DNA of 64,000 bases from Agromyces cerinus subsp. cerinus (lineage in GTDB: Bacteria > Actinomycetota > Actinomycetes > Actinomycetales > Microbacteriaceae): the NCBI RefSeq assembly GCF_900142065.1, contig NZ_FSRJ01000004.1:186001-250000 (forward strand), in the 5' to 3' direction. The notes beneath the pieces are model-generated. The model saw only the letters and a program-made list of their open reading frames with translations. It searched no databases and was not told the DNA's origin. Made by a program: the position numbers and the translations under genes. Positions 1 through 64,000 of the stretch are shown here, piece after piece (position 1 is the stretch's first letter; each line of letters starts with the position of its first letter).

Positions 1-154
1 CGTTCACGCCCAGGACGAGGAGGCCGGTGGCCATCGGGTCGAGGGTGCCCGCGTGGCCGATCTTGCGCGTGCCGGCGAGGCGGCGCATGCGCGAGACCAC
101 GTCGTGGCTCGTGATTCCCTGCGGCTTGTCGACGAGGAGGATGCCGCTGTTCAC
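1..154 (-). CDS. truB: tRNA pseudouridine(55) synthase TruB, N-terminal fragment
   Basis: Makes pseudouridine 55 in the T loop of tRNAs. Only about the first 51 residues are in the window; the gene runs off the left edge. The reverse strand reads [20 protein letters not shown], then a [14 protein letters not shown] segment, the standard TruB N-terminus (the GTLDP block carries the catalytic Asp). I chose the GTG at 154 because family members begin just before GILLVDKP. An in-frame ATG at 184 exists, but a TAGCCT -10 box lies 7 nt upstream of the GTG, which fits a leaderless start. In many actinobacteria truB follows rbfA closely; here about 7.4 kb of other genes lies between them. Confidence 0.93.
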
Positions 155-161
155 GCGGTAC

Positions 162-206
162 AGGCTAACAGTCGTGCGCGGCATGGAGCCGCCGCGCGCC
201 TACGCT
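162..206. promoter_or_regulatory. Divergent leaderless promoters for truB and panE
   Basis: Two TAnnnT boxes face outward. TAGCCT (reverse strand, 162-167) lies 7 nt before the truB GTG, and TACGCT (201-206) lies 6 nt before the panE GTG at 213. Neither start has a Shine-Dalgarno sequence, so both mRNAs probably begin at the start codon. Confidence 0.6.
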
Positions 207-212
207 GGAGCG

Positions 213-1208
213 GTGAAGATCGGCATCATCGGCGCTGGCGCGCTCGGCGGCACGTTCGCGGCACTGCTCTCGCGGGCCGGGCACGACGTGGAGGTCACGG
301 CGCGCGGCGCAGGTCTGGACGCGATCCGCGAGTCGGGCATCGCCCTGAGCGGGGCCTACGGCGAGGTGCGGGCCCGCGTCGCGGCAGGCGACCGGTTGGC
401 CACGGCGCCCGAGCTCGTGCTCGTCTGCACGAAGGCGCAGGACGCGGCATCCGCGATCGCGTCGAACGCCGAACTCATCGGCGAGGTGCCCGTCGTGGTC
501 GTGCAGAACGGCCTCGACGGCGTCGCGACCGCTGCGCGCCTCCTCCCCCGAGCCTCGTGCATGGGACTGCTCTCGATCATCGCCGCCAACTACACCGAAC
601 CGGGCGTCGTGCGCGTCACGACGCCCGCGACGAGCTATCTCGGCCGCGGCGACGGCCCGGCCGACGCCGAGTGCACCCGCATCGCGGCGGTGCTCTCCGA
701 AGCGGTGCCGGTCGTGGCGATCCCCGGGTTCCGGGGTGCGCAGTGGACCAAGCTCGTCGTCAACATGCTGAACGCCGTGCCCGCCATCGTCGGCCGCAGC
801 GTGCAGGACGTCGTCGACGATCGGCGCCTCCGGCGGGTCGTGACCGCATCGATGCGGGAGACGGTGCGCATCGGCATCGCGCAGGGCGTGCGGTTCGGAT
901 CACTGCAGGGACTCGGCGATCGCCGCCTGCGGCTCTTCGCCCGGCTGCCGCTCGTGATCGGGCAGGTGCTGCCCTGGTCCATGCGTGTGCGCATGGGCGG
1001 CGTGCCGAACCTCGGGTCGACGCAGCAGAGCGTGCGCCGCGGCCAGCCGACCGAGGTCGACTTCCTGAACGGCGCGGTCGTGCGCGAGGCCTCCGCCGTC
1101 GGCCGCGACGCACCGGTGAACCGGGCGCTCACGGTGCTCGTGCACGAGGTCGAGCAACTGGGCGCCTCGCTGCCCGCCGAGCGCGTGCTCGCCGACGTTC
1201 CGGTCTGA
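213..1208 (+). CDS. panE: 2-dehydropantoate 2-reductase (ApbA/PanE family)
   Basis: NADPH-dependent reduction of ketopantoate to pantoate in the pantothenate/CoA pathway; cytosolic. The 331-residue protein opens with the Rossmann motif GIIGAGALGG (residues 3-12). Lys180 in QWTKLVVN fits the catalytic lysine, and TEVDFLNG near the C-terminus is the family substrate-binding block. The open frame extends upstream to 27, but that part overlaps truB and does not look like protein. The GTG at 213 starts exactly at the Rossmann strand and has a -10 box 6 nt upstream. The gene is divergent from truB. Paralogs of unknown substrate exist in this family, so pantoate synthesis is likely but not certain. 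Confidence 0.85.
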   Translation: MKIGIIGAGALGGTFAALLSRAGHDVEVTARGAGLDAIRESGIALSGAYGEVRARVAAGDRLATAPELVLVCTKAQDAASAIASNAELIGEVPVVVVQNGLDGVATAARLLPRASCMGLLSIIAANYTEPGVVRVTTPATSYLGRGDGPADAECTRIAAVLSEAVPVVAIPGFRGAQWTKLVVNMLNAVPAIVGRSVQDVVDDRRLRRVVTASMRETVRIGIAQGVRFGSLQGLGDRRLRLFARLPLVIGQVLPWSMRVRMGGVPNLGSTQQSVRRGQPTEVDFLNGAVVREASAVGRDAPVNRALTVLVHEVEQLGASLPAERVLADVPV

Positions 1209-1296
1209 GCCCGGCACGGTCGCCGGGCGGATGCCGCGCCGGCACCCTGCAACCGCCGGTTCGCGCCCCCGCCGGATGACGGCGGGGAACGACGAA

Positions 1297-1320
1297 GGGG
1301 GCCCGGCGAACCGGACCCCC
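1297..1320 (-). terminator. Hairpin downstream of surface protein gene 1
   Basis: GGGGGCCCGG, loop CGAA, CCGGACCCCC: nine pairs with one C-A mismatch. It is a near copy of the perfect hairpin at 3394-3421 behind the neighbouring paralog. It lies between the convergent panE and surface protein genes and may serve both. Confidence 0.6.
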
Positions 1321-1354
1321 CTCGCGTGCGTCAGTCAGTACGCGTCAGCCGACC

Positions 1355-3070
1355 TCACGCGCTCTTCCTGCGGCGGATGCGAGCCGCCACGAGGAATGCC
1401 AGTCCGGCGATCACGATGATGCCGGCGACGATCGCGATCGACGTGCCGGCGAAACCGGTGCTGGCGAGGTTCGTGCCGTCGGACGCAGCAGGAGCGCCGC
1501 CCTCGCCGCCGCCCGGAGGCGTGGTCGGCGGGGTGGTCGTCGGGCCCGCTGCGCACTCGGGAGTGGCCTTCGGGTACGAGATCGTCACCGGAACCTCGGG
1601 GTTCACGACGAGCTTGGCCGTGATGGCGCCACGGGTCCAGGCGAAGTTGCCGTCGGTCTCGACCCACTTGCCGTCGACGAGCGTCCAGCCGGGCCAACCG
1701 TCGGCCTTGCCGTCTTCGTCGACCGAGGCGCCTGGCCACAGCACGCTCCCGGTGAGGCTGCCGCCCTTCAGATCGCCGAGCACGATCGTCTTGGTGTTGG
1801 TGCCGTCGGTCAGCACGAGCGAGGCCGTACGGTTCTTCACCGTGTTGTCGGGATCGGTCAGCTCGACATCGAAGTCGATCCACGGGGAGTCCGCCTCGCA
1901 GGTGCCGGTCGCGAACGAGCCCGCGAGCGTCGGCGTCGCCGGCCCCGTCGGCGGCGGGGTCGCGTCGAAGGTGTAGTCGACGCAGCCGAGGGTGATGCGC
2001 GTGATCACGCCGTCACCGTGGACGCCGGAACCGAGCGAGTACCCGATCGCGTCGACCGTGGCGTCCGGGAACGCCGCGGCCCACTGGACGATCGTGCCGA
2101 ACCAGTCGGAGCCGTTGCCACCGCCCGTGTTGGGTGCGGAATCCTTGACGAACTGCTTCGCGCCGCCGCTCAGCCACCAGTTCTGCCCGTAGACGGCCTC
2201 GCCCACGAGGATGCCGTCGACCGATCCGTCGTCATCGGCGTCGATGACGAGCTGCAGGCCGGGCTCGATGCCGGTGGTCGCGGTGTAGTCGAGCGCGTCC
2301 GCGATCGAGGTCGCGCCCGCATCGATCAGCGGGAAGTCGGTGCTGAAGTAGCCTGCGGCCTTGTCCTCGCTGGTCGCGCCTTCCGTCCAGATGCGGAGGC
2401 CGCCGTCGACGAGTTCGTTGTGGCCGGTCTTCTTGGTCTGGCTGAGATCCCAGGTCGCGAGGTCCGTGGTGACGACCGAGGTGGTCACCTCGCACGTGCC
2501 CGGCTCGGGGGGCGTGCACGACTCATCGGTGAACGTGTGCTCGAAGGTCTTCGTCTTCGTGCCGTCGGTGAAGGTCTTGTCGCCCTTCACCGTCGCGGTC
2601 AACGTCTCGACGCCGGCGGCGAGTCCGCTGCTCGACCAGTCGATGTCATCGGTGTCTTCCGGCAGGGTGAACCCGTCCGCGTCGATGCCGCACTTGTCGA
2701 CCCAGGCGGGGCTGCCCGGGATGGCGACCTTCTCGGGCTCGGGCGTCGTCGGCTCGACATAGCTCACCGAGTAGTGACTGACCGAATCCTTGTCGGGGTG
2801 ATCGATCACGACCGTCTTCTGCGGCGGCACGACCGGGACGAAGTACTTCGTCGTGCCCGCCTTGACGCAGTAGCCGTCGATCAGCTTGCCGTCGGGCGCG
2901 GTGACGGTGACCGTCTCGGGGTCGCCCACCGTGTCGATCTTGCCGGAATCGAGCGGCTCGCAGATGAACGCCGGCTTGGCAGCCTGTGCGGGCAGCGCGC
3001 CGACGGCGAGGGTCAGGGCGAGTGCGCTGACCACCGTCGCCGCGACGCGGAGTATTCGGGTGTTCCTCAT
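1355..3070 (-). CDS. LASTG-anchored cell-surface protein (paralog 1)
   Basis: 571 residues. A Sec signal peptide (residues 1-30, cleavage near AQA) leads to a mature part with several paired cysteines. The C-terminus has LASTG (535-539), a hydrophobic segment and an RIRRRKSA tail, the layout of substrates of the actinobacterial LAxTG-type (class E) sortase. The last ~190 residues before the anchor, starting at PTLAGSFATGTCEADSPW, are nearly the same as in the next protein (3440-5794). The central part differs and I do not recognise it. The start at 3070 has AGGAG 8 nt upstream; an ORF extension to 3175 lacks such a site and would bury the signal peptide. The role is probably surface display or adhesion; no enzyme motif is seen. 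Confidence 0.82.
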   Translation of the reverse strand: MRNTRILRVAATVVSALALTLAVGALPAQAAKPAFICEPLDSGKIDTVGDPETVTVTAPDGKLIDGYCVKAGTTKYFVPVVPPQKTVVIDHPDKDSVSHYSVSYVEPTTPEPEKVAIPGSPAWVDKCGIDADGFTLPEDTDDIDWSSSGLAAGVETLTATVKGDKTFTDGTKTKTFEHTFTDESCTPPEPGTCEVTTSVVTTDLATWDLSQTKKTGHNELVDGGLRIWTEGATSEDKAAGYFSTDFPLIDAGATSIADALDYTATTGIEPGLQLVIDADDDGSVDGILVGEAVYGQNWWLSGGAKQFVKDSAPNTGGGNGSDWFGTIVQWAAAFPDATVDAIGYSLGSGVHGDGVITRITLGCVDYTFDATPPPTGPATPTLAGSFATGTCEADSPWIDFDVELTDPDNTVKNRTASLVLTDGTNTKTIVLGDLKGGSLTGSVLWPGASVDEDGKADGWPGWTLVDGKWVETDGNFAWTRGAITAKLVVNPEVPVTISYPKATPECAAGPTTTPPTTPPGGGEGGAPAASDGTNLASTGFAGTSIAIVAGIIVIAGLAFLVAARIRRRKSA

Positions 3071-3289
3071 CGAGTGGATCTCCTGGGGTCGGCCGGCGTG
3101 GGCCTGCGATACCAGGAGTGTCGACGGCGCGCGCGGAAGCGCGACCGACCGCACGCCGTCCGGGGCGACCTGCACACGGGTCTGTGCCGATCATGTTCCG
3201 GTGGAGCGCGGCCACGATCGCCGCGCAGCAGCGCGTCGATCGTCTCGGGTGGTTCGGGTTTCGGGTATCACTGCTGCCGGGGGCGGTGC

Positions 3290-3332
3290 AATGTCGTCAA
3301 GTATGTCGTCCGAAATGGGGACCGACACCCCG
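3290..3332 (-). promoter_or_regulatory. Shared upstream element of surface protein 1
   Basis: On the plus strand this block reads TGTCGTCAAGTATGTCGTCC, then GAAATGGGGACC. It aligns base for base along most of its length with 5953-5993 upstream of the second surface gene. The core is a GTCC...GGGGAC dyad. The block sits about 220 bp before the start codon, so it is a candidate promoter/operator with a long leader. Confidence 0.45.
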
Positions 3333-3393
3333 TTTCGCCCCTCTCGCCGGCATTTCACCCCCGAACTGGGGCATCCGTACCCTGCGATACGAC

Positions 3394-3421
3394 GAGGGGG
3401 CCCGGCGAACCGGGCCCCCTC
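3394..3421 (-). terminator. Perfect 12-bp hairpin behind surface protein 2
   Basis: GAGGGGGCCCGG, loop CGAA, and the exact complement. No U-tract follows, as is common in very GC-rich genomes. It is the intact version of the hairpin at 1297-1320. Confidence 0.7.
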
Positions 3422-3439
3422 AGTGCGCGTCAGCGACGG

Positions 3440-5794
3440 TTACGCGCGCTTGCGGCGGATGCGAGCCACCACGAGGAACGCGAGTCCGGCGATCACGACG
3501 ATGCCCGCGACGATCGCGATCGACGTGCCGGCGAAACCGGTGCTGGCGAGCCCAGCGCCGTTGGGCTCGGACGGCGTGCTGCCCTCGCCGCCGGCGGGAG
3601 GCGTGACCTTCGGGCCGGTGGCGCACTCGGGAGTGGCCGGCGGGTACGAGATGACGACGTCGAGCTCGGGGTTCACGACGAGCTTGGCCGTGATATCACC
3701 ACGGGTCCAGGCGAAGTTGTCGTCGACCTCGATCCACTTGTCGCCGACGAGCGCCCAGCCCGGCCAGCCGTTGGCCTTGCCGTCGGCGTCGACCGAGGCA
3801 CCGGGCCACAGCACCTCGCCCTTCAGACTGCCGTCCTCCAGGTCGCCGAGCACGATCGTCTCGGTGTTGGTGCCGTCGGTCAGCACGAGCGAGGCCGTGT
3901 TCCCGGTGGCCTGCTCGTCGGGGTCGGTCATCTCGACATCGAAGGTGATCCAGGGCGAGTCCGCCACGCAGGTGCCGGTCGCGAACGAGCCCGTGAGCGT
4001 CGGCTCGGCACACGGCTTGTCGTTGAGCTCCCAGGGTCCGAAGACCTTCGACTTCACGTCGCCCTCGAAGACGTACCCCTTCGCCGCCGTCGCCGTCAGC
4101 GTCAGCTTGCCGTCGGCGATCGACTTCGCCCACTTCACGCCGAGGAGGTTCTCTTCGTAGTCGAGGTCGTAGTTGTCGACGCCGCACGTGTCGACGAAGG
4201 TGGCCGCCGTCGGCACCTTCACGACGACGTCGCACGGCTCCTGGTTCAGGCTCCACGGACCGAAGACCTTGACCTGCTCGTCACCCTTGAAGGAGTACCC
4301 CTTCGCCGGCTTCGCCGTCAGCGTCAGCTTGCCGTCGACGATCGACTCCGACCACTCGACACCGACGAGCTTGTCGTTGTAGACGAGCTCGTAGTTGTCG
4401 ACACCGCAGTCGTCGGAGAACGACGCCTCGGTCGGAACCTCGACGACGATGTCGCAGGGCTTCTGGTCGAGCGTCCACGGTCCGAAGACCTTGACCTGCT
4501 CGTCGCCCTTGAAGGTGTACCCCTTCGCCGGCTTCGCCGTCAGCGTCAGCTTGCCGTCGACGATCGACTTCGTCCACTCGACGCCGACGAGCTCGTCGTC
4601 GTAGGTGAGCGTGTAGTTGTCGACGCCGCAGGTGTCCGAGAACGACGCGGTCGGAACGTCGAGCTCGATGATGCAGGGAATGTTCGTGAAGTCGAGCGTC
4701 CAGCTCTGCACGGTCTTGCCGTTCTCGAACACGTAGCCGGGAAGGGCGGTGGCGGTCGCCGTCGCCTTGCCGTCGACGACCTCGCCGATCGTCCACTCGA
4801 CGCCGGTGACGTCGGCAGGCTTCACGATGCGGTCGTCCTTCACGCCGCACTCGTCGACCTTGGTCGGCTCCGCCGGCACCGGGATCGTGACCGTGCACGG
4901 CTCGTCGGTGAAGGTGAACGACCAGCTCTGCTCCGTCTTGCCGTTCTGGAAGACGTAGCCGGCGAGCGCCGTCGCAGTCGCAGTCGCCTTGCCGTCGACG
5001 ACGTCGCCGATCGTCCACTCGACGCCCGTGATGCTCGCCGGCCGCACGATGTGGTCATTCGCGACGCCGCACTCGTCGACCTTCGTCGGCTTGACCGGCA
5101 CCGCGATCTTGACGATGGGCTTGGTGCAGTCCTCGTACTGGAGCAGGCTCTGGTCTCCCTGTGCGGGAACGTTGATCAGCTTGCCCTTGTTGTCGAGGTA
5201 GCTGAACGCCGGGTAGATGTCGCCGTTGTCCTGGTGATCGATGTGACCGGCCTTGAAGAATGCCCTGACCGAGGTCTCGATGCGCACGTACGGGTTCTTC
5301 GTGCTGCCGGTCGCGTGACAGAACTCGATCTTCTTGACCGGCTGCTCGCCGCAGTCCTCGGAGTCGACGGTGATTCCACCGGAGTTCGACTGCTTGGCGC
5401 CGTTGTCCCACTTCGCCGACAGGTCGAGCTTGTAGGTGCCGTCGGCGACATCGGTCTGCGTGAAGGTCTTCACCTCGCGCTTGCCGAACTCCGTTCCGAC
5501 GGGAACGAGCGCTTCATTCGAGGACCTGGTGATCGTCTCGACGCGGTTCTCGGAGTTCTCGACGGTCCAGGTGATGTCGAAGGTGCCGGTGGCGACGTCG
5601 CACGTCGCGGTCGCGCTGATGGTGTTGTGGTGGGCGCTCGCGGGTGCCGCGACACCGACGAGGGCGAATCCCGCGCCGAGCGCGAGTGAGGTCAGGATCG
5701 CCGCGAAGCGGCGGAACGGGCGTCGTGACGACCATCGCACGCGAGTGCGGGCATCGCCGTCGGCGTGCGCCAGAGCGGCGCCGGGCTTGCTCAT
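3440..5794 (-). CDS. LASTG-anchored repeat protein, probable adhesin (paralog 2)
   Basis: 784 residues. A long N-terminal signal (about 54 residues: a charged 30-residue leader, hydrophobic core, then PASA cleavage) is followed by an N-terminal domain with a CHATGSTKNPYV segment seen in many actinobacterial surface proteins. Then come five ~73-residue repeats, a ~190-residue domain shared with paralog 1, and LASTG (749-753) plus membrane anchor and RIRRKRA. Each repeat has a Cys in a CGV motif and another in a PC motif, suggesting one disulfide per repeat. The ATG at 5794 has GGAGA about 8 nt upstream; the ORF extension to 5962 is rejected because it lacks a ribosome site and starts inside the shared regulatory block. 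Sortase-linked adhesin or stalk is the likely role; the ligand is unknown. Confidence 0.82.
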   Translation of the reverse strand: MSKPGAALAHADGDARTRVRWSSRRPFRRFAAILTSLALGAGFALVGVAAPASAHHNTISATATCDVATGTFDITWTVENSENRVETITRSSNEALVPVGTEFGKREVKTFTQTDVADGTYKLDLSAKWDNGAKQSNSGGITVDSEDCGEQPVKKIEFCHATGSTKNPYVRIETSVRAFFKAGHIDHQDNGDIYPAFSYLDNKGKLINVPAQGDQSLLQYEDCTKPIVKIAVPVKPTKVDECGVANDHIVRPASITGVEWTIGDVVDGKATATATALAGYVFQNGKTEQSWSFTFTDEPCTVTIPVPAEPTKVDECGVKDDRIVKPADVTGVEWTIGEVVDGKATATATALPGYVFENGKTVQSWTLDFTNIPCIIELDVPTASFSDTCGVDNYTLTYDDELVGVEWTKSIVDGKLTLTAKPAKGYTFKGDEQVKVFGPWTLDQKPCDIVVEVPTEASFSDDCGVDNYELVYNDKLVGVEWSESIVDGKLTLTAKPAKGYSFKGDEQVKVFGPWSLNQEPCDVVVKVPTAATFVDTCGVDNYDLDYEENLLGVKWAKSIADGKLTLTATAAKGYVFEGDVKSKVFGPWELNDKPCAEPTLTGSFATGTCVADSPWITFDVEMTDPDEQATGNTASLVLTDGTNTETIVLGDLEDGSLKGEVLWPGASVDADGKANGWPGWALVGDKWIEVDDNFAWTRGDITAKLVVNPELDVVISYPPATPECATGPKVTPPAGGEGSTPSEPNGAGLASTGFAGTSIAIVAGIVVIAGLAFLVVARIRRKRA
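4010..5105 (-). repeat. Five tandem ~73-codon repeats in the surface protein
   Basis: Repeat 1 begins VPVKPTKVDECGV and repeat 2 VPAEPTKVDECGV (one subtype, with a GVEWTIG core). Repeats 3-5 begin near VPTxxxFxDxCGVDNY and carry KVFGPW (second subtype). Subtype members are much closer to each other than across subtypes, so at least two rounds of duplication occurred. Confidence 0.85.
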
Positions 5795-5949
5795 TCGGGT
5801 TTCTCCATCGGTCGGCCCGGCAGGGTCGTCGAATCCGAGGTGACGGCGGCGCCCAGGGCGCACAGCGATGCCGACGGGCGCGGTGCGCTCGTCGACTGAC
5901 GTCGGGTGGTTCGGGTGGTGATTCGGGTTCGCGTCGCCGGGGGGCTTGG

Positions 5950-6035
5950 CTGTGTCCCCCATTATGTCCCCCGAAACGGGGACCTGTCACCCATTTGCCC
6001 CCTCGGGGTACAAAGTTCCACCCAAATGGGGGACA
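5950..6035 (-). promoter_or_regulatory. GTCCCC/GGGGAC repeat cluster upstream of surface protein 2
   Basis: TGTCCCCC occurs at 5953-5960 and 5965-5972, with inverted copies at 5978-5983 (GGGGAC) and 6028-6035 (GGGGGACA). The left half matches the block upstream of paralog 1. It is 160-240 bp before the start codon; I see no obvious -10 box in the leader, so promoter position is open. Confidence 0.45.
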
Positions 6036-6044
6036 AGCAGTCCG

Positions 6045-6647
6045 TCAGCGGTCGCCGAAGCGGCTCCGACGGGGGTGTTCGGGGTCGCCGTCGTCGATCA
6101 CGACGGATGCCGCGAGGCGCGGGTCGCGCTCCGCGTAGGCGATCCTGTCGGCCGGATCGACCGGGTCGCCGTCGAGGGCGATCCGCACATCCCAGAGGTC
6201 GGCGAGACGCGGGCGCAGCACGAACCGCCCGTCGAGCACGAGGATGGCATCCTCGGGGCCCGTGATCCACTTGGGTTCGACCCAGGCGTCGCGGGTCGGG
6301 TCCCAGACCCGGGTCACGAAGGCCGTCGAGCCGCCGAGGCGGAACGGCTCGACGAGCACGCGGCGCAGCGCCGACTCGTCGAACCCGTATCGGGAGTACC
6401 GATCGGGAGTGTCGGGGCCGAAGGCCGCCTGCGCCTCGCGCGAACGGTGGAAGCCCTCCATGCTCGCGCGGAACACCGCATGGTCGCGCTCGGCGAGCAC
6501 CGCCGCGAGGTCGTCGGCGAGCACGGTCTTGCCGCTCCGCAGCGGGCCGTCGATCGCGACGATCATGCGTCCGCGACCGTGATGCTGCAGCACCTCGTCG
6601 GCGATGGAGCGCAGGAAGGTGACCCGGGGCGTGGTGACGAGCCTCAT
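6045..6647 (-). CDS. Uridine-kinase-like P-loop protein
   Basis: 200 residues. The N-terminal third has a Walker A motif GPLRSGKT (34-41) after the strand IVAID, as in the uridine kinase/phosphoribulokinase-like P-loop kinases. A second acidic strand (ILVLDGRFVL) fits the family. The protein is short, with no uracil phosphoribosyltransferase domain. The true substrate cannot be told from the sequence; databases usually call such actinobacterial proteins uridine kinase. The start at 6647 has TAGGCT 6 nt upstream and no Shine-Dalgarno, so it is probably leaderless. Divergent from mutY. Confidence 0.7.
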   Translation of the reverse strand: MRLVTTPRVTFLRSIADEVLQHHGRGRMIVAIDGPLRSGKTVLADDLAAVLAERDHAVFRASMEGFHRSREAQAAFGPDTPDRYSRYGFDESALRRVLVEPFRLGGSTAFVTRVWDPTRDAWVEPKWITGPEDAILVLDGRFVLRPRLADLWDVRIALDGDPVDPADRIAYAERDPRLAASVVIDDGDPEHPRRSRFGDR

Positions 6648-6653
6648 GCGATG

Positions 6654-6688
6654 AGCCTAGCTCCGCGGCATCCGCCTCGCCGTAGGCT
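6654..6688. promoter_or_regulatory. Paired TAGGCT leaderless promoters (kinase and mutY)
   Basis: TAGGCT on the reverse strand (6654-6659) and TAGGCT on the forward strand (6683-6688), each exactly 6 nt before its ATG. The two identical boxes are 23 bp apart, back to back. Confidence 0.65.
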
Positions 6689-6694
6689 GGACGG

Positions 6695-7585
6695 ATGCCC
6701 CGAACGCCCCGCCTCGATGCGATCGCGCCCGCCGTGGTCGCCTGGTTCGCGGATGCCGCGCGGCCGTTGCCGTGGCGCGCCGCCGACGTCTCGCCGTGGG
6801 CGGTGCTCGTGAGCGAGTTCATGCTGCAGCAGACGCAGGTCTCGCGCGTCGTGCCCCGGTGGGAGGCATGGATCGAGCGTTGGCCGACCCCGGCGGCCCT
6901 CGCCGCCGAGCCGCCGTCCGAGGCGGTGCGGGCGTGGGACCGGCTGGGCTATCCTCGGCGGGCGCTCTGGCTCCACCGCGCGGCGGTCGAGATCGTGGAG
7001 CGACACGGCGGCGAGGTGCCCTCAGACCTCGATGCGCTCCTCGCGCTGCAGGGCATCGGCCCGTACACGGCGCGAGCGATCGCCGCGTTCGCCTTCGGAC
7101 TGCGAGTGCCCGTCGTCGACACCAACACGCGACGGGTGATCGCCCGCTCGGTCGCCGGGCAGGCCGAGCCCGGACCGCCGTCGACGACGCGTGATCTCGC
7201 CGCGATGGAGGAACTCCTCCCCCGCGACGACGACGCCGCCCGTCGCTTCAACGCCGGGGCGATGGAGCTCGGTGCCACGGTGTGCACGGCGCGGGCGCCC
7301 GAGTGCGACGCATGCCCGATCGCCGGCTCGTGCGCGTGGCGCGCCGCCGGCTATCCCGCGTACGCCGGCCCGAGGAAGGCCGTACAGGCCCGATTCGCGG
7401 GCTCCGACCGCCAGGTGCGCGGACTCGTCATGCGCGAGCTGCGGGCGGCGCACCGCCCGGTCGGGCGGCCCGAGCTCGAGCCCGTCTGGGCCGATGCCGC
7501 CCAGCTCGACCGCGCGCTCACGACGCTCGTCGCCGATGGACTCGCCGTACGCGACGTCGAGGGCTATCGACTGCCCGAGGGCTGA
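6695..7585 (+). CDS. mutY: A/G-specific adenine DNA glycosylase MutY
   Basis: Removes adenine mispaired with 8-oxoguanine. In the 296 residues I see the catalytic Glu41 (SEFMLQQTQ), the helix-hairpin-helix LQGIGPYTAR (118-127), catalytic Asp142 in VVDTNTRR, and the 4Fe-4S cysteines 197, 204, 207 and 213 in the canonical C-x6-C-x2-C-x5-C spacing. The C-terminal NUDIX-like 8-oxoG-recognition domain of E. coli MutY is much reduced, as usual in short actinobacterial forms. Leaderless start with TAGGCT 6 nt upstream. Its stop codon abuts the rbfA stop codon with no gap. Confidence 0.92.
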   Translation: MPRTPRLDAIAPAVVAWFADAARPLPWRAADVSPWAVLVSEFMLQQTQVSRVVPRWEAWIERWPTPAALAAEPPSEAVRAWDRLGYPRRALWLHRAAVEIVERHGGEVPSDLDALLALQGIGPYTARAIAAFAFGLRVPVVDTNTRRVIARSVAGQAEPGPPSTTRDLAAMEELLPRDDDAARRFNAGAMELGATVCTARAPECDACPIAGSCAWRAAGYPAYAGPRKAVQARFAGSDRQVRGLVMRELRAAHRPVGRPELEPVWADAAQLDRALTTLVADGLAVRDVEGYRLPEG

Positions 7586-8071
7586 TCAGCGCGTGGCGTC
7601 CGCCTCGTCGACGCTCTCGTCGCCGTCGAGCGTCTCGTCGTCCTCGTCGAACTCGCGGGGCTTGACATACGGGTCGGCCTCGCCGGCGTACTCTGCGGAA
7701 GCAGCGAGCTCCGCCGTCTCGGCGTCGCGCGTCTGCGCTTCGCGGAGGAGTGCACTGATGTGCTCGGCGTTCTCGGGGATCGCGTCGGCGATGAACTCGA
7801 GCGACGGGGTGAGCCGCGCCGTGATGTTGCGGCCGACCTCGCTGCGGAGCATGCCGGTCGCGGCCGCGAGGGCCTTGGCCGAGTCTTCGCGCTCCTCGTC
7901 GGTGCCGTACACCGTGTAGAAGATGCTCGCGTGCTGCAGGTCACCCGTGACGCGAACGTCGGTGATGGTGACGAACCCGAGCCGCGGGTCGCGCAGGCCC
8001 TTGTCGAGCCGCTTGGCAACGATCTCCTTGATGCGATCGGCCATCTTCCTGGCCCGTGCCGGATCCGCCAT
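7586..8071 (-). CDS. rbfA: 30S ribosome-binding factor RbfA
   Basis: Assembly and cold-shock factor that binds the 5' region of 16S rRNA in immature 30S subunits. 161 residues: a single KH-like domain (1-110, with RIKEIVAKRL, FVTITDVRVTGDLQHA and SLEFIAD) and an acidic low-complexity tail typical of actinobacteria. Last gene of the nusA-ylxR-infB-rbfA run. A 128-bp gap holding a strong inverted repeat separates it from infB. It is convergent with mutY, and no terminator lies between them. Confidence 0.93.
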   Translation of the reverse strand: MADPARARKMADRIKEIVAKRLDKGLRDPRLGFVTITDVRVTGDLQHASIFYTVYGTDEEREDSAKALAAATGMLRSEVGRNITARLTPSLEFIADAIPENAEHISALLREAQTRDAETAELAASAEYAGEADPYVKPREFDEDDETLDGDESVDEADATR

Positions 8072-8112
8072 GTCCTGTTTCCCCTCACCATCCCCGGGCG
8101 ATCACATCGCCT

Positions 8113-8189
8113 GGGGTTCCTGTTCTTTCACTGAGGTGAATCGGGGTAGGGGTCCCCGCTCTTCACCTCAGTGAAAGAACAGGAACCCC
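8113..8189. repeat. 28-bp-arm perfect inverted repeat between infB and rbfA
   Basis: The left arm 8113-8140 begins GGGGTTCCTGTTCTTTCACT and is the exact reverse complement of 8162-8189. The 21-nt centre can extend the stem with CGGGG/CCCCG (8142-8146 with 8154-8158). In RNA this is a stem of more than 30 bp inside the infB-rbfA message. There is no U-tract. It could be a processing site, an attenuator or a small mobile-element remnant. Confidence 0.9.
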
Positions 8190-8199
8190 TTCCCACGAT

Positions 8200-11022
8200 T
8201 TACGCGCGGGGCTTCTCCCGCATCTCGATGGTCTCGATCTCGTCGCCGACCTGGATGTCGTTGAACTTGCCGAGGCCGATGCCCGCCTCGAAGTCCGTGC
8301 GGACCTCGGTGACGTCGTCCTTGAAGCGGCGCAGCGACTCGATCGCGAGGTTGTCGCCGACGACGACGCCATCGCGGATGACACGAGCCTTGGCGTTTCG
8401 CGTGATCGTTCCCGATCGCACGATGACACCGGCGATGTTGCCGAACTTCGAGGAGCGGAACACCTCGCGGATCTCGGCGACGCCCGACTGGACCTCTTCG
8501 TACTCGGGCTTGAGCATGCCCTTGAGCGAGTCCTCGATCTCGTCGATGGCGTTGTAGATCACCGAGTAGAAGCGGATGTCGACGCCCTCGCGAGCGGCGC
8601 GCTCGCGCGCCTTCGTGTCGGGACGCACGTTGAAGCCCACGATGATCGCGTTGTCGATCGTCGCGAGGTTCACGTCGCTCTCGGTGATGGCACCCACACC
8701 GCGGTGGAGGATGCGCAGCTGCACGCTGTCGTCGACCTCGATCTTCATGAGCGACTCCTCGAGTGCCTCGACGGCACCCGACACGTCACCCTTGATGATG
8801 AGGTTGAGCGACTCGACCTTGCCCTCTTCGAGCGCACGGGTGAAGTCCTCGAGCGAGATGCGCTTGCGCGCCTTGGCCAGCTGGGCGTTGCGCTCCGCGG
8901 CCTCTCGCTTCTCGGCGATCTGACGTGCGGTGCGGTCCTCCTCGGTGACGAGGAAGGTGTCGCCGGCGCGCGGGACGCTCGAGAGGCCCTGCACCTGCAC
9001 GGGGCGCGACGGGGTGGCCTCGGCCACGGCGTCGCCGTTCTCGTCGACCATCGCACGAACGCGGCCGTAGGCCGTGCCGGCGACGATCGCGTCGCCGACG
9101 CGCAGCGTTCCGGACTGGATGAGCACGGTCGCAACCGCACCGCGGCCCTTGTCGAGCTTCGCCTCGATGGCGACACCGCGAGCGTCCTTGTTGGGGTTCG
9201 CACGCAGGTCGAGACCGGCGTCGGCGGTGAGGAGCACTGCGTCGAGCAGGTCCTGGATGCCGATGTTCTCGCGAGCCGACACGTCGACGAACATGACGTC
9301 TCCGCCGTACTCCTCGGCGACGAGGCCGAACTCGGTGAGCTGCTGGCGCACCTTGGCCGGGTTGGCGTCGGGCTTGTCGATCTTGTTCACCGCGACCACG
9401 ATCGGCACGTTCGCCGACTGGGCGTGGTTGAGCGCCTCGACCGTCTGCGGCATGATGCCGTCGTCGGCCGCGACCACGAGGATCGCGATGTCGGTCACCT
9501 GCGCACCACGTGCACGCATGGCGGTGAACGCCTCGTGACCCGGGGTGTCGATGAAGGTGATCGCGCGGTCGATGCCCTCGTGCTCGGTGTGCACCTGGTA
9601 GGCACCGATGTGCTGGGTGATGCCGCCGGCCTCGCCTGCGACGACGTTCGCGTTGCGGATCGCGTCGAGGAGTCGGGTCTTACCGTGGTCGACGTGACCC
9701 ATGACGGTGACGACCGGAGGACGCTGCTGGAGGTCTTCGTCGGTCTCGTCCTCGAGCTCCTGGTCGAGGTCGATGTCGAAGCCCTCGAGGAGCTCGCGGT
9801 CTTCGTCTTCAGGAGAGACGACCTGGATCTTGTAGCCGAGCTCTTCGCCGAGCACCTGGAAGGTGGCCTCGTCGAGCGACTCGGTCGCCGTCGCCATCTC
9901 ACCGAGGTGGAACAGCACCGTCACGAGCGAACCGGGGTTCGCATCGATCTTGTCGGCGAAGTCCGAGATCGAGGAGCCGCGACGCAGGCGGATGACGGTG
10001 TTGCCGTCGCCGCGGGGAACGCTCACGCCGCCGAGCGACGGGGCTTCCCGCATCTCGAATTCGGCCCGCTTCGTCCGCTTCGACTTGCGCGACTTGCTCT
10101 TGCCGCCACCACGACCGAAGGCACCTGCCGTGCCGCCGCCGGGGCCGCGACCACGGCCGCCGCCACCCGCGGGACGCGGGCCGCCGAAGCCGCCGCCGGG
10201 CGCACCGCCGGGGCGCTGGAACCCGCCGCCGGCACCGCCGGGACGAGCGCCTGCGCCTGCGCCGGCACCGCCGGGGCGCTGGAAGCCGCCGCCGGGGCGA
10301 CCGCCTGCACCGGCCGGGCGCGGAGCACCGGGACGCGGCGAACCGGGTCGCGGCGCCTGCGGACGCGGGATGTTGCCGGGGCTCGGGCGCTGGCCCATGC
10401 CCTGCGCGCTCGAGAACGGGTTGTTGCCCGGGCGCGGCTGAGCGGGGCGCGAGCCCATGCCCTGCGAGCTCGAGAAGGGGTTGTTGCCGGGGCGGGGCGT
10501 GCCGCCGCCTGCGGGACGGGGGGCTCCGGGGCGCGGAGCTGCAGCAGCACCGGGCTTCGGGGCGCCGCCGGGCTTGGCGACATCGCCGTCACCGTCGGTC
10601 GACGCGGCTGCCGTGGCATCCGTCGACTTCTCGGCGGCGGCCTGCGCTGCGCGCTCCTCGGCCTGCGCCTGGCGCTCGGCGACCGTGAGCGGTGCTTCTG
10701 CGACGGGGGTCTCTGCGACCTCGACCGGGGCCGGAGCCTCGGGCACGGCCGGAGCCTTCGGAGCCGGCTTCGGGCCGGGCTTGGCGCCGGGCTTCGCTGC
10801 GGTGGCCGCTGCGGGCTTCGCAGGAGCCGGAGCTGCGGGAGCCGCGGATGCGGCCGCGCCGGCAGCCTCGAGCGCCGCCTTCAGGCGACGGGCGACGGGG
10901 GGTTCGATGGACGACGAGGGTCCCTTGACGTACTCGCCCATCTCCTTGAGCTTCTCAAGGGCGATCTTGCTGTCGACACCGAGTTCGCTTGCGATCTCGT
11001 GTACGCGTGGTTTGGCAGCCAC
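8200..11022 (-). CDS. infB: Translation initiation factor IF-2
   Basis: GTPase that brings initiator tRNA to the 30S subunit. 940 residues. A long N-terminal region (about 1-330) is rich in Ala, Pro, Gly and Arg and contains a 20-residue tandem repeat. The G domain follows, with GHVDHGKT (from about residue 442), DTPGHE and NKID, then the C-terminal domains. The GTG at 11022 has AGGAGA just upstream and the start [16 protein letters not shown] is the standard IF-2 N-terminus. Third gene of the nusA operon. The Gly/Arg-rich leader is typical for actinobacteria. Confidence 0.97.
10394..10490 (-). repeat. Two-copy 60-nt direct repeat inside infB
   Basis: Near-identical blocks at about 10394-10430 and 10454-10490 (period 60 nt) encode [18 protein letters not shown] twice in the disordered N-terminal region of IF-2. 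Confidence 0.8.
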
Positions 11023-11105
11023 TTCTCTCCTGTTCCGGGTCCGACCCCGGACAGGGGCAGACCATCAATGACGGACGGGTCTCATTTCGAGCCGCTCATG
11101 AGTCG

Positions 11106-11366
11106 TTACTCATTAGTGATCACGCCGTTCAGCCTGTTCTCTACGTTGCTGGTGTCCACCTCGCCGCGAATGCGGAGTGCACGCCCGAAGGCGCGTCGCC
11201 GCTCAGCGAGCCGGTAGCACTCGAGTGACGGATGCAGCCACGCTCCCCTACCCGGAAGCACGGCCGCATCATCTGAAATGACGTGGGAGTTCTGGGCGAC
11301 GATCCTCAGAAGTGAGGCTCGTGGGGCACGCGAACGGCATCCGATGCACGTTCTGACGGGTTCCAT
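11106..11366 (-). CDS. ylxR: YlxR family RNA-binding protein (DUF448)
   Basis: 86 residues with the family signature RTCIGCR near the N-terminus and GRGAWLHPSLECY in the middle. YlxR proteins are small nucleoid/RNA-binding regulators found between nusA and infB, as here; in some bacteria they affect RNase P or transcription. No strong Shine-Dalgarno is visible before the ATG at 11366. The 65-bp gap after nusA suggests co-transcription. Confidence 0.9.
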   Translation of the reverse strand: MEPVRTCIGCRSRAPRASLLRIVAQNSHVISDDAAVLPGRGAWLHPSLECYRLAERRRAFGRALRIRGEVDTSNVENRLNGVITNE

Positions 11367-11431
11367 CTTACACTCTGCGCTGTCGGCCCGCCGACGGCGG
11401 GCGCTCGGCGGCCGCTCGGCGACCGTTGGAC

Positions 11432-12430
11432 TCAGTCCGACTCGAGCACCGAGTCGGGCTGGATGTCGATCTTCGCGCCCGTCAGCTTCGCGGCGAGGCG
11501 GGCGTTCTGGCCCTCCTTGCCGATGGCGAGCGAGAGCTGGTAGTCGGGCACGAGTGCGCGCACTGCGCGCGTCGCCTCGTCGATCACGAAGGCACTCGTG
11601 ACCTTCGCGGGGCTCAGCGCACTCGCGACGAAGGTCGCGAGGTCGTCGTTCCAGTCGACGATGTCGATCTTCTCGGCGCCGAGCTCGGCCGTGACGGCGC
11701 GGACGCGCTGGCCGAGTTCGCCGATCGCGGCGCCCTTGGCGTTGACACCGGGCTGCGTCGCGCGCACGGCGATCTTGGTGCGGTGGCCGGCCTCGCGGGC
11801 GAGCGAGACGATCTCGACGACACCCGACGCGATCTCGGGCACCTCGAGTGCGAACAGCTTGCGCACGAGCGCGGGGTGGGTGCGCGAGACGGTGATCGAC
11901 GGGCCCTTGAGGCCCTTGGCGACGCTCGTCACGTAGACGCGGATGCGCTGACCGTGCAGGTACTCCTCGCCGGGCACCTGCTCTTCGGGCGGCAGGATCG
12001 CCTCGACCGTGCCGAGGTCGATGTGCACCATGCGCGGGTTCGGACCCTGCTGGATGATGCCGGCGACGATGTCGCCCTCGCGACCGCGGAACTCGCCGAG
12101 CACGGCGTCGTCGGCGATGTCGCGGAGCCGCTGGTTGATGACCTGCTTCGCGGCGAAGGCGGCGATGCGGCCGAAGTCGCTCGGGCTGTCTTCGGCCTCG
12201 CCGACGACGTTGCCCTCTTCATCCAGCTCGGGAACGAACACCGAGACGTGGCCGGTCTTGCGGTCGAGGTGCGCACGTGCGCCGTCGGGGTTCGCATGTC
12301 CGTGCTGGTCGGGATGGGTGTGCTTCAAGTAGGCCATCAGAATGGCCTGCTCGATGATCTCCACCAGCTCGTCGAATGGGATCTCTTTCTCGCGCTCCAT
12401 CATCCGCAGCACGCTGAGGTCGATATCCAT
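11432..12430 (-). CDS. nusA: Transcription termination/antitermination factor NusA
   Basis: Binds RNA polymerase and nascent RNA, acting in pausing, termination and rRNA antitermination. 332 residues: NusA N-domain, S1 domain (about 110-185, GDIVAGIIQQG) and two KH domains (about 195-330, SLAIGKEGQNARLAAKLTG in the last). It lacks the acidic C-terminal repeats of E. coli NusA, as usual outside proteobacteria. GAGGAGG lies 8 nt before the ATG. In most actinobacteria rimP directly precedes nusA; here the upstream neighbour is an XRE regulator and rimP is not in the window. Confidence 0.95.
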   Translation of the reverse strand: MDIDLSVLRMMEREKEIPFDELVEIIEQAILMAYLKHTHPDQHGHANPDGARAHLDRKTGHVSVFVPELDEEGNVVGEAEDSPSDFGRIAAFAAKQVINQRLRDIADDAVLGEFRGREGDIVAGIIQQGPNPRMVHIDLGTVEAILPPEEQVPGEEYLHGQRIRVYVTSVAKGLKGPSITVSRTHPALVRKLFALEVPEIASGVVEIVSLAREAGHRTKIAVRATQPGVNAKGAAIGELGQRVRAVTAELGAEKIDIVDWNDDLATFVASALSPAKVTSAFVIDEATRAVRALVPDYQLSLAIGKEGQNARLAAKLTGAKIDIQPDSVLESD

Positions 12431-12484
12431 GAACCCGGCCTCCTCTATTCAGCTCTCACGCCGCTTCCCCTCGGAGCGGACAGG

Positions 12485-12490
12485 ACTCTA
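12485..12490 (-). promoter_or_regulatory. Probable -10 box of the nusA operon
   Basis: TAGAGT on the reverse strand, giving a leader of roughly 45-50 nt before the nusA ATG. The -35 region is weak. Confidence 0.4.
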
Positions 12491-12562
12491 CGGTACCGGA
12501 TGTCGCGACCCACGGGCAGCCACGACGGACGCTCCTCGCACGGTCGCAGGTCGGGTGCCGTC

Positions 12563-13120
12563 TCAATCGGCGGGCGTGGGCGGACTGTTCACCCAGACGA
12601 GCTCCGCCTCGCCGTCGCCGTCGTTGGCCACCCGGTGCGGTGTGCTGCTCGCGAACACGATGCTGTCGCCCGTGGCGAGCACATGGATCTCGTCGGCGAG
12701 CTCGACGCGCACGCTCCCGCGCAGCACGAGCAGCACCTCCTCGGAGTCGCCGTGCCGGTACTGGCTGGAACCGGTCGATCCCCCGGGTTCCATGGTCACG
12801 GCGTACATCTCGACGTGGCCGAACGGCGGCTCGGTGAGGAACGCCTTCGTCATGCCGTCGCTCGCGGAGAGCGTGCGCCGGAGGTCGGCGCGCACGACGC
12901 GGGCCGCCGAGACCGGGCCGGGTTCGACGAGATCGGCGAGTCCGACGCCGAGGGCGTCGGCGAGGCGGCGCAGCGTCGAGATGCTCGCGTTGGTCCGGCC
13001 CGTCTCGAGCTGGCTGAGGAACCCCGAGGTGACCCCGGCCTGCTCTCCGAGCGCACGTTGCGAGAGCCGACGGGCGACGCGGTAGCGGCGCACCTGTTCG
13101 CCGACGTCGTTGCCCGTCAC
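12563..13120 (-). CDS. XRE-family regulator with C-terminal cupin domain (PuuR-like)
   Basis: 185 residues: a helix-turn-helix (about 10-64, RRLSQRALGEQAGVTSGFLS then QLETGR) and a cupin fold (about 105-180, with HGDSEEVLLVLRG and GDSIVFASSTPHR). This layout is shared with PuuR, the putrescine-utilisation repressor, and many amino-acid/amine regulators. The ORF could extend to 13609, but the GTG at 13120 has GGAGGTG about 7 nt upstream and starts the domain. It is divergent from a flavin amine oxidase, which suggests it controls that gene in response to an amine. The inducer is unknown. Confidence 0.85.
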   Translation of the reverse strand: MTGNDVGEQVRRYRVARRLSQRALGEQAGVTSGFLSQLETGRTNASISTLRRLADALGVGLADLVEPGPVSAARVVRADLRRTLSASDGMTKAFLTEPPFGHVEMYAVTMEPGGSTGSSQYRHGDSEEVLLVLRGSVRVELADEIHVLATGDSIVFASSTPHRVANDGDGEAELVWVNSPPTPAD

Positions 13121-13222
13121 TCCCCCACCTCCAGGTCGCAGATCACGGATGCCTCGGGGCGCCGGGCCCGCCGTGGTCGCGAGAAGTTGGGGGTTGACGC
13201 ACTGACGAGACATCCTGCTCAA

Positions 13223-13235
13223 TTGCACTAAGCAA
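13223..13235. promoter_or_regulatory. Candidate operator for the XRE-cupin regulator
   Basis: TTGC-N5-GCAA dyad within a locally AT-rich stretch (13219-13246) of the 166-bp divergent region between the regulator and the amine oxidase. It is the only AT-rich island there, hence a plausible promoter/operator. Confidence 0.4.
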
Positions 13236-13286
13236 CATGTTAAGCGGCTCCCGTACCACCCCACCACGGATTGCGAGGCTCTCATC

Positions 13287-14900
13287 ATGACAGGTTCCCG
13301 AGGCACCACCCCGCTCAGCGCCCGGCTCGGCCGGATCATCCGCGCCCACGCCGAGGCCGATCGCACGGGCGTTCCCGTCGACGACGTGCTCGGGCGCGAA
13401 CCCGAGCACCCCCATGGCGTCAGCCGGCGCGACGCGCTCATCGCCGGCGGCGCGATCGGCGCCGGCGCGGCGCTCGCCATGGCGACGCCCGCCCACGCCG
13501 CCGCGGCCAAGCCCGGCCCCGCGCCGCGCGTCGTGATCGTCGGCGCCGGTCTCGCCGGCGTGCGCGCCGCCCACTGGCTCTGGCGGGTGAAGGGCATCGC
13601 CTCGACCATCTACGAGGGCAGCGCCCGAGCCGGTGGCCGGTGCTACAGCCTGCGCGGCCACTTCGACGACGGCATCGTCGTGGAGCACGGCGGCGCCCTC
13701 ATCAACACCGACCACAACGCCACGCGCAACCTCGCGTCGAACCTCGGCCTGAGCCTCGACGTCGTCGCGGGCGGCAGCTACCAGGGCTGGGACGACAAGT
13801 ACTGGATCGACGGCGCCGACTACCCGTACGACGACGCGAACGCCGACTGGGGCGTCGTCTACCAGGCCTTCAAGTCCGCACTCGCGAGCGCGCCGTACTG
13901 CCAGACCTACGACAACCACACCGCTGCCGGCGTCGCCCTCGACCAGATGAACGTCGACCAGTGGCTCGCCGCCAACGTGCCGGGCGGTCTCTCGAGCCGG
14001 TTCGCCAAGCTGATGCAGTCGAACGTGATGAGCGAGTACGGCCTCGAACCGCACGAGCAGTCGGCGCTGAGCCTCGTCTACCTGCTCGGGTGGAACGCGC
14101 AGAACAGCCTCTCGCCCGTCAACGGCGCCGACGAGAAGTACTCGGTGAACGGCGGCAACGACCTCATCGTCTCCCGCATGCTCGAGGAGCTGCCCGCGAA
14201 CACGGTGCGCTACGGCTACAAGCTCACCGCTGTCAAGCGCAACGCCGACGGCACCGTGCGCCTGAGCTTCCAGGTCGGCAACACCACCGTCGACCAGACC
14301 GCCGACCGCGCCATCCTCGCGCTGCCGTTCACGACCCTGCGCGACTGCGACCTCAGCCAGTCGGGATTCTCGGCGCTGAAGCTGCGCGCGATCGACGAGG
14401 TCGGACTCGGCGCGAACGCCAAGGTGCACGTGCAGGTGAGCCACCGGCCGTGGGTAGAGCAGGGGTACGGCGGCGCCGCGTACACGAACAAGAACGGGTT
14501 CCAGTGCGGCTGGGACGATACGGCTGACCACCCCCTGCCGACCGGCGTCTTCAACTTCTTCCCCTCGGGCGACCAGGTGAAGGCGTGGACGGGCAACGCC
14601 TTCGGCCCGGCGAGCGCGGCACAGGTCAGTGGCCTCCTCGCGCAGGTCGAGCCGATCTTCCCCGGCATGACCGCCGCATACACCGGCAAGTCCTACCGCG
14701 ACTTCTGGTGGGCGAACCCGTGGTCGAAGGGCGCCTACACGGTGCTGCGGCCCGGACAGTACACCACGCTGTTCGGCGCCGGATCGACACCCGAGGGCAA
14801 CGTGCACTTCGCCGGAGAGCACACGAGCGTCGAGTACTTCGGCTTCCTGAACGGCGCCGTCGTCTCGGGAGAACGGGCCGCGAAGGCGGTCGCGGCGTAG
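13287..14900 (+). CDS. Tat-exported flavin monoamine oxidase family protein
   Basis: 537 residues. A leader with a twin arginine in GVSRRDALIAGG (47-48) and a hydrophobic stretch ending at AHA predicts Tat export. The FAD-binding GAGLAG (86-91) follows, then the RAGGRCYSL flavin-contact segment and the C-terminal FAGEHTS flavin motif. Family members oxidise primary amines, polyamines or L-amino acids to aldehyde/keto acid, ammonia and H2O2. The substrate cannot be told here; the PuuR-like neighbour favours an amine. Export means H2O2 would form outside the membrane. An ORF shadow aside, no partner gene follows; a terminator lies 15 nt downstream. Confidence 0.85.
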   Translation: MTGSRGTTPLSARLGRIIRAHAEADRTGVPVDDVLGREPEHPHGVSRRDALIAGGAIGAGAALAMATPAHAAAAKPGPAPRVVIVGAGLAGVRAAHWLWRVKGIASTIYEGSARAGGRCYSLRGHFDDGIVVEHGGALINTDHNATRNLASNLGLSLDVVAGGSYQGWDDKYWIDGADYPYDDANADWGVVYQAFKSALASAPYCQTYDNHTAAGVALDQMNVDQWLAANVPGGLSSRFAKLMQSNVMSEYGLEPHEQSALSLVYLLGWNAQNSLSPVNGADEKYSVNGGNDLIVSRMLEELPANTVRYGYKLTAVKRNADGTVRLSFQVGNTTVDQTADRAILALPFTTLRDCDLSQSGFSALKLRAIDEVGLGANAKVHVQVSHRPWVEQGYGGAAYTNKNGFQCGWDDTADHPLPTGVFNFFPSGDQVKAWTGNAFGPASAAQVSGLLAQVEPIFPGMTAAYTGKSYRDFWWANPWSKGAYTVLRPGQYTTLFGAGSTPEGNVHFAGEHTSVEYFGFLNGAVVSGERAAKAVAA

Positions 14901-14914
14901 AGACGGGTTCCGCA

Positions 14915-14946
14915 GGGTGACGGATGCCGCGAGGCATCCGTCACCC
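14915..14946. terminator. Bidirectional 14-bp perfect hairpin
   Basis: GGGTGACGGATGCC, loop GCGA, and the exact complement. It lies between the convergent amine oxidase and phoX genes, so it can stop both. Confidence 0.8.
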
Positions 14947-14968
14947 GCATCGGGCGCTTCGCGTCGCC

Positions 14969-17023
14969 CTACGCGCGCCAGACCTGCACGACCGAGGGTC
15001 GCGGCGCCGCGACGAGGCCGGTGTCGGGGCGGTGCGAGGGCACGTAGTCGGGGAAGTAGGAGGTCGGCGCGCCGACCGTTCCCTCCTCGCCCGGGTGCTG
15101 TACGGCGACGAAGACCATGCCCTCCTTGTCGTGGATGACGGGGCCGCAGGTCTCGGCCTCACGCGGCACCGAGAGGAACTGCTGCACGCGGCCGCGCTCG
15201 GGTCCCTCGAGCGGCACCTTGAAGAGTCCGTCGTTGAATCCGATCTTGCTGGGTGCGCCGTCGGTCGAGATCCAGAGGTTGCCCTCGGAGTCGAAGGCCA
15301 CGTTGTCCGGGCAGGAGATCGGCGAGACGAGCTCCTTCGGGAACCCGGCGAAGTACGTGTTCTGATCGACGGCCGGGTTGCCGCAGAGCAGCAGGATGCT
15401 CCAGCCGAAGGCGGTGCCCGACTGGCCGGCGGTCTCGGTCAACTCGATGATGTGGCCGTTGCGGTTGCCCGTGACCGGGTTCGCCTCGTCGATCGTCGCG
15501 AGGGTCCGCGACGAGTTGTTCGTCAGGGCGACGTACACCTTGCCGGTCTTCGGGTTCGGCTGCACGTCCTCGGGGCGGTCCATCTTCGTCGCCCCGACGG
15601 TGTCCGCCGCGAGGCGCGTGAACACGAGCACCTCCTGCGTGGTCATGCCCGGGATGACGCTCTCGCCGTCCTGGGTGAGCGGGATCCACTGGCCGGTGCC
15701 GTCGAAGAGGCCGTCGGCGGGCAGCGCTCCGGTGCCGGTGATCTCGGCGGCCGGCGAGTTGCCCGCGAACTTCGCGACGTACAGGTCGCCCTCGCTGAGC
15801 AGACCGAGGTTCTTGCGGCGGGCGACGGGGGTGTTCTTCGGGTCGTACGTGCCCTTGGAGACGAACTTGTAGAGGTAGTCGTTCGTCTGGTCGTCGCCCA
15901 TGTAGGCGACCGCGCGGCCGTCCTCGGCGATGATGACGTTGGCGCCCTCGTGCTTGAACCGGCCCATCGCCGTGTGCTTGCGCGGGGTCGAGGACGGGTC
16001 TTCGGGATCGATCTCGACGATCCAGCCGAAGCGGTTGGGCTCGTTCACGAAGCCGGCATCGTGCGCGTCGAAGCGCGGGTCGATGCGCTCGAACGTATAG
16101 GTGGACTTCGCGCTCGGCGTGGCACGGTAGCGCTTCTGCCCCGCGGTGTCCGCGGCCCAGGCGAAGTAGCCGTCGAAGTTCTCCTCGCCCGAGAGCACGG
16201 TGCCCCACGGCGTGGTGCCGCCGGCGCAATTGCCGAGCGTGCCCTTCACCCACCGGCCCTCGCCGTCCTCGGCGGTCTTCACGAGGTCGGTACCGGCCGC
16301 GGGGCCCGTGAGCTCGAACACGGTGTCGGCCGTGATGCGGCGATTGCGGCGTCCGTCGACGAGGTAGCGCCAGGGCCGGCCGAGCTTGCTGCGCCGCAGC
16401 TCCACGACGGAGAAGCCGTGTGCCGCCTTGAAGATGGCGGCGCGGCGGTCGAGCTCGGCCGTGTCGCTCGTCGGCGGGAACATGATGCCCGGGTTGACGT
16501 ACTCGTGGTTGTTCACGAGCACGCCGGTGCGGCCGCTGCGGTCGGCGATGATGTCGAGGTAGTCGCAGTTGTAGCCGAACTGGCCGGCCTGGGCCTCAGG
16601 CGTCTGGTTGTCGAAGTCGAGAGCGGGCACGCTGGAGAACAGCGGGTCGCCCCAGCGGATGATGGGCGCCCACGTGTAGCCCGCGGGCACGGTGAAGTCG
16701 TCGACGATCTTCGGCACCGGCGAGATGGCGTCGAACAGCAGGCCGCCCGGAGCGCCCGAGGCTCCGCCGCCGGGCGCCGCGACGGCCGCACCGGTCGGCG
16801 TCGCGGCGGCGAGCGCGATGCCCACGGCGCCCGCGGCCCCGAGCCCGAGCAGCGCCCGTCGCGACAGTGCGGCGGAGGCGATCTCGCGGAAAGCGGGGTT
16901 CGAGGAGGTGTTGCACTCGGGGCCGAGGCAGGCGTTGCCGCACTTGAAGTGGCACGTCACCGGCGAACGCTTGCCGCGCACGTGATCGGCCATCGGAAGC
17001 AGCTGGATGTCGGTGATCGTCAC
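14969..17023 (-). CDS. phoX: PhoX-family alkaline phosphatase (DUF839)
   Basis: Exported phosphatase that frees phosphate from organic esters; characterised PhoX enzymes use Ca2+ and Fe3+. 684 residues. The N-terminus has a Cys-rich segment VTCHFKCGNACLGPEC, then twin arginine in LSRRALLGLGAAG (about 54-66) and a hydrophobic stretch, i.e. an internal Tat signal as in other PhoX proteins. The rest shows the DUF839 propeller features, including WIVEIDPEDP and ALTNNS. The GTG at 17023 has AGGA about 8 nt upstream. A three-unit PHO box lies about 80-110 bp upstream, so expression probably depends on PhoP under phosphate limitation. Confidence 0.92.
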   Translation of the reverse strand: MTITDIQLLPMADHVRGKRSPVTCHFKCGNACLGPECNTSSNPAFREIASAALSRRALLGLGAAGAVGIALAAATPTGAAVAAPGGGASGAPGGLLFDAISPVPKIVDDFTVPAGYTWAPIIRWGDPLFSSVPALDFDNQTPEAQAGQFGYNCDYLDIIADRSGRTGVLVNNHEYVNPGIMFPPTSDTAELDRRAAIFKAAHGFSVVELRRSKLGRPWRYLVDGRRNRRITADTVFELTGPAAGTDLVKTAEDGEGRWVKGTLGNCAGGTTPWGTVLSGEENFDGYFAWAADTAGQKRYRATPSAKSTYTFERIDPRFDAHDAGFVNEPNRFGWIVEIDPEDPSSTPRKHTAMGRFKHEGANVIIAEDGRAVAYMGDDQTNDYLYKFVSKGTYDPKNTPVARRKNLGLLSEGDLYVAKFAGNSPAAEITGTGALPADGLFDGTGQWIPLTQDGESVIPGMTTQEVLVFTRLAADTVGATKMDRPEDVQPNPKTGKVYVALTNNSSRTLATIDEANPVTGNRNGHIIELTETAGQSGTAFGWSILLLCGNPAVDQNTYFAGFPKELVSPISCPDNVAFDSEGNLWISTDGAPSKIGFNDGLFKVPLEGPERGRVQQFLSVPREAETCGPVIHDKEGMVFVAVQHPGEEGTVGAPTSYFPDYVPSHRPDTGLVAAPRPSVVQVWRA

Positions 17024-17099
17024 AGATCAGTCCTCACGTTCGTGGTCGGGATTCCACTCTGGAGAATGCTCGCGGAATCCGAATCCGCATCAGACGACG

Positions 17100-17132
17100 G
17101 TTGAACGCGCGGTGAACCCGCGATGAACGATG
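17100..17132 (-). promoter_or_regulatory. PHO box: three 11-nt direct repeat units upstream of phoX
   Basis: On the coding strand of phoX the units are CATCGTTCATC, GCGGGTTCACC and GCGCGTTCAAC, i.e. GTTCAnC repeated three times with an exact 11-nt period. This matches the Streptomyces PhoP direct-repeat unit. The array lies 77-109 bp before the phoX start. Confidence 0.75.
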
Positions 17133-17206
17133 CAGCCTGGTGACGGCCATCCGCCCCGGCGCGCTCGCCCCGGCGCGCCGCCGCCCGGCAGCTGAACCCG
17201 GCTCGC

Positions 17207-17212
17207 GATACT
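17207..17212 (+). promoter_or_regulatory. -10 box of the alanine symporter gene
   Basis: GATACT, 6 nt before the ATG at 17219; leaderless arrangement. Confidence 0.55.
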
Positions 17213-17218
17213 GGGCGC

Positions 17219-18742
17219 ATGGACTCCGTGAACGAATGGGTGCTCGCCGGCGGCGATGTGCTGTGGACCTGGATCGTGCTGCCGGTGGTCGTGATCCTCG
17301 GCGTGTACTTCACCGTGCGTTCCGGAGTGGTGCAGTTCCGGCTGATCCCCGAGATGTTCCGGACCCTGACCGACAAGACCCCGCGCGACGCCGACGGCGT
17401 GCCCCAGTCGGTGTCCGCGTTCCAGGCGTTCACCATCTCGGCCGCATCGCGCGTCGGCGTCGGCAACATCGCCGGGGTCGGCACCGCGATCGCCATCGGC
17501 GGACCGGGCGCGATCTTCTGGATGTGGCTGATGGCCTTCGTCGGCGGTGCTTCGAGCTTCGTCGAGTCGACGCTCGGCCAGCTGTTCAAGGTGCGCGACC
17601 AGGACGGCTTCCGCGGCGGCCCGGCCTACTACATGGAGCGCGGCCTCCGCGCCCGCTGGATGGGCATCCTGTTCGCGATCGTGCTCATCATCTGCTTCCC
17701 GTTCGCCTTCTCCTCGCTTCAGGCCAACACCATCAGCGCGACGGTCGCATCGACGATCAGTCCCGACGGTGCACCCGGCTGGGTGGCATGGGCGGTCGGC
17801 CTCGTGCTCGCCGCGCTCACGGGGCTCGTGGTGTTCGGCGGGGTGCGACGCATCGCCTCGGTGACGCAGGCGGTCGTGCCCCTCATGGCCCTGCTCTACC
17901 TGCTGCTCGGCCTCGTCATCGTCGCGATGAACATCACGAGGCTCCCCGAGGTGTTCGCCTCCATCTTCACCGAGGCGTTCGGCGTCAACGAGGTCGTCGG
18001 CGCCACGCTCGGCATGATCGTGCTGACGGGCGTCAAACGCGGCATGTTCTCGAACGAGGCAGGTCTCGGCTCGGCGCCGAACGCGGGCGCGAGCGCCGCC
18101 GTGACGCACCCCGTCAAGCAGGGACTCGTGCAGACGCTCGGCGTCTACTTCGACACCTTCCTCATCTGCTCGATCACGGCGTTCATCATCCTGGTCTCGA
18201 ATCCCGACCTCGAGAACGCCACCCGCGGCATCGGGCTGACGCAGCACGCGATCGTGTCGAACCTCGGCGCCTGGTCGAGCGTGCTGCTGAGCGTCATCAT
18301 CTTCCTGCTCGCGTTCAGCTCGATCCTCGGCAACTACTACTACGGCGAGTCCAACATCGAGTTCATCACCCGGCGACGCTCGGCGCTGTCGGTGTACCGC
18401 GTGCTCGTGGTCGTCGCGATCTTCGTCGGCTCGGTGGCATCCTCCGACCTGATCTGGAACACGGCCGACGGCATCATGGGAATCATGGCGCTCATCAACC
18501 TGGTCGCCATCGCGCTGCTGTCGGGCGTGGCGTTCCGGCTGCTGCGCGACTACACCCGGCAGCGCCGGGCGGGCCGCAACCCGGTCTTCACCCGCGAACT
18601 GCTGCCCGACGTCGGCGGCATCGAGTGCTGGGAGGACGAGCTGTCGGTCACGGGGCCGCTCGACCTCGCGACCCTGCGTCACGAAGCCGAGAAGCACCGC
18701 GACCACCTGCACCAGCAGGGCGAGCGGCACGAGACGCACTGA
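17219..18742 (+). CDS. Alanine/glycine:cation symporter (AGCS family)
   Basis: Sodium- or proton-coupled uptake of alanine/glycine across the membrane. 507 residues, about 10-11 hydrophobic helices, with the AGCS signatures SAFQAFTISAASRVGVGNIA (about 60-80) and GGPGAIFWMW, plus GMFSNEAGLGSAPN later. The hydrophilic C-terminus ends in a charged tail. Monocistronic: divergent from phoX and convergent with proS, with a terminator overlapping the stop codon. Confidence 0.9.
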   Translation: MDSVNEWVLAGGDVLWTWIVLPVVVILGVYFTVRSGVVQFRLIPEMFRTLTDKTPRDADGVPQSVSAFQAFTISAASRVGVGNIAGVGTAIAIGGPGAIFWMWLMAFVGGASSFVESTLGQLFKVRDQDGFRGGPAYYMERGLRARWMGILFAIVLIICFPFAFSSLQANTISATVASTISPDGAPGWVAWAVGLVLAALTGLVVFGGVRRIASVTQAVVPLMALLYLLLGLVIVAMNITRLPEVFASIFTEAFGVNEVVGATLGMIVLTGVKRGMFSNEAGLGSAPNAGASAAVTHPVKQGLVQTLGVYFDTFLICSITAFIILVSNPDLENATRGIGLTQHAIVSNLGAWSSVLLSVIIFLLAFSSILGNYYYGESNIEFITRRRSALSVYRVLVVVAIFVGSVASSDLIWNTADGIMGIMALINLVAIALLSGVAFRLLRDYTRQRRAGRNPVFTRELLPDVGGIECWEDELSVTGPLDLATLRHEAEKHRDHLHQQGERHETH

Positions 18743-18784
18743 ACCGCCCGCTCCGCCCCGACGGGTGCGGAGCGAGCGGTTCAG
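18739..18784. terminator. Bidirectional hairpin overlapping the symporter stop
   Basis: The CTGAACCGC / GCGGTTCAG outer stem continues as CGCTCCGC / GCGGAGCG after one mismatch, around a 10-nt loop. The outer left arm contains the stop codon of the symporter. Confidence 0.75.
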
Positions 18785-18799
18785 GTGAACCGACGCGCG

Positions 18800-20563
18800 T
18801 CAGGCGAGTGCCGCGCCGACCTCGCCGATCGCGACCTGCGCGCGGTCGCCCGTCGCCCGATCCCAGACCTCGACGACGCCGTCGGCGACACCGCGACCCA
18901 CGATCACGATCTTCGGCACGCCGATGAGCTCGGCATCGCCGAACTTCACGCCGGGCGAGACCTTCGGACGGTCGTCGTAGAGCACGTCGAGACCGGATGC
19001 CTCGAGCTCGGCCACGATCGTCTCGGCCGCGTCGAACACGGCTTCGTCGCGACCGGTCGCGACCACGTGCACGTCGAAGGGCGCGACGGCCGCCGGCCAG
19101 ACGAGGCCCTTGTCGTCGTTGTTGTCCTCGGCGATGATCGCGAGGATACGGGTGACGCCGATGCCGTACGAACCCATCGTGACGGTCGCGAGCTTGCCGT
19201 TCTCGTCGAGCACCTTGAGACCGAGCGCCTCGGCGTACTTGCGGCCGAGCTGGAAGACGTGGCCGATCTCCATGCCGCGGGCGAGCTCGACCGGGCCCGA
19301 GCCGTCGGGCGCGGGGTCGCCGGGCAGCACGTTCGACGCCTCGACGGTGCCGTCGGCGACGAAGTCGCGGCCGGCGACGAGCCCGAAGACGTGCTTCTGG
19401 TCGACGTTGGCGCCGGTGATCCACTCGGTGCCGTCGACGACCCGAGGGTCGACGAGGAAGCGGATGCCGGTCGAGGACTCATCGCCGAGCACGGCACCGG
19501 CCTCGGACCAGGGGCCGATGTAGCCCTTCACGAGTCCGGGGTGCTTCGCGAAGTCGGCCTCGGTCGCGGGCTCGACCTCACCGGGCGCGAACGCCACCTC
19601 GACGCGCTTCATCTCGACGTCGCGATCGCCAGGCAGTCCGATCACGACGAGCTCGCGGGTGCCGTCGGGCGCGACGACGGCGAGCACGACGTTCTTCAGG
19701 GTGTCGGCCGCGGTCCATGCGCGCCCGTCGGGCCGCGGGTACTCGGCGTTCGCCAGGTCGACCAGGGTCGCGATCGTGGGCGTGTTCGGGGAGTCGAGCA
19801 CGAGCGGTGCGGGCAGCCCGTCGAACGGGATCGCCTCGGGCACGACCGTCTCGAACGCCTCGACGTTCGCCGCGTAGCCGCCTGCCGAGCGTACGAAGGT
19901 GTCTTCGCCGACGGGGGTCGGGTGCAGGAACTCCTCGCTCTTCGAGCCGCCCATCGCACCGGCATCCGCCTTGACGATCACGTACTCGAGGCCGAGGCGC
20001 GTGAAGATGCGCTCGTAGGCGTCGCGCTGGGCCTGGTAGCTCACGTCGAGGCCCTCGTCGGAGATGTCGAACGAGTACGCGTCCTTCATCGTGAACTCAC
20101 GGCCGCGCAGGAGGCCGGCGCGGGGACGTGCCTCGTCGCGGTACTTGTCCTGGATCTGGTAGATCGACAGCGGCAGGTCCTTGTACGAGTTGTACAGGTC
20201 CTTCACGAGCAGCGTGAAGACCTCTTCATGCGTGGGCGCGAGCAGGTAATCGGTTCCTCTGCGGTCCTGCAGGCGGAAGAGGTTGTCGCCGTACTCGGTC
20301 CACCGGTTCGTGACCTCGTAGGGCTCGCGCGGCAGGAGCGCCGGGAAGTGCACCTCGTGCGCGCCCGCGTTCGTCATCTCGTCGCGGATGATGGCCTCGA
20401 TCTTCGCCTTCACGCGCAGGCCCAACGGCAGCCAGGCGAACACACCTGGCGCCTGGCGCCTGATGTAGCCGGCGCGCACGAGCAGGCGGTGGCTCGTGAC
20501 CTCGGCGTCGGCGGGGTCTTCGCGGAGCGTACGGAGGAAGTAGTTCGTCAGGCGTGTGGGCAC
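18800..20563 (-). CDS. proS: Prolyl-tRNA synthetase
   Basis: Charges tRNA-Pro. 587 residues, bacterial class II form with the editing insertion. The N-terminus has [20 protein letters not shown] (motif 1 region), then [20 protein letters not shown] (motif 2 region) and, near the C-terminus, [10 protein letters not shown] (motif 3). The GTG start at 20563 is preceded at 6 nt by TAGAAT, so the mRNA is probably leaderless. It belongs to the conserved block ispG-proS-nusA, but other genes separate it from both neighbours. Confidence 0.96.
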
Positions 20564-20569
20564 CCGACG

Positions 20570-20575
20570 ATTCTA
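20570..20575 (-). promoter_or_regulatory. -10 box of proS
   Basis: TAGAAT, 6 nt before the GTG start. Confidence 0.6.
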
Positions 20576-20629
20576 CTGAGCACCGCGGATGCCTCCCGCC
20601 CCTGTTGTCAGGACGAGCTCAGGACCGGC

Positions 20630-20848
20630 TCAGGTGAGGTCGACGTCGACCACTTCGACGCCGCTCTCGGCGAGGTGCCGCGTGACCTGGTCGGCCCAGT
20701 TGATGAGATCGAACAGCGCGGTGTCGAGGCTCTCGAGCACCTCGAGCACGCGGGGGTGCACGTCACCGTCGGCGAATTCCTCGATGAGGTGGTAGGCGTC
20801 GTCGCGGGCGTTGGCAGCGTTCTCGAGGTGGCGGCTGTTGATGGTCAT
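20630..20848 (-). CDS. Small conserved protein of unknown function
   Basis: 72 residues, acidic, predicted all-helical (DDAYHLIEEFADGDVHPRVL), without signal or membrane segment. I do not recognise a family. The ATG at 20848 has TAGAAT 7 nt upstream and also GAGG directly before it, so it may be leaderless or use the short site. It lies between proS and the RNB gene with its own promoter. Coding is supported by the start signal and a sensible amino-acid composition. Confidence 0.65.
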   Translation of the reverse strand: MTINSRHLENAANARDDAYHLIEEFADGDVHPRVLEVLESLDTALFDLINWADQVTRHLAESGVEVVDVDLT

Positions 20849-20855
20849 CCTCGAA

Positions 20856-20861
20856 TTCTAC
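20856..20861 (-). promoter_or_regulatory. -10 box of the 72-residue gene
   Basis: TAGAAT, 7 nt before the ATG; same box as proS. Confidence 0.5.
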
Positions 20862-20891
20862 CGGCGGTGCCGGCATCGCCGGCGCGCACGA

Positions 20892-20927
20892 CGGATGCCT
20901 CGGCGAGACCGCACGCCGAGGCATCCG
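20892..20927. repeat. 14-bp inverted repeat in a divergent promoter region
   Basis: CGGATGCCTCGGCG, 8-nt loop, exact complement. It looks like the GGATGCC terminators elsewhere but lies between two divergent leaderless promoters, where no transcript needs to stop. Confidence 0.75.
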
Positions 20928-20943
20928 ATCGCCATGCTGCTCG

Positions 20944-20949
20944 TAGGCT
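20944..20949 (+). promoter_or_regulatory. -10 box of the RNB gene
   Basis: TAGGCT, 7 nt before the ATG at 20957; no Shine-Dalgarno. Confidence 0.6.
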
Positions 20950-20956
20950 GGGGCGC

Positions 20957-22390
20957 ATGCCGAGCCGCCGAACGCACGTCACGGAATCCGTCGCGCAGAG
21001 CGAGCTGGCGGTCGCCCTCGCCCGGCTCCGCGCCGAGCTCGACGTGCCCGAGTCCTTCGCGCCCGAGGTGCTCGCCGAGGCCGAGCAGGCGGCCGTCGCC
21101 GACCCCGGCACCGACCTGCGCGAGCTCGCGTTCCTCACCATCGACCCGCCGGGTTCGACCGATCTCGACCAGGCGCTCCACCTCGAGCGCCGGTCCACCG
21201 GATTCGTGGTGCACTACGCGATCGCGGATGTCCCGGGCTGGGTGGTCCCGGGCGGTGCCGTCGACCGTGAGGCCCGACGCCGGGGCCAGACCCTGTACGC
21301 CGCCGACGGGCGGGTGCCGCTGCACCCGGTGGTGCTCAGCGAGGATCGCGCCTCACTGCTGCCGGGTGCCGACCGGAGCGCGTTCGTGTGGACGTTCGGG
21401 CTCGACGAACGTGGCGCGGTGACCTCGACGGCACTCACCCGGGCGCTGGTGCGTTCACGCGAACAGCTCACGTACGACGAGGCGCAGGCGCGCATCGAGG
21501 CCGGCGACGGCGACTCCTCGCTGGCGCTGCTGCGCGAGGTCGGACTGCTGCGCATCGAACTCGAACGAGCCCGGGGCGGCGCGAGCCTCAACTCCCCCGA
21601 CGAGGAGATCGTGCGCACCGAGGGCGGCGGCTACTCGCTCGAACGCCGGCACCCGCTGCCGGTCGAGGAGTGGAATGCGCAGCTGTCGCTCATGACCGGC
21701 ATGGCGGCCGCGCAGCTCATGCTCGACGCCCGCGTCGGGGTGCTCCGCACCATGCCGAAGCCGAGCGAGGAGCATGTCACGGCCTTCCGCGCGCAGACGC
21801 GCGCACTCGGCCGCCCGTGGCCTGAGACCATCTCGTACGGCGAGTACCTCCGCGGCCTCGACCGCGACGACCCCGCCTCGCTCGCGGTGATGCAGGCGGC
21901 ATCCGGGCTCTTCCGCGGTGCCGGGTATCTCGCCGTCGACGGCGAGGTTCCGCCCGATCCGATCCAGTCCGCGCTCGCGGCGCCGTATGCGCACGTCACC
22001 GCGCCGCTGCGCCGTCTCGTCGATCGCTGGGGACTCGTCGTCTGCCTGGCGCTCTGCGCCGGGCGCGACGTGCCCGAGTGGGCGCGCTCCTCGCTCGGCG
22101 AGCTGCCATCGCTCATGGGCGCGTCCTCGCAGCGGGCGAGCCGACTCGACGCCGAGTCGATCGCGCGGGTCGAAGCCGCGCTGCTGAGCACCCGGGTCGG
22201 CGAGCGATTCACCGTGACCGTGCTCGAGGTGCGGGGCGAACGGGCGGTCCTTCAGCTCGCCGACCCCGCGGTCACCGCGACATGTCCGGCGCCCGCCGGC
22301 ATCCGCGCAGGCACCGAGCTCGAGGTCGAGCTGCTCGCGGCCGACATCGCCACGGGCACGATCGAGTTCCGGGCGGCCGGAGCCGCCTGA
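20957..22390 (+). CDS. RNB-domain 3'-5' exoribonuclease (RNase II/R family)
   Basis: Degrades RNA from the 3' end. 477 residues, mostly the RNB domain. The metal-binding segment reads IDPPGSTDLDQALH: three of the four RNase II aspartates are present and the fourth is Gln, a pattern I believe is common in actinobacterial RNB proteins. LPVEEWNAQLSLMTGMAAAQ and YAHVTAPLRRLVDRW (C-terminal RNB motif) are clear. Cold-shock domains seem to be missing and only a short C-terminal S1-like part is left. The frame is open further upstream to 18785, but that is a shadow of proS. Convergent with the acidic small gene. Confidence 0.88.
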   Translation: MPSRRTHVTESVAQSELAVALARLRAELDVPESFAPEVLAEAEQAAVADPGTDLRELAFLTIDPPGSTDLDQALHLERRSTGFVVHYAIADVPGWVVPGGAVDREARRRGQTLYAADGRVPLHPVVLSEDRASLLPGADRSAFVWTFGLDERGAVTSTALTRALVRSREQLTYDEAQARIEAGDGDSSLALLREVGLLRIELERARGGASLNSPDEEIVRTEGGGYSLERRHPLPVEEWNAQLSLMTGMAAAQLMLDARVGVLRTMPKPSEEHVTAFRAQTRALGRPWPETISYGEYLRGLDRDDPASLAVMQAASGLFRGAGYLAVDGEVPPDPIQSALAAPYAHVTAPLRRLVDRWGLVVCLALCAGRDVPEWARSSLGELPSLMGASSQRASRLDAESIARVEAALLSTRVGERFTVTVLEVRGERAVLQLADPAVTATCPAPAGIRAGTELEVELLAADIATGTIEFRAAGAA

Positions 22391-22397
22391 CCTGCCC

Positions 22398-22414
22398 ACC
22401 GCCGCTGCGGCGGT
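22398..22414. terminator. Short hairpin between convergent genes
   Basis: ACCGCCG, loop CTG, CGGCGGT. It sits in the 23-bp gap between the RNB stop and the small-gene stop; modest strength. Confidence 0.4.
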
Positions 22415-22596
22415 CAGACGCCCTCGACGTCCTCCTCGTCGTCCAGTGCGAACGCCTCGAGGTCGCCCTCCGCCTCGGTCGCGGCGTCGTCGGCGCTCTC
22501 GTCCGCCATGTCGTCGGTGCCCTCGTGCAGGGTGCCCATGCCGTCGGGGTAGCCCGCAGTGTCGGGGTACTCGAACTCGCTGCCGTCGCCGCTCAT
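22414..22596 (-). CDS. 60-residue highly acidic protein
   Basis: Starts MSGDGSEFEYPDTAGYPD and ends in an Asp/Glu-rich tail (LDDEEDVEGV). No Lys or Arg is present, so it is very acidic and probably disordered. AGGAGA lies 5 nt before the ATG, a good ribosome site that supports real translation; the longer ORF to 23307 is a shadow of ispG. It follows ispG after a hairpin terminator, so it may need its own promoter. I do not recognise the family. Confidence 0.6.
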   Translation of the reverse strand: MSGDGSEFEYPDTAGYPDGMGTLHEGTDDMADESADDAATEAEGDLEAFALDDEEDVEGV

Positions 22597-22615
22597 CGCG
22601 GTCTCCTCTCGCGAT

Positions 22616-22635
22616 CGGATGCCCCGGGGCATCCG
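22616..22635 (-). terminator. 20-bp perfect palindrome behind ispG
   Basis: CGGATGCCCC / GGGGCATCCG with no spacer; as RNA it would loop at the centre. It is placed 36 bp after the ispG stop. Confidence 0.65.
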
Positions 22636-22670
22636 CTGCCGCCCACGATACGCTCGGGCGGCGCGTGCGA

Positions 22671-23822
<1,152 letters not shown>

Positions 23823-23828
23823 GTGACG

Positions 23829-23834
23829 AGTCTA
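23829..23834 (-). promoter_or_regulatory. -10 box of ispG
   Basis: TAGACT, 6 nt before the GTG start. Confidence 0.6.
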
Positions 23835-23851
23835 CTTCCGCGCGGGCGACC

Positions 23852-23875
23852 GGCGGATGCCACGTGGCATCCGCC
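23852..23875 (-). terminator. 24-bp perfect palindrome behind lipoprotein 1
   Basis: GGCGGATGCCAC / GTGGCATCCGCC, 13 bp after the stop of the lipoprotein gene and just upstream of the ispG promoter. Confidence 0.7.
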
Positions 23876-23888
23876 GACTCGCTGATCG

Positions 23889-24647
23889 CTATGCGCAGCC
23901 TTCCGCGACGGGATACGGCGCGCCGATCCAGATGACGGTGCCGTCGTCGTCGACGCCGTCTGGCGACCCGCCCATCGAACCCCGGTTCGCGAGCGCGACA
24001 CCGAATTCGCGCTCCACCACCCCGCCTTGCCACTCCACGTACTCGTCGATGGCGACGACGTCGACGCCCTGCCCCACGCACGTCCAGTCATCGGAATCGA
24101 AGCCTGCAACGAGGTCGGCCAGGACGTCGCCCGCGTGATAGCCGGACGGCGTGGTGAGGTCGATGCCGTCGTACGTCGGTGCGTCGAAGTACACCGCGAA
24201 CCGTGGCCACGACATCTCGATCGACTCCGCCTCTCGACGGGCTTCGTCGTAGTGCCGCTCTTCGATCTCGACGTCACCCCAGACATGCGATGTCGCCGGC
24301 GGCGTGTGGTTGGTCCCCGGACGCTCCTCGTCGACGGGCGCCGCACCGAACACGATCGAGAGCGCGTCGATGACGCCCGCCGGCTGGTCGAGGTAGTGGA
24401 ACTGCTCGACCAGCGCGCCGTCGCGATCGCGGAGGTCGAGGGTCTCCGCCGTGGCGACGAGCGCGACCACGCCGTCGAGAGGATCGGCCGCAGGGGCAGG
24501 CGTCGAAGTCGGCGTCGGCGTCGGTTCCACGGTCGCCGTCGGCGACACCGTGGGGATCGGGCTCGGCCCGACGCAGCCGGTCATCGCCGCGGTCATCGAC
24601 AGTGCCGCGGCAGCGAGCGCCCACCTGACGAGTCCCGGTCTGTTCAA
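23889..24647 (-). CDS. Lipoprotein of unknown function (paralog A)
   Basis: 252 residues. A signal peptide ending in a lipobox-like TAAMTGC (Cys25) is followed by a Pro/Thr/Ser linker, which suggests a membrane-anchored lipoprotein held away from the surface. The rest is acidic, with a second Cys in DWTCVGQ and a C-terminal Cys in EGCA that could form a disulfide. It uses a TTG start (24647) with AGAGGA 7 nt upstream. It is a tandem paralog of the next gene: both share a LDGVVALVxxxxTLDLRxxDG-type block and an IVFGAAPxxEE-type block. Function unknown. Confidence 0.72.
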   Translation of the reverse strand: MNRPGLVRWALAAAALSMTAAMTGCVGPSPIPTVSPTATVEPTPTPTSTPAPAADPLDGVVALVATAETLDLRDRDGALVEQFHYLDQPAGVIDALSIVFGAAPVDEERPGTNHTPPATSHVWGDVEIEERHYDEARREAESIEMSWPRFAVYFDAPTYDGIDLTTPSGYHAGDVLADLVAGFDSDDWTCVGQGVDVVAIDEYVEWQGGVVEREFGVALANRGSMGGSPDGVDDDGTVIWIGAPYPVAEGCA

Positions 24648-24675
24648 CGTCGTTTCCTCTTTCTTCTCAACCGAT

Positions 24676-24699
24676 GTGGCCCGGCCTGGTTCCGGGCAC
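24676..24699 (-). terminator. Hairpin overlapping the stop of lipoprotein B
   Basis: GTGGCCCGG, 7-nt loop, CCGGGCAC with one bulged base. It overlaps the TAG of the gene at 24699, so the two lipoprotein genes are at least partly insulated. Confidence 0.5.
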
Positions 24700-25421
24700 T
24701 ATGCGCAGCCGTCGCGATGCATGACGCGCGGCCCTTCGACGCTCGCGATGACCGTCTCGTCGTCGGATGCCTGGAACTCGCCCGAGGTCCGGGCATCCTC
24801 CACCGTGCCGTCGGAGGGGGTTCTCGGCAGGACGACGACTTCGCCGTACCGCTCGGCGCACAACCCGTTCTTCGCCGCGTCGGGCGATGCCGCGAAGTCG
24901 GCCCAGGGTTCACCGACGACGTGACCCGAGTCCGTCGTGAGCTCGACGTCGCCGGATGCCGCCGCCGTGAAGGCGACCCTGAAATTCGGATACCAGGGTC
25001 CCGGCGACGCATCGGATGCCGCGTCGGGATACTTCGGCTCGCTGAGCTCGACCCCGGCCCACCGGCGAACGGTGCTCGGCAGTTCGGAGCTCGAGCCCGC
25101 GTCCTCCTCGACCGTCGGGGGTGCGCCGAACACCGTCGTCAACGTCTCGACCGCCGCGGCGGCGTCGGAGAGGTAGTCGAGCGACTGCACGACGGAACCA
25201 TCGGCGGCCCGCAGTTCGAGGGCCTGCGGGCGCACGACGAGCGTGGTCACGGCGTCGAGCGGTTCGACCGCGCGCGTCGGGGCGGGGCTGGGCGCTTCGC
25301 TCGCCACGATCGACGGCGAGGGCGGCTCCGGAGCCGCCGAACACCCCGTGAGCAGGGTCACCGCGAGCCCGAACGACGCGGCAGTCGCGATGACGCCGCG
25401 CAGCGCCGTGTAGTGGTTCAT
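24699..25421 (-). CDS. Lipoprotein of unknown function (paralog B)
   Basis: 240 residues from the ATG at 25421; another ATG at 25436 is possible and would add five residues. The lipobox is LLTGC (Cys27), followed by a Pro/Ser linker. The domain is homologous to paralog A, with LDAVTTLVVRPQALELRAAD and a TTVFGAPP block, an internal Cys in GLCAERY and a C-terminal GCA. GGAGG is 3 nt before the chosen ATG, which is closer than usual, so the start is not settled. No enzyme motif is seen. Confidence 0.7.
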   Translation of the reverse strand: MNHYTALRGVIATAASFGLAVTLLTGCSAAPEPPSPSIVASEAPSPAPTRAVEPLDAVTTLVVRPQALELRAADGSVVQSLDYLSDAAAAVETLTTVFGAPPTVEEDAGSSSELPSTVRRWAGVELSEPKYPDAASDASPGPWYPNFRVAFTAAASGDVELTTDSGHVVGEPWADFAASPDAAKNGLCAERYGEVVVLPRTPSDGTVEDARTSGEFQASDDETVIASVEGPRVMHRDGCA

Positions 25422-25517
25422 GTTCCTCCGCTCCATTGCTCCGCCAAGTATCGGGCACGGTGCGGAATCCCAACGTCAGGGTCGGCACTGATGCGACCGC
25501 GGCACGAACCGCCTCGT

Positions 25518-26150
25518 TCAGTCCGTCAGGAGCGGCGGCTCCGTCGCGGCGACGACCTCGTCGACCGTCACGCCGGGGGCGCACTCGACGAGACGCAGCC
25601 CCTCCGGTGTGACGTCGATGACGGCGAGGTCGGTGATGATGCGGTGCACGACCGCGCGGCCGGTGAGGGGCAGCGAGCACTCGTTCACGATCTTCGCCGA
25701 ACCGTCTTTCGCGACGTGCTCCATGAGCACGATCACCTTGCGCGCGCCGTGCACGAGGTCCATCGCGCCGCCCGGGCCCTTCACCATCTTGCCGGGGATC
25801 ATCCAGTTTGCGAGGTCGCCGGTGGCCGAGACCTGCATGGCGCCGAGGATGGCGGCGTCGATCTTGCCGCCACGGATCATGCCGAAGCTCGTCGCCGAGT
25901 CGAAGTAGGCGGCACCGGGCAGCACCGTCACCGTCTCCTTGCCGGCGTTGATGAGGTCGGGGTCGACGGCGTCGTCGGTCGGGTACGGCCCGACGCCGAG
26001 GATGCCGTTCTCGGACTGCAGGAGGATCGTGACCCCGTCGGGCACGTAGTTCGGCACGAGCGTGGGCAGGCCGATGCCGAGGTTCACGTAGGAGCCGTCG
26101 GCGAGTTCGCGGGCGGCCCTGGCGGCCATCTCGAAGCGGGTCAGTGCCAT
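25518..26150 (-). CDS. scoB: 3-oxoacid CoA-transferase subunit B
   Basis: Beta subunit of a CoA-transferase that moves CoA between succinyl-CoA and a 3-oxoacid. 210 residues with the catalytic-Glu motif [10 protein letters not shown], and [14 protein letters not shown] near the N-terminus. It starts 1 bp after the alpha subunit stop, with GAGGGG inside the end of the alpha gene as its ribosome site, so the pair is co-translated. A thiolase lies divergently upstream of the pair. Together they can convert 3-ketoacids or acetoacetate into acetyl-CoA; a beta-ketoadipate role is also possible. Confidence 0.9.
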
Positions 26151-26151
26151 C

Positions 26152-26925
26152 TCAGTTCCCCTCCCGCACGGTGCGGCGTTCGATGCGCTTCTCGATGTCG
26201 GAGCCGACGACCACGATGCGGTCGACGTAGATGCCCGGCAGGTGCACGGCGTCGGGGTCGAGTTCGCCGGCCTCGACGATCTCCTCGACCTGCGCGATGC
26301 AGACCCGACCCGCCATCGCCGCGAGCGGCGAGAAATTGCGGGCCGACTTGTCGAAGACGAGGTTGCCGTAGCGGTCGCCCTTCAGCGCGTGCACGAGCGA
26401 GAAGTCGGTCGTGATGGCCTCCTCGAGCACGAACTCCCGCGGCACCCCGGCCACGTCGAACGTCTGCACGGGCTTCACGGGACTCGCGACGGCGATCGTG
26501 CCGTCGGCGTGGTAGCGCCGCGGCAGCCCGCCCTCGGCGACCTGCGTGCCGACGCCGGTCTGGGTGAAGAACGCGGCGATGCCGCTGCCTCCCGCCCGCA
26601 GCTTCTCGGCGAGCGTGCCCTGCGGGGTGAGCTCGAGCTCGAGCTCGCCCGAGAGGTACTGCCGCTCGAACTCCTTGTTCTCGCCCACGTACGACGAGGT
26701 CATCTTGGCGATGCGCTGCTCGGCGAGCAGTACGCCGAGACCCCAGTCGTCGACGCCGCAGTTGTTCGAGACGACGGAGAGCCCGTCGACCCCTGCATCG
26801 AGCAGGGCCTGGATCAGCACCATCGGGATGCCGCAGAGTCCGAATCCGCCGACGGCGAGACTGGCCCCTGAAGGGATGTCGGAGACCGCCTCTTGAGCGG
26901 ACCCGACGACTTTGTCGAGTGTCAT
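26152..26925 (-). CDS. scoA: 3-oxoacid CoA-transferase subunit A
   Basis: Alpha subunit, 257 residues, with the family CoA-binding motif GGFGLCGIP near residue 26 and [14 protein letters not shown] following. I chose the ATG at 26925 (MTLDKVVGS) because GAGGT lies 8 nt upstream. Upstream in-frame ATGs at 26940 and 26985 exist, but the first overlaps that ribosome site and the second reads through the palindromic operator. Forms an operon with scoB. Confidence 0.9.
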
Positions 26926-26956
26926 GTTCGCGACCTCCATGTCGACGAAAGTGCTC

Positions 26957-26985
26957 CACCGACGGATCCGTCGGTGAATACTCAC
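26957..26985. promoter_or_regulatory. Palindromic operators in the scoA/thiolase divergent region
   Basis: CACCGACGGATCCGTCGGTG (26957-26976) is a perfect 20-bp palindrome. It overlaps a second dyad, GTGA-ATAC-TCAC (26974-26985). A TAGAAT box at 26997-27002 points to the thiolase. The layout fits one regulator controlling both directions; no regulator gene is adjacent. Confidence 0.6.
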
Positions 26986-27047
26986 TAACTGAATCGTAGA
27001 ATGGTTCCAACGCGCAAGAGCCGCGTACTGACGAAGGAGTCCTGAAC

Positions 27048-28232
27048 ATGTCCCTACCCGACGTCGTCATCATCGCGGGGGCACGCACCCCGTTCGCCCG
27101 CATCAACGGCAACCTCGCGGGCCAGACGGCGGTCGAGCTCGGCACCGTCGCGATCCGCGGCGCGCTCGAGAAGGCCGGGGTCTCCCCCGCCGACGTCGAC
27201 GCCGTGATCATGGGCCAGGTGCTCCAGGCCGGTGCCGGCCAGAATCCCGCGAAGCAGTCCGCCGTCGCCGCAGGCGTCCCGTGGCGCGTGCCCGCCACCA
27301 CCGTCAACAAGGTCTGCCTGTCGGGGCTCGTCGCCATCACGGATGCCGCGAGGCTCATCCGCCTCGGCGAGGCATCCGTCGTCGTGGCCGGCGGCCAGGA
27401 GTCGATGACGAACGCCCCGCACCTGCTGCCCGGCTCCCGTCGCGGCCAGGCCTACGGATCGTGGGAGATGCTCGACCACGCCGCCCACGACGGACTCACC
27501 GACGCCTTCGACCGCGAATCGATGGGCGCCTCGACCGAGCGCTTCAACGGCCGCTACGAGATCACCCGCGAAGCCCAGGACGAGATCGCCGCGGCATCCC
27601 ACGTGCGCGCCGGCGCCGCACAGGCCGAGGGCCTCTTCGCCGATGAGATCGTGCCGGTCGAGATCCCGCAGCGCAAGGGCGACCCCGTGGTCGTCGCCGA
27701 AGACCAGGGCGTGCGACCCGACTCCACCGTCGAGGTGCTCGCGAGGCTGCGCCCGGCGTTCAGCGCCGAGGGCACCATCACGGCGGGCAACTCCTCGCCG
27801 CTCTCCGACGGCGCCGCCGCCGTCGTGGTCGCCAGCCGGGAGTGGGCCGAGTCCCGAGGACTCCCCTGGCTCGCCCTCGTCGGCGCGGCCGGCCAAGTCG
27901 CCGGACCCGACAACTCGCTGCACGCGCAGCCGGCCAACGCGATCGCCGCAGCGCTCGAGAAGTCCGGCGGCAGCGCGGCCGAACTCGACCTCGTCGAGAT
28001 CAACGAGGCGTTCGCGGCGGTCTCGCTCGAGTCCGCCCGCGAACTCGGCATCGGCGCCGACGTCGTCAACGTGCACGGCGGCGCGATCGCCCTCGGCCAC
28101 CCCATCGGGGCATCAGGCGCGCGTCTCGCGCTGCACGCCGCCCTCGAGCTCTCGCGCCGCGGCGAGGGTCGCGCGGCCGTCGCGCTCTGCGGCGGCGGCG
28201 GCCAGGGCGAGGCGCTGCTGCTCTCCCGCTGA
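27048..28232 (+). CDS. Acetyl-CoA C-acetyltransferase (thiolase)
   Basis: Condenses or cleaves acetoacetyl-CoA. 394 residues with all thiolase signatures: the nucleophile Cys in NKVCLSGL (about residue 90), NEAFAAVSLE, GGAIALGHPIGASGAR (catalytic His) and CGGGGQGEAL (second Cys). AAGGAG lies 8 nt before the ATG. The gene is divergent from the CoA-transferase pair, and the shared operator region suggests joint use in ketone-body or short-chain fatty-acid breakdown. A biosynthetic (acetoacetyl-CoA) role cannot be excluded. Confidence 0.92.
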   Translation: MSLPDVVIIAGARTPFARINGNLAGQTAVELGTVAIRGALEKAGVSPADVDAVIMGQVLQAGAGQNPAKQSAVAAGVPWRVPATTVNKVCLSGLVAITDAARLIRLGEASVVVAGGQESMTNAPHLLPGSRRGQAYGSWEMLDHAAHDGLTDAFDRESMGASTERFNGRYEITREAQDEIAAASHVRAGAAQAEGLFADEIVPVEIPQRKGDPVVVAEDQGVRPDSTVEVLARLRPAFSAEGTITAGNSSPLSDGAAAVVVASREWAESRGLPWLALVGAAGQVAGPDNSLHAQPANAIAAALEKSGGSAAELDLVEINEAFAAVSLESARELGIGADVVNVHGGAIALGHPIGASGARLALHAALELSRRGEGRAAVALCGGGGQGEALLLSR

Positions 28233-28252
28233 TCCGAGCACGTCCCGACTCG

Positions 28253-28271
28253 TCGCGCGTCCTGCGCGCGA
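28253..28271 (+). terminator. Weak hairpin behind the thiolase
   Basis: TCGCGCG, loop TCCTG, CGCGCGA; 7 bp, 20 nt after the stop codon. Confidence 0.35.
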
Positions 28272-28333
28272 GGCGGCGCCTGTGGCAGCATTAGCCACCG
28301 GCGCCGCCCGCGCGCCGACGGGAGGGTCCGAGC

Positions 28334-29638
28334 ATGGCCGATCGCCAGCCAGGTGACCTGGGCGCCGCGAGCGACGCGGGCACCGGGGCATCCGTTCACC
28401 CTCCGCTCGACCACCGGCTGCGGCGCATGGTCGGGCGCGACCCCGACGAGCCGCACCGCACCGCGACGCCGCTCGAGCTGCTCTTCGACCTGACCTTCGT
28501 CGTGGCGTTCAGCCAGGCGGGCACGCAGGCGGCGCACCTGCTCGAGATCGGGCACTTCACGCCGGCGTTCATCGGGTTCACGATCGCCGTCTTCGCGATC
28601 TGCCTCGCCTGGATCAACTACTCCTGGCTCGCGTCGGCCTACGACAACGACGACGTCTTCTTCCGGGTCGCGACCATGGTGCAGATGCTCGGCGTGCTCG
28701 TGCTGGCGCTCGGACTGCCGCCGATGTTCCGCTCGATCGACGAGGGCGAGCACCTCGACAACGGAGTGGTGGTCGCGGGCTACGTCGTCATGCGGGTCGC
28801 CACCGTGGCGCTGTGGTTGCGGATCGCCCGCCACGATCCCGCGCATCGGCGCAGCGCGCTCGCCTACGCGACCGTCGTCGGGGTGATCCAGGTCGGCTGG
28901 GTGACCACGATCTTCATCAACCCCTCACTGCCCGTCATGCTCGGCCTCTTCGCGGTGCTCGGCACACTCGAACTGCTCGGGCCGTACCTGATCGAGCGGC
29001 GCATCGGCGGCACGCCCTGGCACGCCCATCACATCGCGGAACGCTACGGCCTGCTCGTCATCATCACGCTCGGCGAGGTCGTGCTCGGCACGATCCTCAC
29101 GATCTCCGCCGTGATCGAAAAGCAGCACGAATGGAGCGTCGATGCCGTGCTCGTCGCCTTCGGCGGCACTGCGCTCGCATTCGGAATGTGGTGGGTCTAC
29201 TTCACGATGCCATCGGCGAAGGTGCTGCACCGGTTCAGGGAACGCGGATTCGTGTGGGGCTACGGCCATCTCGTGATCTTCGGGTCGATCGCGGCGACCG
29301 GGGCCGGGCTGCATGTCGCGGCGTTCGAGATCGATGGGACCGCCCACATCGGCGAGGTGGCGGCGATGCTCACGGTCGCGGTGCCCGTCGGCCTCTTCCT
29401 CATCGCGCTCTTCACGATCTACTCGCTGCTGCTGCGCGAGTTCGACCGGTTCCACATCCTGCTGTTCGTGCTCAGCATGGTGGCGCTCTGCATCTCCGTG
29501 CTCGCCGTCGTGGCCGGTGCGAGCATGGCGGTCGGCATCGTGCTCGCCGCGTGCGCCCCGCTCGTCGTCATCGTCGGCTACGAGACCATCGGCCATCGGC
29601 ACCAGGCGGAGGCACTGCATCGGGCGCTCGACCGGTAG
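28334..29638 (+). CDS. Low-temperature-requirement A (LtrA) family membrane protein
   Basis: 434 residues with about 11 hydrophobic segments. The family signatures are ELLFDLTFVVAFSQAG near the N-terminus and HIAERYGLLVIITLGEVVLG in the middle. LtrA was named in Listeria for growth in the cold, but the molecular activity of the family is not established. The ATG at 28334 has GGAGGG 7-8 nt upstream. Monocistronic, ending at the 34-bp palindromic terminator. Confidence 0.85.
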   Translation: MADRQPGDLGAASDAGTGASVHPPLDHRLRRMVGRDPDEPHRTATPLELLFDLTFVVAFSQAGTQAAHLLEIGHFTPAFIGFTIAVFAICLAWINYSWLASAYDNDDVFFRVATMVQMLGVLVLALGLPPMFRSIDEGEHLDNGVVVAGYVVMRVATVALWLRIARHDPAHRRSALAYATVVGVIQVGWVTTIFINPSLPVMLGLFAVLGTLELLGPYLIERRIGGTPWHAHHIAERYGLLVIITLGEVVLGTILTISAVIEKQHEWSVDAVLVAFGGTALAFGMWWVYFTMPSAKVLHRFRERGFVWGYGHLVIFGSIAATGAGLHVAAFEIDGTAHIGEVAAMLTVAVPVGLFLIALFTIYSLLLREFDRFHILLFVLSMVALCISVLAVVAGASMAVGIVLAACAPLVVIVGYETIGHRHQAEALHRALDR

Positions 29639-29665
29639 CGGCGCGCTCGACGGCCGGTGACGCAG

Positions 29666-29699
29666 TCGAGGGGCGGATGCCGCGGCATCCGCCCCTCGA
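29666..29699. terminator. 34-bp perfect palindromic terminator
   Basis: TCGAGGGGCGGATGCCG followed at once by its complement. It lies between the convergent LtrA and SHOCT genes and can serve both. One of the strongest GGATGCC-type hairpins in the window. Confidence 0.85.
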
Positions 29700-29706
29700 A
29701 GTGCGC

Positions 29707-30018
29707 TCAGGAGGCGTTGGGCCGGTTGGCCCGCAGCACCTCGAGGCGCGCGCGGTACTCGGTCTCGTCGATGTCGCCCTTGGCGAAGCGCTCGGAGAGG
29801 GTCGACTCGGCGGTGCCGGTGCGCATCCACGGCGGGCCGTACGACCCGTCGGGGCCGCCGTTCGCCCAGTAGCGGCGACGGCCGCGCGTGACCAGGAAGA
29901 TGATCAGGCCGATGACGAGGAACCAGAAGATCGGGATGAGGAAGAAGACCCATCCGAACCCGGCCGCCCAGGGGCCGGCGTGGGTGACCACCGCGGTGGT
30001 GGCGAGGGTGGCGAGCAT
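29707..30018 (-). CDS. Small SHOCT-domain membrane protein
   Basis: 103 residues: one transmembrane helix (about 20-44, FFLIPIFWFLVIGLIIFLV), a basic RGRRR stop-transfer, a Gly/Pro linker and a C-terminal SHOCT motif (STLSERFAKGDIDETEYRAR). SHOCT is a short oligomerisation motif of unclear role. GGAGA lies 4 nt before the ATG. It sits beside a two-component system on the same strand, 130 bp downstream of it; a functional link is possible but unproven. Confidence 0.8.
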   Translation of the reverse strand: MLATLATTAVVTHAGPWAAGFGWVFFLIPIFWFLVIGLIIFLVTRGRRRYWANGGPDGSYGPPWMRTGTAESTLSERFAKGDIDETEYRARLEVLRANRPNAS

Positions 30019-30148
30019 GATGTCTCCAGTGATCGTGCGGCCTGCGGTTCAGGCCGTCGATCCGAGTCTCGCGAGCCGGAGGTCTCCGCGAATCCGCCCG
30101 GCGGAGTCACTTCGACTGCTCCCCCGGGAGCAGTTGTGGATGCCGCGG

Positions 30149-30811
30149 CTACTGCCAGCCGGGCGCGACGAGCCCCGACTCGTAGGCGACGACCACGAGG
30201 TGCACGCGGTCGCGCGCCGCGAGCTTCGACATGATGCGCGAGACGTGGGTCTTCGCGGTCAGGGGGCTGAGCACAAGCCGTTCGGCGATCTCGTCGTTCG
30301 TGAGGCCGAGGCCCACGAGGCGCAGCACCTCGCGTTCCCGATCGGTGAGTGCGGCGAGCAGCGCCTCGTCGGGGGCGTCCCTGAGCCCGATCGACATGCG
30401 CTCGAGGAGCCGCTTCGTCACGCCGGGCGAGAGCAGCGCCTCGCCGCTCGCGACGACCCGCACCGCACGGATGAGGTCGACGGGCTCGGTGTCCTTGACG
30501 AGGAATCCGCTCGCCCCCGCGCGCACGGCCCTGGCGACGTACTCGTCGAGTTCGAACGTCGTCACGATCACGACGTGCACCCCCGCGAGCCGGGGGTCGG
30601 CGGCGATCTGCTCGGTCGCCCAGAGCCCGTCGCCGTCGGGCATGCGGATGTCCATGAGCACGACGTCGACGGGGTCACGCCGCACGAGCTCCAGCAGCTC
30701 GGCACCGGTCGACGCCTCGCCGACGACCTCGACGTCGTCTTCTGCCGCGAGCAGCGCGCGGAAGCCGGCGCGCACGAGCACCTGGTCGTCGGCGAGCGCG
30801 ACGCGGATCAT
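30149..30811 (-). CDS. NarL/FixJ-type response regulator
   Basis: 220 residues. Receiver domain with acidic pocket DD (8-9), phospho-acceptor Asp54 (VVLMDIRMPDGDG) and the conserved Lys in VKDTEP; C-terminal LuxR helix-turn-helix (TDREREVLRLVGLGLTNDEI). GGAGG lies about 6 nt before the ATG at 30811. Its start overlaps the kinase stop by 4 bp (ATGA), so the pair is translationally coupled. Target genes are not evident. Confidence 0.92.
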   Translation of the reverse strand: MIRVALADDQVLVRAGFRALLAAEDDVEVVGEASTGAELLELVRRDPVDVVLMDIRMPDGDGLWATEQIAADPRLAGVHVVIVTTFELDEYVARAVRAGASGFLVKDTEPVDLIRAVRVVASGEALLSPGVTKRLLERMSIGLRDAPDEALLAALTDREREVLRLVGLGLTNDEIAERLVLSPLTAKTHVSRIMSKLAARDRVHLVVVAYESGLVAPGWQ

Positions 30812-31992
30812 GCCACACCTCCCCACGGCAGGCGCGCGGTGACGCGGGTGCCGCCGAGCGGCGAGGCGCCGAGCTCGACCGAGCCGCCGAGGAGGGCTGC
30901 ACGCTCGCGCATGCCGAGGATGCCGGTGCCGTCACCGTGGTCCGCGGCGTCGAACTCGTCGGTGCCTGCGCCCGCGACGACGACCTGCCCTGCACCGTCG
31001 TCGTCGACCGTGAGCACGAACTCGTCGTCCGCGCGTTCCACGGTGACGACCGCCTGCGTGGCACCGGCATGCCGCACGACGTTGGTCAGCGCCTCCTGCG
31101 CGATGCGATAGCCGGCGAACTGCACGGCCCGCCTCGGCGGCTCCGAGAGCCGGTCGACGAGGCGCGCGTCGAGATCGGGCGAGCGGATGCCGCGCACGAG
31201 CCTCGGCAGCTCGGCGAGCTCGGCCTGCGGCACGAGCGGCGCCTCGCCGTCGCGGATGACGCCGAGCACCGTACGCACCTCGTCGAGCGCCGACTTCGAG
31301 GTCTCCTTGATGCTGCCGAGCGCCGTGCGAGCCTGCTCGGGGTCGCGGTCCATGAGGTGCAGGCCGACACTCGCCTGCACGTTGATCTGCGACAAGGCGT
31401 GCCCGATGACGTCGTGCAGCTCGCGGGCGATGCGCACGCGCTCGCGCTCCTCGGCGCTCTGGCGGCGCCGCATCGCCTCCGCGCGGAAGGCCGACGCCCG
31501 TGCACGTCGCACCCGCACGAACCACCCGATGCCGAAGCACACGGCGAGCACGAGCGTCGTGAACGCGATGCGGAACGGATGCCACGTGGTGCCGACGACC
31601 GAGGCCAGCACGATGGCGGCGACCCATGCCACGACCACCGAGGAGACCGCCCAGATGACGGCGCCGCGCGCGACGGCGAGCACGATCGCGAACGCCACGG
31701 CGATGTACGGCGGCCCGACATCGGGTGTCAGCACGAGGTCGGCGAGCGCGGCGGCGGCGACCACCGCGACGGTCGGGCCGGGGAATCTCCGTGCCCCGAG
31801 CAGCGCCAGCGGACCCGCCGCCGCGAGTGCGACCTGGCCGATGCCCGCGGCCCACCCGACGTTCGTCCACACGGCGATGCCGATCGCCGCGGGAACCTGC
31901 ACGAGGAGACTGATGACGACCGGCGCGAACAGCACGAAGCCCGGCGGCGGCCGGAATCGTTCGGGGCGACCGTCCCACTGGGGCACGGGCAT
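30808..31992 (-). CDS. NarL-type sensor histidine kinase
   Basis: 394 residues. The N-terminal half has about five hydrophobic helices with very short loops, so the signal is probably sensed in the membrane. Then come the HisKA_3 dimerisation helix with the phospho-accepting His in IARELHDVIGHALSQ and an ATPase domain with GTGILGMRERAALLGG. I chose the ATG at 31992 because TACGAT lies 6 nt upstream (leaderless); an ORF extension to 32046 lacks start signals. The organisation resembles DesK/LiaS-type sensors of membrane or cell-wall stress, but the stimulus is unknown. Confidence 0.9.
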   Translation of the reverse strand: MPVPQWDGRPERFRPPPGFVLFAPVVISLLVQVPAAIGIAVWTNVGWAAGIGQVALAAAGPLALLGARRFPGPTVAVVAAAALADLVLTPDVGPPYIAVAFAIVLAVARGAVIWAVSSVVVAWVAAIVLASVVGTTWHPFRIAFTTLVLAVCFGIGWFVRVRRARASAFRAEAMRRRQSAEERERVRIARELHDVIGHALSQINVQASVGLHLMDRDPEQARTALGSIKETSKSALDEVRTVLGVIRDGEAPLVPQAELAELPRLVRGIRSPDLDARLVDRLSEPPRRAVQFAGYRIAQEALTNVVRHAGATQAVVTVERADDEFVLTVDDDGAGQVVVAGAGTDEFDAADHGDGTGILGMRERAALLGGSVELGASPLGGTRVTARLPWGGVA

Positions 31993-31998
31993 CCCCAG

Positions 31999-32004
31999 AT
32001 CGTA
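31999..32004 (-). promoter_or_regulatory. -10 box of the histidine kinase
   Basis: TACGAT, 6 nt before the ATG. Confidence 0.55.
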
Positions 32005-32107
32005 TCGCCGGCGCCGCCAGCCCGAATCGGCCCCGCGAAGACTCACTCGCTACTCCCTGCGGAGTACGAGCCGGTTCGTGCCGCGATGCGGGCGATCAGC
32101 GGTGCGC

Positions 32108-33433
32108 TCAGAACAGCTGCACCGGCTTGACGATGTCCGCGTAGATCAGGAGCGCGCTCATCGCGCCGAAGATGACGACGACGGCAAGGGTCACGGGCAT
32201 GAGCTTCGCAAGGTCGACGGGTCCGGGATCGGGGCGGCGGAAGAGCTTCGCGAAGCCCCGACGGATGCCCTCCCAGAGGGCGCCGGCGATGTGCCCGCCG
32301 TCGAGCGGCAGCAGCGGAATGAGGTTGAAGACGAAGAGGGCGATGTTCAGCGATCCGAGGATGCCGATCATGGTGGCCGCCTTCGAGGCGATCGGGATCT
32401 CGTCGATGGTCGCGATCTCGCCGGCGAGCCGACCGACGCCGACGACCGACATCGGGCCGTTGGGGTCGCGCTCCTCGGGTCCGAAGGCGGCGTTCGCGAC
32501 GTCGACGATGCGTTGCGGCAGGTTCAGGATGATTCCGGCGACGCCGGCCACGTTCTCGCCCACGGCGGGCAGTACCGCGGTCACCGGCTGCTGCACGATC
32601 TCGGTCGCGGCGCCGATGCCGACGAACCCGGCCGATTCGGTCAACTGGGTGCCGGAGGCATCCGTCGCGATCTGGCCCTTCTCGTCGAGCACGTAGCGCT
32701 CGCTGAGCATCGGGGTGACCTCGAGCTCGACGGTCTCGCCGTCGCGCTCGACGACGAAGGCGACGGGCTCGCCCGGGTGCGAACGGATGATCGCGGTCGA
32801 CTCGTTCCACGACTCGATCGGCTCGCCGGCGACCGAGACGATGACATCGCCCGGCTCGATGCCGGCGGCGGCACCCGGTGCGGCCGGATCCCCCGGCTCG
32901 CAGGTCTGGCGTTCACTGGTCGCGGGCAGTGCACAGGCCGAGACCGAGCCGACGGTCGTCGAGGCCTGGGCCACGCCGAAGCCCATGAGCAGCACGCCGA
33001 AGAGCACCACTGCGAGCAGGAGGTTCATGAACGGCCCGCCGAACATGACGATGATGCGCTTCCATACGGGCAGCAGGTAGAACGCGCGGTGCTCGTCGCC
33101 GGGCGTGATCGACTCGGTGCTCGAATCGCGGGCGTCCTGCACGAGCCCGCGGAAGAAGCCGGTGCTGTCGGCGTGCACGCGTTCGCCCTTGGCGGGCGGG
33201 AACATGCCGATCATCGAGATGTACCCGCCGAGCGGGATGGCCTTCAGGCCGTACTCGGTCTCGCCCTTCCGGCGCGACCAGACGGTCGGGCCGAAGCCGA
33301 TCATGTACTGCGTGACCTTGACACCGAAGATCTTCGCGGGCACCAGGTGCCCGATCTCGTGCAGGCCGATCGACACGGCGAGGCCGATCACGATGATGAC
33401 GACGCCGATGATGAAGGCGAGCACGGAATCCAC
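32108..33433 (-). CDS. rseP: M50 site-2 intramembrane protease (RseP/Rip1-like)
   Basis: Cuts transmembrane anti-sigma factors or other single-span proteins inside the membrane. 441 residues: first helix with the zinc motif HEIGH (25-29), a PDZ domain in the middle (about 170-260, GIEPGDVIVSVAGEPIESWN) and the second motif LLPLDGGHI (about 373-381) in a later helix. The GTG at 33433 has TACGCT 7 nt upstream; the longer frame to 33997 overlaps dxr and is rejected. It follows dxr, the usual order in actinobacteria. Confidence 0.92.
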   Translation of the reverse strand: MDSVLAFIIGVVIIVIGLAVSIGLHEIGHLVPAKIFGVKVTQYMIGFGPTVWSRRKGETEYGLKAIPLGGYISMIGMFPPAKGERVHADSTGFFRGLVQDARDSSTESITPGDEHRAFYLLPVWKRIIVMFGGPFMNLLLAVVLFGVLLMGFGVAQASTTVGSVSACALPATSERQTCEPGDPAAPGAAAGIEPGDVIVSVAGEPIESWNESTAIIRSHPGEPVAFVVERDGETVELEVTPMLSERYVLDEKGQIATDASGTQLTESAGFVGIGAATEIVQQPVTAVLPAVGENVAGVAGIILNLPQRIVDVANAAFGPEERDPNGPMSVVGVGRLAGEIATIDEIPIASKAATMIGILGSLNIALFVFNLIPLLPLDGGHIAGALWEGIRRGFAKLFRRPDPGPVDLAKLMPVTLAVVVIFGAMSALLIYADIVKPVQLF

Positions 33434-33440
33434 GGCTGCA

Positions 33441-33446
33441 AGCGTA
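33441..33446 (-). promoter_or_regulatory. -10 box of rseP
   Basis: TACGCT, 7 nt before the GTG; gives rseP its own promoter in the 82-bp gap after dxr. Confidence 0.5.
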
Positions 33447-33515
33447 GTGCCGCATGCTTCGAGTGCGCTGTCGGTCGGCTGTGAGCTCGGCGAGCAGCGC
33501 CTGAGCGCTGGGGAT

Positions 33516-34607
33516 TCAGCCGGCGATGCGGGCGATACGGGCTTCCGCGGCACGCCGGGCGCTGCGCTCCGCCTCGGCGAGCGAGGCGACCGAGAGCGCG
33601 GCATCGGATGCCTCGTGCTGCTCGACGACGTCGCGCACGGTGTCGACGATGTCGAGGAATCCGATACGGCCAGCGTGGAACGCCGTGACGGCCTCCTCGT
33701 TGGCCGCGTTGAACACCGCGGGATACTCGCCGCCGGCGCGACCGACCTGCTTGGCCAGGGCCACCGCGGGGAACGCCTCGCCGTCGAGCGGCTCGAAGGT
33801 CCACTCCTGCGCGCGCGTCCAGTCGAGCGGGGTGCCGACTGCGGCGACCCGGTTCGGCCAGTCGAGGCCCAGCGAGATCGGCAGCCGCATGTCGGGCGGC
33901 GAGGCCTGCGCGATCGTCGAGCCGTCGACGAACTCGACCATCGAGTGCACGATCGACTGGGGGTGCACGACGACGTCGATGCGGTCGTACTCGACATCGA
34001 AGAGCAGGTGCGCCTCGATCACCTCGAGCCCCTTGTTGACGAGCGTCGCCGAGTTGGTGGTCACGACGAGCCCCATGTCCCACGTGGGGTGCGCGAGCGC
34101 CTCGGCGGGCGTGACGGCCGTGAGCTCGTCGCGCCGGCGACCGCGGAAGGGACCACCCGACGCCGTCAGCACGAGCCGGCGCACCTCGTCGTCGGTGCCG
34201 GAGCGCAGCGCCTGGGCGATCGCCGAGTGCTCGGAGTCGACGGGTACGATCTGCCCGGGCTCGGCGAGGCGGGTCACCAGATCGCCGCCCACGATGAGGG
34301 ACTCCTTGTTGGCGAGGGCGAGGGTGGTGCCGCGTTCGAGCGTGGCGAGCGTCGGCCCGAGGCCGACGGAGCCGGTGATGCCGTTCAGCACGACGTCGGC
34401 ATCGACATCGCGCACGAGCTGCTCGGCCTCCTCGATGCCGACCGCGGTGTGCTCGACCCCGAACTCCGCGGCCTGCGCCTCGAGCAGCGCGCGATTGGAC
34501 CCGACGGCGAGCCCGACGACATCGAAGCGGCGAGGGTTCGCCCTGATGACGTCGAGGGCCTGAGTGCCGATGGAACCGGATGAGCCGAGGATGATGACGG
34601 AGCGCAC
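33516..34607 (-). CDS. dxr: 1-deoxy-D-xylulose 5-phosphate reductoisomerase
   Basis: Second step of the MEP isoprenoid pathway, the target of fosmidomycin. 363 residues with the NADPH motif GSSGSIG (7-13), [19 protein letters not shown] (metal ligands) and [11 protein letters not shown]. The GTG at 34607 is preceded at 6 nt by TACAGT; the frame is open to 35174, but that part overlaps the neighbouring gene. With ispG at 22671-23822 this gives two MEP enzymes in the window. Confidence 0.96.
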
Positions 34608-34613
34608 GTCCCC

Positions 34614-34619
34614 ACTGTA
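34614..34619 (-). promoter_or_regulatory. -10 box of dxr
   Basis: TACAGT, 6 nt before the GTG start. Confidence 0.6.
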
Positions 34620-34639
34620 TGGGAGAAGACGCCGGCGCA

Positions 34640-35278
34640 TCAGGACAGGACGGCCACCGTCGCCGCGCGGTTCCCCGGCACGGCGATGTCGTGGAAGCGG
34701 ATGCCGCGCCATCCGGAACCGAACTCGGGCGGGCTCACCTCGATGCGGCCGACCCCTCCGTCGTCGCTCGGCAGGGTGAGGGCCAGCCTCGACGGCTCGA
34801 TGAACTCGGTGTGGCCGATGGCACGCAGCAGCGCGGACTTGCGGGCCCAGAGCGTCGCCCGTGCGATCGCACGCGCTGCCGGGTCGAAGCGGTCGAGCGC
34901 GGCCCGCTCGCTCGCATGGAACGCCGCCTCGTCGATCACGGCTCCCGACTCGAGCGCGGCCGACTCGATGCCGACACCGACCGGATGCCTCGTGGCAGCT
35001 GCGCCCACGACCGCGTCGCCGAACACGGCGACGTCGGCGTACCAGGTCGCGCCCGACGGAGTGAGCGGATACGCGACCGTCGGCCGGCCGTGTCGCGCCC
35101 CGCACTCGGCGCAGGCGTGCACGAGTTCGACGTCGGTGGCGGGAACTCCCGTGGCGTGCGCCAGCAGCCCGCACAGCACCGTGTCGGCAGTGGGTCCGCG
35201 GCGACCCCGGGCCACCACCACGACGCGCACGCCGGAGGACTCGAGCTCGATGAGCTCGCCCTCGGCCGCGACATCCAT
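34640..35278 (-). CDS. Divergent 4'-phosphopantetheinyl transferase superfamily protein
   Basis: 212 residues. The two superfamily motifs are recognisable as [10 protein letters not shown] (usual form GxDxE) and [13 protein letters not shown] (usual form WxxKEAxxK). In both, a metal-binding acidic residue is replaced: Asp by Gly in the first and Glu by Ser in the second. Intact members attach phosphopantetheine to carrier proteins; with these changes activity is doubtful. A CxxC ([11 protein letters not shown]) is an extra feature. The ATG at 35278 has GAGTAT 6 nt upstream. No polyketide or peptide synthase gene is nearby. Confidence 0.7.
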
Positions 35279-35284
35279 GCCCCC

Positions 35285-35290
35285 ATACTC
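35285..35290 (-). promoter_or_regulatory. Possible -10 box of the PPTase-like gene
   Basis: GAGTAT, 6 nt before the ATG; weaker match to TAnnnT than at the neighbours. Confidence 0.35.
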
Positions 35291-35358
35291 TCGCACCGGC
35301 GCCGAAGAGGCGACGCGCGGGCCGATCCGATATGCCGCGGCGTGCATGTCGCCACGCG

Positions 35359-35364
35359 TAGGGT
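35359..35364 (+). promoter_or_regulatory. -10 box of plsC
   Basis: TAGGGT, 6 nt before the GTG at 35371. Confidence 0.55.
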
Positions 35365-35370
35365 CGAACG

Positions 35371-36129
35371 GTGACAGAGATCGAAGGCGACGCCGTGACA
35401 GCTCCAGTACGGCAGGGTCCGCTCTACCGCATCGTCCGCGGCTTCCTCCGACCCCTCGTGCGGCTCGTCTACCGGCCGACCATCACCGGGGCCGAGCACG
35501 TGCCCATGCGGGGGCCCGTCATCCTCGCCTCGAACCACCTCTCCTTCATCGACAGCGTCGTGATCCCGCTCGCGTCGCCCCGCCCAGTGCAGTTCCTCGC
35601 CAAGAACGACTACTTCACCGGCACGGGCTTCCGCGGCTGGGTCTCGCGCACGTTCTTCACCGCGATCGGCGCGGTCGGCGTCGAACGCGGCGCCGGTGCC
35701 GACGCGCAGGCCGCGCTCGACGCGGGCCGCGGCATCCTCGAGCACGACAACGCGTTCGCCATCTACCCCGAGGGCACGCGTTCGCTCGACGGCCGCCTCT
35801 ACCGTGGACGCACCGGCGTGGCGTGGCTCGCGCTGACGACCGGGGCGAAGGTCGTTCCCGTCGGCCTCATCGGCACCGAGGAGATCCAGCCCGTCGGGGC
35901 GAAGCTGCCGCGAGTGCGACCGGTGACCGTGCGGTTCGGGGAACCGCTCGACCTGAGCCGCCACGGACAGGCGACCTCGGGGCGCGCCCGCCGGGCTGCG
36001 ACCGACGAGATCATGTCGGCGATCCACGCGCTCAGCGGGCAGGAGCTCGCGGGCGTCTACAACGAGACCCCGCCGCAGGGCGCCCTCGCCAAGCTCGCCG
36101 ACCGGGTCGTGCCGCGCGAGCGGATCTGA
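35371..36129 (+). CDS. plsC: 1-acyl-sn-glycerol-3-phosphate acyltransferase
   Basis: Makes phosphatidic acid for membrane lipids. 252 residues with the four PlsC blocks: NHLSFID (HX4D, His56 and Asp61), the GVERG region, YPEGTRS and VPVGLIGTE. The start is a leaderless GTG. It is divergent from the PPTase-like gene. Actinobacteria have several PlsC paralogs, so the exact acyl acceptor is uncertain. Confidence 0.9.
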
Positions 36130-36162
36130 CCGGATTCCCAGCCGCTTCGTGCCTCGCCCCGG

Positions 36163-36168
36163 TATCGT
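36163..36168 (+). promoter_or_regulatory. -10 box of the Cys-rich lipoprotein
   Basis: TATCGT, 7 nt before the ATG at 36176. Confidence 0.5.
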
Positions 36169-36175
36169 CAGTCCG

Positions 36176-37114
36176 ATGCGCCCCGCTTCGATCATCAGCC
36201 GCGTCATCGCGACGGCGGCTGTCGTGCTCACGCTCGCGGCGTGCAGCGCGCCGGTCGACGTGCAACGGGCGGCCGCCGGGCGCGTCGACGCGCCCGCCGT
36301 CGTCGACCTCCCGATCCCCGAGGCGACGGAGTTCGACCCCGGGTACATCGTCAGCGACGACTCGTTCTACGACAGCGGCGCGATGAGCGAAGACGAGATC
36401 CAGGAATTCCTCGAGGGACTCGACTGCCGCCCGCAGGACCGCGTGCCGTGCCTTGCCGACTACATGCAGAGCACCACGACCCAGGCCGCCGCGGGCGAGG
36501 GCCACTGCACCGAGTACCGCGGCGGCATCCGCGAACGCGCGAGCCGCATCGTGTCGAAGGTCGCCGCGGCGTGCGGCGTGAGCCCGAAGACCCTGCTCGT
36601 GCTGCTGCAGAAGGAGCAGTCGCTGCTCACCCGGCCGAGCGAGTCGGGCTACCTCCGCGCGACGGGCTACGGCTGCCCGGACACCGCCGATTGCGACGCG
36701 AAGTACTTCGGATTCTTCAACCAGGTCTACAACGCCGCCTGGCAGTTCCGGCAGTACACCGAGCAGCCCGACCGTGCCTATCGCATCGGCGCGGTCGATG
36801 TGGGGTTCCATCCGGATGCCGCGTGCGGCGCGTCGTCCGTCACCATCGCCAACCAGGCCACGGCGAACCTGTACAACTACACGCCGTACCAGCCGAACCC
36901 GGCCGCAGTGGCCGACCCCGAGGTCGGCGACGGATGCTCGGCCTTCGGCAACCTGAACTTCTGGCGACTCTGGCACCGCTGGTTCGGCGACCCGCAGGCC
37001 GAGCGCTACCCCGGGTTCCTGCCGCCGTGCAGCAGGCTCGTCGGCGGGCATGCGTGCCCGATCCCCGAGGCCACGCTGCCGACCGTGCCGCCCGTCGGGC
37101 TGCAGCCCGACTGA
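36176..37114 (+). CDS. Cysteine-rich lipoprotein with lysozyme-like features
   Basis: 312 residues. Lipobox VLTLAAC (Cys24) after a signal peptide. The mature protein has more than ten cysteines (for example LDCRPQDRVPC, GYGCPDTADC and PPCSR), so it is probably disulfide-bonded outside the membrane. The middle segment VSPKTLLVLLQKEQSLL followed by YFGFFNQVYNAAWQFRQY resembles lysozyme-like/transglycosylase folds, where the Glu of QKEQSL would be catalytic. That is inference from pattern only. Similar actinobacterial proteins are often annotated hemagglutinin or hypothetical. The start is leaderless. Confidence 0.7.
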   Translation: MRPASIISRVIATAAVVLTLAACSAPVDVQRAAAGRVDAPAVVDLPIPEATEFDPGYIVSDDSFYDSGAMSEDEIQEFLEGLDCRPQDRVPCLADYMQSTTTQAAAGEGHCTEYRGGIRERASRIVSKVAAACGVSPKTLLVLLQKEQSLLTRPSESGYLRATGYGCPDTADCDAKYFGFFNQVYNAAWQFRQYTEQPDRAYRIGAVDVGFHPDAACGASSVTIANQATANLYNYTPYQPNPAAVADPEVGDGCSAFGNLNFWRLWHRWFGDPQAERYPGFLPPCSRLVGGHACPIPEATLPTVPPVGLQPD

Positions 37115-37132
37115 CGTCGACGCGTCGTCGCC

Positions 37133-37618
37133 TCAGACCGACGAGGCCGCGACGACCACCACCGGTTCGTGTCGCACCGGGAAGGCGACGGATGCGGCGA
37201 TGAAGCACTTCGCGGAGGCCTCGGCGTGCAGCGCACCCGCGAGCTCGAGCATCGAGGCATCCGCGACCTCGACCTGCGGCCGCAGCACCGCCTCGACGAA
37301 CGCCCCGCCGCCCTTGCCGTCCTCCCGCATGAGTCCGACGGGGCGATCGGTGTAGCCGCGCACGACCACGCCGTGGTTCGTCGCGACGTGCAGGTACGAG
37401 AGCATGTGGCACTCGCTGAGCGCGGCGAGCAGCAGCTCCTCGGGGTTCCAGCGCTCGCGATCGCCGTGGAACGTGCGATCGCTCGATCCCGCGATGTCGT
37501 GCAGCTTGCCGGGCGTTCGAACGACGTGCTGACGCCCGTAGTCGCGGTAGCCCGACGTGCCCGTTCCACGGTCGCCCTGCCACTCGACCTCGAGTTCGTA
37601 GCGGTGCTCGCCGAGCAT
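37133..37618 (-). CDS. OsmC/Ohr family peroxiredoxin-like protein
   Basis: 161 residues. Family members reduce organic hydroperoxides with two cysteines; here they are Cys in ALSECHMLSYLH and Cys in SAKCFIAASV, with the expected wide spacing and nearby WNPEELLLAAL. GGAGG lies 4-5 nt before the ATG at 37618. The frame is open far upstream to 39097, but that part lies antisense to gabT. Convergent with the lipoprotein gene (18-bp gap) and divergent from gabT. Confidence 0.88.
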   Translation of the reverse strand: MLGEHRYELEVEWQGDRGTGTSGYRDYGRQHVVRTPGKLHDIAGSSDRTFHGDRERWNPEELLLAALSECHMLSYLHVATNHGVVVRGYTDRPVGLMREDGKGGGAFVEAVLRPQVEVADASMLELAGALHAEASAKCFIAASVAFPVRHEPVVVVAASSV

Positions 37619-37702
37619 GCTTCCTCCGATCCTGCGCGCCACCCGCGCCATCCGATTCTGCACCCGATGCCGGCGCCGGCGCGGCGATAGGGTGGAGGCA
37701 CC

Positions 37703-39079
37703 ATGACTGATACCCGCATCGACGCCCAGACAGCCGCCGCCCCGGTCTACACCGTGCCGCAGGAGCGCAAGATCGTGACCGCGATTCCCGGTCCGAAGTC
37801 GCAGGAGCTGCAGGCCCGACGATCGAAGGTCGTCTCGGCCGGTGTCTCCTCGGCCCTTCCCGTCTACATCGAGCGCGCGAACGGCGCGATCCTCGTCGAC
37901 GTCGACGGCAACCAGTTCGTCGACTTCGGTGCGGGCATCGGCGTGACCACGATCGGCCACACCGAGCAGCGCGTCGTCGCCGCCGCGGCCGACCAGCTGC
38001 AAGACGTCATCCACACGCTCTTCACGATCACCCCCTACGAGGAGTACGTGCGCGTCGCCGAGCTCCTCGCCGAGCACACCCCCGGCAACTGGGAGAAGAA
38101 GAGCGTGCTCGTCAACTCCGGCGCCGAGGCCGTCGAGAACGGCGTCAAGATCGCGCGCAAGCACACGGGCCGTCGTGCCGTCGCCGTGCTCGACCACGCC
38201 TACCACGGCCGCACCAACCTCACGATGGCCATGAACTACAAGGCGCTGCCATATGCCACGGGCTTCGGCCCGCTCGCCGGCGACGTGTACCACGCGCCGA
38301 GCTCCTACCCCTACCGCGACGGCCTCTCTGGTGCCGACGCCGCGGCCCGCACCATCGCCTACCTCGAGAAGGTCGTCGGGGCGAGCGACCTCGCCTGCCT
38401 CGTCGTCGAGCCGATCCAGGGCGAGGGCGGCTTCATGGTGCCGGCTGACGGCTACCTCCCCATCCTGCAGGCGTGGTGCACCGAGAACGGCGTCGTCATG
38501 ATCGCCGACGAGATCCAGTCGGGCATGGCCCGCACCGGCCGCTACTACGCGAGCGAGCACTTCGGCTGGGAGCCCGACCTCGTGCTCTCGGCGAAGGGCA
38601 TCGCGGGCGGCCTCCCCCTCGCCGCGGTCACCGGCCGCGCCGAGATCATGGACGCCTCGCAGCCCGGCGGGCTCGGCGGCACCTTCGGCGGCAACCCCGT
38701 CGCGTGCGCCGCGGCGATCGCCGTGTTCGAGTCGATCGAGGAGCACGACCTCCTCGCCGAGGGCCGGCGCATCGAGGCGACGTTCCGCGCCGGGCTCGAG
38801 CAGCTCGCCGCGCGCTACGACGTCATCGGCGAGATCCGCGGCAAGGGCGCGATGATCGCCATCGAGCTCGTGCAGCCGGGCACCGGCCAGACCACGAAGG
38901 CCCCGAACGCCGAAGCCGTCACCGCGATCGTCGCGTTCGCCGCGCAGCAGGGGGTGCTCTTCCTGAGCGCCGGCACCTCCGGCAACGTGTTGCGCTTCCT
39001 GCCCAGCCTCGCGGTGAGCGACGCGCTCATCGAAGACGGGCTCCGCGTGCTCGACGACGCCCTCGCCTCGCTCGGATAG
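37703..39079 (+). CDS. gabT: 4-aminobutyrate aminotransferase
   Basis: PLP enzyme that moves the amino group of GABA to 2-oxoglutarate, giving succinate semialdehyde. 458 residues, class III aminotransferase. Lys298 in SAKGIAGGLPL is the PLP lysine, IADEIQSGMARTG holds the cofactor Asp, and VNSGAEAVENGVKIAR the phosphate-binding turn. GGAGG lies 4 nt before the ATG, and TAGGGT 9 nt before it could be the -10 box. The stop overlaps the start of the asparaginase gene (TAGTG). Confidence 0.92.
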   Translation: MTDTRIDAQTAAAPVYTVPQERKIVTAIPGPKSQELQARRSKVVSAGVSSALPVYIERANGAILVDVDGNQFVDFGAGIGVTTIGHTEQRVVAAAADQLQDVIHTLFTITPYEEYVRVAELLAEHTPGNWEKKSVLVNSGAEAVENGVKIARKHTGRRAVAVLDHAYHGRTNLTMAMNYKALPYATGFGPLAGDVYHAPSSYPYRDGLSGADAAARTIAYLEKVVGASDLACLVVEPIQGEGGFMVPADGYLPILQAWCTENGVVMIADEIQSGMARTGRYYASEHFGWEPDLVLSAKGIAGGLPLAAVTGRAEIMDASQPGGLGGTFGGNPVACAAAIAVFESIEEHDLLAEGRRIEATFRAGLEQLAARYDVIGEIRGKGAMIAIELVQPGTGQTTKAPNAEAVTAIVAFAAQQGVLFLSAGTSGNVLRFLPSLAVSDALIEDGLRVLDDALASLG

Positions 39080-40074
39080 TGCAGGTGGCCGGCACATTCT
39101 CAGTCACTGACGCCGTCGAACTCGCCGTGGTCGAGCGTAATGGTTTCATCGAGTCCCGGCACGCGGGTTCCGCCGTCGTGCTCTCCCCCGAAGGCGAGGT
39201 GCTGCGCGCCCTCGGCGACGTGGTCACCCCGATCTTCCCCCGGTCCTGCCTGAAGCCGTTTCAGGCCGTCGCCGTCATGACCTCGGGCGTCACGCTCCGA
39301 GGCGAAGACGCGGCCATCGCCACGGCGAGCCATTCGGGCACCGCCGCGCACGTCGCCCTCGTGCGCCGGTTGCTCGAGCGGGAATCGCTTCCCGAGTCGG
39401 CCCTCGGCTGCCCGCCGGCGGCTCCGTCAGACCAGACGGCGCGCGAACAGCTCATCCGCACGGGTGGGTCGCGCGAGCGCGTGTACATGAACTGCTCGGG
39501 CAAGCACTCGGCGATGCTCCTCGCGTGCGTCGCCAACGAGTGGCCGCTCGAGGGCTACCTCGAGGTCGACCACCCGCTGCAGAAGCGCGTACTCGACGTC
39601 ATCGAGCGGTTCACCGGTGAACGGCCGGCGGCGACCGCGGTCGACGGTTGCGGCGCTCCCGTGCACGCGATCAGCCTGAGCGGCCTCGGTCGCGGCATCC
39701 AGAAGATCACCACCGCCGCCGCGGGCTCGCCGTTCGCGCTGTACCGCGAGGCCGCCGCGCTCACCGAGGCGGTCCGCGAGCACGCCTGGGCGGTCGGCGG
39801 CCCCGGCCAGCCCGACACGGTCGCGATCGAACGACTCGGCGTCTTCGCGAAGATCGGCGCCGAAGGCGTCATGGTCATGACGGCGCCCGACGGCACGACG
39901 GTGGCGCTCAAGGTGCTCGACGGCTCCGCACGCGCGTCGACGATCATCGCGCTGCGGCTGCTCGCGCAGTCGCGCGCGATCGAACACGAGGCGATCGACG
40001 CCGTGCAGACCGAGCTCGACCTCTGGGTCATGGGCGGCGAACAGCGCGTCGGCACCATCCGCGCCACCGTCTGA
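39079..40074 (+). CDS. L-asparaginase II family protein
   Basis: 331 residues, PF06089 type. Recognisable blocks are PRSCLKPFQAVAV, ATASHSG, MNCSGKHSAMLLAC and VDGCGAP. These enzymes hydrolyse asparagine to aspartate and ammonia; the family is unrelated to E. coli AnsA/AnsB. The GTG at 39079 shares its G with the TAG stop of gabT, so it is translated by coupling; a second GTG lies two codons on. The pairing suggests a shared role in amino-nitrogen catabolism. Followed by a strong terminator. Confidence 0.88.
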   Translation: MQVAGTFSVTDAVELAVVERNGFIESRHAGSAVVLSPEGEVLRALGDVVTPIFPRSCLKPFQAVAVMTSGVTLRGEDAAIATASHSGTAAHVALVRRLLERESLPESALGCPPAAPSDQTAREQLIRTGGSRERVYMNCSGKHSAMLLACVANEWPLEGYLEVDHPLQKRVLDVIERFTGERPAATAVDGCGAPVHAISLSGLGRGIQKITTAAAGSPFALYREAAALTEAVREHAWAVGGPGQPDTVAIERLGVFAKIGAEGVMVMTAPDGTTVALKVLDGSARASTIIALRLLAQSRAIEHEAIDAVQTELDLWVMGGEQRVGTIRATV

Positions 40075-40132
40075 GTCGACCGGCGACCGGCGACCGCGCC
40101 GGCGTTCGCGTCCGCCGAGAGCTCCACGACGA

Positions 40133-40170
40133 CGGATGCCGCGGCGGGATCACTCCCGCCGCGGCATCCG
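40133..40170. terminator. 17-bp perfect hairpin between asparaginase and potC
   Basis: CGGATGCCGCGGCGGGA, loop TCAC, and the exact complement; bidirectional position between convergent operons. Confidence 0.85.
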
Positions 40171-40196
40171 ATGCTCGCGCCCTCGATCTGTTCGGG

Positions 40197-41096
40197 TCAG
40201 CCGAGGTTCGCGAGCCGTTTCGCACGGGCCGCTCGCGAGACCTGCGCGACGATCACGAGCACCAGGGCGAAGATGAACACCGCCGAGGCGATGACGTTCG
40301 CCTCGGCCGGGATGCCGCGCGACGCCGAGATGTAGATGTACTTCGGGAACGTCGAGACGGCGCCCGAGTTGAAGTTCGTGATGATGAAGTCGTCGAAGCT
40401 GAGTGCGAACGACAGCAGCGCGGCCGCGACGATGCCCGGGAGCAGCAACGGGAACGTCACCCTCCAGAACACCTGCGACGGCGAGCCGTACAGGTCGCGG
40501 CCCGCCTCTTCGAGCGCCGGGTCGAGACTCGCGACACGTGCCTTGACCGTCACCACGACGAAGCTGATGCAGAACATCGTGTGCGCCAGGATGATCGTCG
40601 TCATGTCCTTCGCGACGCCGACCGCCAGGAACTGCGCCGCGAGCCCGGCGCCGAGCACGACCTCGGGGGTCGCCATGGGCAGGAACAGCAGCAGGCTGAT
40701 CGCGCCGCGGGCTCGGAACCGGTAGCGCACGAGCGCGATCGCGATCATCGTGCCGAGCGTCGTCGCGATGACCGTGGCGGCGATGCCGATGATGATGCTG
40801 TTGCCGAACGCCTCGCACACGGCACCGCCCTCGACCGTGCACACGTTCAGCCACTTGTCGAAGGTGAACCCCCGCCAGGCGATGTTCGACTTGATCGAAT
40901 CGTTGAACGAGAACACGAAGGTGTAGACGATCGGGATCAGCAGGAACACGAACGCGATGATCGTGTAGGCCGGCAGCAGCCAGTCGCCGAGCCCGAGTCG
41001 ACGCCCGCGCACCCGCCCGCCGGGGCGGCGCGAGTCGAGCTCCTGACTCTCGCCGAGGCCGCCGAGCACGGCGGCCGCTTGGACTTCTCCGCTCAC
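40197..41096 (-). CDS. potC: Polyamine-type ABC transporter permease (PotC-like)
   Basis: 299 residues, six predicted helices, with the inner-membrane component motif EEAGRDLYGSPSQVFWRVTFPLLLPGI (the EAA loop that docks with the ATPase). The GTG at 41096 overlaps the stop of the preceding permease by 4 bp (GTGA). The frame is open upstream to 42107, but that part is antisense-like noise. Last gene of the potD-potA-potB-potC operon. Confidence 0.88.
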   Translation of the reverse strand: MSGEVQAAAVLGGLGESQELDSRRPGGRVRGRRLGLGDWLLPAYTIIAFVFLLIPIVYTFVFSFNDSIKSNIAWRGFTFDKWLNVCTVEGGAVCEAFGNSIIIGIAATVIATTLGTMIAIALVRYRFRARGAISLLLFLPMATPEVVLGAGLAAQFLAVGVAKDMTTIILAHTMFCISFVVVTVKARVASLDPALEEAGRDLYGSPSQVFWRVTFPLLLPGIVAAALLSFALSFDDFIITNFNSGAVSTFPKYIYISASRGIPAEANVIASAVFIFALVLVIVAQVSRAARAKRLANLG

Positions 41097-42004
41097 AGCA
41101 GGTCCTCCGTTCCGGATCGCTTCACGTAGACGCCGACGAGCACGAGGATCGCGGCCATGAGGATGATCGAGAGCGCCGCGGCCGCCGGATAGTTCAGCAG
41201 CACGAGGAAGTTCGCCTCGATCACGTTGCCCATCATCTGCGTGTCGGGCCCGCCGAGGAAGTCGCGGCTCGCGTTCACGTAGTCCCCCGCAGCGGGAATG
41301 AAGGTGAGCAGCGTTCCCGCGACGATGCCCGGCATCGACAGCGGGATCGTGACCTTGCGGAAGACCGTGAACGGATTCGCGTACAGGTCGCTGCCCGCCT
41401 CGAGGTAGCGCAGGTCGAGCCGCTCGAGCGTCGTGTACAGCGGGAGGGTCATGAACGGGATGAAGTTGTACGTGAGACCGAAGATCACCGCGAACGGGGT
41501 GCCCGTGAAGTGCGCATCGGGCGCCATGAGCGAGAGCGCCTTCAACGACGTGATGATGAACGACTCGTCGGAGAGCAGCTGCTTCCACGCGAGCGTGCGG
41601 AGCAGGAAGCTGATGAAGAACGGTGCGATCACGAGCACGAGCATGAGCCCCTGCAGCATCGGCCACCGCCGCGCCTTCACGCCGATGAAGTACGCGAGCG
41701 GGTAGCTGAAGAGGAGCGCGAACACCGTGGCAGCGAGGGCGTACCCGAAGGAGCGCACGATGTGCGGCCAGTAGTCGCTCATCACCGTGACGTAGTTCTG
41801 CCAGTTGAACGCGTACTCGTACTGGCCGATATCTCCGAACTCCGCCGGCTGCTGCAACGAGGTGAGCAGGAGCGAGATGAGCGGTGTGACGAAGAACAGC
41901 ACGAGGTAGAGCAGGCCGGGCAGCAGCAGGAACAGGGCGATCCTGCTGCGCTTCCGCGGCGCCTGCGGCACGACCTCTGCGGTCTGGAAGGCGGCGAAGG
42001 CCAC
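41093..42004 (-). CDS. potB: Polyamine-type ABC transporter permease (PotB-like)
   Basis: 303 residues, six predicted helices; EAA-loop segment YLEAGSDLYANPFTVFRKVT. GTG start at 42004, 2 bp after the ATPase stop. Partner of PotC in the membrane channel. Confidence 0.88.
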   Translation of the reverse strand: MAFAAFQTAEVVPQAPRKRSRIALFLLLPGLLYLVLFFVTPLISLLLTSLQQPAEFGDIGQYEYAFNWQNYVTVMSDYWPHIVRSFGYALAATVFALLFSYPLAYFIGVKARRWPMLQGLMLVLVIAPFFISFLLRTLAWKQLLSDESFIITSLKALSLMAPDAHFTGTPFAVIFGLTYNFIPFMTLPLYTTLERLDLRYLEAGSDLYANPFTVFRKVTIPLSMPGIVAGTLLTFIPAAGDYVNASRDFLGGPDTQMMGNVIEANFLVLLNYPAAAALSIILMAAILVLVGVYVKRSGTEDLL

Positions 42005-42006
42005 GG

Positions 42007-43212
42007 TCAGTCCTCCTCGAGCTCCGCGACGAGCTCCTCACGGCGCTGCGCTGCGATCGACGTCGTGTCGGCGTCGGCGGCGAATCGCGCCGCCGGCTCG
42101 GCCACATCGTCGAGGCCGAACCCGTGTTCGACCGGCCACGACACCCACACCTCGACTCCTTCGCCGACGACGGGACCCGAACCGGTGTTCTGCGCGAACA
42201 CGGTGACGGTGCCGACCCCGGGGATCGCGACGATGTACTGCGTGCTCACGCCCGAGAACGACACGTCGATGACCCGTCCGGGGCCGAGGACGTTGTGATC
42301 GGAAGACGCGGCCGGCGCCTCGCGGAGCAGCGTGACCTTCTCGGGTCTCACACCCACGGTGACGCGGCCCGTGTGCCGCTGGGCCCGTGCAGCAGGCACG
42401 GTCACCCGTGCCCCTGCGATGTCGACCGAGATCGCGGCATCCGTCGAACCGGCGACGTCGCCCGTGAACAGGTTCGACTGACCCAGGAAGTTCGCGACGA
42501 ACGAGGTTCGCGGCAACTCGTAGAGTTCGGCCGGGGCGCCCATCTGCTCGATCGCGCCCTTGTTCATGACCGCGACGGTGTCGGCCATGGTCATGGCCTC
42601 CTCCTGGTCGTGCGTGACGTGCAGGAAGGTGAGGCCGACCTCCTCTTGGATCGTCTTCAGTTCGAGCTGCATCTGGCGGCGGAGCTTCAGGTCGAGCGCA
42701 CCGAGCGGCTCGTCGAGGAGGAGCAGCGCCGGGCGGTTGACGATCGCCCGGGCCAGCGCGACGCGCTGCTGCTGGCCACCGGAGAGCTGTGCCGGACGGC
42801 GCTGGGCGAGGTGATCGAGCTCGACGAGCCGGAGCGCTTCGTGCGCCCGGCCGAGCGCGTCGCCGATGCGACGGCGCTTGAGCCCGAACGCGACGTTCTC
42901 GAGCACCGACATGTGCGGGAAGAGCGCGTAGCTCTGGAACACCGTGTTGACCGGGCGCTCGTGCGCCTTGGTTCCCGTGACGTCGCGGCCCCCGATGAGG
43001 ATGCGTCCGCTCGTCGGCTCCTCGAGGCCGGCGACGAGCCGCAGCGTCGTCGTCTTGCCGCAGCCGGAGGGGCCGAGCAGGGCGAAGAACGATCCGGCAG
43101 GGATCGTGAGATCGAGCTCTTCGATCGCGGTGAAGCCGGGGAATCGCTTCTGGATGCCGACGAGCTCGAGATCTGCGCCGCGTTCGGCGAACTCGCGTAC
43201 CGACACGCTCAC
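42007..43212 (-). CDS. potA: Polyamine-type ABC transporter ATPase (PotA-like)
   Basis: 401 residues. Walker A GPSGCGKT (47-54), Q-loop VFQSYALFPHM, signature LSGGQQQR, Walker B LLLLDEP with LGALDLKLR, and switch HVTHDQEEA, followed by a TOBE domain. GTG start at 43212 overlaps the binding-protein stop by 4 bp. Powers uptake of spermidine/putrescine or a related cation; PotA homologs also occur with iron and thiamine systems, but the binding protein favours polyamines. Confidence 0.9.
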   Translation of the reverse strand: MSVSVREFAERGADLELVGIQKRFPGFTAIEELDLTIPAGSFFALLGPSGCGKTTTLRLVAGLEEPTSGRILIGGRDVTGTKAHERPVNTVFQSYALFPHMSVLENVAFGLKRRRIGDALGRAHEALRLVELDHLAQRRPAQLSGGQQQRVALARAIVNRPALLLLDEPLGALDLKLRRQMQLELKTIQEEVGLTFLHVTHDQEEAMTMADTVAVMNKGAIEQMGAPAELYELPRTSFVANFLGQSNLFTGDVAGSTDAAISVDIAGARVTVPAARAQRHTGRVTVGVRPEKVTLLREAPAASSDHNVLGPGRVIDVSFSGVSTQYIVAIPGVGTVTVFAQNTGSGPVVGEGVEVWVSWPVEHGFGLDDVAEPAARFAADADTTSIAAQRREELVAELEED

Positions 43213-44423
43213 GCTCCCAGGAGGATGCTCTGGAACTGCGCCTGGTACTTCTGCTCCTCGGCACCGCTGAGCGATCGGAAGATGTGCGCGTTCGACAGCG
43301 TCTCTTCGTTCGGGAAGATGAGCTGGTTCTCGGCGAGCTCGGGGTCGATCGCGATCGCCGCCTCCTTCGCGCCGGCGACCGGAGTGATGAAGTTCACCCA
43401 GGCGGCGACCTCTGCAGCGACCTCTGGGTCGTAGTAGAAGTTCATGAGCGCCTCGGCGTTCGCCTTGCGCGGCGAGCCGATCGGTACGAGGAAGTTGTCG
43501 TTCCACAGTGTGCCGCCCGCGGTCGGGATCGCGAACTCCCACTTGTCGCCGGCCTCGGCGTTGATGACGGTGATGTCGCCCGACCAGCAGATCGCGGCGA
43601 GCGTGTCCTCGCTCTTGAGGTCTTCGAGGTAGGAGTTGCCCTTGATGTTGCGCACCTGGCCGGATTCGACCTGCTCGCGGAGCACCTCGATGGCTGCGTC
43701 GAACTCGGGGTCGCCCCAGTCGCCGGCGATGTCGACGCCGTTCTGCTGCAGGATGAGCCCCATCGTGTCGCGCATCTCGGAGAGCACGCCGACGCGGCCC
43801 TTGAGGTCGGAGTTCCAGAGGTCTTCGACCGATTCGATGCCGCCGGGGATCGCCTCCTTGTTCCAGCAGATGCCGGCGAAGCCGCCCTGCCAGGGCAGCG
43901 TGTGCAACCGGCCCTTGTCGAAGTCGGGGTCGCGCAGCGCGGGGTTGAGGTTCACGATGTTCGGGATGTTGTCGTGGTTCAGCTCCTGCGTGTAGCCGAA
44001 GCGGATCCAGCGGGCGGCCATCCAGTCGGTGAGCACGGCCGTGTCGGCGCCGATGTCCTTGCCGAGGGCGAGCTGGTCCTTGACCTTGCCGTAGTACGTG
44101 TTGTTGTCGTCGACGGCGACCTCGTAGTTGACGGCGATGCCGGTCTCCTCGGTGAATCGCTCGAGCGTGGGGTAGCCGCCGCTTTCGTCCTCGTCGATGT
44201 ATGCGGCCCAGTTCGCCCAGTTGACGGTCTTGTCGGTCGCCGAGGTGTCGGCCGCGGCCGTGGGCTTGGCCTGGCCTCCACCCGTCGAGCACGCGGCGAG
44301 CGCCAACGCGGTCGCACCGGCACCGGCTCCCGCGAGCAGTGTGCGCCGATTCAACTGCATCTGGCGGGCCTGGGCGATCAGGGATCGCATCATCGGGTCC
44401 TGGGGCAGGGGGCGTCGGTTCAC
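43209..44423 (-). CDS. potD: Polyamine-binding lipoprotein (PotD-like)
   Basis: 404 residues. The N-terminus has a twin-arginine-like NRRTLLAGAGAG (25-36) and lipobox LALAAC (Cys45), so it may leave through Tat and become a lipid-anchored receptor. The mature part starts VNWANWAAYIDED, typical of PotD/PotF-like proteins, and contains TDWMAARW and PWQGGFAGICWN. The GTG at 44423 has GGAG about 7 nt upstream; the ORF extension to 44477 lacks a site. First gene of the operon. Putrescine, spermidine or a similar diamine is the probable ligand. Confidence 0.85.
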   Translation of the reverse strand: MNRRPLPQDPMMRSLIAQARQMQLNRRTLLAGAGAGATALALAACSTGGGQAKPTAAADTSATDKTVNWANWAAYIDEDESGGYPTLERFTEETGIAVNYEVAVDDNNTYYGKVKDQLALGKDIGADTAVLTDWMAARWIRFGYTQELNHDNIPNIVNLNPALRDPDFDKGRLHTLPWQGGFAGICWNKEAIPGGIESVEDLWNSDLKGRVGVLSEMRDTMGLILQQNGVDIAGDWGDPEFDAAIEVLREQVESGQVRNIKGNSYLEDLKSEDTLAAICWSGDITVINAEAGDKWEFAIPTAGGTLWNDNFLVPIGSPRKANAEALMNFYYDPEVAAEVAAWVNFITPVAGAKEAAIAIDPELAENQLIFPNEETLSNAHIFRSLSGAEEQKYQAQFQSILLGA

Positions 44424-44444
44424 GGGGGACTCCGTTTCGGTTTG

Positions 44445-44482
44445 CAGCAGTGCAAGGGTGGGAAGATACTGCCACACTGCTG
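44445..44482 (-). promoter_or_regulatory. Inverted repeat around the potD promoter
   Basis: CAGCAGTG (44445-44452) and CACTGCTG (44475-44482) frame a 22-nt spacer that includes TATCTT on the reverse strand (a possible -10 box, 44463-44468). The arrangement fits a repressor site that covers the promoter. Confidence 0.45.
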
Positions 44483-44571
44483 GGCGGAAATCACTCGATG
44501 ATGTCCGAATCGTTAATTTCTGCGAACATCTGGTGCGGAATCAGCGCTTCTCGCCCGATCACGCGACCGAT

Positions 44572-47500
44572 TCAGTGGTTACGAGGTATCGGCCAGATGG
44601 CGCGGCCGACACCCTGGCCCGGTTCGAGGATCCAGCACTGCCCCGCCCCGGCGTCGAGCAGCGGAGGCAGCTCCCGGGAGCGCACGAGTGCCCGGTACTC
44701 CGCCGCGCCACCGTGCACGACGAGCGCGGCCTCCTCGCGAAGTGCGGCTGCCAGCGACCAGCTCGCCGCCCACGCCTCCGCGTCCCCCACGATCACCGGC
44801 GGTGCCTCGAGTGGGTGCGCGGCGACGGCAGCCCTGACCGCCGGTTCCCCGCCTGGGACGAGGAGGATCGCGGTGCGCCCGGCCTCCGTGATCACCGCCG
44901 CGGCCGCGCGGGGCGTCGCAGCGGCCACGGCATATGGGAGATCCTGCCGCAGCCGAAGCGTCGGAACTGCGGGAGAGGCCGGTGTCGCGACGGGCGTCGC
45001 CTCGATCACCTGCACTCGCCGCCCGCGCCACTGGCCCGCGCCGGCGCCATCGCCCGCACGCCAGAGCTCACCGCGGCCACCGGATTGCACGAGGTCGGAG
45101 CGGCTCGCGTGGCGGAGGAGGAGCCGCTCGCCGAAGGCCTCGCGCAGTCCGCTGCCGAGGACCTGCAGGCTGGCTGCCGACGCCGCGACCGCGACGCCCC
45201 GGCCACGGCCCTCCCTGACCAGGGATTCCACCATCGCGAACGCCGCGTGCCGGTACTCCTCCGGCCAGGCGCGGAAGCGGGTGTCGAGGTCGTCGAGCAC
45301 GACGAGCGAAGGGGGTGCTGCTCCCCCGCGAACCGACGACTGCGCCGCAACGAGCCCGTCCCAGACCGCGCTCGACGGCCCCGTGAGCCGCAGCACGCTC
45401 GATGCACCGCCGCCTGCGGACGCCGAGTCGGCCGCCACTCGTCCTGGCGCGGCCGAGTCGATCGCGGCCAGCTCGATCGCGGCCAGCGCCGTGGTGCGCC
45501 CGCTGCCGGGCATCCCGAGCACGAGGAGGCCGCCGTCGCGTCGCGGCGCCCACCGAGCGAGGCTGCGACGTTGCCGTTCGGGTTCGTCGACGACACCGAA
45601 GCCCGGGCCGGAGCCGTCGCCTGCCGGCTCGCCGTCGCCTGCCGGCTCGACCGGGGATCGGTTCACGGAGCCCGCGGCCGGGCGCGGTGCACCGAGGACC
45701 CGGTGCACGGCATCGGGCGCGATGCGGCTCGGCAGCGGATCGAGCCAGGTGCGGCGGGCGCGCGGAAACCCGGCCGCACGCTCGCCGGCCTCGGTGATCA
45801 CGGCAGGCGTCGCGACGGCCGAATGGAAGAGCACGGGGCATCCGTCGCCCGGATCGACGATCCCACGGCCGGGCAGATCCGGCGGGATCTCCGCCGCCGA
45901 GGGCGTTCCGACCACCGCCTCGCTGTCGGATCGCTGCAGCACGCGCAACGACACTCGGATCGGACAGTTGGCGGTGACCTGCTCCCGCACGACCCCGTTC
46001 GGCCGCTGCGAAGCGAGCACGAGGTGCACCCCGAGCGAACGACCGCGTGCGGCGATGTCGCCGATGACCGCCCCGAGCTCGGGGAAGCGCTCGATCATCG
46101 CCTGGAACTCGTCGACGACGATCACGAGTCGCGCCAGGTCGACCCCGTCATCGAGCTCGGCGATGTCGCGTGCGCCCGCCCGAGCGAGCACCGTCTCGCG
46201 ATGCGTGAGTTCGGCGCGCAGGCTGAGCACGGCCCGCTCCGCCTCGGACTCGTCGAGGTCGGTCACGATGCCGGTGACATGCGGAAGTCCCCGTACCGGC
46301 TCGAACGCCGCCCCACCCTTGAAGTCGACGAGGAGGAAGGAGACGCGAGCGGGAGGGTGGGCGACGGCGAGGGCGACGATCCATGCGAGCAGGAACTCGC
46401 TCTTGCCGCTGCCGGTCGTTCCGGCGACGAGCGCATGCGGACCGCACCGTGCGAGGTCGAGTCGGAGGGCACCGCCCGCCGCTCGTCCGACGGTCGCGGC
46501 GAGGCTCGATCGGTCGCGGCCCGCGTCTGGCGGACGCTGCAGTCCGTCGAGCTCCAACCGTCGCGGAAGGTCGTTCGAACCGGCTCCGATCCCGGCTCGC
46601 TCAGCGACGGCGGCGAGCGAGTTCGCCCAACCGGCGGCCTCCGCGATGCCGACGAGCGCGGGTGCGAGCTCCATCTCGGCGACGCCGTGCGGGCGCCGCA
46701 CGATCGCCGCATCGGGCGTCTGCATCGTCACGATCGTGCCGAGACCGGGCGGCAGCTCGGACGCGGTGCGCGCGACTGCGACGACCACGGCGGGCGGACG
46801 CTCGCCTTGCGGAGCGAGCTTCGAGGGCCGGAGCGGCCGCTGCTTGCCGTCGGCAGGTTCGACGACGACCAGACCGGCACGTGCGTGGCCTCCGCGATGC
46901 GGCAGTGCGCGCAGCCACTCCCAGTGAGTCCCTCGGGTGCCCTCCGCGACCTCGATCGCGAACTGCTGCGGATGCGCGTGATGTGCGAACTGCACGACGC
47001 TCGCGCGGGCGGCGGCCCGTGCCAGGTGGAGTTCGCCCACGAAACCGACCCCGGCTCGGGCGTCGACGCACATCGGCGCATCGTCGAGTCGCGCCGCCGC
47101 GAGCAGCACCTCCCGATCTCCGGCGTCCACCGGCGAACCGTCGATCCGCAACGCGCTCGCGGCGGCGCCACGCCCGAGCACGATCGGCGGCGGGGCCGAC
47201 TCGCGCCACGCCGGATGCTCCGACTGCTCGAGCAGTCGGCGCGACGACGGCGAGCGATGCCATGCCGCAGCCCGCTCGAGGTCGTGTCGCTGCCCGATCT
47301 CGGCCACGAGCTCGTCGAGCCGTCGCCGCCGCTCGGCGGACGCCCGTCGTCGCAGACGTCGTGCCGAACGACGTGCATCGAGCATCGAGCCGATCGCCAC
47401 GATCGGCCCGAGCACCGCGAAGACGAGCGAGAACGGCGAACCCGTGATCGCCCACAGTGCGAGCGCGCCGACGACGGGCGCGAGCGACGCGATGAGGGGG

Positions 47501-47586
47501 AACCCGGCTGCGGCGGGATCGGCCGGCGCCGGCGGCAGCGCGAGCGGGGTGTCCAGCGAGACGGGTGCGATGTCGAATCGGTCCAC
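44572..47586 (-). CDS. EccC-like FtsK/SpoIIIE ATPase
   Basis: 1,004 residues. Two N-terminal membrane helices (about 28-68), an FHA-less middle region, then two P-loop ATPase domains: Walker A GTTGSGKSE (389-397) with Walker B LVIVVDEFQ (487-495), and Walker A GMPGSGRTT (691-699) with LVVLDDLD. LLVDFKGGAAFEP after the first P-loop is the EccC/FtsK signature. Members pump proteins (type VII secretion) or DNA; the two helices and tandem ATPases fit EccC. No WXG100, EccB, EccD or EccE gene is in the window. The GTG at 47586 has no clear Shine-Dalgarno; the 122-bp gap after the FHA gene holds no ORF. Last gene of the large operon. Confidence 0.85.
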   Translation of the reverse strand: MDRFDIAPVSLDTPLALPPAPADPAAAGFPLIASLAPVVGALALWAITGSPFSLVFAVLGPIVAIGSMLDARRSARRLRRRASAERRRRLDELVAEIGQRHDLERAAAWHRSPSSRRLLEQSEHPAWRESAPPPIVLGRGAAASALRIDGSPVDAGDREVLLAAARLDDAPMCVDARAGVGFVGELHLARAAARASVVQFAHHAHPQQFAIEVAEGTRGTHWEWLRALPHRGGHARAGLVVVEPADGKQRPLRPSKLAPQGERPPAVVVAVARTASELPPGLGTIVTMQTPDAAIVRRPHGVAEMELAPALVGIAEAAGWANSLAAVAERAGIGAGSNDLPRRLELDGLQRPPDAGRDRSSLAATVGRAAGGALRLDLARCGPHALVAGTTGSGKSEFLLAWIVALAVAHPPARVSFLLVDFKGGAAFEPVRGLPHVTGIVTDLDESEAERAVLSLRAELTHRETVLARAGARDIAELDDGVDLARLVIVVDEFQAMIERFPELGAVIGDIAARGRSLGVHLVLASQRPNGVVREQVTANCPIRVSLRVLQRSDSEAVVGTPSAAEIPPDLPGRGIVDPGDGCPVLFHSAVATPAVITEAGERAAGFPRARRTWLDPLPSRIAPDAVHRVLGAPRPAAGSVNRSPVEPAGDGEPAGDGSGPGFGVVDEPERQRRSLARWAPRRDGGLLVLGMPGSGRTTALAAIELAAIDSAAPGRVAADSASAGGGASSVLRLTGPSSAVWDGLVAAQSSVRGGAAPPSLVVLDDLDTRFRAWPEEYRHAAFAMVESLVREGRGRGVAVAASAASLQVLGSGLREAFGERLLLRHASRSDLVQSGGRGELWRAGDGAGAGQWRGRRVQVIEATPVATPASPAVPTLRLRQDLPYAVAAATPRAAAAVITEAGRTAILLVPGGEPAVRAAVAAHPLEAPPVIVGDAEAWAASWSLAAALREEAALVVHGGAAEYRALVRSRELPPLLDAGAGQCWILEPGQGVGRAIWPIPRNH

Positions 47587-47708
47587 CGTGCGATCCGATC
47601 ACGCGAATCGCCGCGTCATCGATCACGACCGCCGCCGCGTCGTGGCACCGTCGACGGCGCCCCTGTGGAGGACGAGTCGGCGGGCGGGCGGGCGCCGGTG
47701 GAAACGGC

Positions 47709-48320
47709 TCAGGACACGATGAAGAACTGCTCGGCGAGCTCGACCCGGCTCCCCCGCGGCACGAGGTAGCGCCGTCCGGGCTCGCAGCGCATCGCCCCGT
47801 CGTCGGGTCGCCGCACGATCGTGCCGTTGCCCGAGAACCGATCGGCGACCCAGAGCGTGCCGTCGTGCTCTCCGAACTCGACGTGCGTCTTCGACACCGA
47901 CAGGGAGCGGTCGGCGATCTGCACGAGATGGTCGAACACTTCACCGGGCTGCGGCAGGGGCCGACGACCGATCAGTCCCGAACCGAAGACGGTGCGGGTC
48001 TCACCGGTGCTGAAGGTCAACACGAAGCGCGTCACGACGGGAGTCGTCGCCAGCGGTTCGTGCAGCTCGGGCGCCGGGGGTGCGAGGAGCTCGCCGCCCG
48101 AGTCTTCGGTCGATCCGATCGCGACCGCCGCACGGAAGCCGTCGACCGGGATCGAGATCACGCCGCTGTTGCGCCGGGCGGGCCGTTCGATCACCGTCGT
48201 GTCGCCGGGCCGCGGGTCGGGCCGGCGGCGGGATTCGGGGGTCGCGCTCGTCGAACTGCCGCATTCGCCGCAGAACATGGCCCCTTCGGGCAGCTCTGCA
48301 CCGCAGATCCGACACGTCAC
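47709..48320 (-). CDS. Zinc-ribbon FHA-domain protein
   Basis: 203 residues. An N-terminal CRICGAELPEGAMFCGECG makes a four-Cys zinc ribbon, followed by a disordered Pro/Arg linker with a TTVIE segment like kinase target sites in FHA proteins such as GarA/OdhI. The C-terminal FHA domain has GLIGRRP, SVSKTHVEF and GNGT, which keep the phosphothreonine-binding Arg, Ser and Asn. It probably binds a partner phosphorylated by the operon's kinase. The GTG at 48320 has GAGGAGG 6 nt upstream and overlaps the previous stop by 4 bp. Confidence 0.87.
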   Translation of the reverse strand: MTCRICGAELPEGAMFCGECGSSTSATPESRRRPDPRPGDTTVIERPARRNSGVISIPVDGFRAAVAIGSTEDSGGELLAPPAPELHEPLATTPVVTRFVLTFSTGETRTVFGSGLIGRRPLPQPGEVFDHLVQIADRSLSVSKTHVEFGEHDGTLWVADRFSGNGTIVRRPDDGAMRCEPGRRYLVPRGSRVELAEQFFIVS

Positions 48321-50668
48321 GAACGCCCTCCTCTCCGCGTCACAGCGTACCCGCCGAGCGAAGTGAGCGAGACCGCCGCCCGCAGCCGCTCACGAAGCGA
48401 CCGCGGCGCACCGAGGCGCTCCTGCAGTTCATCGACCGAATCCCAGACCAGGCGGTCATCGCCCTCCGCCGGTCCGTCGGGAGCGAACACGGCGCGATCG
48501 ACGACCGACGCGAGCACGAGCGGCGCGAGGCCGCCGACCGTCGCCGCCTGCTCGGCACGCGTGGACATCGGCCTGATCGGATACCCGTAGTCTGCCGCCG
48601 AGTCCGCGAACTCCTGCCATCCGCCCTCGATACGCTCGACCGCGCTCGGCGCCTTCCGCCGAAGCCGCCGCCGCCGCATCTTCGCGACGATGATCGCGAG
48701 GAACGGGCTCGCGATGACCGCGAGCACGCCCAGCACGATGCCCGCGACCCCCAGCACCGCCAGCAGCGTCTGCACCCAGGCGTCCGCACGGTCGTCGGGC
48801 TCGTCGGGAGGCGTCTCGGGGTCGTTCGCCAGGTCGTCGACCGGCGTGCGCTCAGCCGGCGGAGGCAGCGCCGACTGCGGCCTCGACACGATGGTCGGCT
48901 GATCGGGCTCGCGCTCGGGGATCGGGCTCGGCATCGGGTTCGGGTCGACCGCGATCCAGGCGCCGTCGGCGCGCTGCACCTCGATCCATGCCTGCTTGTC
49001 GCCGCTCACGAATCGGGTGACGCCGTCGGGTGCGGGGTCGCTCTCGGCATCCGGTTCATCGGATTCCTGCGTGCCGTCCGCGACCGCGGCGGCCGCTTCG
49101 GCTCCGCCGGGAAGATAGCCGACCACGACTCGCGCCGGGAAGCCGATGTGACGCGCCATGAGCGCTGCGGCGACCGCGTACTGCTCGCCGTCCCCGACCA
49201 TCGGCCGTTCGACCGCGAGATCGGCGAGTCGATCGAGCGAGTGCCCCGACCTGCTCGGCACCTCGCCGTAGCCGTGACTCACGTACCCGTTCGCGTGGAA
49301 TCCCTCGATGACGGCCTGCAGCCGCACTCCGGGTTCGTCGGACGACGAAGCCCACTCGTCGAGCAGCTGCGCGAGCTCCTCGGGCATCTCGGGAGCCGCC
49401 GGGAGCACACTGGTGCCGGGGCTCAGCTCGGCGAGCGCTTCGGGGGCGACGGGCACCACCGAGATCGCGGCAAACCGATCGCCGGACTGCAGCGGGCGCT
49501 GCACCGCACCCGTGCTCGTCACCTCGTTGTAGAAGAACGACTCGGTGAGCAGCTCCGCGCGCGGCCCGCCGAACGTCATGCGTTCGAGGCGACCCACTCC
49601 AGGCACCCACACCTCGGCGTAGCCCTCGACCTCCACCTCGATCGCGGCCGGCTCGTTGTCTCCGCTCACACCCGACTGGTCGAGCCGGTAGGGCACCCGC
49701 GTGAAGCGTCCAGATGCCGCAGCGGCGTCGGCGCCGCCGACCGTGTACACGATGCCGTCGTACGAATCGAGGGCTGCCATGCGCAGGCCCGCGCCCTCTG
49801 GGAGCCCTCGCACGTCGAGCATCACATCGTCCGCGACATCCTCGCCGAATGCGGCGCGGAAGCCGGCGAGCGGGCTGTCGTGCTGCCTCGGCTCGAACGG
49901 CGGCTGCAACTCGGCGCGAACGACATTGCGGGGCGGCACGGGCAGGGCCACGGATGCCGCGGTCGCACCGACGACCGCGATGGCCACGAGTGCGGAAGCA
50001 CCCAGCACGCGACGTGCGTCGGTGAGCGCCGCCTCGACCCGCCGCCCGCTCGTGATGGCACGCCGGTCGGCGATGGCGACCCGGACGAGCCAGGCGATGG
50101 CGGTGATCAGGTACGCGATTCCGGCCTCCACGGCGAGCGCCGAGTGCACGACGCCGAGTGCGATGCCCGCGACGAGGAGCACGGCGGGCGGCAGCGCGGC
50201 GGCCGCCGGTCGCCGGCTGCGCAGCGCGATCGAGATCGCGGCGGTGGCGGCGACGAGCCCGAGCAGGAACGGCGGCACGAGCAGCGCCTGGTAGGACCCG
50301 ACGGGGACCGAGATCGTGACGAGCTGCTTCCACGAGAGCGCCGCTCCCGCGAGGAGCTCCACGATGCCGGACGGAGTCGGCAGGATGCCGCCGATCGCGG
50401 CGCCGGGCACCGCGGCCGGCACGCCGAGCACGAGGTACGCCGCGAACACGGAGAGCACGATGATCCACGACGGCAGTCGGAACCGCGCCCCGATGACGCC
50501 GATCGCGACTCCGGCCACGATCGCGACCGCCGCGGCGACGAGGAAGGCGGGACTCTCGTAGACGGGCCACCACGGCAGCATCGCCGCGGCGAGCATGGCG
50601 ACGACGAGCACCACCGTGACGAGAGTGGGCCCGAACCTGCGGGCGCCGGCGGGGACGCGGGCGGTCAT
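48317..50668 (-). CDS. Membrane protein with a degenerate transglutaminase-like domain
   Basis: 783 residues: about six helices in the first 200 residues, a seventh near 225-245, a large outer region with the transglutaminase-like core (about 445-580), one more helix (about 634-661) and a cytoplasmic tail. The core is recognisable by IGFPARVVVGYLPGG and AWIEVQ...WIAVDPNP. In the standard triad the Cys position is Gly494 (VGDGEQYA) and the His position is Gln559 (KQAWIEV); only Asp575 remains. A transglutaminase or protease reaction is therefore unlikely, and a binding role is more plausible. ATG at 50668 overlaps the DUF58 stop (ATGA). Confidence 0.85.
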   Translation of the reverse strand: MTARVPAGARRFGPTLVTVVLVVAMLAAAMLPWWPVYESPAFLVAAAVAIVAGVAIGVIGARFRLPSWIIVLSVFAAYLVLGVPAAVPGAAIGGILPTPSGIVELLAGAALSWKQLVTISVPVGSYQALLVPPFLLGLVAATAAISIALRSRRPAAAALPPAVLLVAGIALGVVHSALAVEAGIAYLITAIAWLVRVAIADRRAITSGRRVEAALTDARRVLGASALVAIAVVGATAASVALPVPPRNVVRAELQPPFEPRQHDSPLAGFRAAFGEDVADDVMLDVRGLPEGAGLRMAALDSYDGIVYTVGGADAAAASGRFTRVPYRLDQSGVSGDNEPAAIEVEVEGYAEVWVPGVGRLERMTFGGPRAELLTESFFYNEVTSTGAVQRPLQSGDRFAAISVVPVAPEALAELSPGTSVLPAAPEMPEELAQLLDEWASSSDEPGVRLQAVIEGFHANGYVSHGYGEVPSRSGHSLDRLADLAVERPMVGDGEQYAVAAALMARHIGFPARVVVGYLPGGAEAAAAVADGTQESDEPDAESDPAPDGVTRFVSGDKQAWIEVQRADGAWIAVDPNPMPSPIPEREPDQPTIVSRPQSALPPPAERTPVDDLANDPETPPDEPDDRADAWVQTLLAVLGVAGIVLGVLAVIASPFLAIIVAKMRRRRLRRKAPSAVERIEGGWQEFADSAADYGYPIRPMSTRAEQAATVGGLAPLVLASVVDRAVFAPDGPAEGDDRLVWDSVDELQERLGAPRSLRERLRAAVSLTSLGGYAVTRRGGRS

Positions 50669-51987
50669 GAGATCGAGGCCGATCTCGCGAGCATCGCGCG
50701 CAGGTCTTCGAGATAGCCGACGCCGAAGACGGTCAGGCCCGCGATCGTGCGAGCGTTCGCCTCGCCCTCGGGCGCGCACTGCACCGCGATCGTCTCGACC
50801 CCCGGTGGCAGCCGGGTCGCGGCGGCGCGCAACGGCGAGACACCGCGCGCGGTTCCGGTGACGATGAACGCGAGGGAGACACCGGCGAGCGTCTCGCTCG
50901 CGGCACGGGCCACATCGGGGAGCATCACCGCATCGGTCGTCGTCTCGACGAGGCACAGCGCGTCGAGGAGCCGATCGCGGGAGACGGTCGGCAGTTCGCG
51001 CATGGCGCTGCGACGGACACCGGCGGCCGACTGCCGCCCGGAGACCACGAACGACACCGTGCGGGCGTCGCGGATCGCGCGTGCGCCAACGGATGCCGCG
51101 GCGCTGACGGCGAGTTCGAACTCGGCCGAATCGACGTAGGCCCCCGGGTCGAGATCGAGCAGCACCATGAGGCGACTGCGCCGCGTCTCCTCGAACTGCC
51201 GCACCATGAAGGTGCCGGTCTTGGCGGAGCTGCGCCAGTGGATGAATCGGCGATCATCGCCGGGCACGTACTCGCGCAGCGCGTGGAAGGCGATGTCGCT
51301 CGCCGTCAGGTCGCGCGTCGGCGTGCCCTCGAGATCTCGGATGAATCCGGTGCTGAGCGCGTTGATCGGCACCGTGCGCGGATGCACGTGCAGTTCGGCC
51401 GTCTCCGACCACAGGAACTCCCGACGCATGAGGCCGATCGGGTCGGCACGCACGGTGCGCGCCGGGCCGACCGGCACGACCCCACGCCGCTCCGTGGGGA
51501 TCGTGAACTGCTCATCGAAGACGCCGCCTCGCGGAAGTCCCGGAAGGACGCGTTCGACGATGCGGCGACCGACCGGAAGCTCGAGCTGCACGCCGCCGAA
51601 CCGCCGGCGACCGGGATTGGCAGCGATCAGCCGCGCCTCGGCGGGCTCGCCGACCACCACACGCGGCGATGGCAGCACGAGCTGGATGGTGCCGGCTCCA
51701 CGACCGATGAGCCAGACGGATGCCGCGGCCACGAGCACGACGAGGCCCCATCCGAGTGCGATGAGTTCGAGCCATCCCCAGGTGTAGCCGCCGGCGAGCG
51801 AGATCACCGCGACGACGATGACCGACCAGCCGAGCGGGGTCACGACGCCCTGCACCATTCGGCCGGCGCGCGCGATGGCCGCACCGGCACGGCGCCCGGC
51901 CACGACGGCGCGCCCGATCACGACCGCGAGCAGGCCCTCTCGTCTGGCGTCCTCGGGGATCGTCGTTCGCGTCTGGGTGAGTGTCAC
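50665..51987 (-). CDS. DUF58 domain protein
   Basis: 440 residues with two membrane helices near the N-terminus (about 52-95) and the DUF58 signature LREYVPGDDRRFIHWRSSAK (about 240-260), followed by a VWA-like domain (SRLMVLLDLDPG). DUF58 proteins occur beside MoxR ATPases and transglutaminase-like proteins; MoxR is thought to act as a chaperone on such VWA-like partners. The GTG start overlaps the MoxR stop by 4 bp. Confidence 0.87.
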   Translation of the reverse strand: MTLTQTRTTIPEDARREGLLAVVIGRAVVAGRRAGAAIARAGRMVQGVVTPLGWSVIVVAVISLAGGYTWGWLELIALGWGLVVLVAAASVWLIGRGAGTIQLVLPSPRVVVGEPAEARLIAANPGRRRFGGVQLELPVGRRIVERVLPGLPRGGVFDEQFTIPTERRGVVPVGPARTVRADPIGLMRREFLWSETAELHVHPRTVPINALSTGFIRDLEGTPTRDLTASDIAFHALREYVPGDDRRFIHWRSSAKTGTFMVRQFEETRRSRLMVLLDLDPGAYVDSAEFELAVSAAASVGARAIRDARTVSFVVSGRQSAAGVRRSAMRELPTVSRDRLLDALCLVETTTDAVMLPDVARAASETLAGVSLAFIVTGTARGVSPLRAAATRLPPGVETIAVQCAPEGEANARTIAGLTVFGVGYLEDLRAMLARSASIS

Positions 51988-52955
51988 ACGGCTTGCCTGG
52001 TCGAGGGGGGCGGTGTCTCGATCAACACCTGGGCGATCATGTTCGAAGCGGTGACGCCGTCGAACTCCGCCTCGGGGTCGAGGATCAACCGGTGCGCGAG
52101 CACGGGCTCGGCGAGCGCCTTGACGTCGTCGGGCACGACGTAGTGGCGTCCCCGACCCGCTGCATGGGTCTTCGCCCCGCGGATCAGCGCGAGCGCGCCG
52201 CGAACGCTGACGCCGAGGCGCACCTCGCGAGCGGTGCGCGTGGCGTCGACGATGCGCGAGACGTAGTCGTGGATCGTGGGATCGACGTACACCGTGCGTG
52301 CAACCGCCGCCATCTCGACGACCTCCGCCGCAGCGAGCTGCGAGGAGACGCGTTGCTCGTGGGCGCGCTGGTCGGCGCCTTCGAGGATGCGGATGGTCGA
52401 GGCGTGGTCGGGGTAGCCGATGGAGGTGCGCATCAGGAATCGGTCGAGCTGCGCCTCGGGAAGTCGATAGGTTCCGGCCTGCTCGACGGGATTCTGCGTC
52501 GCGATCACCATGAACGGATGGCCCACGGGGTGGGTCTGCCCGTCGACGGTGACCTGGCCCTCCTCCATGACCTCGAGGAGCGCCGACTGCGTCTTCGGGC
52601 TCGCCCGGTTGATCTCGTCGGCGAGCACGATGTTCGCGAACACCGGGCCGGGGTGGAACTCGAACACGCCTGAACGCTGGTCGTACACGGTGACGCCCGT
52701 GATGTCACCGGGCAGCAGGTCGGGGGTGAACTGCACGCGATTGCTCGACCCGTCGATCGACTGGGCCATCGCGCGGGCGAGCGACGTCTTGCCCGTGCCC
52801 GGCACGTCATCGAGCAGCAGGTGACCCTCGCTGAGGAGCGCCGTGAAGGCGAGCCTGATGACCCGGTTCTTGCCGAGCAGCACTTCCTCGACCGCGCCGA
52901 CGAGTCGATCGAGCGTCGCGGCGAACCGCGCCGCCTCCTCGGGGGTCATGGTCAT
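51984..52955 (-). CDS. MoxR-family AAA+ ATPase
   Basis: 323 residues. Walker A DDVPGTGKTSLA (about residues 49-60), Walker B LADEINRASPKTQSALLEVM, sensor 1 ATQNPVEQAGTY and the arginine-finger region RFLMR are all standard MoxR. AAGGAG lies 5 nt before the ATG at 52955. It sits between the giant Ig/Fn3 gene and DUF58; probable role is ATP-driven assembly or remodelling of the operon's envelope complex. Confidence 0.92.
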   Translation of the reverse strand: MTMTPEEAARFAATLDRLVGAVEEVLLGKNRVIRLAFTALLSEGHLLLDDVPGTGKTSLARAMAQSIDGSSNRVQFTPDLLPGDITGVTVYDQRSGVFEFHPGPVFANIVLADEINRASPKTQSALLEVMEEGQVTVDGQTHPVGHPFMVIATQNPVEQAGTYRLPEAQLDRFLMRTSIGYPDHASTIRILEGADQRAHEQRVSSQLAAAEVVEMAAVARTVYVDPTIHDYVSRIVDATRTAREVRLGVSVRGALALIRGAKTHAAGRGRHYVVPDDVKALAEPVLAHRLILDPEAEFDGVTASNMIAQVLIETPPPSTRQAV

Positions 52956-52967
52956 CTCGGCTCCTTC

Positions 52968-55900
52968 TCAGCGGTTCTGGTAGCGGACGACGACGCCCGC
53001 GATCTCAACATCCAACCAGACGCGGTCGCCCGGCTTGGCTTCGGGGATCTGGCAGCTCGTCGGGGTCTGGGCGGTCCTGCCGTTGCGGTCGCCGTCGACG
53101 CCGCAGGTGAACGTCACCGGAAGCCCGGAGTTCTCGGGCGCCGACGTCCACGACCAGGTCCTCGTGCCTTCGTCCCATGCCCGGCTCGGCAGTGCGAACG
53201 TCAGCGACGGGCGGGCATCGGAGGGGAGCACGTCCGACCACGGACCGCAACTGCCCCAGATCGAGCAGCTCCGCACCTGGAACCGCACCGTTTCACCGAA
53301 CGGCCTCGCGAAGAGGTCCTGTGCCCATCCCGACCCGTCGAAGCTCTGCTGCGTGCCCGGGATCTGGGCGCCGTTCCCGTCGACGGCGACGATGTCGTAT
53401 CGCCAGGCGCTGGGCGCGACGCCCGAGATGTAGCGGTCGTAGGTGTCGGCGGTACGGAACTCCATGTGACTGTCGACCCTCCGGATGGCGTCGGGCGCGG
53501 GCCGCACCACGGTGCCGGCCACCTCCGTGTTCGTGCACGCGGCCCGGTTGTAGCCCCAGACGAGGAACGAGTATTTCGTGGACTCCGCCGACGTGCCCGA
53601 GAACTGCACGCTGGTCGTGCCGGGGCCGACGTGCACCACCTCGGCGACGGTGCCGCCGCCCGACGGCGCGACGACGTTTCCGGGGGCGGGGCTGGTCACC
53701 GAGCACGCCTGCGCCCCGGCGGGCACCCCGGAGGCCCCGTCGACGAGGCGTTGCACGAAGTATCCGCCGATCGCATCTCCGTTGCCGGCGAACGGGTCCC
53801 AGGCGACCGTGACGGTGCCGGCCGCTGCGTCGCCGCTGACGGAGATCCCGCCGGCGATGGGCGGCCCGAACGGCGTGCCGCTGGCCCCGGCCTGGGTCCA
53901 GACCGCGAGCGCCGGGAAGGCCTGGTTCCTGGCACTGATCGTGATCGGCACCTGGCTTCCGTTCTCGAGCCGCTGCGAGTCCGTGGAACAGACCGTCGCC
54001 GTGCACACCGCCGCCGCGGAGACCTCGGTCGAGACTCCGGCGACCGTGACCACGTACGTTCCGATGGCGCTTCCGGATCCCTCGGGCACCCGGTCCCACT
54101 CGAGGCGGAGGTACCCGTCGCGCGGGAGCGCGCGCACCCCGGTGGGCGGCGGGGGGACGACGTCCGACCAGATCGGGCCCGGCGCGTCGACCGGGTCGGA
54201 CAGGCCGATCCCGTTCCTCGCCCGGATCCGCACGTGCACGGCCTCGGCCTGCCCGTTGCCGGGCGTCGTGACCGTGCAGGTCGTCGCGGCGCACCCCGAC
54301 GAGCTCGTCACCTCGCCCGTGCCCGCGTCGACCAACTGGATCTCGTAGCCGGTGATCGGCGAGTTGTTGAAGGCGCCCGCCCCGAACACGACGTCGAGGC
54401 TGCGATCTCCGAAGCCCGTGACCCGAGCGCCCGTGACGGGGTCGGGTCGGTCCTGCACCGAGATCGTGACGAGGCCCCAGGCGTTGCGCGCCGCGTCGCC
54501 GGTCGCATCGGCCACCTCGTACTGCACCGTCGAGTTCACCGGCGCCGCTCCCGGCGCGACCGTCACCTCGAGCCGCGACCGGTCTTCGCTCGGCTCGATC
54601 GACACGCCGCTCGGGAGGCTGTCCGCGTCGAGGCCGCGAACATCGACGACCCGGAGCGGCACGTCGGGGAACGGGTTGGTCGGCCCGTCGTTGGCGAGCA
54701 CGTCGATCGTCGTCGTCCGTCCGCGTTGCGCGATCACGGTGTCGGGAGCGGGCCTCGCGATCGGTTTCGTCGACGGCACCACGCGCAGCTCGATGCGCCC
54801 GGGCTTGCCGTCGCCCGAGTCGTCCGCGACGCCGATCGCGACCGTCCGCGGCGCCTTGGACGTCGATGCCTCCGCCTCGATCGTGAGGTCGGAACCGTCG
54901 AGGGAGAAGCGGAACCCCTCCGTCGGCGGCGGCAGCAGTCGGTAGACGAGTTCGCCTTGAGCGGCCGGATACGATTTCGTGAGCTTCAGGAGGTCGATCT
55001 CCTTCGACTCCCCGGGCTCGAAGTCGATGACTCCGCCCGTGAACACCGGGGGCTGGTTCTCGGTCGGCAGCACGTCGATCGGAATCACGATGGTGCCGGT
55101 CCGCGCCGACGGGTCGGCGGCCGACTCCCCGTCGGTGACGGTGAACGAGAGCGACGCCGGACCGAAGTAGCCCTCTTCGCTGCGATATCGCAGGGTGTCC
55201 TGATCGACCACGAGGTCGGCGCCGTCGCTGTGCGAGGCGCGCACCGTCGCGGCATCCGTGATCTTCACCGGGCGGCCGGATGCGGCGATGACGAAGTCGT
55301 CGAGATCGAGCGTCACCTCGTCGCCGCTCACGACGTCGACCTCGGGTGCGTCGGCTCGAAGCTGCGGCAGCGCATCGTCTCGGCCGGGCACCCAGATGAA
55401 CGCGTACGAGACGATCGAGGGGTCTTCGGGGTGGGTCACCGAGAACGGGATGACGCGCCGCCGGTCTTCGACCTGCACCCGGATGCTCCCGTCGCGGCGC
55501 ACTTCGGCCCCTCGGCCGTAGCCGTCGACGAGTCCGACGACGAGATCGTCGACATCGGCGTCGGCGAGGAAGACGTTGCGCAGCACCGGGACGTCCACGA
55601 CGTCCTCATCGAGGATGTCGCTCAAGGTCAGGACGGTGTCGGATGCCTCGGGGCGTGCCAGCGGGGCATCCTCGCGCGCCATGATCTTGAGGAAGGTCGA
55701 CGCGGTGCCGAGCTGCTCGTTCTCGATCTCGTAGGAGAACCCGTAGTCGTCTTCGCCCGGAGGGAGCTCGACCTCGATCCGATCGTCGACGATCTCGGCG
55801 ACAGCATCGCCCTCGATCACGGTCACGTCCTTCAGGGTCAGCGCACCGCCGTCGGGGTCGGAGTCGTTCTCGAGGACGCGAACGGCGACGGTGCGACCCG

Positions 55901-58862
55901 GCCGCACCTCCACGATGTCGTTGACGGCGGTCGGCAGGCGGGCTCCGTCGAGGCGCGGTGCGATGCCGACCCTGACGGTGCCCACGGCGCGTTCGCCGAG
56001 CGCGTCGACGACCTCGTACTCGAACGTGTCGGTGCCGGCGGAGTACTCCCCCGCCTCGTACTCGAGCCAGTCCGCCCCGTGGGCGGTGACGTTGCCGAGC
56101 TCGGGGGTGCCGCCCTGGCCGAGCAGTTGCACGCTGTCGCCCTCGGGGTCGGATCCGCCGAGCGGCACGGGGATCCGTACCGTCTCTCCCGAGAGCACTC
56201 TGGCGGTGACGGTCGCCGGGACGGGCGGGGTGTTGGTATCGGGGTCGGCCTCGCGCACCGACATCTGCACGGTCGCCGTGGCCCATTGACCGTCGGGTCC
56301 GGCTACCCGGTAGACGGCCTCGTACTCCCCCGGCTCCTCGGGAGCGAAGTAGCGGAGCCGGTCTCCGGCGGCGAAGAGCAGTCCCGCCTTCGGTGCACGC
56401 TCGAGCGTCGGCTCGAGCGTGATCGGCAACGCGTCGGGGTGCTCGTCGTTGGCGAGCACCGCGATGTCGACCACGTCGCCGGTGCGCGCCGAGATCTTGT
56501 CGGGCACGGCGACGGGCGATTGCGGGGACTCCAGTTGCGGCACCTCGACGACGGTCACCTCGCCGACGGCCTCGGCGAGGCCGTTGCTGACCCGGTAGCC
56601 GAAGACGCTCGATCCGGTCGCCAGCGGGCCGGTGAGGGTGACACGAAGGATGCGGTGGTCGACGACCTCGACCTGCACGCCCTCGCCCGCCTCCGCCGTC
56701 GGCTCGCCGAGCCCGGTCAGGATCAGCACGCCGCCGGTCGGGTCGATGTCCGTGGCGAGCACGTCGACGTCGACGGGCTGTCCTCCCCTGATGAACACCG
56801 TGTGCGGAACCGTGATGGGCGTGGTGTCGCGCTCGGGCGGAGCGGAGACGTCGACCCGGACACGACCCGTCGTCGTCCAGATGCCGTCGGTCACGGTGTA
56901 CTCGAGCGAGTGCGTCCGCACATCGGAACTCGAGAATCGGAAGGTCCCGCCGTCGAAGTCGGGTGTCAGCTGCGCGTCGGGCTTGGCGGGGACGGCGGTC
57001 AACTGCACCTGGCCCGAGCCGCCGCGCACATGCCGCAGCGGGTCGATGCGCACCTCCTGCCCCGCCGTCGCGAGCACCACGAACGGGTCGGCGACGAGCT
57101 GCACGCTGCCGGGTGCGCGAACGCCGATGCCGAGCGCGCCGACGGCGGTGTCACGCCCGTCGGACACCTCGAGCGTGACGATCCGGTCCGCTCCGGCACC
57201 GCCCTTCTCGTCGAACACGACGACACCGTCGGCCGTCGACGACAGCGCGTCCGGTGCGGCGGCCGTGGCTCGCCTGAGGAAGAACGGGTCGCCGTCGGGG
57301 TCGACCCAGTCGCCGAGCACTGCCGTGTTGACGCGGCCCCCCGCCTGCACGAGGGTCTTGGACGGCCGTCGCTGTTCGGGCGGCGAGTTCTCGTCGGCGT
57401 CGCGCACGGTCACGCTCACCGCGGCATGCGCGGTGCCGCCGAAGCCGTCGTCGACCGTGTAGCCGAAGGTGATGACACCGGATGCCTCGTCGTCGAGCAC
57501 GAGCTGCAACTGCTGGTTGTCGGCGATCCGGTCGACAGTGACTCCTGCCGGCAATTCGCCGTCGACGGCATCGACGACCATGGCGTCGCCGTTGGCGTCG
57601 TAGTCGTTCAGCAGCACCGGCAGTTGGGTCGTACGCCCCGGGCGCGCACCGAACTCGTCGGCGGCCGCGACGGGGGGCACCTGGCTCTTCTCGATCGTCG
57701 GCGGCGTCTCGGGGTCGTTCTGCTCGATCGTCTCCTCGTCGTGCTCGATGTCGAGGAGGTCTTTCCAGTTGTCGATGAGGCCGAACCCGACGCCGGCGGC
57801 CCAGGTCTTGCCGCTGCGCCGTTCATTGAGCACGAGCGTGGCGCCGTTGGCGAGGTAGGTGTAGTCGCCGATGGCGGTCGCCGAGGGCAGTTCGACGGGG
57901 TCCGGGTCGCCACCAGCCGCGCAGGACCGCCACGCGGTTCCCTCGGCCCACGCCGCGTAGAGGCATCCGTCGTGCAGGAACGGCGCGGCCGGCAGCCCGG
58001 AGCGATCGTCGACCCGGGTGCGCGGCTCGTCGCCGTCGAACCCGACGGTGACGAGACCTCGGCGCGTGGCGATCGCGACGTCGTCGCCGTCGCTCGACGG
58101 ACGCTGGAGCACCGGGGCGTCGTTGGCTGCGATGAACGAGGAGAGATCGACCGGACCCCGCTCGAGGTGGAGCGTCAGGGTGCTCGCGTCGAACACCGCC
58201 CAGCGGTCGGCGACCGAGGTGATCTGCACCTCGGCGTCCTTGCCGGCCGGCTTCGCCTGCCAGCGGGTGCGCACGGTCTCGGCATCCGCCACATCGACCC
58301 GCGCGACGTCGCCGGTCGACGGCGTGTAGGCGAAGAGCGTTCCATCGGGATCGACCGACGTCACCGTTCCCTTGCCGAGTGCGAGCATCGGCTCGGAATC
58401 GGCGTCGAACTGCGCGAACCGGTCGACGGGCGTCGTCCAGATGTCACCGTCCGAGGTCACGACGACCCGCGGACCGGCGAGGTCGAGCGTCGCATCGTCG
58501 GGAGGGACCGCGACGGTCTCGGTGAGGCTCGAGGTCGTCGCGTCGATGACCCGCACGGTCGCCCGCGCGCGATCGAGCGCCAGCACGGTGGCCCCCTGCT
58601 GCACGATCTCCGTGCCGGTCGAACCCGTCTCGACGACCGAGTTCAGTTCGAGCAGCGCGGTGTTCGCACGGCCGATCGCCTGGTGCTCGTTGCTGCTGAC
58701 CCATACGGCGGCGTCGCCGAGGTCGACTCGTTGGGCGGCGTACCCGCCGGATGCGATCGCGACGCCTGCGACGAGCGCCACCACGGCGGTGGTCGCCGCG
58801 GCGGTGATGGCCGCGGATCGCGGCTTGGGCAGACGGGTCAGGTCGGGAAGTCGCGGCATCAT
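52968..58862 (-). CDS. Giant Ig-like/fibronectin type III envelope protein
   Basis: 1,964 residues, the largest gene here. A short positive N-terminus (PRLPDLTRLPKPR) and one helix (about 19-39) make it a signal-anchored membrane protein with its bulk outside. Residues about 45-370 look like a beta-propeller. About 395-1475 is a series of Ig/cadherin-like modules with recurring VLxNDxDPDGD-type motifs. About 1475-1960 are fibronectin type III modules with paired cysteines. Tryptophan-serine clusters (WGSCGPWSD) occur near the C-terminus. No catalytic motif is seen. It overlaps the kinase by 4 bp (ATGA). The Fn3 partner of the Bifidobacterium PFNA cluster has the same position and a similar architecture. 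Probably an extracellular scaffold or adhesin. Confidence 0.87.
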   Translation of the reverse strand: MMPRLPDLTRLPKPRSAAITAAATTAVVALVAGVAIASGGYAAQRVDLGDAAVWVSSNEHQAIGRANTALLELNSVVETGSTGTEIVQQGATVLALDRARATVRVIDATTSSLTETVAVPPDDATLDLAGPRVVVTSDGDIWTTPVDRFAQFDADSEPMLALGKGTVTSVDPDGTLFAYTPSTGDVARVDVADAETVRTRWQAKPAGKDAEVQITSVADRWAVFDASTLTLHLERGPVDLSSFIAANDAPVLQRPSSDGDDVAIATRRGLVTVGFDGDEPRTRVDDRSGLPAAPFLHDGCLYAAWAEGTAWRSCAAGGDPDPVELPSATAIGDYTYLANGATLVLNERRSGKTWAAGVGFGLIDNWKDLLDIEHDEETIEQNDPETPPTIEKSQVPPVAAADEFGARPGRTTQLPVLLNDYDANGDAMVVDAVDGELPAGVTVDRIADNQQLQLVLDDEASGVITFGYTVDDGFGGTAHAAVSVTVRDADENSPPEQRRPSKTLVQAGGRVNTAVLGDWVDPDGDPFFLRRATAAAPDALSSTADGVVVFDEKGGAGADRIVTLEVSDGRDTAVGALGIGVRAPGSVQLVADPFVVLATAGQEVRIDPLRHVRGGSGQVQLTAVPAKPDAQLTPDFDGGTFRFSSSDVRTHSLEYTVTDGIWTTTGRVRVDVSAPPERDTTPITVPHTVFIRGGQPVDVDVLATDIDPTGGVLILTGLGEPTAEAGEGVQVEVVDHRILRVTLTGPLATGSSVFGYRVSNGLAEAVGEVTVVEVPQLESPQSPVAVPDKISARTGDVVDIAVLANDEHPDALPITLEPTLERAPKAGLLFAAGDRLRYFAPEEPGEYEAVYRVAGPDGQWATATVQMSVREADPDTNTPPVPATVTARVLSGETVRIPVPLGGSDPEGDSVQLLGQGGTPELGNVTAHGADWLEYEAGEYSAGTDTFEYEVVDALGERAVGTVRVGIAPRLDGARLPTAVNDIVEVRPGRTVAVRVLENDSDPDGGALTLKDVTVIEGDAVAEIVDDRIEVELPPGEDDYGFSYEIENEQLGTASTFLKIMAREDAPLARPEASDTVLTLSDILDEDVVDVPVLRNVFLADADVDDLVVGLVDGYGRGAEVRRDGSIRVQVEDRRRVIPFSVTHPEDPSIVSYAFIWVPGRDDALPQLRADAPEVDVVSGDEVTLDLDDFVIAASGRPVKITDAATVRASHSDGADLVVDQDTLRYRSEEGYFGPASLSFTVTDGESAADPSARTGTIVIPIDVLPTENQPPVFTGGVIDFEPGESKEIDLLKLTKSYPAAQGELVYRLLPPPTEGFRFSLDGSDLTIEAEASTSKAPRTVAIGVADDSGDGKPGRIELRVVPSTKPIARPAPDTVIAQRGRTTTIDVLANDGPTNPFPDVPLRVVDVRGLDADSLPSGVSIEPSEDRSRLEVTVAPGAAPVNSTVQYEVADATGDAARNAWGLVTISVQDRPDPVTGARVTGFGDRSLDVVFGAGAFNNSPITGYEIQLVDAGTGEVTSSSGCAATTCTVTTPGNGQAEAVHVRIRARNGIGLSDPVDAPGPIWSDVVPPPPTGVRALPRDGYLRLEWDRVPEGSGSAIGTYVVTVAGVSTEVSAAAVCTATVCSTDSQRLENGSQVPITISARNQAFPALAVWTQAGASGTPFGPPIAGGISVSGDAAAGTVTVAWDPFAGNGDAIGGYFVQRLVDGASGVPAGAQACSVTSPAPGNVVAPSGGGTVAEVVHVGPGTTSVQFSGTSAESTKYSFLVWGYNRAACTNTEVAGTVVRPAPDAIRRVDSHMEFRTADTYDRYISGVAPSAWRYDIVAVDGNGAQIPGTQQSFDGSGWAQDLFARPFGETVRFQVRSCSIWGSCGPWSDVLPSDARPSLTFALPSRAWDEGTRTWSWTSAPENSGLPVTFTCGVDGDRNGRTAQTPTSCQIPEAKPGDRVWLDVEIAGVVVRYQNR

Positions 58863-60277
58863 GCACCCTCGAGATCGACCGACACCTCGACGCAGCGCTC
58901 AGCGCTCGAGGCACCCGACTTCCCATCGCGCACGACCTTGACGCTCGCGCACACGCGGTCGCCGTCTTCGGCCGGCACCGTCACCCGTGCCTCTCGCTGC
59001 AGCGGCAGGGCCTCGCCGTCGACGGTCACGACGTACGCATCGGAGCTCTGGAGCCCCGGGTCGTTCCAGGAGAAGGTCACGGTCGCATCCGCGTCCACGC
59101 CCTGCACGTCGGTCACGACGGGAATCGACCTGGTGCCCTGGATCACGAAGTACGCACCGGCGCCCACCAGGGCGATCAGGAGCACCGAGACGAGGGAGAT
59201 GCCCCAGGCGAGTCGGGCAGAGGTCGGCGCGGTCGTTCGGATGCGGCTCGTGCCGGGGTCGTGAGGGCGGGAGTCGGCCTGCGACCGGGTGGAGCCGAAT
59301 GCACCGCTGCGCGCGCGCCGCCGACGTGGTGCGCCGTCGCCGATGCCGTGGGCGCCGCTGATGCGGGTCTGCTCGTCGACGTCGACGGCGGTCGCGAGCG
59401 CCCAGTCGTCCATCGCGACCTCGAGCGGCGTCTGGAAGAGCCCGAGCTCCTCCTCGACCGACTGCAGGTCGCGGATGAACTCGAGTGCACTCGACTGCCG
59501 GCTCGACGGCCTGCGCGACATCGAACGCGCGAGCACCTGTTCGAGGCTCTTCGGCACGTCGAGGCGCCCCGTCGGGGTGTACTTCGCCTTGTCGATCCTG
59601 CCCATGAGCGCGCCGGATCCGTTGTCGCCGCCCGGCGTCTCGAACGGACTGCGACCGGCGAGCAGCGAGTACACGGTGGCGCCGAGCGACCAGACCTCGC
59701 TCGCGACGCTGCCCGAGACCTCGTCGTGCAGCACCTCGGGCGCCGACCACGGGATCGACAGGCCGACCGCGTCGGAGGACTCGGCCTCGCCGAGCGTCGC
59801 CGCGATGCCGAAGTCGGAGAGCACGGGGTGGCCGTACGCGGTGGTGAGGATGTTCGAGGGCTTGATGTCCCGGTGCAGCACGCCCTGCCGGTGCGCGGTC
59901 TCGACCGCGCTCGCGATGCGCACGCCGACGGCGAGCACCTCGGCCAGCGGCAGCTGCACGGCGCGGTAGCGCTGGCCGAGCGAGGCCGAGCAGTACTCCA
60001 TCACCAGGTACGGCCGGCCGTCGGCCGCGACGCTGGCCTGGTAGACCGTGAGGATCGACGGGTGCGAGGAGAGCTGGGCCATGAGGTTCGCCTCGGCCTG
60101 GAACATCTGCCGCAGGTCGTCGTTGACGACCTCGGCGAGCAGCACCTTCACCGCGACGAGGCGGCGCGGCATGTTCTGCTCGTAGAGGAAGACATCGGCG
60201 AATCCACCCGATCCGAGTACGCGGATGAACGCGAAACCCGGCAGGTTCGGAGGCGTGGACGGCAGTCGTCGGGACAC
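58859..60277 (-). CDS. Transmembrane Ser/Thr protein kinase with Fn3-like ectodomain
   Basis: 472 residues. Kinase domain 15-270 with glycine loop GSGGFADV (22-29), Lys44, HRD (135-137), DFG (155-157) and APE (179-181). A basic, disordered juxtamembrane segment leads to one helix (357-379) and a ~90-residue outer domain that reads like a single Fn3 module (TVTFSWNDPG, AYVVTVDG) with two cysteines (443, 462). There are no PASTA repeats, so it is not a PknB-type muropeptide sensor. The GTG at 60277 has GGAGG just upstream. It likely senses something through the ectodomain and phosphorylates the operon's FHA and other partners. Confidence 0.9.
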   Translation of the reverse strand: MSRRLPSTPPNLPGFAFIRVLGSGGFADVFLYEQNMPRRLVAVKVLLAEVVNDDLRQMFQAEANLMAQLSSHPSILTVYQASVAADGRPYLVMEYCSASLGQRYRAVQLPLAEVLAVGVRIASAVETAHRQGVLHRDIKPSNILTTAYGHPVLSDFGIAATLGEAESSDAVGLSIPWSAPEVLHDEVSGSVASEVWSLGATVYSLLAGRSPFETPGGDNGSGALMGRIDKAKYTPTGRLDVPKSLEQVLARSMSRRPSSRQSSALEFIRDLQSVEEELGLFQTPLEVAMDDWALATAVDVDEQTRISGAHGIGDGAPRRRRARSGAFGSTRSQADSRPHDPGTSRIRTTAPTSARLAWGISLVSVLLIALVGAGAYFVIQGTRSIPVVTDVQGVDADATVTFSWNDPGLQSSDAYVVTVDGEALPLQREARVTVPAEDGDRVCASVKVVRDGKSGASSAERCVEVSVDLEGA

Positions 60278-60342
60278 GATCCTCCTGCCTGCTCTGGGCC
60301 GGTGCCGCGATGCCCGGTGGCCGGCGGCGCCCGGTGCCCATC

Positions 60343-60348
60343 ATTGTA
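60343..60348 (-). promoter_or_regulatory. Internal promoter (-10) before the kinase gene
   Basis: TACAAT on the reverse strand in the 136-bp gap between phosphatase and kinase, an almost perfect -10 box in an otherwise GC-rich gap. It would give a leader of about 60 nt and allow the kinase-Fn3 part to be transcribed apart from the first two genes. Confidence 0.5.
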
Positions 60349-60413
60349 TCCGCGGGCGACGGATGCCTCGTGGTGCTCTGCACACAGCGAGAGGAGCCGA
60401 CCTCGGACCCGCG

Positions 60414-61241
60414 TCAGCCGTGCGCCGGCTCGACCTCGCCGGACGACCGCGCGCCTTCGGGACGCACGACCTTCAGGACGTCGACCACGATCGCCGTGAC
60501 GTTGTCGCGTCCTCCGTTGCCGAGCGCCGCCTCGAGCAGTTGGTGCGCGGCCTTCTCGGCCTTCGCATTGGCGACGAGGAAGTGACGGATTCCATACGTC
60601 GTGAGCTCCTTCGTGAGCCCGTCGGAGCAGATGAGCAGCCGCATGCCGGGCTCGACGGCGATCGCACGATAGTCGGGGATCGGCGCCTCGTGGAAGCCGA
60701 CGGCACGCGTGATCACGTTCGAGTGCGGGTGGGTGTCGGCCTCTTCGCGAGTGATCTGCCCGGCGTCGACGAGCTCCTGCACGATCGAGTGATCGACCGT
60801 CAGCTGCTCGAGCACGCCGCCCACCAGCCGGTAGACGCGCGAGTCGCCGATGTTGAACACGATCCAGGCCGGCTCGTCGGCGATCGCCCCGATCGCGGCA
60901 CCCGTGACCGTCGTGCCGCTGCCCTCGTCGGTCACGCCGGCGCCGCGGCCCATGTCCTGCACCGCGAGGCGGAGCGCATGGTCGATCTCGGGAGTGCCGA
61001 CGAGCGTCTTGCCGCCGTGCTCGGCGAGCCGGGTGACGACCGCGGCGCTCGCGAAATCGCCCGCGGCGTGGCCGCCCATGCCGTCTGCCACGGCGAAGAT
61101 CGGCGCCTGTGCGACGAAGCTGTCTTCGTTGACCTCGCGGCGCAGGCCGGTGTCGGTGACCGCCGCCCAGGCGAGGGTGACCTCGGTGCCGTCGGGCAGC
61201 GTGATCCGATGGCGGGCGTTGCCATTGCCGATCTGGGTCAC
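60414..61241 (-). CDS. PP2C-family Ser/Thr protein phosphatase
   Basis: 275 residues. Metal-binding and catalytic motifs are all present: RREVNEDSF, ADGMGGHAAGD, GSGTTVTGA, NIGDSRVYR, LICSDGLT and GGRDNVTAIVVD. It has no membrane segment. It would reverse phosphorylation by the kinase of this operon. The start is GTG at 61241, just before VTQIGNGN; the ORF extension to 61367 overlaps the FHA gene and is rejected. Confidence 0.92.
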   Translation of the reverse strand: MTQIGNGNARHRITLPDGTEVTLAWAAVTDTGLRREVNEDSFVAQAPIFAVADGMGGHAAGDFASAAVVTRLAEHGGKTLVGTPEIDHALRLAVQDMGRGAGVTDEGSGTTVTGAAIGAIADEPAWIVFNIGDSRVYRLVGGVLEQLTVDHSIVQELVDAGQITREEADTHPHSNVITRAVGFHEAPIPDYRAIAVEPGMRLLICSDGLTKELTTYGIRHFLVANAKAEKAAHQLLEAALGNGGRDNVTAIVVDVLKVVRPEGARSSGEVEPAHG

Positions 61242-61266
61242 CTGTGAAGCCTGCTGTCTGTTCGGG

Positions 61267-62340
61267 TCATGCGCCGGGGGAACCCTGGGCGAGGAGGATC
61301 TCGATGATCGTATCGTCTCCGAGATCGAGGCGGGTGCCGGGCAGCACCACGACCGACTCCCCGGCACGGAGCCGGCGGGTGCCGGACATCGTGCGGAGCA
61401 CGGTGCCGTTCGTCGAGTGCAGGTCGGTCGCGACGAGTCGTGTGCCGATGAGCCGCAGCTCGAGGTGGGTGCCCGAGACGATCGCCGCCGGCGATTCGAC
61501 CGTGAGGAGTTCGGGCTGCATGTCGCTGCCCGCGATGCGCGGAGGCAACGGCTTCCGACCGATGAGCACGGGCGCGGTGATCGTCACGGGCTGCCCTGCT
61601 CCGATGCGGAAGCGCGGGCCGTTCTGTGCCGGTTCTCCGGCGACGTCCGCTGGAGTCGCCGGCGAGCCGCTCGGAGACTCCTCGGTCGCCGCTCCCGGCC
61701 CCGTCGGCGAGGAGGCGGTGGCCCCCGAGACCCGCGCCGCCTGGCGCGGGGTGATGACCGTGTCGGCGACGGGCGCCCCGAGACCCGCCTCGTGCTGGCG
61801 CGGCGCGAGCAACGTGTCGGCATCGAGCCAGGGCGTGGGAACAGGGACATCCGCCGGTCTTCCGGCCGCCGTCCACTCGACCGAGGAGGCGCGCAGGCTC
61901 GCTCGCCGAGGCACCACGGGCTCACCCGCGGTCGGCTCGCGGCCGAGCGGCGTCGCGGCGTCGGTGATGCGCAGCGCCACCACGTCGTCGAAGTCGGCGA
62001 GGTGCCACGGACGGATGCCGCGTGCGTCGAACCTGCGGCTGCCGCCCGGTGAGGCGAGGTCCACGACCGCGTCGCCGCGCACGACGGCGGTCACGCTCGT
62101 CGTCGCGCCCTCCGCCCACCAGACGAGGCCGAACGACGCCACGGGGTCGACACGGCCCGACGGCAGGAGCCCCACGAGCGCTTCGAGCGCGAGCCGGTCG
62201 TCGCTCGCCGCGTCGGAGAGCGCGTCCAGCACCCCCTGGGGAGCGGGGGCCGCGACCGCGGCGATGAACCGATCGCCCACGATGACATCCCACGCGGGCG
62301 CACCGGCCGACGCCGAACTCGAGACAGCGCCTGAGACCAT
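61267..62340 (-). CDS. FHA-domain protein, first gene of the large operon
   Basis: 357 residues. The first ~120 residues form an unrecognised globular domain (FGLVWWAEGATTSV). A Pro/Ala-rich linker includes TLLAP and TVITP segments, possible phosphorylation sites. The C-terminal FHA domain (about 265-350) has VLIGRKP, VSGTHLEL and DLHSTNGT; Arg, Ser and Asn of the phosphothreonine pocket are kept. The ATG at 62340 has AAGAAT 6 nt upstream, so the operon probably begins here as a leaderless mRNA. Confidence 0.87.
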   Translation of the reverse strand: MVSGAVSSSASAGAPAWDVIVGDRFIAAVAAPAPQGVLDALSDAASDDRLALEALVGLLPSGRVDPVASFGLVWWAEGATTSVTAVVRGDAVVDLASPGGSRRFDARGIRPWHLADFDDVVALRITDAATPLGREPTAGEPVVPRRASLRASSVEWTAAGRPADVPVPTPWLDADTLLAPRQHEAGLGAPVADTVITPRQAARVSGATASSPTGPGAATEESPSGSPATPADVAGEPAQNGPRFRIGAGQPVTITAPVLIGRKPLPPRIAGSDMQPELLTVESPAAIVSGTHLELRLIGTRLVATDLHSTNGTVLRTMSGTRRLRAGESVVVLPGTRLDLGDDTIIEILLAQGSPGA

Positions 62341-62346
62341 GCGGAC

Positions 62347-62352
62347 ATTCTT
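62347..62352 (-). promoter_or_regulatory. -10 box at the head of the large operon
   Basis: AAGAAT, 6 nt before the ATG of the FHA gene. Confidence 0.45.
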
Positions 62353-62528
62353 TCACCGTGCGAGCCAGCGCACGAGGGGTGCCACGTGGTCTCGTCTCAT
62401 GGTCCGAGGGCGCCGGAATCCGGCCGGCGATGGGACCGGGCCGCATCGAGGCCCGCCGCGATCCGCAGCCGAAACCGGCGGATTGCTGTGGATTCAGTCG
62501 AATTCGCGCCGAAATTCAACGGAATCGC

Positions 62529-62557
62529 TTGCACGGACCATCCGTCACTGTCACAAT
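62529..62557 (+). promoter_or_regulatory. Sigma-70-type promoter of the Lrp gene
   Basis: TTGCAC (62529-62534), 17-nt spacer, CACAAT (62552-62557), then 6 nt to the ATG. The clearest two-part promoter in the window, and leaderless. Confidence 0.65.
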
Positions 62558-62563
62558 CGTGGC

Positions 62564-63046
62564 ATGACGAACAACGGGCGTTCTTCGCCGTCCCGACCCG
62601 TGCAGCTTGACGAGGTCTCGAAGGCGATCATCGAGCAGCTGCAGGCCGATGGGCGACGTTCGTACGCCGATGTCGGCAAGGCCGTCGGCCTGTCGGAGGC
62701 GGCCGTGCGCCAGCGCGTGCAGCGGCTCACCGAGTCGGGCGTGATGCAGATCGTGGCCGTGACCGACCCGATGCAGCTCGGCTTCACCACGCAGGCGATG
62801 ATCGGCATCCGCACGGCGGGCGACACCCGCGTGCTCGCCACTCGACTCGCCGAGATCCCCGAGATCGACTACGTCGTGCTCACGGCCGGCAGCTTCGATG
62901 TGATGGCCGAGGTCGTCTGCGAGAACGACGACGAGCTGCTCGAACTCCTGAACACGCGCATCCGCGTGATCGAGGGCGTGCAGTCGACCGAGACGTTCGT
63001 CTACCTGAAGCTCCAGAAGCAGTTCTACAACTGGGGCACCCGCTGA
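62564..63046 (+). CDS. Lrp/AsnC-family transcription regulator
   Basis: 160 residues. N-terminal helix-turn-helix (about 20-62, RRSYADVGKAVGLSEAAVRQ) and C-terminal RAM ligand-binding domain (AMIGIRTAGDTRVLATRLAE). It lies 32 bp upstream of an aminotransferase gene on the same strand, the usual pairing for a regulator that responds to the amino acid or amine consumed by the enzyme. The frame is open upstream to 61244 only as a shadow of the FHA gene. Confidence 0.9.
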   Translation: MTNNGRSSPSRPVQLDEVSKAIIEQLQADGRRSYADVGKAVGLSEAAVRQRVQRLTESGVMQIVAVTDPMQLGFTTQAMIGIRTAGDTRVLATRLAEIPEIDYVVLTAGSFDVMAEVVCENDDELLELLNTRIRVIEGVQSTETFVYLKLQKQFYNWGTR

Positions 63047-63078
63047 GTCGGCGGGTGCTCATCGAGAAAGGGATGGCA

Positions 63079-64000
63079 ATGACCGACACGGTCTACGACA
63101 ACGACGTGCTGCAGCAGAAGGCGAAGGACCATCTCTGGATGCACTTCTCCCGGCAGTCCACCATGGAGACGTCGGGGGTGCCGATCATCACCCGCGGTCA
63201 GGGCCACCACATCTACGACGTCCAGGGCCGCGAGTACTTCGACGGCCTGGCCGGCCTCTTCGTCGTGAACGCGGGCCACGGGCGAGCGCGCCTCGCCGAG
63301 GTCGCCGCCAAGCAGGCCGAGCAGCTCGCCTTCTTCCCGATCTGGTCGTACGCCCACCCGTCGGCGATCGAGCTCGCCGACCGCCTGGCGGGCTACGCGC
63401 CCGCCGACCTGAACCGGGTCTTCTTCTCGACGGGCGGCGGTGAAGCCGTCGAGACGGCCTTCAAGCTCGCCAAGTACTACTGGAAGCTTCAGGGCCGTCC
63501 GACGAAGCACAAGGTGATCTCCCGCTCGGTCGCCTACCACGGCACCCCTCAGGGCGCCCTCGCGATCACCGGCATCCCCGGCATGAAGGAGATGTTCGAG
63601 CCGGTGACCCCCGGCGGGTTCCGCGTGCCGAACACGAACTTCTACCGCGCCGCCGAGATGGGCGCGCCCGCCGACGACCTCGAGGCCTTCGGCACCTGGG
63701 CTGCGAACCGCATCGAGGAGATGATCCTCTTCGAGGGCCCCGAGACGGTCGCCGCCGTCTTCCTCGAACCGGTGCAGAACTCGGGCGGATGCTTCCCGCC
63801 GCCCCCCGGCTACTTCAAGCGGGTGCGCGAGATCTGCGACCAGTACGACGTGCTCCTGGTCTCCGACGAGGTCATCTGCGCCTTCGGCCGCCTCGGCCAC
63901 ATGTTCGCGTGCGACGCCTACGGCTACGTGCCCGACATGATCACCTGCGCGAAGGCCATGACCTCGGGCTACTCCCCCATCGGCGCGACGATCGTCTCCG
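63079..64000 (+). CDS. Class III aminotransferase (putrescine/omega-amine type), partial
   Basis: Runs off the right edge; 307 codons are visible. Class III PLP enzyme: GGGEAVETAFKLAKYYW binds the phosphate, SDEVICAFGRLG holds the cofactor Asp, and Lys292 in CAKAMTSG is the PLP lysine. The opening segment DHLWMHFSRQSTMETSG is typical of actinobacterial omega-amino acid or putrescine:pyruvate transaminases rather than GabT. The ATG at 63079 has AAAGGG 6 nt upstream; an ATG two codons earlier lacks space for a ribosome site. Substrate is inferred from family look and amine genes nearby. Confidence 0.85.
   Translation, partial: MTDTVYDNDVLQQKAKDHLWMHFSRQSTMETSGVPIITRGQGHHIYDVQGREYFDGLAGLFVVNAGHGRARLAEVAAKQAEQLAFFPIWSYAHPSAIELADRLAGYAPADLNRVFFSTGGGEAVETAFKLAKYYWKLQGRPTKHKVISRSVAYHGTPQGALAITGIPGMKEMFEPVTPGGFRVPNTNFYRAAEMGAPADDLEAFGTWAANRIEEMILFEGPETVAAVFLEPVQNSGGCFPPPPGYFKRVREICDQYDVLLVSDEVICAFGRLGHMFACDAYGYVPDMITCAKAMTSGYSPIGATIVS

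Follow-up and report, generated by a model that had tools for sequence, protein, structure and literature searches.

The nine genes and their products

The window (the whole 64,000-nucleotide stretch of DNA analysed here, from the soil bacterium Agromyces cerinus subsp. cerinus) carries a nine-gene operon on its minus strand, extending from position 62340 to 44572 (Table 1). Coordinates and Pfam matches bear out the original prediction on the placement and content of these genes on a single strand, and GC3 lies at 0.84-0.92 across all nine in the frames chosen. The five genes from kinase to transglutaminase are the PFNA core set, in the order and direction of the Bifidobacterium operon, as had been predicted. 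The claim that most junctions are 4-bp stop/start overlaps holds for four of the eight (kinase/giant, MoxR/DUF58, DUF58/transglutaminase and transglutaminase/FHA2) and fails for the rest: giant/MoxR is a 12-bp gap; FHA1/PP2C is a 17-bp overlap or a 25-bp gap, depending on the PP2C start; PP2C/kinase and FHA2/ATPase are real gaps of 136 and 122 bp. Simple scans found no terminator-like site within the operon on its own strand, and no sigma-70-like promoter.

Table 1. Genes of the operon, in order of transcription
Feature	Coordinates	Strand	Evidence
FHA1, 357 aa, N-terminal domain without assigned family	61267..62340	-	PF00498, 23.2 bits
PP2C-type Ser/Thr phosphatase, start 61283 or 61241	60414..61283	-	PF13672 (PP2C_2), 41.7 bits
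Ser/Thr kinase, 472 aa, one TM (360-378), short ectodomain	58859..60277	-	PF00069, 139.1 bits; TM by hydropathy
Giant Fn3/Big_9 protein, 1964 aa	52968..58862	-	Pfam Big_9 and fn3; TM 18-36 by hydropathy
MoxR-type AAA ATPase	51984..52955	-	PF07726 (AAA_3), 211.6 bits
DUF58 protein, two TM segments	50665..51987	-	PF01882, 48.5 bits; TM by hydropathy
Membrane pseudo-transglutaminase, start 50668	48317..50668	-	TgpA_N, 44.9 bits, and Transglut_core, 42.3 bits, both over cut-offs
FHA2, zinc ribbon and FHA, 203 aa	47709..48320	-	PF13240, 26.2 bits; PF00498, 17.3 bits, sub-threshold (cut-off 20.7)
EccC/EssC-like ATPase, 1004 aa, two N-terminal TM	44572..47586	-	Pfam FtsK_SpoIIIE; EssC/EccCa models; TM by hydropathy

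The operon's own phosphatase and FHA readers, a feature of the original prediction, form an intact set with the kinase, and their key residues are conserved (the counts cover window-type loci only). Kinase residues Lys44, Asp137, Lys139 and Asn142 are present in 47 of 48 sequences and Asp155 in all 48; four Asp residues of PP2C are kept in 43-44 of 44, its score against NF033484 (196.9 bits) lying under the cut-off of 230. Arg262, Ser289, His292 and Asn311 of FHA1 are invariant in 42 aligned sequences; in FHA2 the counts are 34/34 for Arg119, 33/34 for Ser143 and His146 and 32/34 for Asn165, the remainder being gaps. These Arg, Ser, His and Asn residues are what we take to be the phosphothreonine-binding site, so that both FHA proteins retain the residues of the predicted site.

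The giant protein runs from an N-terminal TM segment (18-36) through Big_9 domains to a C-terminal fn3 domain (PF00041, 29.3 bits; cut-off 25), and contains no LPxTG. Its region ~40-390 may be propeller-like, a suggestion that comes from a single weak profile match of residues 41-192 to the surface-layer protein 1l0q (E 0.0012). The transglutaminase was rightly called dead: alignment places Gly at the nucleophile Cys and Gln at the His, and the catalytic Cys is absent from all 106 readable distinct sequences (108 distinct rows, of which two without the motif are taken as wrong-frame ORFs). In a control drawn from 34 matches, of which 19 were treated as non-PFNA, the GxC pattern is found in 15 of the 19 (including locus L281), with no match in four. 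A phmmer search of the PDB with the transglutaminase gave no matches, and no description of cysteine loss in the PFNA family was found in the open-access literature, as far as its accessible text goes.

The secretion-type ATPase of the original prediction is EccC-like by its model matches, 235.7 bits against EssC and 223.4 against EccCa; both scores fall below the curated cut-offs (778.4 and 509.15), and the protein is not an equivalog-level EccC/EssC. Its best solved-structure matches are 4nh0 and EccC5. The first P-loop is intact, its Walker A Lys395 and its Walker B pair Asp492/Glu493 being present in all 31 sequences; the second is degenerate, its Lys surviving in 16 of the 31 and replaced by Arg697 in the window protein. 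In none of 35 window-type genomes does the ATPase contig carry a WXG100 gene closer than 40 kb to the ATPase gene, a check that took 35 of 37 linked genomes (6 own-genus and 31 others, with G277 and G355 left out) and in which several contigs end near the ATPase; 63 WXG100 rows were scanned first, and the other 19 gave the same result. Among the nine operon proteins, Pfam and curated models identify no other type VII secretion part (EccB/D/E/MycP, EssA/EssB/EsaA). The operon may work in a type VII-like manner, yet tests of membership place the locus outside type VII secretion.

Conservation and separability in Microbacteriaceae

We tested 37 relatives, most of them Microbacteriaceae, and in 31 the ATPase gene follows the giant gene at a distance of 10.4-13.9 kb downstream. 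In the other six the giant is present and a nearby ATPase was not found, although the L205 contig stops after 11.5 kb of downstream sequence. The 37 are those of 80 loci picked as window-type on longer contigs, and, having been recovered through their resemblance to the giant of the window, they lean to the window type; some are MAGs with no label beyond Actinomycetota or Microbacteriaceae, and contig identity was confirmed from length for 20 of the 31 and from position for the others. Of the 80 named loci, 60 have FN3, MoxR, DUF58 and TGM as an unbroken series with ORFs sorted by start, or 64 with ORFs sorted by end, some contigs being cut. Among 20 linked loci fetched, the transglutaminase gene lies upstream of the ATPase in 19 (L264 starts after it) and FHA2 is present in 19 (it is absent from L259, Clavibacter). 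Scattering of these genes in relatives, the check set against a joint system, is thus not seen in most of them.

PP2C-FHA2-ATPase occurs without the PFNA core in G263, and PP2C-ATPase without it in four Microbacterium-type genomes; the linked form also occurs in L200, a MAG that bears the Microbacterium label, and the separation does not strictly follow genus name. Because these unlinked ATPases nest within the linked clade, the PP2C/ATPase and core modules are separable, and loss is the better reading of the lone ATPases. The notion that G263 preserves the state before core insertion is weakened by the same nesting, which emerged with more genera (in this tree two changes are forced by starred branches, and the deepest branch has a support of 94). 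Within the family, the joint arrangement appears to be the ancestral one, one key branch having a support of 94. The phospho-switch predicted to drive assembly or export of a putative large envelope fibre looks less self-contained than proposed, given the occurrence of PP2C and ATPase (with FHA2 in G263) apart from the core, and the score of 0/35 for WXG100.

PFNA and EccC-like ATPases beyond the family

PFNA is called unique to bifidobacteria in the accessible parts of the literature. Of 198 genomes from the order, 110 nevertheless have a match to the giant's N-terminus, and the cluster is not restricted to Bifidobacterium. Outside the family, a distinct EccC-like ATPase, here called class B (classes A, B and C are bit-score bands set post hoc, after the scores were known), frequently follows the PFNA core. 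Of the 49 genomes that have both genes, 30, spread over 10 families, place a class B gene 10.7-19.7 kb downstream of the giant and on its strand; no such linkage is seen in the remaining 19. (The first linkage survey covered 130 giant loci in 101 genomes, weak and partial matches being left out; the later count added some.) FtsK served as a control: in 0 of 48 genomes (the first batch only, 48 of the 49) does it lie on the same strand within 40 kb of the giant, with one on the other strand. The giant is present in 49 of 55 class B genomes and in 61 of the 143 remaining genomes (Fisher test, p 8e-10, with no phylogenetic correction). Of 30 linked class B genomes, 21 have WXG100 genes within the next 7 kb downstream, as against 0 of 35 of the window type, and no WXG100 match is seen in the other nine; these 30, which include G106, G045 and G092, are not exactly the 30 of the linkage count. 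All three class B ATPases scanned have a fused FHA domain. Genomes of family f41 have a Bifidobacterium-like gene order.

The other class C ATPases number 78 genes, carried by 76 of the 101 genomes that have the giant, and show no linkage to it outside the window's own genus; of 26 such loci that were mapped, 14 adjoin a WhiB-like gene. In a quick tree with some long branches, the window ATPase falls in its own clade of 11 (SH-aLRT 100), with the class B clade as its sister (97). The separate clade leads us to reject a truncated or diverged class B protein, and, since the window ATPase lies outside class B, PFNA clusters have ties with two lineages of EccC type, and with a third in G106. The sister relationship of the two clades also allows an alternative, that one old PFNA-ATPase linkage may have been followed by many losses. 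The linkage of the PFNA core to the class B ATPase in other families is new here; no PFNA-type VII secretion link was found in the open-access literature, as far as its accessible text goes.

Interpretation and known systems

In the preferred reading we take the operon to be the Microbacteriaceae version of a PFNA type with a wide distribution, and, tentatively, a phospho-gated envelope machine for export or assembly; the 122-bp gap before the ATPase speaks against this. The analysis establishes the gene set, its order and conservation, the states of the active sites and the linkage of PFNA to two main lineages of EccC-like ATPases; the phosphorylation events, scaffold roles and export in the scheme that follows are proposed. 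The membrane kinase would sense an external signal and phosphorylate MoxR and other partners, with PP2C resetting the system and FHA1 and FHA2 binding the phosphothreonines. FHA2, whose gene directly precedes that of the ATPase, would supply the FHA part that has split from an EssC-type motor; the ATPase, with one working P-loop domain, would drive translocation or assembly at the membrane. MoxR, membrane-bound DUF58 and the dead transglutaminase would act as a chaperone and scaffold assembling the giant, which, anchored by its N-terminal TM segment, would extend into or across the wall.

A more far-reaching version, which we consider doubtful, would make PFNA clusters the accessory half of an undescribed actinobacterial export machine, in which an EssC/EccC-type motor is gated by kinase, phosphatase and FHA proteins, the giant is the trans-wall part, assembled by MoxR, DUF58 and the pseudo-transglutaminase, and the Bifidobacterium operon is a reduced relic. 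That the two ATPase clades are sisters lowers our estimate of the preferred reading and raises that of its chief rival, which nonetheless seems rather unlikely: two modules sharing one operon, the PFNA core maintaining a wall-associated giant and PP2C-FHA2-ATPase doing some other, possibly housekeeping, job, such that the ATPase is not the core's secretion motor. The core-less arrangements of G263 and the four Microbacterium-type genomes fit such a division, as do the absence of WXG100 genes near the window type and the other class C ATPases, unlinked to the giant outside the genus and beside a WhiB-like gene in 14 of the 26 loci mapped; the seemingly ancestral joint operon, kept in 31 of 37 relatives, and the linkage of a related EccC lineage to PFNA in 10 families argue the other way.

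Agromyces, Cryobacterium, Salinibacterium and Arthrobacter are mainly free-living genera, and the occurrence of the cluster in them makes it improbable that the operon serves adhesion or host-signal sensing, the giant binding host ligands and the kinase reporting them. That idea also accounts for neither the EccC-type motors nor the neighbouring WXG100 genes. It draws on Bifidobacterium longum, in which, according to the accessible parts of PMC8430577, FN3 binds TNF-alpha and the PFNA kinase phosphorylates the PFNA MoxR. The similar gene set tied to a type VII-like motor in other families hints instead at export or surface assembly. A conflict or defence system akin to the MoxR-vWA-propeller ternary systems is most improbable and was rejected: MoxR does match PF20030 (44 bits; cut-off 27) and the giant may contain a propeller, but the AAA_3 score is 212 bits, the propeller fused to vWA in those systems (PMC7159879, accessible parts) has no counterpart in an operon whose DUF58 and giant are separate genes, Pfam detects no vWA family at E 0.01 in the nine proteins, and PADLOC matches only the kinase and the ATPase, over kinase and P-loop regions. 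PFNA has hitherto been read as a bifidobacterial host-signal operon; its wide actinobacterial presence, the frequent ATPase/WXG100 linkage and the nucleophile-less transglutaminase suggest a role that can be tested, in export or assembly at the envelope.

In the accessible parts of PMC8430577 and PMC6803598, the Bifidobacterium PFNA operon is pkb2-fn3-aaa-atp-duf58-tgm, with optional prpC, a hypothetical gene and fha. The window shares the five core genes, their order and their single direction; it differs in carrying PP2C and FHA1 upstream of the kinase, a second FHA, the EccC-like ATPase and a Microbacteriaceae host. Of the extras originally credited to the window, the second FHA and the ATPase do go beyond PFNA, whereas PP2C and FHA genes are both already present in some Bifidobacterium clusters (PMC8430577, accessible parts). 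With EssC/EccC the window ATPase shares two N-terminal TM segments, an FtsK/SpoIIIE domain and intact Walker motifs, and it differs in its length of 1004 aa, degenerate second P-loop, separate FHA gene and sub-cut-off scores; unlike EssC/EccC loci, the window has neither WXG100 nor another type VII component near the ATPase. Type VI secretion can be phospho-gated in a comparable way, PpkA, PppA and Fha being a kinase, phosphatase and FHA reader next to an export machine; the window likewise has all three kinds of protein, and, no type VI component being seen in it, the likeness is one of analogy. The MoxR-DUF58-transglutaminase triads of the MRP subfamily (PMC6803598, accessible parts) have the same three neighbouring genes; in the window the transglutaminase is without its nucleophile, and the kinase and the giant protein are added to the triad.

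Operon layout and conservation

The core of the nine-gene operon is the kinase-Fn3-AAA ATPase-DUF58-transglutaminase set of the Bifidobacterium PFNA cluster. The 4-bp stop/start overlaps originally predicted for most of its junctions are present, but at only four of the eight; the remainder comprise one 12-bp gap, one overlap or short gap (depending on the choice of start) and gaps of 136 and 122 bp. The sole terminator-like match in 44300-63100 lies on the opposite strand, past the ATPase gene. Directly downstream of the nine genes (40197-44475, minus strand) is what our own reading of the translations identifies as a polyamine-type ABC transporter operon, with similar neighbours in genome G263 and at loci of the same genus.

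Features of the operon in the window (TGM, TgpA-type transglutaminase protein; FHA1 and FHA2, the two FHA proteins)
Feature	Coordinates	Length	Strand	Remarks
Nine-gene operon	62340 to 44572		-	FHA1, PP2C, kinase, giant, MoxR, DUF58, TGM, FHA2, ATPase
Giant Fn3/Big_9 protein (FN3)		1964 aa	-	fourth gene of operon
FHA2			-	zinc-ribbon FHA; precedes ATPase
EccC/EssC-like ATPase		1004 aa	-	last gene of operon

The giant protein has a single N-terminal transmembrane segment and Ig-like repeats, and a search for a sorting motif found none; these features fit a membrane-anchored protein extending into the wall. The eight best named matches to its residues 1-500 are all from Agromyces (55-65% identity), which places the window in that genus or near it. 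Across the order, 110 of 198 genomes (39 of 72 genera) match those 500 residues at E 1e-3, some of the weak matches possibly reflecting Big_9 alone. In a class-wide sample the giant query matches 18 of 148 genomes, with full N-terminal-region matches seen in the order and, beyond it, in family f29 alone. The segment FN3-MoxR-DUF58-TGM is contiguous at 60 of 80 named loci by ORF starts and 64 by ORF ends, the failures including cut contigs. The order FHA1-PP2C-kinase-FN3-MoxR-DUF58-TGM-FHA2 recurs at 26 of the 80 loci, and the seven-gene stretch from FHA1 to TGM at 32, all of them within the 37 loci of the window's type that were tested. A window-type ATPase lies 10.4-13.9 kb downstream of the giant on the same strand at 31 of these 37; the six without it are Mycetocola, Diaminobutyricibacter, Leifsonia ALI-44-B, Klugiella, Herbiconiux moechotypicola and L205, a Microbacteriaceae bacterium whose contig stops 11.5 kb downstream of the giant. 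Because the ATPase is so placed and the gene order is conserved, the scattering named in the original prediction as evidence against a joint system is not what most of the relatives examined show, and that the nine genes are one system is well supported.

The Agromyces genome has a second PFNA-type cluster (L094/L095, contig C8 at about 449-470 kb), ordered PP2C-FHA-kinase-FN3-FN3-MoxR-DUF58-TGM-FHA with two tandem giant genes and no EccC match within the 40 kb examined. A PFNA giant resembling that of Microbacterium, together with MoxR, lies on a contig labelled Stenotrophomonas maltophilia (L213), probably through contamination.

Intact signaling residues and a lost nucleophile

At window-type loci the four binding residues of FHA1 are conserved in 42/42 sequences, those of FHA2 in 32-34 of 34, the kinase residues in 47-48 of 48 and the PP2C aspartates in 43-44 of 44. 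Both the Walker A Lys and the Walker B Asp-Glu pair of the first ATPase domain are retained in 31/31; the second-domain Lys is present in 16/31. The prediction of a dead transglutaminase is borne out: among 106 readable distinct TGM sequences, drawn from PFNA loci both of the window type and of other types, none has Cys at the nucleophile position, and all have the motif GD/GN-x-EQY/F-A/S, in which x is Asp (51), Ala (23), Gly (18), Glu (6), Gln (5) or Ser (3). Cys is also missing from TGM at L088 and L089 (family f41), which have the Bifidobacterium gene order. As a control, the GxC pattern was matched by 15/19 other transglutaminases, drawn from nine genomes. Thirty of the 106 combine Asp for Cys with retention of the triad His and Asp (e.g., L072 and L125), and a metal site in such homologues is conceivable.

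Linkage to EccC-type ATPases

Matches to TIGR03924 in 101 giant-carrying genomes were divided into class A (canonical EccC), class B (EssC-like, about 1500 aa, with an N-terminal FHA domain in 3/3 proteins scanned), class C (shorter or weaker matches) and FtsK. Within 40 kb of a giant gene lie 30/76 class B genes on the same strand and two on the other; the corresponding figures are 6/78 (all six in genomes of the window's genus) and none for class C, 1/35 and three for class A, and 0/48 and one for FtsK. A class B-specific query finds true class B ATPases in 55/198 genomes, and the giant is present in 49 of these 55 versus 61 of the 143 others (Fisher p 8e-10, without phylogenetic correction). 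In 30 of the 49, spanning 10 families, the class B ATPase is 10.7-19.7 kb downstream of the giant on the same strand. Sixteen class B loci outside this linked set were examined (10 of the 19 unlinked and all six giant-negative). MoxR-DUF58-TGM is still carried at L298, L303 and L305; L297, L301, L302, L304 and L307, two of them short contigs, have kinase, PP2C or FHA genes without MoxR-DUF58-TGM; L299, L300, L306 and L308-L312 have neither set.

A first, quick tree of 56 ATPases gathers 23 class B proteins into one clade (support 100), leaving three class B entries outside, one of them PFNA-linked (G106). Together with proteins of its own genus, of four Microbacterium-type genomes and of G263, the window ATPase makes up a clade of 11 (support 100), whose sister is the class B clade (support 97). 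PFNA thus has links to two or more EccC lineages, which may have been joined to it a single time or repeatedly. When 20 further relatives are added in a second tree, the unlinked ATPases of G263 and the Microbacterium-type genomes fall within the linked clade, suggesting that the PFNA core was lost from the operon in those genomes; in G263, PP2C and a short gene still cluster with FHA2 and the ATPase.

Other EccC-like ATPases were encountered. Two in the Agromyces genome, of 1511 and 1517 aa (L098, C4 at about 88-93 kb; L096, C5 at about 756-762 kb), accompany WXG100 genes and are linked to no PFNA cluster. Class C ATPases of other families have nearby, at 14 loci (L148-L150, L153-L163), a conserved gene that we take to be WhiB-like, and also a presumably sensor-kinase-like gene. 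The ATPase match at G355:C1:1162850-1166053 (a Cryobacterium breve strain) has four in-frame stops, indicating a pseudogene or an assembly error.

Type VII secretion and published PFNA clusters

With WXG100 matches taken at E 1e-3, 21 of the 30 genomes found giant-linked in the TIGR03924 comparison have one no more than 7 kb downstream of their class B ATPase. None of 35 genomes has one within 40 kb of the window-type ATPase on the same contig; all 35 have matches elsewhere. The window operon may work like a type VII system; it cannot be filed as one. At L108, the genes for a class B ATPase and an FHA protein are followed by one for a 387-aa protein (2102-3265, minus strand) whose start looks WXG100-like by eye, and a weak PF06013 match lies nearby in a different stretch. 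The best-supported account of the operon, a tentative one given slightly less than an even chance, is a phospho-gated machine for envelope export or assembly; the EccC-like motor as exporter, and its cargo, are not well supported.

In Bifidobacterium, PFNA has been described as a cluster of five to eight genes, prpC and fha among them; in B. longum GT15 its genes are reported to be co-transcribed and its kinase to phosphorylate the PFNA MoxR (PMC8430577). The same source presumes the transglutaminase protein to be a cysteine protease, a role that the sequences compared here do not support. PFNA is reported to be without orthologues outside Bifidobacterium (PMC6803598), and a 2025 review likens the mycobacterial moxR operon to it (PMC12067865). 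Among the papers listed by searches that paired PFNA, or its component genes, with type VII secretion, none was seen to connect the two. What is new relative to these descriptions is the order-wide reach of PFNA, its frequent linkage to an EccC-type motor, and the loss of the TGM nucleophile in every homologue read.
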